This document shows, one piece after another, positions 1 to 64,000 of a DNA stretch of 64,000 nucleotides; position 1 is the first letter of the stretch; every line of letters begins with the position of its first letter. Under the pieces are notes generated by a model. It saw only the letters and a list, made by a program, of their open reading frames with translations, searched no databases and was not told the DNA's origin. This stretch comes from Meloidogyne chitwoodi (lineage: Eukaryota; Nematoda; Chromadorea; Rhabditida; Meloidogynidae). Location of the stretch: NCBI GenBank assembly GCA_015183035.1, contig JACZZP010000012.1:1426001-1490000 (forward strand), in the 5' to 3' direction. The position numbers and the translations under genes were made by a program.

Positions 1-135
1 AAACCGTTAACCTGGGGGACCGGTTTCAACCGGCCTTGTGCTACCCTAGTTAAAATGTTTTAAAATTTTTAACTAAATAGTATATAATATACATATCACA
101 ATTTTAGTTAAAATATACAGTTATTTTTATAAAAT

Positions 136-2655
136 TCATCCACCCTCTTCCGTTTGATTTAAAGTCTTTAAAGGCCAAGCGCGTTCATTTCCGAGATCTA
201 GTATAAAAAATAAAATATATAATTAAATTTAGATAATTTACCAATTGGACTGACATAATCCTTTCCAACTTGTGCAGGCAGAGGCGGTGGTGGTAACTTT
301 TTAACTAAAAATCTTGATTTTCTATTTAAAATTATTCCAAATTTCATCCTAGACTTAAAAAAACGAAAAATTCCATTAAAAAATTGATCCCTTTTTCCTA
401 CTCTACCAACCATTCTTTTTCATCTTTTTAAGATTCTTTTGTTCTCCATTACATTCTGTTGTTTGCACGGCCGCATTCCTTGTCGGACTGGGTGTTCTTC
501 GGGTAATATAATTATTCTTTACAATTCCATTGAGAGGAACCGGAATGCGAGATGGAGGCATTGGGGCAGTTTGTGTGTTTACTTCAATAAGAGAAGTTCT
601 AGTTGAAGTAGTCAATGATGACTGACCGGAAGTTTCTCCTCCTTTTTGTTGTTTCTTTTCATTAATTAAGGATCCTCCATTAGTCCAGATGGGTTGAAGA
701 ACGGCACGTATATGTTTTGAAAAATCACCATTTGCTGAAAATCGACTAGTTGCAGGAATCTTAAATTAAATCAAATACATTTATAAAACATAATTTTTGA
801 TATCTAAAATGTTCTAAAATATCAAAGTTTTAAAAAAATTCCCAATTTTGTCAATATTAGAACAAAGAAGCAAAAAATTACCTTCTTTGGATATTCCTCA
901 GTCACTGTATTTAAAGGCTTCGGAGGCATCATTCGCAACACAACTGGTCGACGAATTGAAGGTTTTGATATAACAGAAGATTGTTGTTGTGGATTATTAG
1001 ATGATGAAGAAGAACTTGGTGGAAGTGTTTTTGGAATAGGCGAAGTTGGAGGATGTGGAGGCTCTACAGATCCATTTAATCCAAAATCTAGGTGAAGCAT
1101 TTCCGAAGTTCCCAAACCTTTAGTTAATTGTTTATTTTGATCTGACGAACTTTCTAAATTTTGCAATAAATTTTTTTATTAAAATAAAACCATTTAAATT
1201 CTCATTGCCTGGTGGGTGTATTGTCCTATTGTATAAACTTTCACCTCCCACCTGTAATAGAATATTCTATAATAAAATTGAATTTATGTAAGTGCTAAAA
1301 CTCACAGATTCATATTCATTAATTTCAGAGTAATAATGTTCATTTCGCCTTTCTCCAACACTTCTATCAGAATTTTCATTATTTTCAGTTCTAAAAGACT
1401 TAACATTAATATAAATTAAAAAAGCAACAAAAATGCAGCTGCTGCTTCTCTGCGCCGAATCCGTTCACGAACAATCCTCGGACTTTCACGAACTTTAAAT
1501 TTAAAAAATTAAATATTTCTAACAAAAAAAAATAAAATACCAGTCAAATAACGATAAGAGGGCTGGCTGCCACTCGTTACACTTCCAGAAAAACTATCTT
1601 GCTGATTGTCAAGAAATGATTTATCATCTGCCGAAAACTTTCGAGAATTGTCAAAATTATTAGAAGTTTCAGCTGATGTTGATGGATGTTCATTTGGTCT
1701 AAAATCTTTTTTGGAACGTTGGTTGTTGTGAATAATCTAATGATAAAAATAAACAAAATAATCAAAAATATTTATAAAACTTGAAAACCTTTGAATAAAG
1801 ATCAAGAGGAGAAGAGCTTTTTGGATCATCTACTGTTGCTACTTTTGCTCTTTGAATTGGAATTTTTCGAATTTTAGAATAACCAAGATCATAAATGCTA
1901 GATTCATCGCCTCTAACACCCATTGCTCGATCACCAATTACACTTTTAATTGAACTGAAAATAATTAATAATTTTAATTTATTGTAGAATTAAAAAAAAC
2001 AATTTAAAAATTTATTTTTTGATTCAACAAAATGTCATAAATAAGGTAAAAATTTGGTTTATTCGTCTAAATAACAAATTATTTAAAATTCACACCTATA
2101 CGGGTCCTCACTCCAAAAAGAGTATGTCTGTGAAGCACTAGCATATAAATGTTCATCTGTACCACCAATGCCATTCACACCACGCAAAAATGTTGGGTAG
2201 TCGTATCGTTCTCGGAAGTGTATATCTCCATCTAATTTAGAATATCCATCAGTGTCGAATTCATCATCCAACGCATTTTCCTCAATAAATGATTTTTTAA
2301 TCTATTTTCTTGAAAAAAAGAAACTTTTTTCTGTCCACCCTTTGCTAATGAAGAAGAAAGAGGCTAAAATTTTTGATAAAAATATTTAAAAATACTTATA
2401 AAAAACCTTTTGTAATCTTAGTTCTTCTTTTGACCCTCTTTTTCGTGTCTTCTTACAATGTCTTACGAAATAAAAAATGCCTCGACTGGAACTTTGGGTT
2501 ATATTATTCTGATTAGAATTAGAATTTAAAGTTAGTCTATCAACATTTTCATGTTTATTGTTAGAGGAATTAGGAGATTTTCCATTTCCATAAGAAAAAT
2601 CATCATCATCAGAACATACCTGTTGCCTTTTAATGTTTAAACAACTACAAAGCAT
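136..2655 (-). CDS. Ser/Pro-rich unknown protein, multi-exon
   Basis: I do not recognise this protein. It starts at MLCSCLN, just after a TTTCAG that could be a trans-splice or intron acceptor, and about ten short exons can be chained on the minus strand. The last join gives ...PPPPLPAQVGKDYVSPIG followed by DLGNERAWPLKTL and ends in EEGG and TGA at 136-138. The product is mostly disordered: an Asp run (SDDDDF), Ser/Asn runs (SSSSSSNNPQQQ), proline clusters (PPHPPTSP, PPPPLP) and basic patches (KKTRKRG). Two cysteines at the extreme N-terminus could be palmitoylated and the PPPPLP motif could bind SH3 or WW domains, so a cortical scaffold is possible; that is inference. No catalytic domain is visible. 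Exon boundaries in the middle (1200-2080) are less certain than those at the ends. Confidence 0.6.
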
Positions 2656-2670
2656 TTTTCTAAAAAGCAC

Positions 2671-3465
2671 TGAAACATATAAAAATATTTATTTCGTTAA
2701 ATTTATTAAATGTTTGTACAATACAAATCAATAAATATAAATAAAAAATTATGGACAATTCTTAATTTTTTTTTTTGAAAAATAAAATCTAATAGAGCTC
2801 AGCTGGATACCACCTAAGTATGTGCATAATAAAAACAACCAATTCTTACTTAAAAATTAAAAATTTTTTTGTCTAATATAAAAAAAGTCTCCAATATTGT
2901 AGAAAAGTCTTTAATGTTTTAAGCAAAAAATCATATACGAAAATTCTAATTTTAGTTTAAAAAATGCTATGCTGAACATTTTTAGATGACAGCAAATAGT
3001 AGTAATAATATTTTCGTCAAATTTGGAAGTAGGTCATTAGGCATAGGGCTATAATCTTGCAAAATTTGAAAAATTTTAAATTTTTCCTTTAAAATAAATA
3101 TGTAGTCTCATTTAATATTTCCTTCAGAGTTGACACACAAAATTACCCAGCACCCAATCATTTATAGTTGAGTGACTTTCGCACTCAAACAGCTTAATTA
3201 AAAAGGAATGGCTTCTGCCTGCTGTCTTTCATTTTTAACCACTCTATTTTTCAGAGGCAAATGTCACTGAATAAGCAGGCAGAAAACGAGAAAAGTTCTT
3301 TCCCTTAATTTTTAATTATGTTTATTTCTTGAAATGTTAGAAAATTTAGTTCCATTGTTTTCTATTATTTTTAACTTTTTTTTTTAATTTATAGACAAGG
3401 TATGATAAAATTTTTCTCACTGGAATAATACGATTATAAAACAATTTGTCTAATAAATAAAGACA
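2671..3465. other. Intergenic, divergent 5' regions
   Basis: This A+T-rich stretch separates the minus-strand Ser/Pro-rich gene from the plus-strand AMPK beta gene and should hold both promoters. A small inverted pair, TCTGCCTGCT near 3210 and AGCAGGCAGA near 3276, is the only structure noted. No open frame is convincing. Confidence 0.5.
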
Positions 3466-4823
3466 ATGGGCAATAATCAAGGAGGATTACATAAAAGAGA
3501 ACGTGGATCAGATTCTCAACGTCGCCCTGTTCCAACAACGCCTACCTCAACACTTCCATCTTCTGGACATCATGCACTGCAAAGTCAGTCTTCGACTGGT
3601 GATGACGGATGCCCTGTTCAAGTTTCTTTCTAACTTTTCTAAAAAAATATTCTTTAGATGAAAATAGCTAAAGCTGAGCTTGCTGAAGCTTTAGAAAATT
3701 TGGCATCAAATGAATACCCTGTTGTTTTCAAATGGAGTTCACAATCACAGACTGCTAAACATGTTTACTTGACGGTATTAATTTATCTTTTTTTATAAAC
3801 TTAATTTTGTGTTTTTTATTTTAGGGTTCCTGGGACAGCTGGAAAAGGAAAATTCCTCTTGTTAAGTCCACCCATGATTTTACTACAATAATTGATCTCT
3901 GTCCAGGTTATTTTGAGTTTTTTATCGTTTTTAAACACATAACAGGCCGTTACGAATACAAATTTTTGGTGGATGGTCGTTGGGTGGTGGATGATTCTGG
4001 TTTAAAAACGGACAACCCAATGGGTAGTCAAAATAATGTTATTTCCATTGATGAACAGGATTTTGCTGTAATTATTTTTTTAAATATTCAAATTTAATTC
4101 TAATAGGTTTTTGATGCGTTAGATAAAGACTTACAAGCTAGTAATGCTGGAGAAGCAATGCGAATGATGAACTCAACCGGGGCTGCACAACCGACTCATG
4201 ACACACCAAATGATCGTGAATTAGAAAGGCTGCGTGAATTTACTCAACAGCTTCCTGATAGACGTGATTTTGGTTAATTTATATCATATTTTTTAATTAA
4301 ATTTGTCAAATGGCCTTTTTGTTGCGAGTTTTTTAAGAAATTAAAAAAATTGTAAAGTTTTCACATTCTAAAAAGTATAATAAAGGTATTTTTAAGTTTC
4401 TTTAAAAAAATTATGAAAAAGAGTACTATAAATACAAAATATAAGTAGTGTAATAAGTTTTAGACTCCAATCTTATAGTCATTTTATTTAAAAATAAATT
4501 ATTAGTATTTTTTTCAGAAAAAGCTTCAAATCCTCCAATTTTGCCACCTCATCTTTTGCAAGTAAAATTTAATACTTTTATTTAAAATTGTAAAAAATAT
4601 GTTGAAGGTTATTTTGAATAAAGACACTCCTGTACAATGCGATCCTAATGTTTTGCCTGAACCAAATCATGTAATGCTCAATCATCTTTACGCTCTTTCT
4701 ATTAAGGATGGCGTTATGGTTTCTTATTTATTTTTTGATTTTTTTTTTGATTTTTAGGTATTGAGTGCAACTCATCGTCATCGAAAGAAATATGTGACAA
4801 CTCTTCTTTATAAACCTATTTGA
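3466..4823 (+). CDS. aakb: AMP-activated protein kinase, regulatory beta subunit
   Basis: This is the beta subunit of AMPK, the scaffold that joins the catalytic alpha and nucleotide-sensing gamma subunits of the cellular energy sensor. Eight exons join cleanly (3466-3621, 3658-3774, 3825-3906, 3946-4067, 4107-4272, 4518-4561, 4608-4718, 4758-4823). The product begins MGNNQGG, a good N-myristoylation signal as expected for the family. The glycogen-binding CBM48 module runs from about residue 68 (FKWSSQS ... YLTGSWDSWKRKIPLVKS) to about 150 (GRYEYKFLVDGRWVVDDS ... DNPMGSQNNVI). The C-terminal alpha/gamma-binding ASC domain has ILPPHLLQVILNKDTP, the conserved PNHVMLNHLYALSIKDGVMV and ends THRHRKKYVTTLLYKPI, the typical family terminus. 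Length (about 275 residues) is normal. It is the first of several closely spaced plus-strand genes. Confidence 0.95.
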
Positions 4824-5079
4824 TTTGATAAAAATGAAAAGCTCATAGTTGCTTTTTTAAATACCTACATATATAAATGTATTAAAAATTAATTAGACAT
4901 TTTTCTCAAGTAGATATAAATTTTTCAAATTGATTTTTCAATTTATTATTTTGTATAAAATTTATTTTAGATTATGTTTTTGATTTTAATTTTTTTAGTT
5001 TTAATATTTTATCATATATAATGCTTTTTATTTAATTTTTATTTAGATTTTTTTTAATTTGATTTTTCAAAAAATAAAG

Positions 5080-6530
5080 ATGGCATATCGAATGAATTCT
5101 TTATTTAAAAAACTTAGTTTTAGCATCGAAACAGCTCCAGTTTTTGTTCGAATACCTCAAAGTGCTTTTCAAATTGTTCTTTCGGTATAAAGTAGAATTT
5201 GTCCAATATTAAAATAATTTTTAGGCAAAGAAATGTGAATGTGAAAAAGATGACGAAAATACTAAAAAAGAACATGCAAAAGTGGAATTAACAATAGAAC
5301 CGACAAATTTATCAGAAGGAGAGGAGGGTGGTGGATACGAGCTTATTGTTGATTATAAATTGGTTGTAGATTCTGAAACAAAATTGGTAAAATATTTTTT
5401 ATATACTTATATTTCGTTATTATTATTAATTTATAGCAATATATTAAAATATAATTTTTAATATATTTCAAAATTTCTAATAATATTTTTTACTAGATAG
5501 AACGTGATAGATGGAAAGACAAAGAAGTTTTACAGGAAATCGAAACAAATTCATGTACTATAGATTGGCTAGAATTGTCTATATGTGTAAGAGAAATGCT
5601 TGGTGTTCCTGGAGGTTATTATTATTATAGAAAAATATTTAAAAAAAAATAATTTTTTTAGATTTGCATATTTCTAATGGATTTCGAAACTTTGCTATTT
5701 TGGTTAATTTATAATAAAATTATTTAAATAAATTAATTTTAGTTTTTATAGAATGCTGATAAAACTTGGTATGTTAACACAAATCAACTTAACACATTTG
5801 GTGGTCGTTTATTTAAAGAATGGTATGAGAGAGATAGTCAAGGTATTTTAAAATATTTTTCTTTTTTAATTTTTAAATATCTAGGAGAAAATACTTGTGT
5901 TGTCCAATCACTTGATGCTGATGAAATAAATTTACTTTTAACTGCCTGTTGTGCTTATTCAACACCAATTGTTCACAGGTTTTAAATTTAAATATCTTTT
6001 TTAAATAAATTAATTTATAGGAGAAATTTTGATAAACTTCTTGAAATTGCTGATAAAGAAAAAATCACTGGTTTTCTTCGTTTATTAGAGTCTTTTCTTG
6101 TTGACAGTCGTGTTATACATCCAATTCGGAAATTGGAATATGCTGCAGGTAAAATGAGAGTTTTAGGGTCTAACAGCTCTTTTTTATCTCCTTAAATTAA
6201 AAAACTTAATTTTATTAAAAAACTTATTTATTTTATGTATTTTTTATACCAAAATTTAAAAAAATTAAAATAATTATTTATTGAGTAAAAATGTTTAAAT
6301 TTAAGAATACAGAATGAGTCAACTTGCAACTTCAGTACTTCGTTCCTTTCCTAATAGACTTGCTAGAATTGATTCTCTTTTTTCTTATTTGTCTGAAAAT
6401 GAGGAGAATATTACAGATGTGGTAAAAAAACTTTTTTTACTTTTTAAAAAATTTATTTAAAAAAATTATTTGTTAGCATTTGGATGTATTGAAAATGCTT
6501 GAAATTCATCCAGAAAGTATTGTTATATGA
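5080..6530 (+). CDS. BTB-domain protein with MATH-like N-terminus
   Basis: Exons chain from ATG 5080 (MAYRMNSLFKKLSF) to TGA 6528-6530 (EIHPESIVI). The N-terminal half (FVRIPQSAFQIVLS, then an acidic, Lys-rich stretch and ELIVDYKLVVD) resembles a diverged MATH/TRAF fold. The C-terminal half looks like the second part of a BTB/POZ fold and its extension: SLDADEINLLLTACCAYS, then NFDKLLEIADKEKITGFL, LLESFLVD and MSQLATSVLRSF, the order seen in nematode BTB proteins. Such proteins are usually substrate adaptors for CUL3 ubiquitin ligases. The canonical first BTB strands (short FRDxxL-type motif) are weak or absent, so adaptor function is inferred. It lies 257 bp after AMPK beta on the same strand, a spacing compatible with a nematode operon. 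The family call is moderate; the gene itself is clear. Confidence 0.7.
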
Positions 6531-6762
6531 ATATATTTCTAACAAATTAAAGATTTACTTTTTAATTATTATTTTGATATACTTATTTTTCTTTTTGTAT
6601 TTTATACTTTTTAATTTTTTTATAATTATTATTTTTATTTAATTATAAAATTTTTTTAATTATTCTAATTTTGAATTTTAAAAATTTGCTTTTACTACTG
6701 AACAAATTTTCTCTATTTTTTTTTGTAAATTTTTTTTTCATTTAAGATTTTTGCAATTGTGA

Positions 6763-7758
6763 ATGTTTACAATATTTGAAAATTCTGCATTTTTACAAAT
6801 TATTTCATTATTAATTATATTATTATTAATTTTAAATATTTCTTTATTTATTTTAAATGTTTCATTACGTTTATTAAAGGAAAAGGAAAATAAGTGTAAT
6901 TAATAAATTTAATTTAAAATTTTTAATAAATTTTTTTAGTTGATTTAAATAATTCTAAATTAATGGCTATAATGGGCTCTGGCGGACGTAAATCTATTAA
7001 TTTTTTAAATTTTTAATTTTTTTTATTAAAGATACAACAGAGATGATTAAATTGCTCAAATCGACAATTGACAATAAAAATAATCTTTTCTTTAATAGGA
7101 TTTATGTAATTGCTGATTCTGACAAATTAAGCAATCAAAAAGTAAATTTAATTATTAGAAGAATTTATGATTTTAAAAAATTAATTAAAAATTTTTTAAA
7201 ATTAAGGTACTAGATTTTGAAAAAGACATCGAAAATGAGAGATTTATTGTATATAAAATTCCGAGAGCCAGAAATGTTGGACAGTCATTTTTTTCGTCTA
7301 TTCCGACAACTTTATTAGCTTCTTGGCATTCAATAAAACTTTTATGGATAACAAGGTAAATTAAATTGAACAAAATTCTTTTTTTTAACATTTTTTATCC
7401 AATTTTTAATTTTGGGGCAATTTTTCCTTTTATATTTAATCTTTTAATTTAAATTTTAGACCAGATGTTATTCTTTGTAACGGACCAGCAATTAGCTTAC
7501 CAATTTGTTTATTTGCTTTAATATTTAATTTATTAAAAATTAAAAGTATTCGTATTATTTTTGTTGAATCAATATGTCGAGTACAAACACTTTCACTTAC
7601 TGGACGTTTGTTGTTTTTAAAAAATTAAAAAAATTTTTTTTTAATTTTTTCTTTCAGGCCTTCTTTATATTTTACGAATACCTGATGCATTCCTTGTTCA
7701 ATGGCCTTCTTTAAAAGAAAAATACAAAAAAAGTCAATTTATTGGACGTGTTGTTTAA
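6763..7758 (+). CDS. algn-14: ALG14, membrane anchor of UDP-GlcNAc transferase
   Basis: ALG14 anchors ALG13 to the cytosolic face of the ER and together they add the second GlcNAc to dolichol-PP-GlcNAc in N-glycan synthesis. The chosen ATG gives MFTIFENSAFLQ followed by an Ile/Leu-rich membrane helix (about residues 12-40). After a short intron comes the glycine-rich start of the Rossmann fold, AIMGSGGHTTEMIKLL; the GGH triplet is created by an intron falling inside the His codon. The family signature then follows: RPDVILCNGPAISLPI, IIFVESICRVQTLSLTGRLL and FLVQWPSLKEKY, ending SQFIGRVV, which is the usual ALG14 C-terminus. Length (about 225 residues) matches the family. Confidence in identity is high; the first donor (AAGT|GTAAT) is my reading and could shift by a few bases. 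Confidence 0.92.
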
Positions 7759-8284
7759 TTTAAAAATATTTTTTTATCCAGATTTTTATCTACTCTGTTT
7801 TAGTTTATTAATAAAAAATTTATACAACACAAAAAATATTTTTGCTTAAGAAAGATGTTTCCAAAACCAAAACTTTAATTTTTTTTAAACTGTTTTTCTG
7901 TTTATTTTTTTTTAATTTTTATATATGTGCATATCTACAGCTTTATTAGACATCTAAACAGAATATATGTAATAATGGTAGCAGTCGCTATTAAAACACA
8001 AATATCCTAAAAAATAAAATATTTTTAAGCTTACAGTAATTGCAAAACAAATAAAGCAATTAATGCGAGAACAGCCAATGTTCTCTCTTCCCACAAATTA
8101 AGTTGAAAGTACACTCATTATTAAATTATATTATTGAACAAAAGCTTATAGTAAATATTTAAATTATTAAACTTATAAAGTAAAAAATTAACTTTTATAC
8201 TAAAAATATTTTATTAGGATTATAAAAGGAATTAAAATATTTAAAAAATATATAAATACAACTTTTATATATTAAATATCATCG
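7759..8284. other. Intergenic; possible tiny minus-strand membrane ORF
   Basis: Between ALG14 and the next gene, the minus strand near 8110-8045 can be read as LNLWEERTLAVLALIALFVL followed by a few hydrophobic residues. It resembles a very small membrane protein (the WER pattern recalls small subunits of serine palmitoyltransferase), but no ATG joins to it in frame, so I do not call a gene. Confidence 0.25.
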
Positions 8285-9562
8285 ATGGAGGTCTTCAATA
8301 TTTATCCGTTCGTCACATTTGTTACGCTTATTTTCGTTTATGGCTTTTTAATGCTTATGTTTTGCACAAAGAAGAAACCGGTGTGTGATTTATTTTTTGA
8401 TATTATTTAAATTGATTTAATTTTTTATAGCGGAAAGCTGTGAAAACGCGGAAGACACAAACGGCGCCCAGGCATAGTTATATTTATTAATTTTTTATTT
8501 TAAAGAATAAATTAATTTTTTTTTCCAATTTTTAAAGGTTCAAAGGGTCAATCCAAAGGAAGTGGTGGTGCAACAACTAAAAAAAAAGTGGATAGCGATC
8601 AAAAAAAACCAAAGTCGAAAAAAGATAGCAACAAAAAGCCAACTTCCGATTCTCAACCTCCAAATAAATCAACTCCATTTGGCAAAAGTTTAGCAGGAGA
8701 ACAAAAAGGATTAATGGCTGTTGGAGCTATTAATCGCGAAAAAATTGATAAAACCTCAGAAGAATCAACATCTCTTTTAACAAAAGACGCAAATAAAGTG
8801 AAAGGGCGTGGAAAAATGCGATTCAACAGTATTACGGGTCCAAGTATAAGTCTTCATGGATCGTTAGCGAGTAAGATTTTGTGAATAAAGAATAAAATAT
8901 ATTTACTTTACTTTTAAATTTTAGCATCTGGTGATGGTACTATTCCAAAAACAGACGATATGTTGAGTGATAATATAGCTGATCCAGCATTTAAAAGAGA
9001 AGAATCGGTGAAAGGAAAAAAAGACAAGGATGAGTCTCAAATTAGTCAAATAAAAGAATCAAAGGAGAAAACCCCGAAAATTGATAAAGTTAAAGGGAAA
9101 AAGTATAAACTGAAGAAAATTGATAAAGGAAAAGAAAAAAAGGAAGAAGAGTCAATTAGTGATCACCAAAAAGGGAAAAAGGAAGAAAAATCAAATAGCA
9201 ATAAAGCTTCAGAAATTAGTCAACCAAAAACTGCAAAACTACCACCGAAAGTCAGCAAAGCTAAAACTTCTAAAGATAAAGGTGATATCTTTATTAGGCT
9301 TTATATAAAATAAAAGCTAAATCTTTTTTTTTATTGAAATGAAGTATTTTTCAGATAAAAGTAAAAACATAACCTTTTTATAATTTTTATTTATAAAAAC
9401 AAAATATTATTTTTAGAAGATCTTCATTCTTCTAAGGAAAAAGATGCTGTTGAATCTGAAGATGATGAGAAAGAAGTGAAAAAGCCAAAGGAAAAATTAA
9501 CTAAGCGAAAACAATCTAAAGTAAGCGAGAAAAGCAAAGAGGAAAGCTCAGTTAGCAGCTAA
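8285..9562 (+). CDS. Lys/Ser-rich protein with N-terminal membrane anchor
   Basis: I do not recognise a family. The product starts MEVFNIYPFVTFVTLIF, giving one hydrophobic helix (about residues 5-27) followed by CTKKKP and a long, highly charged tail. The tail is built of Lys/Glu/Ser words (KKPKSKKDSNKKP, GKKDKDESQ, KGKKYKLKKIDKGK, EEKSNSNK, KEKLTKRKQSK) and ends SKEESSVSS before TAA 9560-9562. Introns are short and in phase. The expected topology is a single-pass protein with an extracellular stub and a basic, disordered cytoplasmic tail, which might bind acidic lipid or cytoskeleton; that is inference. The tail's composition alone could mislead homology searches. A second protein with the same plan, a short anchor followed by a polar tail, is encoded at 53407-53861. 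Confidence 0.75.
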
Positions 9563-10323
9563 TAAAACAAAGAAATTAATTGTATAAAATAATTACTAGG
9601 TATATGTATATATAATTGTATAAGTAAATATGTAATATTTGTATATAAATATTGTTTTATTAATTTTCTTCTGTTTATTTCGATACTTCTCTGGTTTAAA
9701 TACTTCGGAAAATTGGAAAATAAAAAAATATTCAGAAAAAGTTGGGCAACAAACAGATCTTGTCCACTATTATGAAAATTAACTCATCGAAAAGTTATAT
9801 ATTAAACAAATTTTTGGAAAAAATTTATTTAAAATGCAGATTTCTATTGAAATTTTACAACTTAAGGAATAAAATAAGTAAAAAATTAGACAACAAAAAA
9901 TATATGCATTATGCTGTACCCAAAATTGAATTTAACCAAGAAATAAAATTACTAAAAATTATCATAAAATTAGTTCCATTGCATGTTTATTTTTAAAATC
10001 TAATTTTTTTGAATATTTTGGCTACAACATAAATTTAATAAGAAAATATTTTTAAATAAATATACAAGATAATTAGGGGGGATAAAAGTGGAAGGAATAA
10101 ACATAAAATACTACTAGTCATTATACTTATATTTTGTTATATTGTCACACAGCATTTAACAGGACATTTTTAGGAGTTAATCAAAAATACAATTCTAATT
10201 TCATTCCCATTTCTAATATTAAAAAATTCAAAAAAATTGAATTGAACATCAAACATTTTTAAATAATTTTTTTTATTAAACTTTTATGTAGAAATGGGAT
10301 TAAAAAATACCTATTTGAGTGTT
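9563..10323. other. Convergent intergenic region
   Basis: This is 3' sequence shared by two convergent genes. An 84-codon open frame at 9742-9996 lacks splice context and codon character and is not called. Nothing else is seen. Confidence 0.5.
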
Positions 10324-11489
10324 CTAAGCCCCTCTTCCATCAAAACCATTAACTAGCAAAGATTCTTCCAAACTAAGTTGATCTACTACTTTGTAGTCCT
10401 AAAAATTAAAAAATAGTAGATTATATTTGTAAGTTTCTTATAAAGAGATTAAACTTTAATTATCCACAAACCCAATGAGTAGCCTGCCAATTTCTAAGCG
10501 CTTTTCTATGAAAAGTGACTGTAACACCTAGCCAGATACAAAAAGCAGTTAGAAGCACAGCACTGAGAAATAAAAGACCTTAAAACAAAATTAAGAATTC
10601 GTTATATTTAAAAAAAGAATGACCGGGTAAATTATCTCCCCAAAAAATAACAATGTAGAAGGTGGCTGTGTTTCCTAATTTTAATTCTCATCTTTATTTT
10701 AATATAAACAAACCTATAGCCATTTCAAATCTTAATCCTCCAGAAATTTCTAAAGTTCTTGTAGTACGGTTAGCATTCTCTTCTCTAATTAAATGTGTTG
10801 ACGATATTATACATACTGTCGAGCTAACAATTACTAGAGGAGTTATTAATAAAAAGCAGAGAATATCAAGTAATAAATTGCGTCTTGTTATACGAGCATC
10901 TTCATCACGTAAATACTCCCAAACTGAACGCTTAGAACTTTAAAAATTTTTTTTAATTAAAAAGAAATAAAACCGTTTGATTTGAAAAGGAAATTGACAA
11001 ATTTCACAGCAGGTCCTTTAAAAATAAATTTTTTTAATTTTTAACAAAAACGAGGTTATACAAAAATTTTAAAAATAGTTATAACGAAAAATTTAATTTA
11101 AAAAAATAAAAGAAAACAAACCTTTTGGAAACAGCCAACCACTTGCCCAAACAAGATCTATGATAAAGTCCCATCGTTCCTTTGCAATGACATGGGGAAA
11201 TTAATGGTTCTCCAGTTTTTGGTCCAGAATTTTCAGTACTATAGCAAATACGGCAAATAGCTGGCCCATTGCTTGGTTGTTGCCATAATAGAGGATAACC
11301 AGCCAAAATCGGTGAAAGATATTGAGAATTATCGTGGTTGTGGGTTGAGGAATCTTGTGCGAACTTAAAATTCAAGCTGAAAATTTAAAGAAGCAAAAAA
11401 CTTACGCTAACTCTTCTAACACCATGGGATACTACCGCACGTTTCTCATCGATGATGACGGAATTTATTGAGGAGGCATAAGAAATCAT
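10324..11489 (-). CDS. MARCH-type RING-CH E3 ubiquitin ligase
   Basis: This membrane-anchored ubiquitin ligase has a C4HC3 RING-CH finger. Exon 1 (ATG at 11489, MISYASSINSVIIDEKRA) ends GVRRVS and joins FAQDSSTHNHDN if the acceptor TTTTAAG is used. The finger then reads AICRICYSTE, EPLISPCHCKGTMGLYHRSC and, across an intron, VSKRTCCEICQFPFQ, so all eight zinc ligands (CxxC, CxC, H, C, CxxC) are present. After WEYLRDEDARITRRN come two hydrophobic helices (LLLDILCFLLITPLVIV and FYIVIFWG...LLFLSAVLLTAFCIW), as in MARCH2/3/8-like proteins, and a tail DYKVVDQLSLEESLL ending GRGA. Such ligases ubiquitinate membrane cargo in the endosome or ER. Its first exon has a paralogue in the next gene upstream (11805-12114). 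Confidence 0.9.
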
Positions 11490-11804
11490 TATTTAATTAG
11501 ATCTGAAATTCTATAATTTAGATGATATTGAATTGATTATAAAAAGAGTTTGAAGTCGTTAAACATTTTTACAACATTACGAAAGCATAATTTTGAATCA
11601 CTTTCCTAAAAACACTCACCCTTCAAGAAAAAACAATTTTTTTAAACCAATGAAAAACATTAAGGAAAATAAAACCAAAGATGCAAATAAAAATTTACAT
11701 GCGAGCAATCTTAAGATTTATCAATAAAATTCCATCAGAAATTGTAAAATTATAAAATGATTAAAAATTGATGGTTAGCGAAAATATTTTATTATTTTTC
11801 ATTA

Positions 11805-12114
11805 TTATTCACGATTCAAAGTCCAACGGTTGTAATCAAACTCCTGATGCAGATGCTTGTTGTAGTCAATTTCCTGTTGCAAACGTTCTTCCAAGTCTCG
11901 AACACGTTTGATTAGATAAGCATTTTGCGAGACAAGATAATCAGAAAGTTGCTGAAAAAAGTTATTTCAATTTAGCCAATAAATAACATGCTTTTTAATT
12001 TACTAAGTTTTTTAATTAATAAAAAAAACATACACTAATCTTCCTAACACCATCAAATAATAAATGGCATTTCTCGTCAACAATTCCAGAATTTGATGAA
12101 GCATTAGAAAGCAT
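11805..12114 (-). CDS. Coiled-coil microprotein, paralogue of MARCH exon 1
   Basis: Two exons encode about 77 residues. Exon 1 (MLSNASSNSGIVDEKCHL ... FDGVRKIS) aligns with exon 1 of the neighbouring MARCH gene (MISYASSINSVIIDEKRA ... HGVRRVS) in length, splice phase and sequence. Exon 2 (QLSDYLVSQNAYLIKRVRD, LEERLQQEIDYNKHLHQ, EFDYNRWTLNRE) has a heptad pattern with high helix and coiled-coil propensity. There is no RING, signal peptide or membrane helix. The layout suggests that the first exon of the ligase was duplicated and joined to an unrelated coiled-coil exon, or that both genes inherited an N-terminal module. It might share a partner with the ligase through that module; this is inference. 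Confidence 0.6.
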
Positions 12115-12386
12115 TATTTAATTAAATTAAACTTTAGAGCGAATTTTAAAATTTTACCTACATTAAAAAATTTAAGAAAAAGTGAATAAAATACATAAAA
12201 CAAGATCAAAAAAAGTCAATCTTCTAAATTGTCGGTAAAGGATAGTTTAGAGTGGCAACCATTTCAAATATTTTTATACATTGAAGGAGCTTTATATGTA
12301 TTATATTATGATCATACATTAAATAGTGTTATTTTTATAGATTATTAACTTCTGGGATTATTTGAATAAGAGGATATAAATATTTA

Positions 12387-12511
12387 GGGACACGCCGACT
12401 AGGCGCCGGCCGATTAGGCGCATGTAGTCTCTCGCTTCCTTTTTATCTCTAATTCTCTTCAAAATATACTATTACACGCCTAGTCGGTCGGCGCCTAGTT
12501 GGGCTGTACCC
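12387..12511. mobile_element. 125-bp GC-rich foldback element
   Basis: Two inverted arms of about 36 bp (ACTAGGCGCCGGCCGATTAG on the left, CGCCTAGTCGGTCGGCGCC on the right) flank about 50 bp of ordinary sequence. The ends are GGGACA and TGTACCC. The arms are far richer in G+C than the surroundings. Flanks ATATTTAG occur on both sides and could be a target duplication. This looks like a small non-autonomous DNA element or hairpin; no coding capacity. Confidence 0.7.
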
Positions 12512-12636
12512 ACATATTTAGTAAGGATCTGTTTTTATTTATTTAAAAATATAAAATTTTATTTCCTTCATTTCTACATAAATTGAAGGCTCATATTATT
12601 TGGCAGCGAAATTATATATTTGGTAGATTTATTATT

Positions 12637-13961
12637 TTAATCAAAACTAATTCGAAGAATATAAAATATACTTCTATTTATTTTAATTAACTTACCGTTG
12701 GTGATAGCGAATATTTCCTCTCTTTAAAATAAATTTATAAATTTTTTTAATAATTCAGATAAAATTCCTACCCATGGCCAATATGTTCTGTATGTATAAT
12801 TACTGCCATAGCCATAAGGCCATGGACGCCAAACAGCGCGAACTGTATCCTAAATAAATCAGAATTGGTCAAAAATCCAAAAATTTTATTTAAAAAAATC
12901 TGCGTTAAAAGGATATAGGGGTAGAAAACAAGAATGAGCACTTATGAAGATGAGAGTGGGTGTTTTTGGCGCACTTTTCATTTTTTTTTGAATGAGCGAA
13001 CTATATGTCATTCCAAAAAGCTTGTCAAGATAAATCAAATGACATCAAAATTATTCCTCTGAAACAACTATGGACAGATTATAAGCCCCTGAAACTCGAA
13101 AAACCATAGGAGGAAGTAAGCTAATTTTAGATGATTACCGAGGCTGCTCCACTGTTATCATCATTAAACTATTATAAGGTACAAACCCAGACCCCAACAG
13201 GTTTTGATTACGATGGGGAAGTATTATACCTAAAGCTTTTTTTTGAATATATATAGTTTGCCCTTTTTAAAAAAAGGGACGGAAAGTGGAGTGCGCCAAA
13301 AACGCCCACTCTAATCTTCATAGGTGCCGAGCAATTACCCTAATATTAAAATTCTTTTATTTTTGAGTAAAAATGTTGAAAAACAAACTTTTTTTGATTT
13401 TTTAAAAATTTATTTTTAAAAACTGACCAGTAAATAAGTATAATAATTTGAATTTGAAGAAAAGTCCCTTTTTAAATATATTTAAATTAAGAGCATAAAT
13501 AAAAGAAAAAAACCATGTAGGATAAAATGTCGGTACTCGAGTATAATATGGAGATTCATAAAAATAACGAGTACTTTCATGAGTTGAATAAACCTTTTTA
13601 TGTAAAATATAATAATTTTTATATTATTAATTTATAGTAAATGTACAGGGTAAAGAGAACTACTTCGATGATGTGGCCAATAATAATAATTACGACTATT
13701 GTGATAAGGATTGTAAGCAGTTGACCAACGTTGCTATAAATAATTAATTTTAAAAATATTTATTTTAAATTACTTTAAAATAATCGCTAGCATTTGTATA
13801 TGCAGAAATATCACTAACTGAATATGTCCTTGCAAGCTATAAAATTAAATAATAATATAATCATCTTTGTATGTATATAATTATTAAAAACTTGCTCTTG
13901 AATGTGAAGGCCAAGCAATCATTGGTGAAGAACGTGAACGGTTAATAGGGTGACTGCTCAT
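12637..13961 (-). CDS. Tyr/Trp/Arg-rich protein of unknown function
   Basis: I do not recognise it. It starts MSSHPINRSRSSPMIAWPS at 13961. The first intron appears to use a GC donor (TCAAGA|GCAAGT), which keeps the frame into LARTYSVSDISAYTNASDYF. Following exons give QRWSTAYNPYHNSRNYYYWP, VYSTHESTRYFYESPYYT and DTVRAVWRPWPYGYGSNYTY, then RGNIRYHQRFD and TAA at 12637-12639. Aromatic residues, Arg and Pro dominate, with no signal peptide or membrane helix. Two things are unsure: the join between FYPTW and DTVRAV (no in-phase GT donor is obvious) and the last short exon. The second exon also has a hydrophobic alternative frame; the Tyr/Trp-rich frame is preferred because it runs through four exons. 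A 440-bp foldback element lies inside the intron at about 12.9-13.4 kb. Confidence 0.5.
12912..13353. mobile_element. Foldback element (MITE), family shared with 33.0 kb copy
   Basis: The arms are imperfect inverted copies: left GCACTTATGAAGATGAGAGT ... TTTTTGGCGCAC, right GTGCGCCAAAAACGCC ... AATCTTCATAGGTGC. The interior includes CTCGAAAAACCATAG and GATTACCGAGGCTGCT, which recur in the element at 32997-33386. There is no transposase, so it is non-autonomous. It sits within an intron of the Tyr/Trp-rich gene. Confidence 0.8.
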
Positions 13962-14981
13962 TATCTTTTGACTAACTGAAAGAGATCAGGAAGAGGATTA
14001 AATTATTGGGAAAAATTGTTAGGAAGAATTTACCTTATTCCTTATTTTTATTAATTTAACAAGATAAAAAATAATTTTAATTTTTTATGTATAAGAAAAA
14101 AGTAATTTGAAATAAATGAATGTATGGATTAAGAGTTCGTTTAATCCATTTATCGATTAATGAGAATTATAACAAATGTTAAATTAAGATATTTTTCAAA
14201 AAAGTAATGGATAAGTAAAAAAATTACTGTTTAATTAAATTAAATTAATTTATTAATTTAAATAAATTAAAAAAATAAATAATAAATTGAAAACATGAGT
14301 ATAATTGTTAATTTGGAGATTTCTATATTAATTTATATAATTAGTGATATTTGTAATACAAGATACTTATATATCCTTTAGTTAATTTGGTATTCTGTGT
14401 GAAATAGCAAAGATTAAATAAAATCTGAGAAAATATTTAAAAATTATTAAAATATACAAAAAAGGATTTCCTTTTTAAAATCAACAAAAATATGTCAACT
14501 TTGAAAACTCAAAGGAGTGATACATATTTAAGTATATTTATTAAATATTTTCAACATTTATTTTTTTAATCTATTTTGCCCTCAACCAAATTTAAGTATT
14601 CAAATTATTCCCTAAATAAATATTTTAATGATTCCCTTCTTTGTCGCATTCAGGACTTTCCCTAAAAACATTTACCTTTTTTTATTATTTTAAATAATTT
14701 CTTTTATAATTTTATATTTTTCCCTCCTTTCTAGTCGTTATAAATATTTTATTTTTACACTTTTCAAGTCATTATGAACTTACTTGAATTTAATTATAAT
14801 TTAAATATTTATCTAATAAAATTTAAATAGAAGTATTTTAGCTTAATAATTATAATTCGGTAGACATAAAACAATTTTTCTAAGTCAATAATTAGAAAAA
14901 TCTATTAATTTATAAACAAGTTTAAGCATTCTTTAAAGAATAGAAATACTCTAATTTAAATACCTAATATTTATAATTTAG
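13962..14981. other. A+T-rich intergenic region
   Basis: Divergent promoter region between the minus-strand Tyr/Trp-rich gene and the plus-strand MATH-BTB gene. No open frame, repeat or RNA gene is convincing. Confidence 0.5.
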
Positions 14982-16393
14982 ATGAAGAAGATTACCCTAA
15001 AAATAGATTGGTCGATAGACAATTTTAAAAATTATTATGATAATTGTGTTACCGACAATCAAACATTAACAAGTATTAATTTTATTTTATTATTAAAAAA
15101 AAATTTTTTCAGGTAAACGTGTAAGTAATAAAGAATTTCCAACAATGACATGGGAGTTATGTGTTGATAAGGGTAAGAATTATATTAATAATTCTGACAG
15201 ACTTTACTTTTTCAGGTACATATTATTTATCAATCTGGCTTTGTCAAATAGGGCCTAATAATATAAATGATTTTGTAAATACTAAATATAAAATTTATGC
15301 GATAAAAGATGATAAAAAAGTAGATATTGCAAAGTATGTATTTTCGTACTTTTATTTATCTTCTCTTATATTATAGATCATCACAAAAATTAGAAAATCA
15401 AGGATATATGGGATATTCTAAAATTCGATTTGAAAACATTGTTGAAAAAAGTGGTAGGTATACAAAATTATATAAACCATTATTCGAAACTTGGAAATTA
15501 ACTTTTAGGTGAGTTGCGTTTATGCTGCAAAATAGAAGCTGATTGTAACAACAAAAAAGTCAATTTGCAGAATAATTATCGAAATATGTTTGAGAATGAA
15601 ACATTAACAGATTTTGATATTAAAGTTTGTAAAATAAATATCTTCCGATATGATAATTTACATTTTATTTTTTAAAGGTTGGTGATTATATTATAAAAAC
15701 TCACCGTTGTATTTTGGCACAAAATAGTGAAGTATTCTCTAAAATGTTAGAACAGAATGGAATGACTGAAGCACAAAATGTATATAAATTTATCAAATAT
15801 TTATATAAATAAATTAAAGGGTGAGGTTATAATTACTGATACTTCTCCTGAATGTGTTCGTGCAATGTTGGAATTTTTTTATACTGGCGAAATTTCTAAA
15901 GGTTTTTTTCAAAAAAAATTATTTAAAATTTTTAAATTATTTTAAGACATATTGGAAAAACATGTTGACGATATTTTTGCTATTGCGCATAAATATCAGG
16001 TAGAATTGTTAAAATATGAGTGTGAGCTTATTATTTGCAATTTGATTGGTAAGTTTTATAACTTTTTTTAAAAAATTTCTTTTATTTATAGATGATAAAA
16101 ATATTGTAAAATATTGCCGTATCATTAATTTATATGGTGCTGAAACATTAGAGAAAGTTATTTATTTATTTTAAACAAATTCTTTAATTTTATTTTAGGC
16201 ATGTAAAATTTATGTGGGAAATAATAATAATATTTTATATAGTAAAGAATGGGAAGATATCAAAGAGACATGCCCACAGTTGGCCTTTCGTCTTTTGGAA
16301 AATATCGTTGATGATTTTAACAAAGAAAATTTTTCGTTTAAAAATTTTTTAAAAAATATTTTTTTTAAAATACCGAAAAAATTTAAAAATTAA
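14982..16393 (+). CDS. MATH-BTB (BATH) protein, CUL3 adaptor type
   Basis: A SPOP/MEL-26-like adaptor, about 340 residues, in which MATH binds substrate and BTB binds CUL3. The MATH domain covers about residues 1-140: [48 protein letters not shown], then [14 protein letters not shown] begins [20 protein letters not shown], continues [17 protein letters not shown] and [15 protein letters not shown], and the following helices read [19 protein letters not shown]. All exon joins keep frame across short introns, and the gene ends KIPKKFKN. The family is strongly expanded in nematodes, and this copy appears intact. The 3' end is followed within about 100 bp by a tRNA-like sequence. Confidence 0.92.
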
Positions 16394-16498
16394 ATTATCG
16401 ATTTTACAGTCAATGACATTTAAATTTTTTCAACTTGTAAGCGAGAAGATTAGAAAAGAGAACGTTTTTATAATTCACTTACGCTTTCACAAAGCGTG

Positions 16499-16568
16499 TA
16501 TCTATGGTTGAGTGGTTAGCGCAATAGACTTATTTAAATGGGCTCTGTTCGAATCCTTTGTTATATGA
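16499..16568 (+). other. Degenerate tRNA-like sequence
   Basis: An A-box-like TGGTTGAGTGG and a B-box-like GTTCGAATCC stand at tRNA spacing. The D arm can pair (GTTG with CAAT), but the anticodon, T and acceptor stems are poor, so this is not a functional tRNA. It could be a tRNA pseudogene or the head of a tRNA-derived SINE. Confidence 0.35.
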
Positions 16569-16579
16569 AATTTTGGCTC

Positions 16580-16670
16580 CATGACTTTTTGTCAATGGAC
16601 TTTACGTCAACGGACCATCCGTCAATATTTGTTAATGGATTTTAAGTCAACGGACTTTTTGTCAATGACT
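16580..16670 (+). repeat. Imperfect short direct repeats (GTCAAYGGAC)
   Basis: The words GACTTTTTGTCAATG, TACGTCAACGGAC and TAAGTCAACGGAC recur at roughly 17-bp steps. They lie between the tRNA-like sequence and the TATA module of the first minisatellite, and could be the body of the same short element. Confidence 0.55.
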
Positions 16671-16689
16671 AAATATGCATATGTAATTG

Positions 16690-16766
16690 AGGAATTTGTC
16701 TATATGTTTGCCCGAGATTTTATAGCAAACTGATTGGGGAAGTAGAAATGGGAGCTTTTATATGTG
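16690..16766 (+). promoter_or_regulatory. Upstream element, copy A (TGATTGGGG box)
   Basis: Contains TTTTATAGCAAACTGATTGG, then GGAAGTAGAAATGGGAG. It aligns with copies at about 53.98-54.06 kb and 42.02-42.11 kb over some 75 bp. Here the TATA module follows after about 20 bp of spacer (TGTGTTTAAAAGTTC), a spacer that also precedes the TATA module at 39.34 kb. Confidence 0.5.
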
Positions 16767-16778
16767 TTTAAAAGTTCG

Positions 16779-16804
16779 ATACTATATAAACAGCGTATTT
16801 TACC
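16779..16804 (+). promoter_or_regulatory. TATA module A
   Basis: Reads GATACTATATAAACAGCGT followed by ATTTTA. TATATAAA is at 16783-16790 and the downstream GTATTTT box is present. The same module occurs at 39344, 54220 and 57272. An initiator-like CCATTC follows about 23 bp after the TATA box. Transcription from here is inferred. Confidence 0.55.
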
Positions 16805-16837
16805 ATTCTTCTGTTCTACGAGCAGCGCCAACTGTCT

Positions 16838-17945
16838 GTGTCCAACGTCTACGAGGAACGTCAACGGTCAGCTACACTAACGGAGGAAGCTCTATGGGCC
16901 AAGGTTTTGCGATCTACGCTAACGGCGGTGGTGCTTGAGACTAAGGTTTGGCGAGCTACGCTAACGGCGTTGGTTCTAGAGACTAAGGTTTGGCGAGCTA
17001 CGCTAACGGCGTTGGTTCTAGAGACTAAGGTTTGGCGAGCTACGCTAACGGCGTTGGTTCTAGAGACTTAGGTCTTAGGAGCTAAGCTAAGGCGTTAGTT
17101 CAATAAACTGGTGTCTTAGGAGCTAAGCTAAGGCGTTTGTTCAATAAACTGGTGTCTTAGGAGCCACGCTAAGGCGTTAGTTCTATGAGCCAAGGTTCTA
17201 GGAGTATGCTAACGTCTACAAGATACGCCAACGTCTACGAGCAACGTCAACGGTCTATGAGCTACGCTAACGCGGTGGTGCTTGAGACTAAGGTTTGGCG
17301 AGCTACGCTAACGGCGTTGGTTCTAGAGACTAAGGTTTGGCGAGCTACGCTAACGGCGTTGGTTCTAGAGACTTAGGTCTTAGGAGCTAAGCTAAGGCGT
17401 TAGTTCAATAAACTGGTGTCTTAGGAGCTAAGCTAAGGCGTTAGTTCAATAAACTGGTGTCTTAGGAGCTAAGCTAAGGCGTTAGTTCAATAAACTGGTG
17501 TCTTAGGAGCTAAGCTAAGGCGTTTATTCAATAAACTGGTGTCTTAGGAGCCACGCTAAGGCGTTAGTTCTATGAGCCAAGGTTCTAGGAGTATGCTAAC
17601 GTCTACAAGATACGCCAACGTCTACGAGCAACGTCAACGGTCTATGAGCTACGCTAACGCGGTGGTGCTTGAGACTAAGGTTTGGCGAGCTACGCTAACG
17701 GCGTTGGTTCTAGAGACTTAGGTCTTAGGAGCTAAGCTAAGGCGTTTGTTCAATAAACTAGTGTCTTAGGAGCCACGCTAAGGCGTTAGTTCTATGAGCC
17801 AAGGTTCTAGGAGTATTCTAACGTCTACGTGCATCATCAACGGTCTACGATCTACGCTAACGGCGATGATTTGTTGGCCAAGGTTCTAGGAGCTATGTTA
17901 ACGTTTACAAGATACGCCAACGTCTACAAGCTACGACAACGGTGA
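16838..17945 (+). repeat. About 42-bp minisatellite A with higher-order structure
   Basis: The main unit (core GAGCTACGCTAACGGCG, then TTGGTTCTAGAGAC) is 42 bp, and a 41-bp variant (GTCTTAGGAGCTAAGCTAAG) alternates in blocks. A larger block starting GTCTTAGGAGCCACGC recurs near 17153, 17541 and 17765. Read from GTG 16838 the first part is open for 77 codons (SNVYEERQRS, then units of TKVWRATLTALVLE); the rest is interrupted. The unit is homologous to minisatellite B at 39.5 kb. If it was once coding, the start codon position now reads GTG where locus B has ATG. Confidence 0.85.
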
Positions 17946-18638
17946 TGGTTCTGTGATGGTGGTGTGTAAAGTCAGAGAAAGTAGGAGATTGACTTCCTTT
18001 ATTATTTATTTTTATTGTTGTATATTATTTAGCGCGGTTTTCGGAGCCAGTGTCGACAGCTTGACTTAAAACTTGACTCATGCTTGATCATGTTTTAATT
18101 TCTCTATGTATTGTTTTGTTGGTAAATGTTTAATTATGTTATAGTTATTTTTTGTAGTTTCTGTTGTGTTAGACGATTGTAAATTTGGGTATCTGGATGA
18201 TTATTTCGTTATCTTGTTTGTTTATTTTGTTGGAAATGTAGCCTTTTCATATAAAAAATCCCCAAAAAACTTCTTTTTTACCATTTTAAAAATTTTGGGG
18301 ATTTTAATCATTTTGACAAAAAACGGATATAGAAAATTTGGCACGGATATATAATAGATATGGATACAGGCCCCACGTATTTACCCGGATACGGGTACCG
18401 AAATTCGTGTCCTGTCCACACCTGTTATAAACAATGAAATTTCCAAAAAAATACTTTGATAAAAAGTTTATTCATATTATATTTTAAATTAAAATTGTTA
18501 TATTTTAATTACATTGAGCAAAAGATATATAATTATAATATTCTAAAATTTAAAGAATTACCTAGCAAAATGTATATATTTAAAATAGGGGAAATGAGGT
18601 TTTAACATAGCTTAAATATTTATAAAATTAAACTTTAA
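17946..18638. other. Non-coding flank of minisatellite A
   Basis: Ordinary A+T-rich sequence. A 62-codon open frame at 18166-18354 has no splice signals or recognisable product and is not called. Confidence 0.45.
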
Positions 18639-19280
18639 GGTAAATGTGTAGTTGGCTATCTACCTTTACGCAAAGGACATTTGCAGTTCGCAAGCGCTCT
18701 TTGCATTTTTGGCGTTAGGAAAATTGCACGCTTATTTTTCCTTTTCAATTATGGTATGCCCTTTGGCACAGAGAGAAATGAGGAAAATAATTAATAATTA
18801 AATGAAAATAGATTTATTTTATAAATGATCAAAGATTATAAACTTGGGACATGGCTTCGTTTTATAAGTTAAATATGACAGTAGAATTTTTTAAACATTT
18901 TCATTAAATTCCTTTACTTACCCAACTAATAAATCCTCGGAAGAAAATTCTGGATTCCATTTTTCGACGATCAAATCGATATTGAATCAAGGAAAAATCC
19001 CAAATTTTAATTATTGAATATCTACAAGGTTTCCGACTATAGAAGACTAAAATGATCAGCCTCAACTGTGGTAGCGATATAAACATAAAGTGGCTCAATG
19101 GTTATTATTGGCGGTAATTTAATAATTTTCTTTTCTTTTTTCCCTCTATGTGCCTAAGGGCATACCATAATTGAAAAGGAAAAATAAGCGTGCAATTTTC
19201 CTAACGCCAAAAATGCAAAGAGCGCTTGCAAACTGAAAACTCCTTTTGCGTACAGGTAGATAGCCAACTACACATTTACC
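18639..19280. mobile_element. 642-bp foldback element with 8-bp target duplication
   Basis: The two ends are inverted copies for about 140 bp (left GGTAAATGTGTAGTTGGCTA, right TAGCCAACTACACATTTACC). The arms also share GCGTTAGGAAAATTGCACGC in inverse orientation. The direct repeat AACTTTAA lies immediately outside each end (18631-18638 and 19281-19288). An 8-bp duplication is typical of hAT-like insertions; Merlin and P elements also make 8-9 bp. The centre encodes no transposase, so it is non-autonomous. Confidence 0.88.
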
Positions 19281-19492
19281 AACTTTAATATACAAGCAAA
19301 AGAAAAAGTTTTATTTCAAAGAAGAGATAATTTTTCTAATTCTCAGCCAAAATTTTTTCTCTTGCCCTACTTTAAAGTTTAAATTTATATATTTTTAAAT
19401 ACATTTACCTATTTATTCTACATAAATTCGTAATTATTTTTTAGAGATTTTTTAAATATTATTTTATACATTTAACTTGTTTTGCCATAATT

Positions 19493-20630
19493 TCAAACTG
19501 CAACTGGCTGTAGAAGAAAATAAACAGTAAGGATCTAAATAAATATTAAAAAATAATTTAACAAAATATCTTACTCCCAAAACATAACTAGCAACACATT
19601 GACCAGTAACAGATGGCCGTAGCCAATTTGGAATAAAATTATTATATTGTTGTTGTTGTTCAGAATCTATCCATCTTGGAGTTAAAAGAACAGAAACGCA
19701 AAAGAGAAATGAAAGTACTGCTAACCAATAAAAACTTTGAGTGTTCTAATAAAAAATATAATTTTTAACTATAAAATTAAATTTTAAAATAAAAAATGGA
19801 AAAAACCAAAAAATTTGTTTTATTTAAATATCCTTAATTATTTATAAATTTAATTAAATGTAATTACATTTTCTTGAATATTTCTAGCATTAATTCTTCC
19901 TCTATTTAAACAATTAGTAGAAGAAGAAAATTTATGAATTGACCTATTTGATTGTCTACTACTTGTTGTTGCCATATCATTTTCATCAAATTCCAACATT
20001 GAAGTTGTTGAAAGATTTTTAATTTGAATTGAACTTTTTAAAGTATTTAATTGAATAGATTTTATACCAGAAAGCTAAAAAATAATTCTTTTTAAACCTT
20101 GTATTTAAATAATTTGGGCTACAAATAACGAATTTCAGAATTAAGGGAAACGAAAAAGCCCATGTTATGAACAATGATTAATATAAATTATAAAACAAAC
20201 AAACCGCAGAATCATTTAAAGAACAAATTTCTATTCGTAAACAATCACTTCCAATAATTGTAGGATTTCTGTGCCTTATTGTACTGAAGAAAATCAAATA
20301 AAATTTTTTTTAAATATTTTAACAAACATATCAATATAACATCCAGCTCGAATTGTTCCTTTAGTAAGGCCAAGAGCATAATTGGAAGGAGCATTGCAAA
20401 GAACTATAAGAAAAAAATATTTTTAATTTAAACAAAAAAAAAACCTCGAAAATAAATTGGAAAAGGATAAGGATTAAAAATTGTTAGCAATGATTTATGG
20501 GTATCTGGTTTGTCAACAAGAAAGTTAATCTCAGCTAAAAATTTAAAAAAAAAATAAATTTAAATTTTTATAAATTACCTGGTTGAACAAAAACAGGTAA
20601 ACGCTGTGCTTTTTGATTATTAATATCCAT
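19493..20630 (-). CDS. MOSPD1/3-like motile-sperm-domain membrane protein
   Basis: The N-terminus is one MSP (major sperm protein) domain: MDINNQKAQRLPVFVQPAEI, INFLVDKPDTHKSLLTIFNP, YPFPIYFRVLCNAPSNYALG and, across an intron, GCYIDITIRHRNP ... SDCLRIEICSL. RLPVFV, the THK...TIFNPY stretch and the DITIRHRN motif match the MOSPD1/3 branch rather than sperm MSP or VAP. A Ser/Asn-rich linker (SSRQSNRSIHKFSSS) follows, then two membrane helices (FYWLAVLSFLFCVSVLL and CVASYVLGILTVYFLL), the family's C-terminal topology. Such proteins sit in the ER membrane and bind FFAT-type motifs at organelle contacts. Exon joins are in phase throughout and it looks intact. Confidence 0.9.
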
Positions 20631-22418
20631 TAACAGAAAAAATAATAATATTATGCATTCAGATACTAAAGAGAAAATATAAAAAAGTGAGTTTGATTTT
20701 AAAAATTATTTAAATAATATTTTAAATATAATAATAAAAAAAATAAATTTATTTAAAAATAAACACACTTTATTCTCCATTATAAATAAAAAAATATCAA
20801 CAAAAAATATCAACTTCCCCTATCTTTACAAAACAGGCTTCGAACGTATGACGAGATACAAAATGGAAACAAATAAAAAAATAAACAATTTCACATTGAA
20901 AATGAATAAAAATGATAAAGAAAATTTTAGCAACAAAAATAAAAATTAATAAAATTAAAATTGTTATATTATTACTTTTAGTTAATTTGGCCATTTTTAT
21001 ATCATTTTATTTTATTTTTTCACAGCAGCTAGCCTTTTTTCTTTCATCTTTTGTTTTCCTTTTTGATGTCCAAATGCCTATTTTTACAATTTAATTTAAA
21101 ATAAATTGGATATATAAACTTTTAATTTAAATAATTAACAAAAACAATCAACAAAAAAATAAAAAACTCATCAGAAAATGACTAAAAAAAATAATATTAA
21201 TTATATTATAATAAAATATATATCCAATTTATTTAAATCAGCTGCTTTTAATAATGATCTTAATTTATTAGGAAAGCGCAATGAAGGGGAGATAATGGAA
21301 AAAGATAAAGTGTATATTGTGTAAATTAAATAGGTATAATATTATTTAAAAATTGACTAAAATTATAGCTAGTTCTTTTGTATATTTTTAGTTATTATTT
21401 TAGTTAGGATTATTTTAGAAACAAAAATTAATTTTTAAAATTAATAATAATTAGACAAAGGAATATTTAAATATTAATATAATTATTAGTTCTTAAATTA
21501 AAAAAATCTCCCCAAAGAAATTATCAAAATAATAAAAAAAAACTAGCTAATAATTATTGAATTAGTTTAGTAAATATAATAAAAATATAGTAAATCCATT
21601 AATTTAGTAGACAAAATTTAAAAAAATAAAAGATTCAAAGAATTATGTAAAAAATTGCCTTGGTCACTTAAAAAACAAATGTCTGTTTAGAATATTAAAT
21701 TAGAGAATTACAGACTATATTATATTTAATTATAATTAGAAAATAATTAATATTTATTTTAGAATTAGTAAATAAAGGGAAAATTATATATAAAATTATT
21801 TTTATTTTGAAGGAAAAGTTCAAATTTTATCCGTCTTTTCACAAAGGGAACATCATATCTATGGGCATTTTTCACATTCAGATTTGTCTGGGAAAAAATT
21901 ATTTAAATATTTTATAACTCTAAAATAATTTGAAAAGTTGCGGATAAAAATTGTGAACTTTCTGTTAGAATTACCATAATAAATTTATTATTTAATTATT
22001 GTTGCATTTTTATAAGAAATATATAAAATTAGATTAGGTCACAATCAAGTTTTTAGATGAGATTTGAAGTTTTCTTTGGTTTATCTTATCAAAGGGATTA
22101 AATATAATTTAAAATCTCTAATATCTTAATACAATAAAACAAAAAAATCTTCATTTGTATTATGAAATGCAATATTATTGAAGTCCAATGAATAAGAAAA
22201 AATGTTATACTTACTTAATAATAATTACAAAAACGCTCAAAATAATTTGGCGGCAGATAAGAAAAAACAAAAAATACATCTAATTAAGTGCAACATAAGA
22301 TATATGAAAAAGAAATAAGAAGTAGTAAATATATATTATTATTAGCCCTAAAAACAATTTCCTATCTGCAACACAAGTATCCGAATTCAACGCGTAAGAA
22401 GAGCTGCCAATTCCGTTG
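20631..22418. other. Intergenic region, A+T-rich
   Basis: No gene is supported. Overlapping open frames near 20.8-21.1 kb on both strands are hydrophobic low-complexity readings of A+T-rich DNA. The 3' untranslated part of the helicase gene lies at the right edge. Confidence 0.5.
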
Positions 22419-26451
<4,033 letters not shown>

Positions 26452-28028
26452 ATGCTGTTATTCTTTCAAACTTTCTCGATTTATAATACATTTGGTAGAA
26501 TATCCTATGGCCTTCTTTTACTTGTTACATTAACAACAGTGAGTTATAATTAAAATAAATTTATTTTACATTAATAATATTTGAATTTTGATTAAGTGTT
26601 TGGCAAGCAATCAAAATTCTCCTACTGTTGTCACAAATCAAATAAACTCAAAGTTGAATGATGTTGAACCATTGTCTATTCCAAAAGACAATGATAATTT
26701 TGAAGGTTCTGGAATAAATCCTGACGATGAAGATGGAGATGTTGAGGAAGGATCTGGAGGTTTTTATCGGATTTTTTTGTAAAATTTTTATAATATTTTA
26801 GATGATATCGAAGGTTCAGGAAGCCCTTCTTTGGATGATAATGTCCGAGTAACAACGCACACGGAAGGAGATAATTTTGAAGAGGTAAAATTGTTTTATT
26901 TCATTTTTTGTTAATAAACACAATTATTCCTCCTTTATTTTAAATTTTGGGGTTCTCTCTCCCGCCTTAGCTACAGCTCTAGATCAGAGATTTTTCTAAC
27001 TTTTGATTTTCGTTTTTTGTTTCGGTTCGATATTCTGTTATTTTTTGATTTTCAAGTTTTGTTTTTTAATTTCGAAATATTTATGGTCTCAATTCATTCT
27101 TTTCCTAATTTATTTATTGCATAACATTTTTAAATTTTCAGATGAGGCAGAAGGGAATCACAGAACAAACTGGCACTTTCAGTTCAATAGATACAAAGAC
27201 AAATGTCTTCATTGACAACTCAAGTTCATCAATTCAAGCATTTAAACCTGAGCCAACTATTAAAATTGAACAACCTCCATTTTCAGTTTCAAAGATAGAC
27301 ATAACTAGAGAATCATCACCAACATCTACAACAATTAAAACTAGCACTACAAAAATTAAAGAAATCAAATCAACAAATGTAACAATTACAGGGAAGGGCG
27401 ATAGAGAACATTTTCCTCCAGAATTTGTTCCTCCTATTATTACAACAACTAAACGACCAACAACAACTTCAACAATTAGAACAACCATTAAAACAACAAT
27501 TTCAACTACTAAAAGCACTAAATTGCCAAAACAAAAATTTCCACCTCCGCCTTTTATTGTCGATCCAACGGGAACTTTGGAACAACTCAAACCTGGGGTT
27601 TTTGCACGTAGATACTTATTATTTTTCTTTATAATTTTTAGTGGAAAAAATTTTGAATTCTTTAATTTTTATTTTATAATTAAACGTAAGGATTGAAGGT
27701 TATTTTAATGTTTTTGTGAACTAAATTTTTTCCTAATTGGTCAAATTTTTATATTATGAATTAAACAATATTTTAATTTTGAATAAATTTATTTTATTTA
27801 TTCCTTCAGTTATTGTTGGCGGCGCAGTTGTTTTTATTCTTTTGATGATTTTGGTTATCACATATATCTTCTACAGGATAAGAAAAAAAGACGAGGTTTT
27901 TTAAATTATTCTAAAAATTATTTTTATATATTCATTTAAAGGGTTCTTATATTTGTGAGGATCATGTTCAAACACATCGTTATTCAAATTATTATCAAAA
28001 AGCATCAACAAAAGAATTTTACGCTTAA
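26452..28028 (+). CDS. sdn-1: Syndecan, heparan sulfate proteoglycan core
   Basis: Single-pass cell-surface proteoglycan core protein. Exon 1 (MLLFFQTFSIYNTFGR, then GLLLLVTLTT) gives a signal peptide. Glycosaminoglycan attachment sites follow in acidic context: DNFEGSGINPDDEDG, VEEGSGG and DIEGSGSPS. The long middle is a Thr/Ser/Pro-rich stalk (TTTKRPTTTSTIRTTIKTT). The membrane helix IVGGAVVFILLMILVITYIF is followed by the conserved cytoplasmic C1 region YRIRKKDEGSY and the PDZ-binding end KASTKEFYA. C1 and EFYA are diagnostic. In nematodes the single syndecan guides axons and cell migration. The apparent gaps between exons join in phase, with a larger intron before the exon starting MRQKGITEQTG. 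Confidence 0.95.
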
Positions 28029-29259
28029 AAATATATTTAATTTATATTTAAATATTTTTGGGCCTTTTTTTAAATTTTTGGTAAAAAAAACTTGGTGTGC
28101 ATGAAGGTATGTATTAATATCTGATGATTTATGGGATATAAATATTATTGTGGTTTTACTTACAATAAGAGAGTAGAGGGGACAAAAATTGGGAAATATT
28201 CGAAAATTGACCTTTAAAATTGTTAGCGATTAGAAAATAAAAATTATTTTTTAGGTAATATTAAGGTAGAGAAAGAATTTTTTTTATTTATATCCAATCA
28301 AAGGGAGCATTACTTAAGTTTCTATTCAGATATATGTATATATTATATTTTTGTTCAATACACACCAAAATTAAATACTCTAATTTTTTAATTTCACTTG
28401 TCTTTTTATTTTATAATATTTTTTGTTATTATTATCATTTAATTTTACTCAAATTATTCTAAAACAGTATTTTCGCTCTTTATTTAATTTTTTAATGTTG
28501 CCATATTTTAATTTTTTTATTTTATTTAAAATTTATTTTTCTTCTTTTTTTAATTATTTAATTTAAAAATAATCTTTTCTATTTTAATTCTCTAAGTTTC
28601 TTGTGTGCATTGCTTTTTTTATCAATAAACTGCCTAATATGTACTAATCACCAAAAAAAGATATGTATTTTAATAAGATATTGGATTTAATAATAATTTC
28701 TCTTCCAAGTACAACGCAATTTTTTTAATAATTTTCTTTTATATATTGTAATTTTTTAATTGTTTTTTATGCCAAATAATAAAAATAATTTTTTTATAAA
28801 ATAATAATTCACATTTAAGTAAAATATTAATAAAATAAGTATTTTTTTATTTATTGAATAAATTTTTAAATTTAAATGTTTTTTAGATTCATTTTATAGC
28901 TTTTTGAAAGGGCTAGAATGAATATAAATTTTTGTTTTTTAAGAACAGATTTGATCACAATCCTTTTTAAAAATAACAATTTTTAAAATTTAAATAGATA
29001 AGACAGGGTTTCCGAAAAAATTTTGCACTTTAAGTACTTTTAAATATTAAGATTTGTACGTTTACTTTGATTTTAGTTGATGGGAGCTCTGAATTAAATC
29101 CAAATATTCACAGCATTAAAATATAATTATTTTAATAGAAAATAATACTATTTAAGCATTAATATATAAAGTCACAGTTATGCTTATTCTTTTATTCTAA
29201 TCACAACTATAATTTCATAATCTTCTCTACTTGTTTATAATAAATATTCTCTTCTTATA
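28029..29259. other. Intergenic region after syndecan
   Basis: Very A+T-rich; probably the syndecan 3' UTR and the promoter of the next gene. No feature seen. Confidence 0.5.
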
Positions 29260-31327
29260 ATGACTCAACGCAATGGTCAAGTTTTGCAGGCCATAGGTGA
29301 CGATGGAATTATTTACCAATGGTATAGACGTCCATACGTTCGTCGAATAAATACTACATATCAACAAGAACAACAGCAAGAACAACAAAGTTCAACCCAA
29401 AATGAAACGTCACCTATTGAAATGCTTAATCCAAAACAAACAAAACTTTCAGAATTGGGTGAAACAATTCTGGTAATATATTTTTTTAAAATAAATTTAA
29501 ACATTTTTTTTTAATTTTAAGGCTCGTTGCTTCCAGTGTATGCCAATAAATGATCGTTTCAATATGGAACATGTTTCTCGTCAATTTCGTGCAGCATCCA
29601 AAAGGAGTTGGATCATACAAAGCCATGTTATTGTCGTTCCAGAGGCTGTTTTGACGGATACGCGTTATTCTATTGATGTATGATAAAATTTTTTTTTTAA
29701 TTTTAAAAATATATACCTTTTTATATAATTAAAGGGTCGACATCTTTTCCGTATTCTTATGAAACGTTGTGCTCGTTATACAGTTGAATTGACAATACAT
29801 GCAATGGCATCTAAAGATCGAATTTTTCGTCTTCTTCATCTCAGTTATAGAATTGAGAATCTCTGTCTGGATGCATTAAGTCCAATCTGTGGTTCAGAAA
29901 TTAAAGAAATTGGTGATCGTCTTCCTTTGCTAAAATCTCTAATAATCAGAAATTGCAGAATTGTAAATTTATTTTTAAAAATAATTTTTTTTTAATTTAA
30001 TTTACATATTTTTAGCACTTCAGCTTTGTTCGACATTTTAATTCAATGCTTGAACAACTTCAACAACTTCAAGTACTTGCTATTATTGAAAACCTCAACT
30101 TTAGTAAAATAAATATTTTAATTTTTTCTTTATTTTTTATTTTTAGGATGTGAACTTGAACAATTACCTCGCAGTATTAAAATTTTTTGTTTTCGTGATA
30201 CTCAAATGGGTGATAATATTGTAACGTAAGTTAACCTTTAAAAATGATTAAAATTAATTTTTTAAAATTAATTTTAGTGTTCTTCGAAATGTTCGTCAAC
30301 GAGCACCAAATATTGTAAATATTTTTGAATAATTAAATATAAATAATTTTAAAAAATTTAAAGTCCGTTCTTTGTGTTGAATGTGGACAAGGTATTTTGG
30401 TACTCGATCAAGTTATGGCTTATGAACATTTAACAGTTCTTTGTATACCTATTACTTATGTTAATCCAGAAGATGTTGTTCCAGCTGAAATGTTTCCTGT
30501 CAATTATTTAGAACAATTAACTGCCCTTGAGTTGGGAGTAGTTAATGAAGTTGTAAGTGTTTTTTGGATTTAAATTTGTTTTTAATTATTTCTTCTTTTT
30601 TAGTTTATTCTTATGCGTATGATTCCTGAAATGTTTCCTCGTTTGGAACATCTTAGTTTTGGAATTATTGAAACTACAAAATCTAAATTTCATGAAAAAT
30701 TGGATCCAATTATTAAATTTCCTGTGCTACGTTCATTCTGTTTTGGAGTTTATCAAACTGGCAATGCTTTTGTGCGTGAGCTACTTTACAGGAAGATTGA
30801 TACAAATCCTTTATTATTTCAAGGCGAATATATAGCATTTGTGCGTAAATTGTTTGAACAAAAAAAATTGGAGGTTATTAAAAATGAAAAAATTTAATTA
30901 ATTAATTATTTTAGCATCTTCAATTAAATTTTCCACTTTCTACAGATATGACTATTGATATATTCAAACTTTGCCCTGTAAATTTTTTTTTTTTAATTTA
31001 AAATATTTTTTCTTAAAGAATATTCGTGCTCTATATTTTTATAATCGAACTGGACATATAATCAAAAATAAACAAGATGGAGATTATTTTAGTGCAAAAG
31101 AATTTAGTAGAAGATTTGGAAATCTTAAGCAGCATAAACATCCACCAAATAATGAAGCTAAAAAGATTAAAATGCTTGAAAGATTATTCAAAGGAACTAC
31201 ACTTGAAAAGGGAAATGAATGGATTGCATGCCTCGAAGAAGCAACGCCGAGTCATGTATTGAAGGAATTATTTATTCAACAACTTGGAGAAGAATATATT
31301 AATCATCCTACACAGTTAATTTTTTAA
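29260..31327 (+). CDS. F-box-like/leucine-rich protein
   Basis: Begins MTQRNGQVLQAIGDDGIIYQ and, after a Gln-rich spacer, has an F-box-like segment at about residues 65-115 (KLSELGETILARCFQCMPIN, DRFNMEHVSRQFRAASKRSW). The remainder contains irregular leucine-rich units such as RIENLCLDALSPICG, RLPLLKSLIIRNCRI, LQQLQVLAIIEN, YLEQLTALELGVVNE and FPRLEHLSFGI. F-box proteins carry substrates to SCF (SKP1-CUL1) ubiquitin ligases, with the repeats binding substrate; nematodes have very large families. The C-terminus is charged (HPPNNEAKKIKMLERLF) and ends HPTQLIF. An alternative is a plain LRR protein without SKP1 binding. Small exons around 30.0-30.4 kb are less certain. Confidence 0.72.
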
Positions 31328-32996
31328 AATTAAAATAATTAAATTTAATTATTTATTTTTATAGGCTCTTTGATATTGTGAGAAATTAATTATGTAGAAG
31401 GGAAGAAATAAAAAAGAAGGATGAAGAATAAATAAATATATAAATAAATATAATATTGTTGTATAATATAGTTTAGGTATAAGTATATATTATATGTATA
31501 ATAATTAGTTTATATTATATTAGGATAATAGGTATGTCATAAATATTTTTTATAAATAAATAAATTTATTTTTTCTTTTTTATTTGTGTTGTATTGAATA
31601 TTAGAAATAGGATCATATGTATGTTTTTTAGGATTAAATAAGTCTTATAATAGAACTACCTAAAAATATCTTTTAAGCTTTATTCATTCCAAATTAAAAT
31701 AAAATTTTAATTTAATTTTCAAAAAAATATTTTCTCTCCATTTTATTTTAATTTCCTCATTTTTATTTCTTATGAACAAACAAATTGATTTTTATTTTTA
31801 TAAATACTAAAAAAGGCAAGGGAACACGTAGAGACTAGGAAAAGGATAAAAAAAATAAGACAAGAATTGAACTTAACGGGAAAGGGATTTTAGAAGACAA
31901 AAATATATATATATATAAATGTATGTAACATGTATATTTATAGTAAAAAAGGAAAAAATTTAAAAAAAATGTAAAAGAGGAACGGAATTATAAAAAAAGA
32001 GAAAAACAACACTTTAGGTATATTATATACACTACATAGTACCACACAAAATATTTTTTCAATTTTTCTGCTTACTCAAGTGCTGCTTTCTTCTCAGACG
32101 TGAGAATTTCTTGCAAATAGATATTTATATTTTAAAATTAAAAAAATATTTTTTTTAAATTATTTTTGTGAGATAGCTGCTTAATCAAGAATTTTTTTAA
32201 GTATTTCTTTATTGTTAAAAACAAAAAATTAAAAATAGGTATTTATTAAAATAAACGAATGTTATTTTTACAAAGTAATTTAAGCTATTTTTCAAAGGTT
32301 AAAATAAAAATAAATGTCTTGGCACTTAAATTAAATTTATTTTTAAATTTCACCTAACATAAGATGGCCATTTTTTTTTGTTTTTCTAGAGGAAAGGGGG
32401 ACAGGGTTATTATTAATTATTTTAAGAAATTAAAGTTTTTATAGGTATTATATAAATATTTTTTAATCATTTCATAATAAAAAAGTTTAAAATGTAAAAA
32501 AAATTTTTTCAATTTATTTTATTCAAGTTTCCTTTATTTTTCTCTTTTTTCTGCTCATCTGTTTCATTTCCCCAATATATGTCGCAGAATTACCCAAAAA
32601 AAGTATTTTTATATTGACAGGGTTATTTTGACTAGTCTTTTTTATAAAATAAAAATGGAAGGGTATCTTTTGTTATTTATTTATTTTATTTTTTATATTT
32701 TCTCTTTAAATGTCTAAAGACATTTTTTGGTTAAAGAAAGGAAAAGCCATTTTAAGAAATTTTTTTTATAAATTTGAAAGATTTTTAATTTTTTTTAATA
32801 AATTTAATAATTTTTAATTATAAAAATTTTTGTTTTTTAATTAAAAAGAAAATTAAATTAAAAGTTTATCAAAAAAATTATCTAGGGAATTGTGTAATAT
32901 TTTAAAAATTATTAAATTATATAAATAAATATAATCATTTATTTGCCTTAAAAATTTTTTAAAATTCAAGTTTGTGTATTTTTATAAACTTTTTTT
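31328..32996. other. A+T-rich intergenic region
   Basis: No supported gene. Runs of T and A and short TA repeats only. Confidence 0.5.
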
Positions 32997-33386
32997 GGTT
33001 CTTTTCCGTTATGCCACACCCCCCATTTCGGTGCCAAAGTGAGGTGTCATTCGAAAGAGCTCGGCGAGCTGAGTCGAACTAGCTCTAAACGAAGTCGGAC
33101 TAACGAATCTGAGCCGGAATACAGACCTCCGAAAATCGAAAAACCATAGAGGGGACCAAGCTCTTCTAAGTGATTACCGCGGCTGCTACTAAATTATTTT
33201 CACTGAATTAATTATTTTGTTGTAATTCTAGCCGTAGATTAACGCATGTACCAAAAGCCAACGAGAGATGGGCTCCTAAATGAAGAAGTGATAAAACACT
33301 CCCAATAGGTCCAAGTTTGACGTGTTTCCAACAAGCCACCTCACTTTGGCACCGAAATGGGGGGTGTGGCATAACGGAAAAGAACC
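32997..33386. mobile_element. 390-bp foldback element with about 50-bp perfect arms
   Basis: The ends are GGTTCTTTTCCGTTATGCCA on the left and its inverse TGGCATAACGGAAAAGAACC on the right, continuing perfectly through CACCCCCCATTTCGGTGCC and AAAGTGAGGTG. The centre has ATCGAAAAACCATAGA and GATTACCGCGGCTGCT, shared with the element at 12912-13353. No transposase is present. The perfect arms suggest a recent insertion. Confidence 0.9.
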
Positions 33387-34456
33387 CTTTTTTTTATTTT
33401 AATTTTAAAATTAAATTAAAAATCAATTTAATTACCTAAAATAACTTTTCAATAAATTTTGTCTTTTCTTAATATTAAAAAAATAAATCCTCTTTTTAAA
33501 AAAAAGAAATAAAAATAATTATGTAATTGTACATATTTAATTTATTTCTTTTATTATTTATTTATTTTTAATTTTTTAATAACAATAAATTATTTAAAAA
33601 TTTAATTTTAATAATTACTTAAAAATAACTTAATTTTTTTCTTTTTTAAAAATATATTACCTTTCGTTTTTTTATTTAAAAATTTTCCACTCATCTTTTT
33701 TAATTTCCCATTATCCAAAAACGAAAAAAAAAATTTTAAGAGTAATACAAGTAAATGGTATAAATATAAATATTGGGTGAAAAAAGGAAAGAAAGACAAG
33801 AGTCAATAACATTTAATGAAAAGAGAAGAGAGAGAGTTATATTTTAATTTTTGTATATTCTTTTTTTTTTTGTAGAAATCGATCGGTTAAACAAAATTTT
33901 ATTTTATTTTTAATTATAAAAAAATATTAATTAATTTTTAATTTAGATATATATTTAGTGTGTAATATATGTAATTTATTAATTTCTACTAAATATTATT
34001 TTTTGAGAATATACAAATTTTGTTGGGCAATTTAACAACTTTTTTTATTTTATTCTTCAGTGCCTTTTGAACTGTTATATTTTTAATTATATTTAATTTC
34101 TTTTAAATTACTACTACTTTTTAATTATAAAAACAACAAGTTTAAGTAATTATTTTTAAAAATAAAATTTTAATTATTTATAATTATTAAATAAAAAAAC
34201 TCTTTTTAAAATTATTTATCAATAAAAAGATTGATAAAAGTTTTTGAAATAAAAATTAAAAAAATTAAAAAAATTAAATTATTGTTATTTATTTTATCAT
34301 TCAAAGAATAAAAATTTTATTTTATTTTTAGAGGTCAAAAAACAAAATAAATATTTTTTATTTAAGAAAAATAAAAGAATATTTTAAACTTGTTTATTTT
34401 TTTAAATTTAAAATTAATTATTATTTAATAATTTATAAATTTCTTATTTTTTTAGA
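33387..34456. other. A+T-rich non-coding region
   Basis: Nothing supported. A 63-codon minus frame at 33608-33799 is low complexity and is not called. Confidence 0.45.
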
Positions 34457-34652
34457 TTTTACAAAATTATATTTTCTTCATGGAAAAATCAAAAAATAAT
34501 CAAAATAATAATACAACAAAATTAGTAAATGCATTGGCAACATTATTACCCCCATTATTTCTTGAAGCAAGAATTTTTAGTGGTGGAAAACAAATTGAAT
34601 TGGTTACACAATTGGGGTTATCAATTCCTGCAACACAAAATATGGATATTGC
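34457..34652 (+). CDS. Orphan internal exon of a conserved-looking protein
   Basis: The segment lies between a good acceptor (TTTTTTTTAG) and a donor (TTTA|GTAAAT) and is open in one phase. It reads NALATLLPPLFLEARIFSGG, KQIELVTQLGLSIPATQN and MDIAIF. Codon choice and composition look coding and unlike the surrounding DNA. I find no neighbouring exon that continues it in either direction, so it is either one exon of a gene with long introns, a fragment, or an N-terminal exon of the gene at 35927. No function is assigned. Confidence 0.45.
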
Positions 34653-35926
34653 TATATTTAGTAAATTATTTATTTTTTTATTTTTTAAATTTAAATATTT
34701 TTGGGTGGAATTAAAAAAAGTTTTTTTTAATATATTTTTTCCCTTTTTATTATTTTAAAATTAATTTTATTATTTTTTCATTTTAAAAAAAATAATTTAA
34801 TATCATTATTATTATATTTATTATATATTTTCATTGTGTCAATCAGAGCTTTTGTTTTATCCAACTTCCGTTTTTTTAATTTACCTCATTTAAACATTCT
34901 AAATTTTTTTCTCTAATTCTTTTAAATATTATTTATTTATTTTTCTTTTAACAAAATCAACTGACCAAATAAATAAATAAATAAAATAGCAAAATAAATC
35001 CAATCCATCAGTTTGTGAAAAAAAAGAGGAAATTTTAAAAAGCCAAATGGTTTTTTATTTTCGGAAGGAAAAAATAAATGAATGAAAAGAGAATTTTTGA
35101 TTGAGGAAAATAAATAAATAAATATAATTTAGTTAAATAATAAGAGAAGAATTTATTTTAAAAATATATTTATTAAATGATTTTATTGCAACCTTTTTAT
35201 TTATATTTTAGCTAATTTTTCTTTTATTTTTTCAACTAAATATATTAACCTAATTTTCTAATTTATTTTAAAATATTTTTATAATTATTTTTTAATTAAA
35301 TCACTTTTTTAAATAAATAAATTCAAGAGTTTTCTCATTAAAATATTTTTTTAATTTTTTTTACTTCTAATGATTTATTTTTTAATTTATTAAAAATGTT
35401 AAACTGTTCCTAATATTTAACCAAAATAAAAAAAATACTCAAAATCTCCTACTTTTTAATATTTTTTAAAATTAATTTAGACACTTTACTTTTATTTTAT
35501 TTATAAAATAATTTGATCTTTTAAATTATTAAAAAATATTATTATTTTTCTGTTCTTTTAAATTTATAAGCAAAAATTCTTTTTTAAATTAACAATTGGC
35601 GCATATCTTTTTTTTTACTTTAAAAATTTTGAGGAAAAAGGAGACAAATATTAAATTATTTTTTAATAAAGTTTAATCTTTTAGTAATTGAGAACAAACT
35701 TTTTTTTTTTAAAATATTTGTCATCAACAAAATTTTAAAATATTAAATTTTGCTGTTCCTCATCCTCTATATTTTCTTTTAAAAAATAACTAAGATATCT
35801 AAAAATTTAAAAACCTCAATATTTTAAGGATTATATCTATGTTATAGTAATTAATATTTTCATTCTAAACTTAAAATATTTTATTATAAAGATGTAGTAA
35901 ATAAATAAATAATTTTAAAAATAATA
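34653..35926. other. A+T-rich region, possible long intron
   Basis: No open frame worth calling. If the exon at 34457 belongs to the downstream gene, this is an unusually long intron for this window. Confidence 0.4.
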
Positions 35927-38611
35927 ATGAATTTTGGTGGTTGTAGTATTGTTCATTGGGTATTTCATTCCTTTACATCATGGACAAAGAATTTAATTTG
36001 TTTTTTATCCAAAATATCATTTAATGAAAATTTTTGTTATTTTCGATACGGAACTACTAGACTTGGAATTAAAGGTGTAAAAAACTTTGAAAAAATAATT
36101 TAAAATTAAAATATTAAATTTTATTTTAATTATTAGCTCGTACAAGTGGTGCAGCATTTGCCGTTGGTATTGGGTCTTTTGTTGCTTATAAAATGCTTTG
36201 TCGTCTAATAAAGTCAAATAATATATGGACAGCTTTGGAACATTTAAGCCCTTTAGATGAAGAACAAAAATATCAAAGGGCAAGTGTTAGCAACAATATA
36301 GAGACTGTTGTCTTAGCTGAGGTTTTTTTTAAATTTATGTAAATATATTTGTTTTTTCTAAAATTTTAGGGATTTTATGCTGTTCGTTTAGGAGGTGAAA
36401 ATGATTTACTTCGTCGATTAGACGAATTTTTATCCACAACAACAACAACTGAAGCAGAGGAAAGAAAACAACGAGTTGCTGTTGTTCAGGTTTTTATTTT
36501 TAATAAATAATATCTCTTGATAATTAACTCTTTTTTTATCATTAAATAAAATAATAAATAAATACCTTTTTATTAATTCCTTAAGGTTCGTCAGGCAAAT
36601 GCTCTACGGAGATTGTTCCGTCAAAATCAACATTTAAACAAAACAGGGATTTCTTCAATTGATCAACAAATAAATTTTAATGAAAAACAAAAAATGGATG
36701 CAATAGCTAGTAGAGGAGATATTGTTAATTATGGTATTGATGATTTAATAATTAAAAGGAGATTGGAAATAATAGATGATTTTGAAGAAGATGATGATGA
36801 TATTAAAAGTAATTTAAGGTTAGAAAATTAATTTTAAATTTAAAAAAAAACTTAAAATATTTACTAATTAATTCCAATAATATATCAAATATATATTTAA
36901 TTATTATTTTTAATTTTTACACAGTGATTGTCAAATATCTTGTAATACTTCTGCCTCTCGAGCAGAACAAAATAATAATAATAATAATTTCTCTATTAAT
37001 TGTTCATCTTCTTCTTACAAAACAAATAATTCAAATAAATCAGTATCTCTTCATTTAAATTGTGAAAATGAACTTTTTTGGGAAGATGAATTTTGTAATA
37101 ATGAAGGAAAAAGGAGAGAAGAAGAAATTGAAGAAGATATTTATGATGAAGGTATTTTGAGAGAAAATATATTATTTATTTAATTTTTAAGGTCTTTTTC
37201 TTTTCCGAGAACGTGAAGGAAGTCTTGGCGGTCTTTCTCAACTTTCTGCGATGAAAAATTTGGAAAAAATGTTTTCAAATGATTGGTTAAATAAAAATAT
37301 TAATGAAGAGGAAATTGAAGAAGATATTAATGATAATAATAGTTTACTACTTGATAATGCTTTAAATAATGTAAGAAAAATATTTTTTATTTTTTAATTA
37401 AATAAAATACACCAACAACTTGAAGAGATTAGAAAAAAAAGATTCCCTTTCCTTTAAATATAGAATTTTCTTTTTTATTAATAATAAACATTTCCTTCAG
37501 ATAAAAAAACCTATAAAATATATTATTTAAAATTTAATTTTTTAAATTTAATCTTTTTAAGTTACGTGAAATGTCTTCTCTTGATGATGTAGCTAATACT
37601 TCAGCTTCTTCCCTTCTTAATAATACTACATTAACAGAACAAGTATTAGATGATTACCCTTCTTTTCATAAAGAGCCTAGACTTTCCTTTACTGCTTATA
37701 AAATTGTTTTGCAAAAGTAAATATATTTAATATATTTTTTAATTCTTTTAAAAATTAATAGTGAATTGTCTGAATCTTCTTCCTCACTTTGCGGTGGAAG
37801 TACTCGTTCAAATAAATTTGGTCGTTATTGTTGTCCGTCCTCACCACATAGACAACAAAGAAAAATATTAGATAATGCTTCTACTATAAGTACTTCACAA
37901 GGGTAAATTATTTAAATAAATTAATTTTTATTTTATTTAATACGTATTTTTGAAATATAAATGAGTTTATTATATTATAATATTAAAAAATAAATAAATA
38001 TATATATTTATAGTTTATGGGAATTAACTAATAATGGCACAAATTCTCGTTTAATGTCTGAGAAGCAATGCTTAAAAATTTATGAAAGAAAAGATAGAAG
38101 TAATAATAATAGCAATTCAACTGGTTTAATGGTTGATAGTATAATAAGTATTAATTCTCATGCTTCTTCCTTGGGAATATCTTCTCAAATGTATTTATTT
38201 AATTAATTAATTAATTATTTTTTTAAAAAGACAAATACCTAATTCTGGAATGACTGACTCAGCAATTGGAACAGATTTTCAATCTAGTGCTGATGATGAT
38301 GATTGGAAAGAACAAATTATTGAAGAAGGAGAAATTGTTGATAATAATACAGGAATTACTCAATTAAAAAATAAAAGTGGAGTTTTTAGGTAAAATTTAA
38401 AAAATAAATAAAAAATAATAAAAATTTAATTTCTAGAAGGTTTGGAGGAGATTTAGATTCATCTAAAGGAATTATTACAATTATTAATAAACCTCTTTCT
38501 AAAATAAATGAATCAAATACAACAACACCAGTAAAAGTTTTAAAAACAAAAAAATCAAATTTATCTTCTTCAACAATTAGTGGATCAGAATCAAGTTTAG
38601 AATGGTTTTAA
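35927..38611 (+). CDS. Acidic, Ser/Asn-rich membrane-associated protein
   Basis: I do not recognise a family. About ten exons chain in phase from MNFGGCSIVHWVFHSFTSW to ESSLEWF and TAA 38609-38611. Near residues 50-75 a hydrophobic stretch (SGAAFAVGIGSFVAYKML) could be a membrane helix. A helical segment follows (WTALEHLSPLDEEQKYQRAS, VLAEGFYAVRLGGENDLLRR, LDEFLSTTTTTEAEERKQR and VRQANALRRLFRQNQHL). The remainder is acidic and disordered (DDFEEDDDDIKS, EEEIEEDIYDEGLFLFRERE, DDDDWKEQIIEEGEIVDNN). A protein with this plan, an N-terminal anchor and an acidic tail with short helical motifs, could tether factors at an organelle membrane; that is inference. The true start may lie upstream. Confidence 0.65.
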
Positions 38612-39343
38612 TAAAATAATATAATATTAAAAAAAAATAATTTAAATAATAAAGCCTTTTATCTTTTGTGCCTTTTCCCTTACCAAATAATAACATAAGA
38701 CTATACCTATATATAATCGTGTAACAATTTGACCTTTTTGTGCAACAATTATTTTTTGTTTTATTTTTTATTGTTTATTTTGTGATTAAATATTTTAGTA
38801 TTTTATATAATTAATTTAAATATAAATAAAAATACTATCTATTATAGCTTTGAATGGATAAGAGTTTAGTTAAGATTAAAATGCTACTATCTTTATCTGT
38901 TTTTTCAAGTCTCTTTCTCGAGATATACTTTATTCAAACTTATTTTTTAAATGTTAAGTCTGGATATATGACAAATTAAAATGTAACAAATTAGAAACAT
39001 ATTATTATATTGAACAATTAAAAAATTGTTGAGCTAGTCAAAAAATTATTTTATTTTATTCTATTTACTATTAAAAAATAGATTACAAAAATAAATAAAT
39101 AAATAAATACAATTACTAAATTATGGCCGCTAATTTTAGTTTTTTAACAACCTATATTTTGACTTTTTTTATAATAAAAACGACGAAAAATAAGTCGTTC
39201 CAAAATATTTTTATAAAGATTAAATAATTTAAAAGTCAATATCTTATTTTTAATTAATTAATTGATAAGCGGTGGTTTGTTTATATTTTGTAGTATAATA
39301 ATTTAGTGGAAGAGAAAATTGAGTTTTAGTGTTTTTAAAAGGG
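38612..39343. other. Non-coding flank before TATA module B
   Basis: A+T-rich. Its right part (about 39285-39343) contains TTAGTGGAAGAGAAAATTGAG, then a spacer TTTTTAAAAGG matching the one before TATA module A, so it may be a decayed copy of the upstream element. Confidence 0.4.
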
Positions 39344-39371
39344 ATACTATATAAACCGCGTATTTTAACAG
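39344..39371 (+). promoter_or_regulatory. TATA module B
   Basis: GATACTATATAAACCGCG followed by TATTTTA and ACAGTC. TATATAAA is at 39348-39355; the A of the initiator-like CAGTC lies 22 bp after the start of the TATA box. An ATG (ATGTCCAGAGCTACG) starts at 39376 and opens a 40-codon frame that runs into the minisatellite. Confidence 0.55.
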
Positions 39372-39375
39372 TCTT

Positions 39376-39660
39376 ATGTCCAGAGCTACGTCAACAAACG
39401 TCTATGAGCAGCGCCGCCAACGACTACGAGCAACGCCGACGACAACGAGCACCTCCAACGGTATTGCTTCTATGAGCAGACGTTCTGGAGCTACGCCAAC
39501 GGTGGTGGTTCTAGTAACTTTGTTATAGGAGCTACGCCAACGGTGGTGGTTCTAGTAACTTATGTTATAGGAGCTACGCCAACGGTGGTGGTTCTAGTAA
39601 CTTTGTTATAGGAGCTACGCCAACGGTGGTGGTTCTAGTAACTTATGTTATAGGAGCAAT
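39376..39660 (+). repeat. About 42-bp minisatellite B with leader ORF
   Basis: The leader (MSRATSTNVYEQRRQRLR) shares the words NVYEQR/ERQR with minisatellite A. Four units of 41-42 bp (GGAGCTACGCCAACGGTGG, then TGGTTCTAGTAACTT and TGTTATA) follow. Units alternate between ACTTTG and ACTTATG, so the frame shifts by one base from unit to unit. The last unit runs directly into kinase-derived sequence (GGAGCAATGTTGCTTGG). Confidence 0.85.
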
Positions 39661-40790
39661 GTTGCTTGGAAAACCGATAGATGATCTCCGGATGCAGCAA
39701 AGCGCAGGTTTTCAGCCGTCACCACTCTTCGGATTGGTATTCAATTTATTTGAGTAAGAAAATTTTAGTAAATAAATGTCAAATAATAATTATTATACTT
39801 TAAGGCCTTTTGCAGTCTCCATAAAGTGGATTCATTCATCGCGATGTGAAACCAGCAAATATCGCTGCAGGTCACAAGCGGCCAGATCTCATCTACCTCT
39901 TTGACTTTGGGTTAGCGCGCTTCATTTACACAGACGAGGACAAATTAATGCTGAGACCGCGTCGCAAGAAGGTGAAAATGAAACATTTCGTCCAAAAATT
40001 TCTTTATCTTCGCTTATTCTTTCAGATCCAGTTCCGTGGGACCTATCGCTACTGTTCGTTGAATGCGCAAAAGTGCATGGACCAAGGTCGAGTGGATGAT
40101 TTTGAAGTGTTTTGGTGTGTAATACTTATTTTTGAATGTAAAATTTTTTTGTAGTATACATTGATTGAATGCCGAAAGCGGAAGTTGCCTTGGACTGGAA
40201 TCAAACCAAAGGAATGCCAGTAAAAGAAGGAGATCATTACTAGCGCCGAGTTGCTTGAGGTAAATTATCCTTTTTTATCAAACAAATTTTGTAATATTAG
40301 GAATGTCCGCCTTCCTTCTCTCGTATCATGGAGAATTTGCGCCCACTTGGATTCGCTGATGAGTCCAAATAACGGTTCTCTCATTCAGTGGCTTACTGAA
40401 GATTTGCAAGCGGACTCAGAAAGCAGCAATAGTTTTGAATGGCAGCGTGCCGGTCAGTCAGTCGCTCGTGTTAAGAATGTCGAGGTAAATGGGTGATACG
40501 GAGGCAAGTTTTTCAGAGATGTTTGTGTGACTTTTAAATTTGAATAATTTTCAGGTAAAATCCGAAACTGCGCAGACAGATGTCAGTCCTTCACTACATT
40601 GGCTGTTTCAGACGAAGAAGATGGGAGCACAGTTGAATACGATGACACCATTGAGAACATGCCACCTGAAAAAAAATATGAATATAGATGCGATCAAAGC
40701 AAAGCAGCAGGAGGTAGCGGCAGAGAAGGAGATGACGGCCAAACCTCCAGAAGATAACAAGAAACCTTCAGAAGATGCCAAGAAATAATA
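39659..40790 (+). pseudogene. Casein-kinase-1/TTBK-like pseudogene lacking the N-lobe
   Basis: The remnant starts inside the kinase: MLLGKPIDDLRMQQSAGF corresponds to the hinge region (LLGxSLxDL). Next come FIHRDVKPANIAAG (catalytic loop HRD), YLFDFGLARFI (DFG), FRGTYRYCSLNA (activation segment), DDFEVFWC and ECRKRKLPWTGIKPKE, then ECPPSFSRIMENLRPLGF. These motifs are in the right order for the worm-expanded CK1/tau-tubulin-kinase family. It is broken: the HKV...FIHRD join needs a one-base frameshift, stops interrupt the frame after GIKPKECQ and after GFADESK, and the ATP-binding lobe is absent, its place taken by minisatellite B. Part of the 3' end (40540-40788) is still open but has no recognisable domain. 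Confidence 0.8.
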
Positions 40791-41110
40791 TAAAGATTAT
40801 TGCTATCAGTGTTCTCCTGACCGGGTTTCGGTCATGATCAAAAGTGACCTGACCTTGACTGATCTGACCCTCTGGTCAGGTAATTTTGATGACCGAAAAA
40901 AGGCCAGTCAGAATACTGAGTACTATCACATTTCCTTTTTGTATTGTGTCGTAACTATTTATTTGTATTATAATTGTAGGAAAATGAAATTTGTATTGAA
41001 AAAGTGAATAGGGTTTCGATGATTTGGTTGATCCCGTTTTGAATGGCAGTGGGAGATGACGACAAAACTCTAGATGATGCCAAGAAATGATATAAAGATT
41101 ATTACTATAA
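40771..41110 (+). repeat. Local duplication of pseudogene 3' sequence
   Basis: GATGCCAAGAAATAATATAA at about 40775 recurs as GATGCCAAGAAATGATATAA at about 41073, each followed by AGATTATT. The hairpin at 40817-40912 lies between the copies, which suggests a duplication around that insertion. A further TCATACATCATACTC repeat follows near 41.18-41.28 kb. Confidence 0.55.
40817..40912. repeat. 96-bp inverted repeat (hairpin)
   Basis: GGTCATGATCAAAAGTGACC on the left pairs with GGTAATTTTGATGACCGAAA on the right; the ends are GACCGGG and GCCAGTC. It lies just 3' of the kinase pseudogene and is probably a small foldback element. Confidence 0.65.
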
Positions 41111-41360
41111 GTTGTCGGTTTATGGAGAACTTTATATCCAGTGCTTGGAATTTTCGATTTTGTTCATACTCATACTTCATATCATCAAAAAAAGTTGCTC
41201 ATAAATCATACCGTCTATTTTTTCCCTCATACATCATACTCTATTTGTACATTTTTAGGCTTCATACATCATACTCATAAATTTAATAGGAAAAAAAAAT
41301 ATTTTTTATTATTATAAAAAATAAATTTTAAATAATTGTAAAAACAAAACTCTTCTCTTT

Positions 41361-41660
41361 TTAATAAAATAATATCTTTTTAGCACTAGGTAAATTAGCG
41401 GTAATCATAATAGCTTGATCACATTGTTCTTTTTCCATTTTTTTCAAATCTTTGAAATAAAGGCCATGGACATAAGGAACAATTAACCAACAAACACTTA
41501 ATGCTAAAGAACGATCATTTCCACCAATAGTTCCTCCAGGTGTTCTTACATAAAACATCACAAGACCTAATAAAGCATTTAAAATAGTGTGAGCAGTTTG
41601 TGGAGGTAAAGGACGAAAAAGAAGAACAAGACGACGAAGAAGTGCAAGCATTTGCTTATT
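41361..41660 (-). CDS. Terminal exon or fragment of a large conserved protein
   Basis: A minus-strand open frame follows a possible acceptor (AAATAAG|CAAATG). It reads MLALLRRLVLLFRPLPPQ, TAHTILNALLGLVMFYVRTP, ALSVCWLIVPYVHGLYFKDL and KKMEKEQCDQAIMITANLPS, ending AKKILFY and TAA. Composition and codon use are clearly coding. It looks like part of a large helical-repeat protein; the NALCN-channel partner UNC-80 is a guess from general appearance, not a match I can show. No other exon of such a gene is visible on this strand, so it may be a displaced fragment. Confidence 0.45.
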   Translation of the reverse strand, partial: NKQMLALLRRLVLLFRPLPPQTAHTILNALLGLVMFYVRTPGGTIGGNDRSLALSVCWLIVPYVHGLYFKDLKKMEKEQCDQAIMITANLPSAKKILFY

Positions 41661-43549
41661 TAAAATAAATATTTAATTAAAAAATAATAAATTAAATATA
41701 TTGTTAATACAAATTTATTTTTGTATTTAGTCTTCTGTTTTTGGTAAAAATAGCAGTTTCAAAGAATTTTAAATTTTCATAATTATATACATATTCTATC
41801 TTTCCATTTATAGAAAATTAATTAATAAAAATATTTAATTATTTTTTAGATTTTTTTATTAAAAAAATAAAATAATTTTTAGTAATTATGAGAATCAAGT
41901 TTATTTTGTAAAACTTTAATAAATTAAAGAAGAAAATTTAAAAAACATTTATATAGGTATTTGATTTATTATATATTTATCATGTGGTATTTATGAGAGA
42001 ATAGGTATTTTCAAATTTTATCTAATTATATAATGAGAATAGTTTGTCAGTCTTTTTGTCCAGGTTTTTATAGACAAATGATTGGGGTAACTAAAAATGG
42101 CGTTAGTTCTTTAAGCTAACTTGTTGTTTTTTTATAGCAATGTCTATGTTTTGGTAAGAATGTTTGGACCAATTATTTTGTTACATAAATTTGTTTATGT
42201 TTATTCATTTTTTTGTTTTGTTCTTTAGAAATGTTTATTTTGTAGTATGATGACTTTAATGATTTGGTTATTTCAGTTTTTTGTGTTTATTTTTGTTAGC
42301 GTAGTAGGTTGCCCGAAGGTTTTTTAGCAATAATAATTAGTATAAAATTTAAATTTTATTCATATAATAAAAATCATTTTCTTTATTTCATCCATTTTTT
42401 CATATTTTCACTGTAAAAAATATCACAATTTTTTACGTAACATAAAATATTTAAATAAATATTAAAAGAAAAAAATATTTATTTATCACAAAATCCAAGA
42501 ACAGTTTTAGCAAATGACAATTTATTATTATTAAAAAAACAAAATGCTAAAAAAAGAAAAATTTAATAAAAAAGAATGTATATTTATTTTAAAGTTCTCT
42601 TTAATATTATTTTAAATATTTTATAAATACATCTAAATTAATTATAAATATTAATTTTATATATTTTTGTTTATTTTATTTAAGGCCATTAAAATAATTA
42701 TTTTAATCAAAAAATAATTAAAAAAATAGTAAACAAAAGAATTTAAAAAATGAAAGTTATTTTAATTTTTAAAAATATATTTATTTTTTAATAATTTTTG
42801 GTCTAAAAAAATATTTTAATTAATTAATTTAATTATAATAATTAAAAAAATATTATTTTTTTAATTTTATAAAATTTAATTTAATTAAAATAAATTAATT
42901 AAGTATTTTTAAAAATAAAATTGTAATAAATATTTAATAAAATAATTTTAAATTTATTTTCTTCACTGATAAAAATTTTAATTGTTGAAGAAAATAAAAT
43001 AAAATTCAGATAATTTTAAATAAAAAATAAAATAAAAAAAATATATATTAATATTTTATTCATCAATTTATTCAAAAAATACATAAAAATAAATTTTATT
43101 AAATTATTAATATTCTTTTTTTAAAAAAATAAGAATAATATATTTTAGTTTCGGAGGGATAAACTAAACAAACGAGATGATTTTCCTAAGTAAATAAAAT
43201 AATAAAATTTAGTAATTATCAAACCTCTATTTAAAATAATTAGAGGAGAGTTTAAATAATATTAAATAATAGAAAGGAGATAAATATAATTAAAGAAGAC
43301 AATTTGTCTATTTTTGGTATATAAAAAGGGGGGAATAAAATAACAAAATTTAGAGGTCTCTAAAAGTATATTGAAAATATGTAAAATTAAAAAAAGGAGA
43401 GGTCTCTTGAGATTTATAAGAAAAAAATGCACAAGAAAAATGAGAAAAAAAAGAGGAGAGAATAAATGGGACAATAAAAATAATAATAAATTGGGCTTTT
43501 TTAATTTAAAAAATTAAATATTATAATTAAAATTAAATATATTATTTTA
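41661..43549. other. A+T-rich intergenic region with a solo upstream element
   Basis: No gene is supported. The only structured part is the solo TGATTGGGG element at about 42.02-42.11 kb, listed separately. A 70-codon frame at 43262-43474 (minus) is low complexity. Confidence 0.45.
42020..42110 (+). promoter_or_regulatory. Solo upstream element, copy E
   Basis: TTTTTATAGACAAATGATTG followed by GGGTAACTAAAAATGGCG, preceded by TATAATGAGAATAGTTTG. It aligns with the element before the 158-copy array (TATAATTGAGAATGTTTG ... TTTTTATAGACAAGTGATTG). No TATA module follows, so this may be a relic. Confidence 0.45.
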
Positions 43550-45172
43550 TTATCTCCTTGCAAAACTTTCTGATTTAATTGCTGATAAATAAGCTGAAAA
43601 TGTTGGTTCACTATTACATAAATCATAATTGCAAACACAACGAAATGCAAATTCTACAGCTAAATCTGGTTTCATCATTGTAAGAAAACGACTAAAGTCA
43701 TAACGCTAAAAATAAATAATTTTAATTGTTTTATTTATTTATTTAAATAATTACCTCATAAATACAAACTGTCAAAATACGATATTCTTCTTGACTAAAA
43801 GCAAAAGCATTATTATACATGCTTAACATATCATTTTCAGGTCCTATGCCAAACTGACTTCCATTAACCATTTCCTTCCCAACAATTGTAGCAGGTACTA
43901 GAGCACAATAACGCCAAGCATCATTTTGTACAATTGTGATTTTACCCTTAAAAAAAGAGGAAATAAATAATTATTTAAATATATTTAAAAATAATTAGTT
44001 TGCGTCATAAAAAGAATATAAAAAAGAAAAAATTGAGTTTTTAAATAATGAAAAAATTAAAAAATAAAAATAGTAGTGTAATTGTAATGATTTCAGAAAT
44101 TATTATTTTTATTTAAAAAAAATCTATTAGACCCATTTTAACAAATAAATTTAATATTTTCTTCAAGATTATTTTTTATTATTTTTTGGCTCTTTTAAAT
44201 ATATATACCCTTTTTAATCCTTCTCTCTTTTTTTAAATTTATTTTTTTATTTTGTCAAGTTTCTTATTTTTTTATTTTATTTTTGTTAAGCTGACCCATT
44301 CAAATAATTATTTAATCTTTTTTTTTAATATTATACACCTTCGTTAAAAAGTATCCATATTTAGATTGTGCCATTTTAATAGTAAAAATATATTTTTAAT
44401 TATTTAATGTTAGCAGTACTACTAATATTAAATATTTGTATATAATCCAGAAATATAATAATATCTTCCGGAAATGTGTTTTTTGAATTAATTAAATATT
44501 TAATTAATAATAATAATTTAAAAAAGAAAGGAAGATTAGATACTATTAATTTTTGCGAAATGTTTTAATTAGAGCGCTTCTTTTTTGTCTTATAATAATT
44601 TTTTTCGCAAAAAGAAAAAAGTTTATATGTTTTATAAAAATATATAATTGTGTTCTTTGTGTAGATATAAATATATATTTTATTTAATTTTATATTAAAT
44701 AATTAATTAATTAATTATAATAGATTTAACTACTTTTTAAAATTTTAAATAATTAATAAAAAAAAATATTTTTAATTGATGCAGAAAGGAAATAAAAAAA
44801 GAAAAAGAAAAAAAGGAGATAAAAATAATTTTTGATAAAAATAATTAAAAAATTATATTTTTTAATTATTTAATAAAATAATATTCTTACATTAACAGTT
44901 TCATAACATGCTAAACCAGAAACTGAGGGTAAATGGGCGGCAAAAACACAAAAAGAAGCAAAAATAGCAGCAAAAAGAGACGAACAAAAACAATAATTTC
45001 TTTTATTATTAAATAATTGTTGTTTTAGTTGTTTTTGTTGTTTTTGCCTTTGTTCTTGTGTAAATTTAATTGTTTTTGTTTTATTATTAATTATTGGTAA
45101 ATTAGAAGAAATTAAAGAAAAAAGAATATGCCGTAAAGAAAAAGAAGAATTATTTTGTTGTAAATTATTCAT
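43550..45172 (-). CDS. Secreted/membrane Cys-rich protein, Ly6-like
   Basis: Three exons join in phase with one long intron (about 0.9 kb). The N-terminal 60 residues are Asn/Gln-rich (SSFSLRHILFSLISSNLP, then QEQRQKQQKQLKQQL), followed by a hydrophobic segment FAAIFASFCVFAAHLPSVSG that would suit a signal peptide or anchor, and then mature-like LACYETVNGKITIVQND. The rest has CALVPATIV, ILTVCIYERYDFSRF and ends with FRCVCNYDLCN, the CxCxxDxCN pattern shared by Ly6/uPAR-like and nematode ET-type secreted proteins. Such proteins are extracellular three-finger-like folds. The 60-residue extension before the hydrophobic stretch is odd; a downstream start is not available, so it may be a signal anchor. 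Exact family uncertain. Confidence 0.7.
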
Positions 45173-48100
45173 ATTTAAATATTTATTATTTTTTTATAAT
45201 CTGAAGAAAAATTTATATTTATTTTTTAATTAATTAAAATAAAATAAAAAATTATTTTGCCAAAAATAATTTTTTAAATAAAAATTATTTAATAAATTTT
45301 TGTGTAATATTATGTAATTTGACCCTAACAAAGAAAAATTAAAAGAAATTAATTGAACAAATTCTAATTTTTAAAAAATTCTCAAGGCTGAAAATCACAA
45401 GAAGTTAAAAATTAATTAATTAATTTTTATTTAAATAAATTAATTTATTTGATTAATGATTGATGTGTGTGCTCTCACACATTTTTGTTAATATAATTAA
45501 TTTATAATAAAAATGTTGTTATAATTTTTAATAAAATTTTAATTTAAAAAATAAAAAATTTTAAATATAAAAATAAAATAAATATTTATTTATTTTATTT
45601 GAACACAATAAAACAGAGAATGTGTCCATTTTTATTATAAAGCTAAATTTTTCGCGCATACCTACCTATATATTTATATAATTATTAAATATTTTAAAAA
45701 AGGAAAATCTGCACACCCGCCCCATTTCTTTTTTTCTTTCCTTTTTTTAAAACAAAACTCCCATTAGGATATAAAAGGGGTGGAGCTTTAAAACTTTTTG
45801 TGAATTTAAAAATTAATAGAGGCGTGTGTTAATATTAAAAATATTTAAAATTGACATTAAAGTCTTTTATTATTTTTTTAAATTTTAGAGTAATTATATT
45901 TATTTTGATTTATATATATTTTTTAAGATATTAAATAAATTTAAATTTATTTTTTTGAATAAATAAAATCTAGAAAGTAAATAAATATATTTAATAATAA
46001 TTATTATTATTATTTATTTATAAAAAATATATCTTTTTCTTTTTTTGAATTTAAAATAGGAGATATATTTATTTATTTTTTATTATGTACTTATTAGTAA
46101 TAAAAAGCTTTTAATTTAAAAATAAAAAATATTTACTCTTTTACAAAGAAAATATGTTTTGATAAATATTTTAAAAATAGTTAATTAAAATATTTTTAAC
46201 AAAAATATCTTTTTTTTTAAATAATAATATTATTGAAAATTGTTCTTTTTGCTTTTTTTTTATTTTTTATGCACTTTATTTAAATTAAAAAATAAAAAAA
46301 CAATTAGGTATATTTAGAAATTTCTAAAAAAATATTTTTACATATTAAAATATCAAAAATCCGGATTAGTAAAAATAAAAATAGAAAATAAAAATAAAAA
46401 ATAGTAAATAAATAATAAAAATAAGGAAAAATTATTTAAAAAAATATTAAAATAAAACACTTATTTAAATTTAAAATTACCAAAAATTGCAACGTTTAAA
46501 ATTATGAAACTTTTTTTTTAATAAAATAATTTTTAAGGACACGCCATTTTAATAGCTATTTAAATAAAACATTATATTATTATCATTATATGTATTTTTA
46601 GAAGGAAATAAAATAAATAAAAGAAAAGAAACTACCGGCGCCATTGTTCTCTCTTCTCTTCTTTAAATATACATATCACTCATCACATTCAATTATTTAA
46701 AAAATAATAATAATTTAAAAAATATATTTAAAGGATATATTAAAATAAAATAAAAAGAATTTATTTATTTATTTAAAGTTGTCTATATTTATTTTTATCA
46801 AATAATGCCAAAAATAGGAATTTATTTTCTCTCCTTTTTTTTCATTAAATATCAATTTCCGTTAAATTCTTTTTTGTTTTATATCTGTCTTTGACTAACC
46901 TAAAAAATCTTTTTTGCAAAAATATAAAAAAGGTAATATTATTATGTGAAGAAATATATTTCATCATAATTTTTTTGAAAAATTAAGTAAAAAGCTCAAT
47001 TGAAATTTTTTAAATAAAAAATTAGGATTTTATTAAATAAATATTTTTTTAAAATTTAATTTAATATTTTGTTTATTTAATTTTGGACATTTTTGAAATT
47101 AAATAAAATTATTTTAATTAAAAAAATTATTTTTAAACTTCCGATATTAAATTAAATATTTAAAATAAAAGGAAATAATAATATTTCTTTTACATATTTC
47201 TGTAAAATATTTAAAAAAAAAAAAAAGATGAAAGAATGAAATGAAAGAACACATTTACATTAGTATTTTATTTATTTATATCAAAATTATATTAAATATA
47301 TATGTCACGTTGATATTATTTAATAAAAAAAACTAAAAAAGTAACGGAAATTAAAGAAAAAAATTTTTCCCAAAAAAAAAGTTTCCAAAAAAAATTTTTT
47401 TTAATAAATTTATAAAATGACGAATATATTTTAAATAAATAAAATAAAATATTTTTAAATTTTAAAGATTATTTTAGTGTAAATCTGGAACAAAAAATAT
47501 TTAAATTTAATAAATAAATATTATGCAGAGAATTTAAAAAAAAAAAGAAATTTTATTAAATATTTATTTTTTAGGAATTTAAAAAAAATAAAAATTTATT
47601 ATTTTATAAAGGAAAAAAAAAAGAATAAATAAATAAATATATTTATATTTTTATTTATTTAAATAAATAAATTAAAATTAATTATTATTAATTACAGTAT
47701 TTAATGTAAAAAATTTAAAATTAAAAATAATACATATTTTTTAGTATAATAATAATTGGCATTTTATTTATTTAATTTTATTTATTTTATTGTTCATAAA
47801 ATTATTTTTAAAAGTAAAATTTATTTAAAAAAAATGCAAAAATTATTAAAAAAAATAAATCAAGCATAAATAAATAAAATAATATGTATTTGTTTAATAT
47901 ATTTATTTGCACTTTGTTAAAAAATAAAAAAAAATTCTTTGATAATAAATTATTTATTTAATACCTTTAAGCGTAAAATGATGACCAGATGTTGGCAATT
48001 AATTAAAATTAATAATAATAATATTTATTATATTTAAATAATTAAATATATATTTATATTTACGTAATAAATATATTTTAATAAATTAAAATATTTTTAT

Positions 48101-51100
48101 AATTTTTTTTTTAAATTTTAAAATATTGGGAATTAAAATAAAAATACAAAATTAATTTCTTCTTTTTATTTGTGTTCTTTAACAAAATTATATATAAATT
48201 AAATAGTATATTTTATTGTATTTTTTAATAATAAGAAATGTGTAAATTGAGAATCTTTTAATTTTTTAAAATTAAAAGATTAATTTAAAATAATTTATAA
48301 AAATATATTTAAATATATCTTTAATATAATTTTATTTTTAATTTATTTTTAATTTAAAGAATAAGAGCAGTGCTTGGAAATTTTAATTTCGCTCGTACTT
48401 GTCCTCTTATACGAGTACGAATTTTGGTACGAATTTCCAAGCAATGAATAGGAGTTAAGTAATTTTTTTAAAAAATAAAAATTTTTAAGACAGGTGATTT
48501 TACAATTTATTTAATTAAAAAAAAAAGTATATCATGATATGTTTAATAAATATTTAATTTGTTTAAGCAAAAGACTTTAGAAAATAAAAATATTTAGGCA
48601 AACTTTTGAAGAAAAACTAGCAAGAAGAATTAAACAAAAATAAATTATTTTAAATTATAAAAATAATTTTATTTTTTTAAAAGTCCAAAAAGGAGAGGAC
48701 AGAAAATAATTAAAAGTAATTAAAAATAATTAATTATTTTATTTGAGTCATTTTATTATTTTTTAGTATTTTATAAATAAATATAATTATTTTTATAACC
48801 AATTAAATGTTAAATAAAAAAATATTTTAAATATTTTTTTTAAATTTAAATTTATAAAAAAAAAAGAATTTTCCGCTCTCTAGTTTTTAAAAAACTGTGA
48901 CGCTTTTAGCTATTTTATATATTTTTAAAATATTTTGATAAGAGGTTGTTGTTAGGTAAAAATAATTAAAATAATAAAGTACGAAAATCATTAAAATATA
49001 ATAAATCTGTCATTCTGTGAAATAAATATAAATACAAAATATTAAATAGATATTAATTAATTACCTCATTTACTTATATAATTTAAATATTTAATTTATT
49101 TTTTAATTTTAGACAAATTGGCAATTAATTTTTATAAAAATCAAAAATACAAAATAAATAAATAAATTAATTAAATAAATTAAAAAATATATATTTAAAA
49201 TTAAGTAAAAGTGTTATATAATAGAATTTAAAGAAATTAAAATTAAAAAGTAAAAAAAAGTAAAATCCACAGGGCTGTAGGCCTGAAAATTAGAAAAATA
49301 AGGGAAAGACTGCATTAAAACATTTTAATTAAATAATAAATTTTATAAAATTTATTATTTAATTAAAAATATCATAAGATATTTAAAAAGCACAAAGATT
49401 ATAAAATATAAATAAATAAATAAATTGAACAGGTTCTAATAAACTTTACAAAATAAAAATATATTTTTATAATTTTTGATCATTTCTTTTTTAGTCTTTT
49501 TTTAAAAAGAAAAAAAATTAATTAATTAAATAAAATGTATAAAATACTTTGAGTTTTTATTTAATTAATTTAACAAAATAATTGTACCAAATATTTATTT
49601 TTGTAATTAAAAGAAATTAATTTTAAGTAAAAAACAATTTCCAAAATTATTAAATTTGGCAAAAAAATTAAATAAATTTTTTTTTTAAATATTTTTCATT
49701 CTTTTAACTAAAAAATAAGTTTTTTTAAAATAAAATATAAATTTGTCTAGTCAAAAAAACTTGATAAATTTAATAAATTTTTATAATAAAAATAAAATAG
49801 TTAAATTTATAAAAAATAAAATAAAATGTTTTTTTTCACTGAAAATTGAATTTTATTTTTTTATATATTTTTCTTTTTTCTTTTTAAAATAAAAAAATAA
49901 ATAATTTAATTTATTATTTTGTGATTTTTGGTTAGAAAAATGCCTTTTTTTTAATAAAATATATTTCTTTTTATTGAATAAATAAAAAATAATTTCTCAA
50001 TTTATTTTTAAAAAATCAACTAAAATCATCTTTTGTAATTATAATACCTAATTAAATTTTAATAATTTTATGCCTAGAAGATAATATCATTTCTTATTTA
50101 TTTTTATTTTTTTAAAATTATTTTAAATAATTAATCTTTTATAATTAATTTATTTTTCGAAATTAACTTTAGACAAATAATAAAATTATTATTATTTTAA
50201 ATAATAAATATTATTTTAGTGACAGGTGTAAAAATATTTAAAAAATAAAAAAAAAAATTATTTACGTGATAATAATTTTTGTTTAATTAATTAATTAATT
50301 TTTAAACAATTAACGTATTTTAAAAAATTAAAGAAAATATTTACCTAAATTTTAAATTTATTATTTAAATTCTAAAAAATAAAAAAAAAATTAATTTTTA
50401 ATTTATAAATTATTCTAATAATTTTACAAAAGTTTATTAAATATTTATTTGTTTTTTAAATTTATTTTTTTGAACTTTTCTTAAAATTAAAAATTAATAT
50501 TTAATTAAATGTCAAATTAAAATAATATTTAAATAAAATAAATAAATATTTAAATTAATTAAATTAAATAAGTTTTAAAATGATTAACTAAAAAAATAAT
50601 TTAATTACTCTTGGACCTCTAAAATATATTAGAATTGTTGAACAGACTTAAAATATATTGAACATTTAATTTCGGTATCTTTTAGCAAGGACAAATTTAT
50701 TAGACAAAATAAAATCCCAAAAAATGTTTTAAAATATAGGAAATGAAATTATTAGCCAAGAGGGAAGACAGGGAAGTCTTTTTATGGTTTGATCATTGTT
50801 TCTTCAAAAAAGTCGAGAAACTGACCCGAAAACTGGGAAATAGGAAAGGAACTCGTTACAGGATTTAATAAATTTATATAATTATTTATTTATTTTAAAA
50901 TAAATATATTTAAAATTTAGCTAGAAAATACTAAAAAAATTAATTAAAAGTTCTTTTTTTATAAAAATAGATAAAATGATGTTACAAATATTTTAAGTAA
51001 AATTAAATTTTCCCAGGAGAGATTTTATTTAAAATAAATTAATTTAAAAACTGTGCCCTTCTTCATAAATAAATAAAAAAATAAAATATTTTATCTTTTG

Positions 51101-53406
51101 CCAAAATAAGTGACGTAAAAAAATAAAATAAATTAAACTAAATTATAATATTTTTAATATTTTTTTTTAATTTTAAAAAAAAATATTTAAAAAATATTCT
51201 ACCGTAGCAAAAGAAAAATTATTAGTCTTTTTAATATTTATTATTTAGGCAAAAATAAAAATTAATTAAAATAAAAAAATAGCTATATATAAAAATCTTT
51301 ATTTATTTATAGAATATATTTAATTATTATTTTATTAAAAAAAAACATTTAAAAATAAATTGAAAGAACAAAAATCATTTAAAGATATTTTTATTTTTCT
51401 TTATATTTTGTCATTTTAAATAATTAAAAATAAATATTTATTTTTTATTTTAATATTTTATAAAAATGTTTTTATTTAAAATAACAAAATTAAAATTTAA
51501 ATATTTAAAAAAAAAATATTTATTAGCAGGACTTAAATTTTAAAAATATTTTTTGTTTTTTTTATTCAATTTTTAAGCATAATATTATTAAAAAAAGAAA
51601 TTTAAAAAAAATAGTAATATTTAAATTATATTAATATTTAATAAAATTATCAAAAATTAAATTATTATTTTTTATATACGCATTTACAATTTTTAAAAAT
51701 AAAATAATTTCCTTTTTTTTCTATTTTTGTATTCGTTAATTTAATATTTTTATTTTTGTTTCAATTTAAAAAAATAAATTATATTAAATATGTACTTATT
51801 TAAGTACTCCAAAATAAATATATTTTAAGCTTTTAATAAAAAGAAAATTAAATCTTTTTCTAAAATTAGTAAAATAAATAAATAATATTTATATAAATTT
51901 TATTTCCTTGTTTATTAAAATATTTAAAAAAAAAGTATCAAATATTTAAAAATAAATTTATTGGTAATAAACTTGATTAAAATAAATTATTTAAAAATTT
52001 ATTAAAAAATAAATATAAAATAATTTAATTTTTAAAATAAAATAATTATTTTTAATTAATTATAAAATATTTTAAATAAAAAATATTTAAAAAAAGATTA
52101 TTTATTTTAAATAATATAAAATGGTTAATTTTTAAATTTAATTTAAAAATAAATAATATTTATTTTTACTATTTTTTAAAATATTTTTGGTAAAATTCTT
52201 TTTAATTTTTCAGTTTTAAAATAAAATAAAATAGAAGATAATACATATTAGAATAAATTGGAACTTTTGTAATAAAAATATTAATATAAATAATTAAAAA
52301 TATATTATTTTATTTTAGGTATAATTATTAAATTAAATATTAAATATTATTTATTTAAATAAATATTTTAAAATTAATTAATTAAAATATTAATATTTTA
52401 ATTAAAAATATTTTAATCATTTGGTGAAATACGTAATCAAAGAAAAAAATTAAATAAAAAATAAAATATTAAAATTAGAAAAATAATATTTATTTATTTA
52501 AGTACGCGGTAGACAATAAAATTTGGTCTGACATTTTTATGAAGCGGAAAATTAAAAAAAAATATTAAAAAATAGTAAAAAATATTATTACGTAATTTTC
52601 AATTATTTAAAAATAGGAAGAACAAAAAAAGAATCAAAAATATATAACTACCTAAATCGTCACAACATTGAGAAAATAAATAAATAAATAAAATAATTAT
52701 ATAATACCTATATAAATATATTCTTTTATTTTTATCCTTCACTTGCGCAACAAAATTAAAAATAAATAAATAAATTAAGAAGAATAAAATAAAATAAAAT
52801 AAAAAAGGTATACCTATTTATTTAGGTATTATTCATCCTTTTTTATTTTATTTATTTATTTAATAATATTATTTGGAAAAATTAAGGTCATAATAATAAA
52901 TATATTATTAATAAAAATAAAAAAGAATAAATAAATTAATTTCTAATTTTTCAATAAAAATTTAAATTTAGGTAATATATTTAAAAATAAAATAAATAAA
53001 TTATTTGCTTATTAAAATTTTAAAAAATAACCAAAATATTTATTTATGATAAAAAAATAAAATAAAATAAATAATTTAATTTTTAATATAAAATGTAATT
53101 TAATTATTGAATATTATTTTATAATTTTTTACAAAAATATCTTCTCCAATTACTACGAGAATAATTATATTTATTATTTTTTAATTTGTTAGATTATTTT
53201 TTTAATTTAAAAAATTTTGTTTTTTTTTATTTAAAATATTAGATAAAAAAATTAATATTTGAAAATTTTTAATTATTTATTTTCTGAAATAAAATATAAC
53301 TCACTTTTTATTTAATAAAACTTTAATATAAAAGCACATTTAGAAAATAAAATTTTATTTTTTTGTCTTTATGTGCTTCACTAAATAAATAATCTAAACA
53401 ACAAAA
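45173..53406. other. 8.2-kb A+T-rich gene desert
   Basis: The stretch is close to 90% A+T and consists of A/T runs and TAAATAAA-type words on both strands. I find no exon, no splice-flanked frame and no RNA gene. Small islands of normal composition occur at about 46.63 kb (CTACCGGCGCCATTG), 48.37 kb (hairpin, listed separately) and 50.74-50.87 kb (AAGAGGGAAGACAGGGAAG). It could be a very large regulatory interval, a decayed repeat field or a matrix-attachment-like region. Confidence 0.6.
48371..48444. repeat. Inverted repeat in the A+T desert
   Basis: GTGCTTGGAAATTTT on the left pairs with GAATTTCCAAGCAATG on the right, with a second pair inside (CTCGTACTTG and CGAGTACGAA). It is the only G+C-containing structure for kilobases and could be a small foldback element or a hairpin RNA. 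Confidence 0.5.
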
Positions 53407-53861
53407 ATGCGTTCAAATTCATTTGGAAATGAGTCTAATTATTTAATAATTATTCAATTTGTTGTTCTTCTGTTTATGTAAGTTCTTTTTTTAATTAATT
53501 AATTTTATTTTAAAGGATTCTTGTAAATTCAATTATTTTGTGTACTCGACATAAGAAAAGTCAAAAACAATCCAAAGAATATCCACAAATGCAAGGATTA
53601 GTGACTGAAGCACAATGTACTAATGTAGACGAAACACATAATACTGTTGTATATGCAACATTAAATACGTAAGAAATTGAAATTTAAATTTAAATTAAAA
53701 AATAATATTTTTATTTTAATTAAAGAGGAATGGGTGAAACAGCAACAATTGGAGGTTCTTCTACTGTCGTTGAAACTGTGAAGAAAGGATCGGGATCAAA
53801 AATTGTAAAAAAAGAAACGAAAGATACGACAAAAATGGAGACTTCATATAAAAATTCGTAA
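53407..53861 (+). CDS. Small single-pass membrane protein with ITIM-like motif
   Basis: Three exons give about 120 residues. MRSNSFGNESNYL is followed by the helix IIIQFVVLLFMILVNSIIL and a basic stop-transfer CTRHKKSQKQSK. The cytoplasmic tail has HNTVVYATLNTG, which fits the inhibitory tyrosine motif pattern (V/I)xYxxL, then ATIGGSSTVVETVKKGSG and ends METSYKNS. Both introns are in phase and start with GTAAG. There is no extracellular domain to speak of, so it would act as a short adaptor. No family is recognised. A role in SH2-domain binding is inference from one motif. Confidence 0.7.
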
Positions 53862-53981
53862 TAAAATGTCTTCTCTATATAAGAAGAAAAGGAGAATATA
53901 AATAAATAAAAATATATATTTATGTAAAATAATATAATTTTGTTTGTTTTCTAATTTTTGCTATTGTTGTATAAAATCTAA

Positions 53982-54060
53982 TTATATAATTGAGAATGTT
54001 TGTGTGTTTGTTTGGCTTTTTATAGACAAGTGATTGGGGGAAGTGAAAATGGGGGGTTTT
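53982..54060 (+). promoter_or_regulatory. Upstream element, copy C
   Basis: TTTTTATAGACAAGTGATTG followed by GGGGAAGTGAAAATGGGG. It matches copies A and E. In this locus the TATA module is about 160 bp downstream because a run of short repeats is inserted between them. Confidence 0.5.
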
Positions 54061-54071
54061 TATAGTAGGGT

Positions 54072-54218
54072 TTGCAACTTGAAATAAGGTTTAAGTTTAA
54101 ATTTAAAACTTGAAAACAAACTTAGAACTTGAAAATAAACTTGGATTTGAAACTTGAAAATAAACTTTAACTTAAAACTTGAAAATGAACTTAGAACTTG
54201 AAAATAAACTTGAACTTG
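54072..54218 (+). repeat. Imperfect AACTTGAAAATAAACTT tandem repeats
   Basis: About seven degenerate units of 17-22 bp (AACTTGAAAATAAACTTGG, AACTTGAAAATGAACTTAG) lie between the upstream element and TATA module C. Confidence 0.8.
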
Positions 54219-54219
54219 G

Positions 54220-54250
54220 ATACTATATAAACCCTGTATTTTGATCAGTC
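54220..54250 (+). promoter_or_regulatory. TATA module C with initiator-like TCAGTC
   Basis: GATACTATATAAACCCTG followed by TATTTTGATCAGTC. TATATAAA is at 54224-54231 and the A of TCAGTC lies 23 bp after its start. The coding ATG is at 54316, giving a leader of about 70 bases. Confidence 0.6.
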
Positions 54251-54315
54251 TTCAACGCTACTACATTTCAACAACAAACAAACAACAACGCTTCTTGCTG
54301 AATTTTGCTTGAAAT

Positions 54316-56861
54316 ATGGACGTCGACGAACCTTGCTGCTCCAGTGATGCCGGCGAACCATGCTGCTCCAATGACGAGACGAACCCTGCTGCTCGAGTGA
54401 TGCCAGGCGAAAAAGGAGTAGTCGTGCTGAAGAGTCTTAGTCCGAGACACAAGAGTCAGAGACACAAGAGTCAGAGACACAAGAGTCAGAGACACAAGAG
54501 TCAGAGACACAAGAGTCAGAGACACAAGAGTCAGAGACACAAGAGTCAGAGACACAAGAGTCAGAGACACAAGAGTCAGAGACACAAGAGTCAGAGACAC
54601 AAGAGTCAGAGACACAAGAGTCAGAGACACAAGAGTCAGAGACACAAGAGTCAGAGACACAAGAGTCAGAGACACAAGAGTCAGAGACACAAGAGTCAGA
54701 GACACAAGAGTCAGAGACACAAGAGTCAGAGACACAAGAGTCAGAGACACAAGAGTCAGAGACACAAGAGTCAGAGACACAAGAGTCAGAGACACAAGAG
54801 TCAGAGACACAAGAGTCAGAGACACAAGAGTCAGAGACACAAGAGTCAGAGACACAAGAGTCAGAGACACAAGAGTCAGAGACACAAGAGTCAGAGACAC
54901 AAGAGTCAGAGACACAAGAGTCAGAGACACAAGAGTCAGAGACACAAGAGTCAGAGACACAAGAGTCAGAGACACAAGAGTCAGAGACACAAGAGTCAGA
55001 GACACAAGAGTCAGAGACACAAGAGTCAGAGACACAAGAGTCAGAGACACAAGAGTCAGAGACACAAGAGTCAGAGACACAAGAGTCAGAGACACAAGAG
55101 TCAGAGACACAAGAGTCAGAGACACAAGAGTCAGAGACACAAGAGTCAGAGACACAAGAGTCAGAGACACAAGAGTCAGAGACACAAGAGTCAGAGACAC
55201 AAGAGTCAGAGACACAAGAGTCAGAGACACAAGAGTCAGAGACACAAGAGTCAGAGACACAAGAGTCAGAGACACAAGAGTCAGAGACACAAGAGTCAGA
55301 GACACAAGAGTCAGAGACACAAGAGTCAGAGACACAAGAGTCAGAGACACAAGAGTCAGAGACACAAGAGTCAGAGACACAAGAGTCAGAGACACAAGAG
55401 TCAGAGACACAAGAGTCAGAGACACAAGAGTCAGAGACACAAGAGTCAGAGACACAAGAGTCAGAGACACAAGAGTCAGAGACACAAGAGTCAGAGACAC
55501 AAGAGTCAGAGACACAAGAGTCAGAGACACAAGAGTCAGAGACACAAGAGTCAGAGACACAAGAGTCAGAGACACAAGAGTCAGAGACACAAGAGTCAGA
55601 GACACAAGAGTCAGAGACACAAGAGTCAGAGACACAAGAGTCAGAGACACAAGAGTCAGAGACACAAGAGTCAGAGACACAAGAGTCAGAGACACAAGAG
55701 TCAGAGACACAAGAGTCAGAGACACAAGAGTCAGAGACACAAGAGTCAGAGACACAAGAGTCAGAGACACAAGAGTCAGAGACACAAGAGTCAGAGACAC
55801 AAGAGTCAGAGACACAAGAGTCAGAGACACAAGAGTCAGAGACACAAGAGTCAGAGACACAAGAGTCAGAGACACAAGAGTCAGAGACACAAGAGTCAGA
55901 GACACAAGAGTCAGAGACACAAGAGTCAGAGACACAAGAGTCAGAGACACAAGAGTCAGAGACACAAGAGTCAGAGACACAAGAGTCAGAGACACAAGAG
56001 TCAGAGACACAAGAGTCAGAGACACAAGAGTCAGAGACACAAGAGTCAGAGACACAAGAGTCAGAGACACAAGAGTCAGAGACACAAGAGTCAGAGACAC
56101 AAGAGTCAGAGACACAAGAGTCAGAGACACAAGAGTCAGAGACACAAGAGTCAGAGACACAAGAGTCAGAGACACAAGAGTCAGAGACACAAGAGTCAGA
56201 GACACAAGAGTCAGAGACACAAGAGTCAGAGACACAAGAGTCAGAGACACAAGAGTCAGAGACACAAGAGTCAGAGACACAAGAGTCAGAGACACAAGAG
56301 TCAGAGACACAAGAGTCAGAGACACAAGAGTCAGAGACACAAGAGTCAGAGACACAAGAGTCAGAGACACAAGAGTCAGAGACACAAGAGTCAGAGACAC
56401 AAGAGTCAGAGACACAAGAGTCAGAGACACAAGAGTCAGAGACACAAGAGTCAGAGACACAAGAGTCAGAGACACAAGAGTCAGAGACACAAGAGTCAGA
56501 GACACAAGAGTCAGAGACACAAGAGTCAGAGACACAAGAGTCAGAGACACAAGAGTCAGAGACACAAGAGTCAGAGACACAAGAGTCAGAGACACAAGAG
56601 TCAGAGACACAAGAGTCAGAGACACAAGAGTCAGAGACACAAGAGTCAGAGACACAAGAGTCAGAGACACAAGAGTCAGAGACACAAGAGTCAGAGACAC
56701 AAGAGTCAGAGACACAAGAGTCAGAGACACAAGAGTCAGAGACACAAGAGTCAGAGACACAAGAGTCAGAGACACAAGAGTCAGAGACACAAGAGTCAGA
56801 GACACAAGAGTCAGAGACGCTTGAGTCAGAAATGCTTGAGTCATAGACGAGACGCTTGAGT
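54316..56861 (+). CDS. Repeat protein: short Cys-rich head and 158 x RHKSQ
   Basis: One uninterrupted frame of 847 codons, then a stop. The head (43 residues) has MDVDEPCCSSDAGEPCCSND, in which EPCCS occurs twice, then ETNPAARVMPGEKGVVVLKS. From codon 44 the pentapeptide RHKSQ repeats exactly 158 times (54445-56814) and the frame ends RRLSQKCLSHRRDA. The product would be extremely basic and hydrophilic with no signal peptide or membrane helix. It sits behind a TATA module, with an ATG in reasonable distance, so transcription and translation are possible. It is equally possible that the frame is open only because the 15-bp unit is a multiple of three without stops; the reverse strand is open as well (SLTLV units). 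Evidence for a real protein is therefore weak, though the unique head argues for it. Confidence 0.4.
54445..56814 (+). repeat. 158-copy perfect 15-bp minisatellite
   Basis: The unit AGACACAAGAGTCAG repeats 158 times with no variant seen by eye. It is purine-rich on the plus strand (per unit A 7, G 4, C 3, T 1). The array is bounded by degenerate copies only on the 3' side. Perfect identity over 2,370 bp implies very recent expansion, ongoing homogenisation or an assembly effect. Confidence 0.97.
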
Positions 56862-57215
56862 CATAGACGCTTAAGGTCTGAAACGTTTGAGTCATAGACG
56901 CTTGAGTCAAAACGCTTGAGTCAGAGATGCTTGAGTCAGAACGCTTGAGTCAGAGATGCTTGAGTCAGAACGCTTGAGTCATAGATGCTTGAGTCAGAAC
57001 GCTTGATCAACGTAAAGAGGCACTTGAAGCTGAGTCGCAGACACCTAAGAATGAAAACTTGAATAAGAGACAAGTCGATTAAGTCAAGGTCATTTGAGTC
57101 TGAGTCAAAAGGTTATTTGAGTCTGAGTCAAAAGGACACTTTAGACTAAATCAAGGACACCGAGTCTAAGTCAAGGCCACTCGAGTCTCGAGTTAAGAAC
57201 ACATGAGTCTGAGTC
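56815..57215 (+). repeat. Degenerate tail of the minisatellite
   Basis: Variant units AGACGCTTGAGTCAT, AGATGCTTGAGTCAG and AACGCTTGAGTCAG give way to longer, looser GAGTCTGAGTCAAAAGG units toward 57.2 kb. Divergence increases with distance from the perfect core. Confidence 0.85.
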
Positions 57216-57271
57216 AAAAAAATTTGTTTTAAACATTTCTTAGAATTTAAATTAAGATTGAACATAAAATG

Positions 57272-57300
57272 TATACTATATAAACCCAGTATTTTGCTTA
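57272..57300 (+). promoter_or_regulatory. TATA module D, before the OB-fold gene
   Basis: GTATACTATATAAACCCA followed by GTATTTTGCTTACT. TATATAAA is at 57277-57284, 77 bp before the start codon of the OB-fold gene. The match to modules A-C extends through GTATTTT. Confidence 0.6.
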
Positions 57301-57353
57301 CTTTTTAAATAAATTTATACATTAAGCTCAACTTTTTTAATTTTTTTTGTGCA

Positions 57354-58147
57354 ATGCAACTATCAAATTTAGAAGAACTTTTGGCTATTCCCTGTGGTTC
57401 TTTATTAGGGTATGTGTAATTTTTTTAAATAAAAAATAATAATATTCAGTTATTGTTGTGGCGTTATTTCAAAAATTTATAAATCTTCTGGAAAAACTAC
57501 AATAATTTTAAAATCTAAATCAGGGGATAATATTGTAGTGACAGCTTTTGAAAATACGCCAAAATTTAAAGAATTTAATAATATTTGTTATGAAGGGAAA
57601 GTAAGTGAAAGTTTTGTTATTTAATATATGATTTTTAGGTAATTTCTTTTAATTTGGTTAAAGCCCAGCGCTTCAATATTACTCGATTTAATGGCAAATT
57701 GTTTTATAAAACTCCTTTGGAGTATGAATTCATCGTTACTTCATCCACTATAATACAAACAATTAATTTAGAAATTGTAGTTATTGAGAATTTTAAAGAA
57801 ATACAAGAAGGAGGATTTTATGGTTGTTTTTTTATTTATATTTTAAAAATTTTTTAGAGTTTAAATGTATTCTTGCTTCATCATTTGTTGATATGTGTGA
57901 TTTTACATCAGCTATTGTGTCTGATTTCGAAAATAATCGTGCAGATGTTTTGGTTACAGGAAAAAACATAAAAGAAAGCATTTTAATGCTTGAAAAAAAT
58001 GATGAAATTAAGATCAATAAATGCTTTGTTTATATTGAGGGTAATACTTTTTTATTTTATTTTTAAAATATATAACTAAATTTAGATGAGTGTATTACAG
58101 TTAGAGTTGATATTAATGATTTGGTTATTCTAAATAAAAAACGGTAG
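57354..58147 (+). CDS. RPA-like protein with two predicted OB folds
   Basis: Five exons chain in phase from MQLSNLEELLAIPCGSLLGY to VRVDINDLVILNKKR. The first domain (about residues 18-120) reads CCGVISKIYKSSGKTTIILK, GDNIVVTAFENTPKFKEFNN, CYEGKVISFNLVKAQRFN and LFYKTPLEYEFIVTSSTII. This order (strand ending in VxTAFxxxxxKF, then YxxxGKVxxF, then a YEFxxT strand) resembles DNA-binding domain B of the large RPA subunit. A second beta-rich domain follows (FKCILASSFVDMCDF ... NRADVLVTGKNIKESILML, EIKINKCFVYIE). RPA-type folds bind single-stranded DNA in replication, repair or at telomeres; RPA-like proteins are also carried by Helitrons. No helicase, Rep or zinc finger is nearby. It lies directly after the 158-copy minisatellite and shares that locus's promoter module. 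Confidence 0.65.
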
Positions 58148-59037
58148 TTGCAAACTTGCTTACAACTCCTATTAAGAAAAAAAGTGAACGTAATGAAGTG
58201 GGTAAATAATAATATTAAATTATATATATATAGTATGTATTTTATTAGGTATATTTAATGTTTTTATTTTGATTTGAATAAATTGTATTTATATTTGTGT
58301 TTTTTTTTATTTTAGAGTTAGTTTAATGAGGTTTTGTTTAGATTCTTAAGTTTATTTTTGAAAATTTGTTATATGTCTAAAAGTTTGTTGTATAGGTTTG
58401 ATTAATGTTTAAAAGTTTGTTATGTATTGTCAAAAGTTTATTGGTTCGCCCGTAGGGCGAACTGTTTCCGCTAGTATTGATATATAAAATAAAAATATTT
58501 AAAGTAAATTTAGATTATGATATTAAATAAATAAATTATTATTTTACTCAAAAATTAGGTTATAATTTATTATTATTTATTTATAAATATATCTTCATTT
58601 TTTTAAATTTTTAACCTTCTTATTAATATTTAATTCTTTTTTCTATTTTTTATAATAATTTTTAACCTTCTCTTAATATAAACTAATTTTAGAAGAAAAT
58701 CCTTATAATTAAATTTATTTAAAATTATTTTTAATATTTAATAAATAAATTAAAAAATATTTTTTAATTTAAATTCAAAAATATTTTACTAAAAATAATT
58801 TTAAAAAATATAATTATTATCTCTAAATGTTATATTTAAATAAATAAAATATAACTAAATATTATCTTTTAAATAATAAATATAAAACATTTATTGTTGT
58901 CACAGTAATTAAATTCTATTTTTATTCTAATATTTTTTTTTAATTAAAAAAAGTTTAAAAATTTATAAAAATAAATTTAAAAAATTAACAAAAACATTTT
59001 TATTAAATAAATAAATTAATTAATTAAAATATATATT
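58148..59037. other. Intergenic region with a GC palindrome
   Basis: A+T-rich except for GGTTCGCCCGTAGGGCGAAC at about 58440-58459, a 20-base near-perfect hairpin followed by TGTTTCCGCTAGTA. No coding sequence seen. Confidence 0.55.
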
Positions 59038-60595
59038 TTAATTATTATTACTATTTCCAATAACAATTGTTGTTTCTTCTTTATTAAATTTACAAATATT
59101 TATTGGAGGTTGATTTAAATTTTTTGAAAAATATTCTTTATCAAGTAAATAATCATAACATCCACGAACTATTACATCAAACCATATTCCTTTAAAATAA
59201 TTTATTAAATTAATTTAAAAAAATAAATAACCAATTGCTGCACCAGAAAATGAAATTATAGCAATATTAAAAGGCCAAATAGGCCCTGCAACTTGTTCCA
59301 TTTTGTCTACTCTTTTTTTAAAAAAAATTATTTAAAAAATATCAAAACAAATAAAAAACCTAACAAAATGACTAAATATCCAATGAGTAGATTCCATACC
59401 TAGACACATTGAAGATATTGAAAATACAGCACCAGCCTTTTTTAAAAATAAAAAAATAATTATTTATATTTTAAAAATTTATAATTTAATTTTTTATAAA
59501 ATTTAAAAAAAATAGAAAAAATAAATAAAATGACCATTTTTAAATAAAAATTAATTAAATATTTTTTTTATTAAAATAATTAAAAATTCAAAAATATTTT
59601 TTAAAAATTTATTTTAAAAAATATTTTAATTTGTTATTTTCATAAAAAAAACAATATTAAATATTTATTTTTACAAAAATTAGTCACGTCATTATTTTAA
59701 TTAAAATTAATAAATAATAAATATTTTATTCCATAAAAATTAAAAATAATTCTTTGAATATATTAATTTATTTTTTCTTTTGTTTTTTTCGTAGAAAAGT
59801 TAATTTAGTAAGTAAATTAATTTTTAATTATTTAATAGAAAAAACTGAATTTTTTTATTTAAATATATCCGTTTGCTTTTTTAGGAAAAAAATATTTTTA
59901 GAATAAATAAATAAATAAATGATGTTTTATTTTAATTAAAAAAGAATATATTTATAATTAATTAATTCACCAAAAGTAAACAAATTTCTAATTTTAAAAA
60001 ATAAATTTGTGGCCAAAGTAATTGTGGTTGTTCTGTTTTTATTCCATAAATCTAAAAATAATATTTAAAAAAATATAAATATTTTTAAAAAATACCATAA
60101 TAACTGATGTCCCAATAGCTATACAAAGAATTGTAGAAATTAATAAAGGGGCCCAAATACCAAATAATCTAATACTTATATAAAAATCTAAAAATAAATT
60201 AAATTTATTTATTTTAAAATTTTTATTAATTTTCCTACTTAAAGAACCAAATAAAGTTCCAGCAATCATAAAAACTTCAAAAATTCCAACCATTATAGCA
60301 GCATCACGATAATGAATAAATTGACATGTTGGTGGTGCCATATAAAATTCATCATCTGGATCATATTGATAAAAAGAAGGAGGAGGAGTTATTGAAGTAG
60401 GTGGAAGTGGTGAAGATGAAATTGGAGATTTATTTAATTCAGCTATTTTTTTTTTTAATTTTTAAAAAATAAAATAAAATTAAATATACATATTTCAGAA
60501 TTATTTGAAGAAGATGAAGGTATTTGTGATAATTCTTCTTGTTTTTCTTCTTTAGTAGTAAATGTTTCAATATTATTATTATTATTAGATAACAT
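59038..60595 (-). CDS. Four-transmembrane protein of unknown function
   Basis: Seven exons join in phase from MLSNNNNNIETFTTKEEKQ (60595) to TTIVIGNSNNN (TAA 59038-59040). The N-terminal tail is polar and proline-rich (SPLPPTSITPPPSFYQYDP). Four hydrophobic helices follow: AAIMVGIFEVFMIAGTLFG, IWAPLLISTILCIAIGTSVI, an AGAVFSISSMCLGMEST-containing helix near HWIFSHF, and IWPFNIAIISFSGAAIGIW. Both termini should be cytoplasmic. The CQFIHYRDAAI start resembles nematode four-TM proteins of the LAPTM/MARVEL-like kind, but no signature is decisive. One intron donor (GTTAG|GTTTTT) was chosen because it alone keeps the frame into VDKMEQVAGPIW. Confidence 0.7.
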
Positions 60596-61712
60596 TTTAG
60601 AATTAAATAAAAAATAATATATTTATATTATTTTAATAAAAATATTAAAAACAAAAGTTAAGACAATTAGAAGATTATTTTAAAAAAAATAAATAAAAAT
60701 GATCAAAACCATACAAATAACTTTAAAAAATATTAAAGGATTAATCGATTAAAAAAAGTCACATAGCCTTCTCACCGAAAAAGCAATGGAATGGGCGATG
60801 ACTTTTAAAACCCCTAAGGAAGTTTCTGCGCAAGAAAGTAGATATATTTATATATATATTTGTAAAAATGACCCATAAATTTGGGAAAATATAAATAAAT
60901 ATAATTGTATATATATTGGATTATACTTGTTTATTTAATAAAAAGTAAAATATATAAATTTGGAGAGAATTGGCTGATCATATTTGAGAGATCAAATATA
61001 TATCTAAAAATAAAAAATAATTATTTAACAATTAAATAAATTAATATATCTTTGTATAGTAGAGGTTAGTGTCTTCTTTAATATAGTCCTCTTATTTGAA
61101 CTTAATCAGATTTATATTCTTTAAAGTCAATCAGAATGTAGGCAAAGTATTATTGAAATATAATAACGAATTTATGACTTTTTTATTATTTAATATATTT
61201 TTATTAATTAATTTATTTTTATTCAAAGTTATAAACTGAGATTTTATTAAAAATTGATTAAATGTTTTGATTTTTACTATAAATATATTTTTAACTAAAT
61301 AAATAAATTAAAGTTGAATTATGAATAACATAAATATTTAGTAAAATAAAAAATTTATCAAAAATAAAACTAAAACTACAATTTAAAATAAAAGGAATTT
61401 ATTTTTATAATAAATATGTACTCAAAATAGGTATTCTCCTTTCTTTCCTCTTTCAATATCTCAGTTGTTTTGTCAATCAAAAAATGATTGTTTTAATTTA
61501 AATATCACATTTTTAAAAATAAATTTGGTACTATTCCGTTATCCCCCGAACTTTTTGCGGACAAACTTTATTTTTCTTCTTTTATTTTTGCCTTTGCATT
61601 TGTCAATCAATCAATCAACAGATTAATTTTGGTGTATAAAATATTAGAAAATTATGGAAACAAGCATTTTTTCCCTTTAATTCTATTAATATTAATTTAT
61701 AATAAAAATTTG
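60596..61712. other. Intergenic region
   Basis: A+T-rich. At about 61526-61562 GGTACTATTCCGTTATCCCC resembles the end of the 33.0-kb foldback element (GGTTCTTTTCCGTTATGCC). No gene seen. Confidence 0.45.
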
Positions 61713-61775
61713 GGATTTGCCAACAACTGAAAAAGACGCCATCGAGTTCTTACAGAATCGTGGTCTTCTACAATA
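61713..61775 (+). pseudogene. Short transposase-like fragment
   Basis: An island of normal composition reads WDLPTTEKDAIEFLQNRGLL and then a stop. The pattern LPTTExxAxxFLxxxGLL resembles the N-terminal part of ISXO2/IS1595-type transposases carried by Merlin elements and by many nematode genes. Only about 20 residues remain. Together with the element-like end near 61.53 kb it may mark a decayed DNA transposon. Confidence 0.35.
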
Positions 61776-61884
61776 AAAATATACCTATTAACTTAAAATT
61801 TAGAAATTGTGTTTTTAATAATATACCTATTAATTTATTTCAACATTTTGATAAACTTTATATTTAAAAATAAATAAATATTAA

Positions 61885-63442
61885 TTAATTAATCTTATTT
61901 TTCATTGAAATTATTTTGTTATAAACTTTTAAATAATTATCTGTCATTGTAGACAATGTAAAACGATTCTCAAATGCTTTACGCACAATAGAACGGTCCA
62001 TATCTTTTGCAATATTAACTGCTTCAATGCCTTGTTCTATTGTGTCAAATAAAATACCAGAAATGCCATCTTCAATTACCTTAATTTTAAAAACTTTAAA
62101 AAATATATTTATTAAGAGAATATTTAAAGGAAAGTCTCTACTAATTAATTTTTTAAAAATTATTTACTTCTGGTACTGATCCTGTTCGACGAGCAATAAC
62201 AGGTGTTCCACACGCCATTGCCTCAATCATCACCATACCAAAAGGTTCAGCCCAATTAATTGGAAAAAGAAAAGCTACCGCATTTCCAAGAAATTCACTC
62301 AAATAAATAATTAGGTATTTATACTTAAATTTTAATTAAAAATACTTTTTCTGTTTATCATTTATTTCGCCTATAAATTCCACAGTGTTTTTGTTTGCTT
62401 CAATTAAAGGTTTAATAGTATCATTCCAATATTTGTCTCCTTTATCAAATCTTGCAGCCATTTTAAGATTATAACCAGCTTTTATAGCAACTTCAAATTA
62501 ATTAACTTTTGTTTAAAATAAATAAAATACTTTTAATAGCCCAATCAGGTAATTTAGATTCAGATATTCTACCAAGAAATGCCAGATAAGGTCTTTCAAT
62601 ATTTGGTCTTTCAATAAATTTATAAAGATTAATAGGAATTCCATGATAAACATTTGCAATGAAATTAGGCTTTCCTACTGAATGTGACTGTTGATCTCTT
62701 GAAATTGAAACAAGGGGTATTTCTTTTTGTTCATTTCCAAGTGATTGAGACCAACTTAAAATATTAAAAATATTTTTCTTATTTTTTACATCATTAAGCT
62801 ATGTGTTGTCAATAAAACAGGATAACCCTCCCTATGAAGTGTTTGAATTTGTTCATAAAATACAGGAATTTGAAAATGTATAATATCAAAATTCTTTATA
62901 TTCTTTCTAAGTTGAGCAAATAACCATTCATATCTTTCCAAAGGAACATTATTAGCACCAAAAGTTGGCCTAAAATTTAATATTTAATTATTTAAATAAT
63001 ATTTAAAATTAATTTAATTTAAATCTAATAAACTAATTAACCATTTAGCCACAAGTTTAGCCAAAGTCACTGAATCATTAGTAGCAAACAATGTAACCTT
63101 TATTTTAATTTATAATAATTAATTAATTTTAATAATTAATTAAATTTTAATTTATACCTTATGTCCTCTTCTTACTAATTCTTCTGTAAGATATGAAGTA
63201 ATTCGTTCGGCACCTCCATAATTTTTTGGTGGAGTACTTTCAACGAGTAAAGATACTTGTGCAATTCGTAAAAGTTTTTGTTTTGATGATAAATTTGAGT
63301 TGAGATTTAAAGATAAAAAGTTTAATTTATAAATTTGATTTAATATTAAATAGAAAATGATTAAAATAAATATAAGTGTAATAAACTTTTTGTTTAAAAA
63401 TTTGAATAGAGAAGAAAATAAAAAATTATTTTGTTTTTGCAT
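61885..63442 (-). CDS. Bacterial-type GT4 glycosyltransferase with membrane anchor
   Basis: GT-B fold sugar transferase of family GT4, closest in appearance to bacterial enzymes. An N-terminal extension carries a membrane helix (FITLIFILIIFYLILNQIY, about residues 19-37). The catalytic domain starts RIAQVSLLVESTPPKNYGGA, ERITSYLTEELVRRGHKV and TLFATNDSVTLAKL, a bacterial signature (PPxxYGGxER ... LVRRGHxVTLFA). The middle has FDIIHFQIPVFYEQIQ and RPYLAFLGRISESK. The nucleotide-sugar site shows the E-x7-E motif in NWAEPFGMVMIEAMACGTPV followed by IARRTGSVPEVIEDGISG. Seven or more short introns interrupt it and all joins keep frame, so it is a nematode gene now. The substrate is unknown. Acquisition from bacteria is inferred from the motif pattern. 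Confidence 0.85.
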
Positions 63443-64000
63443 TATTTCCTAAATAAAAATTATTTTATATTTTACTTTTAATAAATACATATTAAAATTA
63501 TTAAATCAAAAATAATATAGAAAATATAATTAATTATACAAAGAAAATAATTCTTTTAATAAAATATCGTCTATTTTTTAGGAAAAAAATATAAAAATAG
63601 TTAAGTACTCTTTAGTTGTTTAGATATTTAAAATGAAACTTTTTTTATTATTATATATTTTACTTATAATATTCAAATTTATTATGATGTGTTGGCAATT
63701 TTTATAAAATTATAAAGTAAACAAATCGTAAAATTGAGTCAAGTTAAAGGAAAATTATTTTTTTAATCTGTTTTGGAAATGTGTTTAGAATAATTTTTAT
63801 TTTTAATTATATGAAAAAAATCTATAATTGTAAATATTTTGTATGAATTCCAGAAATATTTATTTTTATATTAAATAATTTTTTAATGAATTACTAATTT
63901 ATAAACAAATTTAATCTGTAAAAATGCACAAAAATAAAGTAATTTTCACTTTTGAACACAAAAATCCGCAAATTTTATCCGCAACTTTTTATAATTATTA
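63443..64000. other. 5' flank of the glycosyltransferase gene
   Basis: A+T-rich sequence with no supported feature up to the end of the window. Confidence 0.5.

What the first reader, a model, noticed from the sequence alone, without database searches (positions are those of the whole stretch)
16690..57300. A recurrent TATA promoter module fronting three coding-type tandem-repeat loci and an OB-fold gene
Seen: GATACTATATAAAC with a GTATTTT box a few bases downstream occurs at 16779, 39344, 54220 and (first base changed) 57272. In two copies the downstream CAGTC is also shared. Loci A and B further share the spacer TTTAAAAG before the module, and loci A, C and a solo copy at 42.02 kb share a TGATTGGGG element. 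Three modules are followed within 40-100 bp by a leader and then a tandem array with a unit of 15 or 41-42 bp; the fourth precedes a predicted single-strand-binding protein. Unrelated repeats behind the same promoter suggest a dispersed family of transcribed repeat loci or a mobile element that carries promoter plus repeat. I know of no described system with this layout.
Basis: partly seen in the sequence, partly recalled or inferred. Interest (0 to 1): 0.8.

Follow-up and report, generated by a model that had tools for sequence, protein, structure and literature searches.

The report
Helitron promoter with attached tandem repeats
The repeated promoter belongs to a family of rolling-circle jumping genes (Helitrons) in a plant-parasitic nematode genome; it sits before the element's own genes, and shortened copies carry the same promoter joined to tandem repeats, a known kind of element with some unusual twists.

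Summary
The module is real: 4 copies at up to 1 mismatch in the window against 0.05 expected, and 206 genome-wide against 29 for the reversed control. It is best read as the core promoter of a Helitron family in a root-knot nematode, probably Meloidogyne chitwoodi. Locus C plus the "single-strand-binding" gene form one element, 53977-58474: A|TC at the 5' end, hairpin plus CTAG|T at the 3' end. Sibling copies encode the Helitron Rep/helicase behind the same promoter, and the "leader" of locus C is that protein's N-terminus. The second gene has its own copy of the promoter (23/25 identical, flanks at chance). Locus A is a truncated terminal-inverted-repeat (Mutator-like) element carrying the Helitron 5' end, promoter and array. 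Locus B has the module, an array related to A's and a kinase fragment; its ends are unresolved. Of 23 exact modules examined, 22 lie in these families and 20 have a GC-rich array within 600 bp (one inside a nested insertion; controls 3.6%). The link between promoter and repeats reflects shared descent inside transposons. Rice Mothra Helitrons are a close precedent. Transcription and the OB fold are unproven. Clustering in contig centres is unexplained.

The parts
53977..58474 (+). Helitron copy (locus C plus the 57 kb gene), 4498 bp, inserted between A (53976) and T (58475)
   Evidence: 5' terminus shared with other copies and 3' hairpin-CTAG end paired with it on the same strand
53977..54074 (+). 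Helitron 5' terminal region (TCTAATTATATAATTGAGAATG...TGATTGGGG...)
   Evidence: nhmmer E 6e-23, but this copy was in the training set; BLAST homology begins at 53974-53976 with L029, L037 and L041, but at 53917 with L033
54219..54243 (+). TATA promoter module of the Rep gene (here in front of a Rep N-terminus)
   Evidence: 64 places genome-wide match a 29-bp version at <=3 mismatches, 0 in control, 4 of them 1.56-1.63 kb upstream of Rep domains
54316..56859 (+). 847-aa ORF: Rep N-terminus (MDVDEPCCSSDA...) running into (SQRHK)n
   Evidence: compare MDADEPCCSN... in L009/L011/L013 and MDSNEPCCSSDARRKRKSRAEE in Meloidogyne hapla P0001
54439..56830 (+). 15-bp tandem array AGTCAGAGACACAAG, about 160 copies
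   Evidence: TRF score 4756
56831..57217 (+). degenerate 21-29 bp repeats continuing the array
57272..57296 (+). second copy of the promoter module, in front of the OB-like gene
   Evidence: 23 of 25 identical to 54219-54243; flanks 19/60 and 18/60; 20 shuffles gave at most 20/25
57354..58147 (+). 211-aa gene, 5 exons (57354-57409, 57450-57600, 57639-57822, 57858-58040, 58086-58147); candidate Helitron single-strand-binding (OB/RPA-like) protein
   Evidence: splice reading; relatives downstream of the same promoter at six other places, two of them on near-duplicate contigs C16 and C17
58444..58474 (+). Helitron 3' end: hairpin GTTCGCCC-GTA-GGGCGAAC, 8 nt, CTAG
   Evidence: sequence; pattern hit; the same end also follows the C6 copy of the gene
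42021..42319 (+). solo mini-Helitron without the module (5' end and most of the 3' end kept)
   Evidence: 5' HMM E 8e-14 over 42021-42102, 3' HMM E 4e-26 over 42212-42319
16575..18239 (+). locus A: left terminal inverted repeat (16575 to about 16673), Helitron-like 5' region (16680-16762), module, 41-42 bp array, tail; right inverted repeat missing
16778..16801 (+). promoter module of locus A
16842..17943 (+). 41-42 bp GC-rich array of locus A
39175..41337 (+). locus B unit (left edge approximate): module, 41/83-bp array, kinase gene fragment; ends not resolved as Helitron
   Evidence: same left edge in L034 and L047; right edge differs (L034 to 41337, L047 to 40728)
39343..39366 (+). promoter module of locus B
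39487..39657 (+). 41/83-bp array of locus B, related to A's array
39828..39974 (+). protein kinase fragment (GFIHRDVKPANIAAGHKRPDLIYLFDFG...)
   Evidence: PF00069 E 4.7e-6, below Pfam's own score cut-off

Best explanation
The module is the core RNA polymerase II promoter of a Helitron (rolling-circle transposon) family. In full-coding copies it lies inside the 5' end (256 bp in from it in the two coding copies whose 5' end is listed, C3 and C7) and just upstream of the start codon of the Rep/helicase (about 62 bp between the 29-bp module and the ATG in the three copies where the ATG was read; 65 bp in the window). In window locus C, most of that coding region is missing and a 15-bp minisatellite stands in its place behind the Rep N-terminus. 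A second copy of the same promoter precedes a small gene that is probably the element's single-strand-binding helper. Shorter copies keep the two ends, the promoter and a GC-rich array, and would be moved by Rep/helicase from the full copies. Locus A arose when a Mutator-like transposon picked up the Helitron 5' end with promoter and array and then multiplied. Locus B carries the same promoter and a related array in front of a kinase gene fragment, by an unresolved route. Shown by sequence: ends, A|T target, promoter position, coding siblings, shared arrays. Inferred: transcription, protein functions, direction of the Helitron-to-inverted-repeat transfer, array origin by slippage.
For: Termini: the 5' pattern occurs 114 times genome-wide, 0 in control; the 3' hairpin-CTAGT pattern 21 times, 0 in control. 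14 of those 21 pair with a listed 5' end on the same strand, 420-4498 bp apart, 0 in wrong order or strand. Flanks are A before TC and T after the 3' end in 12 of 13 elements with both ends (ends of L030, L032, L045 and the window element adjusted by eye from that printout). Coding: PF14214 Rep in the genome, best E 1e-55; L013 has Rep plus PIF1. The promoter lies 1560-1627 bp upstream of Rep in 4 copies (C3, C7, C28 twice). 48 of 64 C-type promoters have a listed 5' end 156-303 bp upstream, 0 opposite. The locus C leader equals the Rep N-terminus. OB-like gene: downstream of this promoter at 7 places; the C6 copy has the same 3' end. Two-promoter match 23/25. 22 of 23 exact modules examined fall in the families; L042 does not. 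Locus A: L048 has inverted repeats and a 9-bp duplication CCGAATCTC; 20 of 36 such repeat ends have a listed exact module within 1 kb, 19 of them at 199-224 bp, 0 opposite.
Against: No clean empty site was found: L044's joined flanks gave only their own halves; the window's gave their own halves plus a weak 68% AT-rich match across the junction at C7, not trusted. The OB-like protein has no Pfam match at E<=0.1, no PDB match and no protein-database match. The 5' HMM finds no Helitron end at the window's locus B or L034, only E 1.1e-3 at L047, and none at L030. No listed OB-like match lies near a listed Rep match, so no copy was seen with both genes. Only 35 of 100 listed exact modules have a listed 5' end 60-700 bp upstream (lists truncated at 100 places, 5' list at 2 mismatches). 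The 22-base 5' string alone is not proof of an end: a second hit in L036 is followed by unrelated sequence. L041 ends CTAT and L036 ATAG. BLAST homology with L033 runs 60 bp beyond the window's 5' end. No transcript data.
Confidence: 0.87

Rival explanations
1. A new system of dispersed, promoter-driven transcribed repeat loci, where promoter plus array is the functional unit and transposon sequence is incidental.
For: 20 of 23 exact modules have a GC-rich array within 600 bp (one of them, L039, inside a nested insertion) against 143 of 4000 controls; the cassette is kept in copies with no coding role and is found in two kinds of transposon.
Against: 22 of 23 examined modules sit in transposon families with shared sequence around them, so the association follows from descent. 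A mini-Helitron exists without the module (window 42021). The only unassigned module, L042, has no array.
Confidence: 0.07
2. Ordinary host promoter motif: the module is a common TATA-type promoter of this nematode that happens to recur.
For: It sits at a promoter-like place before two genes; most of the 206 hits were not read, so host genes among them cannot be excluded.
Against: Homology extends about 100 bp upstream to a fixed terminus and elements end in a hairpin 3' end; 22 of the 23 exact modules read are in transposon families.
Confidence: 0.04
3. The inverted-repeat (Mutator-like) element is the original owner, and Helitrons took the promoter from it.
For: 20 of 36 inverted-repeat ends have a listed exact module downstream; L031 has an A-type right inverted repeat inside Helitron ends.
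Against: The inverted-repeat copies contain almost the whole Helitron 5' end (HMM positions 7 to 91-99 in L040, L046, L048 and the window), 16 of 36 inverted-repeat ends have no listed exact module within 1 kb, and coding Helitrons have the promoter upstream of Rep.
Confidence: 0.06

Closest known systems
Mothra Helitrons of rice (Roffler et al. 2015, PMC4683698; abstract, section 6 and passages read)
   Same: Non-autonomous Helitrons with blocs of tandem repeats; a mother element with an RPA-like gene but no Rep/helicase; an autonomous sister family with similar ends.
   Different: Animal host; the second gene has no detectable similarity to RPA here; a shared TATA module precedes both genes (the words promoter and TATA have 0 occurrences in that paper's main text); the repeats stand behind a Rep N-terminus.
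Canonical animal Helitrons (definition as in PMC4067079, passages read)
   Same: 5' TC, 3' hairpin near CTRR, A|T target without duplication, Rep-PIF1 protein.
   Different: Animal Helitrons are described there as typically encoding a single Rep/helicase ORF; here a second gene occurs on sibling copies.
Helitron-borne satellite arrays, e.g. Crassostrea gigas (PMC8268682; passages read) and DINE-1/HINE (PMC4067079; passages read)
   Same: Short tandem arrays inside Helitron-like elements that spread through the genome.
   Different: Here the arrays begin about 30-230 bp after a TATA module; several array lineages share one promoter.
Mutator-like transposons carrying captured DNA (Pack-MULE type; recalled, no paper read)
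   Same: About 100-bp inverted repeats, 9-bp target duplication in L048, foreign DNA inside.
   Different: The captured DNA is a Helitron promoter with array rather than a host gene; the transposase link rests on one C6 neighbour only.

Membership tests
Helitron | 5' end TC and 3' end CTRR | tested here: met
   Window element TCTAATT...CTAG. Of 13 elements with both ends, 11 end in CTRR (10 CTAG, 1 CTGG in L045); L036 ends ATAG and L041 CTAT
Helitron | hairpin about 11 bp before the 3' end | tested here: met
   8-bp stem ending 8 nt before CTAG in the window; CGCCC-GAA-GGGCG ending about 10 nt before CTAG in the short family
Helitron | insertion between A and T, no target duplication | tested here: met
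   12 of 13; L041 ambiguous
Helitron | clean empty site | tested here: inconclusive
Helitron | Rep (HUH) plus PIF1-type helicase in one protein | tested here: met
   Met in siblings with the same promoter, not in the window copy: PF14214 8e-55 and the start of PIF1 8e-7 in L013; the 91% identical Meloidogyne hapla protein lists both domains
Helitron | transposition activity | not testable with these tools
   no polymorphism or expression data
Mothra-like Helitron with RPA-like gene | second protein is an RPA/OB single-strand-binding protein | tested here: inconclusive
   Gene is intact and lies within Helitron ends, but no credible Pfam, PDB or database match
Helentron | AP endonuclease domain on Rep/helicase | tested here: inconclusive
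   None among precomputed domains of the M. hapla relative; the C-terminus of the copies in this genome was not read
Mutator-like (locus A) | long terminal inverted repeats and 9-bp target duplication | tested here: met
   Met in L048 only: inverted repeats aligned over about 97 positions, 9-bp duplication CCGAATCTC. The window copy, L040 and L046 show no clear right repeat (best local scores 27, 40 and 20 against 111 in L048)
Mutator-like (locus A) | transposase of the MULE family with the same repeats | tested here: inconclusive
   One repeat variant at C6:1386495(-) lies about 1.36 kb from a PF10551 match at C6:1384974(-); no other of the 36 repeat ends was seen beside one of the 26 listed PF10551 matches

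The most novel reading that the evidence does not exclude
A promoter-plus-minisatellite cassette has become a mobile unit in its own right. It started as a Helitron transposase promoter, was passed to a cut-and-paste transposon, and now seeds transcribed tandem repeats concentrated in the middle of chromosomes, where the repeats or their RNA act in the chromosome biology of these holocentric nematodes. The central clustering (60 of 64 exact modules in the middle 60% of contigs of known length; 60 of 67 5' ends) is unexplained; it is weaker for the C-type promoters (23 of 27 and 14 of 18) and not seen for MULE transposases (7 of 15) or PF14214 matches of all Helitron families (12 of 20). The human CENP-B box as printed in PMC9673304 is not a feature of the arrays (best match 3 of 17 mismatches at one place, no shuffled control).
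Probability: 0.1. Interest if true: 0.75.

Novelty: new variant of a known kind. Interest (0 to 1): 0.4.

Why it matters
It gives a compact case of how a transposon family erodes into layers: coding copies, helper-gene copies, and short copies that keep only ends, promoter and an array. It also shows one promoter shared by two genes of an animal Helitron, and the same promoter and array present in both a rolling-circle transposon and a cut-and-paste one. For annotation it warns that long repeat ORFs such as (SQRHK)n and kinase fragments behind this promoter are more likely transposon products than host genes. The chromosome-centre clustering makes a link between Helitron spread and satellite or centromere biology in Meloidogyne directly testable.

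Tried and rejected
Rfam (gathering cut-offs) and tRNA scans of the window found nothing, so a known non-coding RNA family is not indicated. Ciliate code was considered because only 12 standard ORFs reach 100 aa; table 6 gave overlapping ORFs everywhere, and short introns, as in the 57 kb gene, explain it better. Selection for coding of the 15-bp array: (SQRHK)n is in frame with the ATG in 4 of 5 copies, but those four look like two pairs by leader sequence, and L041 is out of frame, so this is weak. Origin of the 15-mer from Rep codons RERHQSLR: 7 of 24 mismatches, reached by 1 of 100 shuffles (L009 and L013 only); suggestive only. CENP-B box: not a feature of the arrays. Empty sites: inconclusive. 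The A element as a purely Helitron copy was rejected for the copies with inverted repeats.

Dropped or biased rows: the 5' HMM was trained on the 5' regions of 8 of the 23 modules and the 3' HMM on the 6 short copies. The 5' HMM hits 18 of 23 modules at E<=1e-3; counting only untrained ones, 10 of 15. The 3' HMM hits 8 untrained places on the + strand; weaker hits on the - strand overlap the palindromic ends. In one search the array counted for L039 lies in the nested insertion, so 19 of 23 without it. The module and 5'-terminus lists show only the first 100 places (of 206 and 114). In some searches only contigs of known length were used (64 of 100 modules, 67 of 100 termini), and nearby copies are not independent.

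Literature absence: searches for Meloidogyne+Helitron (43 papers, 20 listed), Helitron+Meloidogyne+RepHel (0) and Pack-MULE+Helitron+promoter+nematode (8) listed no title or abstract start describing this family; most of the listed papers were not opened.


Full report
What was checked. The module is in the window at four places. At up to one mismatch, four hits against 0.05 expected is far beyond chance. In the whole genome (47.5 Mb, 30 contigs) there are 206 hits at up to one mismatch, against 29 for the pattern read backwards.

Which organism. The best relatives of the Rep protein (L013) are 91% identical in Meloidogyne hapla and 76% identical in Heterodera trifolii. Meloidogyne chitwoodi is listed with a 47.4 Mb genome (PMC11118728, passages) and its reference with an N50 of 2.3 Mb (PMC12002905, passages), which fits this assembly. 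A 30-contig assembly of that species is from recall. The species is therefore likely but not proven.

Anatomy of the Helitron. Reading outward from the module, copies share about 100 bp that begin with TCTAATTATATAATTGAGAATG. That string occurs 114 times at up to two mismatches, 0 in control. The 3' end CGCCCG(A/T)AGGGCGA...CTAGT occurs 21 times, 0 in control, and 14 of 21 pair with a listed 5' end on the same strand with none in the wrong order or strand. In 12 of 13 elements with both ends the flanks are A and T without a duplication; 11 of 13 end in CTRR. These are the defining ends of canonical Helitrons as given in PMC4067079 (passages).

The window element. Locus C and the gene at 57 kb are one element, 53977-58474. 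It holds the 5' end, the module at 54219, a start codon at 54316, the 15-bp array, a second module at 57272, a five-exon gene of 211 aa, and a hairpin plus CTAG at its 3' end. The peptide after the start codon, MDVDEPCCSSDA..., matches the start of the Rep/helicase in sibling copies (MDADEPCCSN...) and in M. hapla (MDSNEPCCSSDARRKRKSRAEE); copy L041 keeps more of it.

The promoter precedes the transposase. A 29-bp version of the module occurs 64 times at up to three mismatches, 0 in control. 48 of 64 have a listed 5' end 156-303 bp upstream and 0 an opposite one. Four lie 1560-1627 bp upstream of a Rep domain: C3, C7 and two on C28; C3 and C7 also have a listed 5' end 256 bp before it. Comparing with the locus ranges and the start codons, about 62 bp separate the module from the ATG in L009, L011 and L013. 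The C28 copies keep open frames of up to 1996 aa, which suggests recent activity. The module before the second gene is 23/25 identical to the first, while the 60 bp on either side match at chance level (19/60 and 18/60); 20 shuffles reached at most 20/25. The same short sequence at the same kind of place before two genes, with unrelated flanks, is the best evidence in hand that it works as a promoter. Transcription itself was not tested.

The second gene. Relatives lie downstream of the same promoter at C1, C2, C6, C11, C16 and C17 as well as in the window; C16 and C17 may be duplicate contigs. None of the 22 listed matches lies near a listed Rep match of this family. By position and size it resembles the RPA-like helper genes of other Helitrons, but no credible profile, structure-sequence or database match was found. 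Its OB fold is an inference.

Copies without coding sequence. Twenty exact-module loci were read at length (all listed exact hits on C1, 12, and C2, 4, and 4 of 5 on C3) plus three in the window. By homology they divide into: short Helitrons of about 410-550 bp, 6; locus C type, 6; locus A type, 7; locus B type, 3; unassigned, 1 (L042). 20 of 23 have a GC-rich tandem array within 600 bp, against 143 of 4000 control positions; the one counted for L039 lies in a nested insertion. The A, B and short arrays share GCTACGC-type units, and A and B align at 71% over 250 bp.

Locus A. L048 shows a 2304-bp unit with inverted repeats of about 97 aligned positions and a 9-bp duplication, CCGAATCTC, as in Mutator-like elements (recalled). 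Inside it lie most of a Helitron 5' end, the module and the array. Of 36 places with this repeat end, 20 have a listed exact module within 1 kb on the same strand, 19 of them at 199-224 bp, and none on the opposite strand. A variant of the repeat lies about 1.36 kb from a MULE transposase match on C6. L031, L043 and L038 carry A-type arrays with Helitron 3' ends, so the two element types have probably exchanged sequence more than once. The window copy has the left inverted repeat only.

Locus B. Three copies share a left edge near 39175 and a kinase fragment downstream. A Helitron 5' end is barely detectable in L047 (E 1.1e-3) and not in the window copy or L034. Gene capture by a Helitron is possible but not shown.

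Comparison with what is known. Mothra in rice (PMC4683698: abstract, section 6 and passages) has repeat blocs, an RPA-encoding element without Rep/helicase and an autonomous sister family. Helitron-borne satellite arrays are known from the Pacific oyster (PMC8268682, passages) and DINE-1-like elements (PMC4067079, passages). The finding belongs to this group. Its variant features are the use of one promoter sequence before two genes, the retention of that promoter in array-bearing copies, and the presence of promoter plus array in an inverted-repeat transposon.

An unexplained pattern. On the 13 contigs of known length, 60 of 64 exact modules and 60 of 67 listed 5' ends lie in the central 60%. 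The C-type promoters show it less strongly (23 of 27 and 14 of 18), and MULE transposases (7 of 15) and PF14214 matches of all families (12 of 20) do not. Nearby copies are not independent, so the p values for the first two (9e-10, 8e-8) are too small. Meloidogyne satellites with holocentric distribution and CENP-B-box-like motifs are described (PMC9673304, passages), but that box is not a feature of these arrays.

Verdict. A known kind of transposon accounts for the finding, with features that a Helitron specialist would want to follow.

Noticed in passing
G000 contigs C1-C30 (module and 5'-end coordinates): This Helitron family clusters in the middle of contigs: 60 of 64 exact modules and 60 of 67 5' ends in the central 60% of the contigs of known length, unlike MULE transposases (7 of 15) or PF14214 matches of all families (12 of 20).
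   Followed up: partly
L029 (C1:727001-737000): A Polinton/Maverick-like stretch (integrase core E 2e-5, IVa2/A32-type ATPase E 1e-6) interrupts exon 2 of the second Helitron gene; the rest of that gene lies about 15.5 kb away. Described only.
   Followed up: partly
L039 (C1:2041001-2051000): Another insertion sits inside the promoter of a locus C-type Helitron, with an apparent 8-bp duplication ATATAAAC.
   Followed up: no
G000 C28:1102587-1123551: Cluster of four near-identical Rep domains, two of them 1173 bp apart and each reported in a 1996-aa open frame, as if duplicated within one transposase gene.
   Followed up: no
window 46000-54000: GC content falls to about 12-14% over roughly 8 kb just upstream of the 4.5 kb Helitron, whose array region is near 45% GC.
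   Followed up: no
G000 contigs C16 and C17: The two contigs carry the same features at coordinates differing by 24 bases, so they may be allelic or duplicate contigs.
   Followed up: no
window 39828-39974 and onward to about 40780: A truncated kinase gene remnant follows the B array in the three copies read; it begins at the catalytic HRD region and resembles the expanded casein-kinase-like families of nematodes (recalled).
   Followed up: partly
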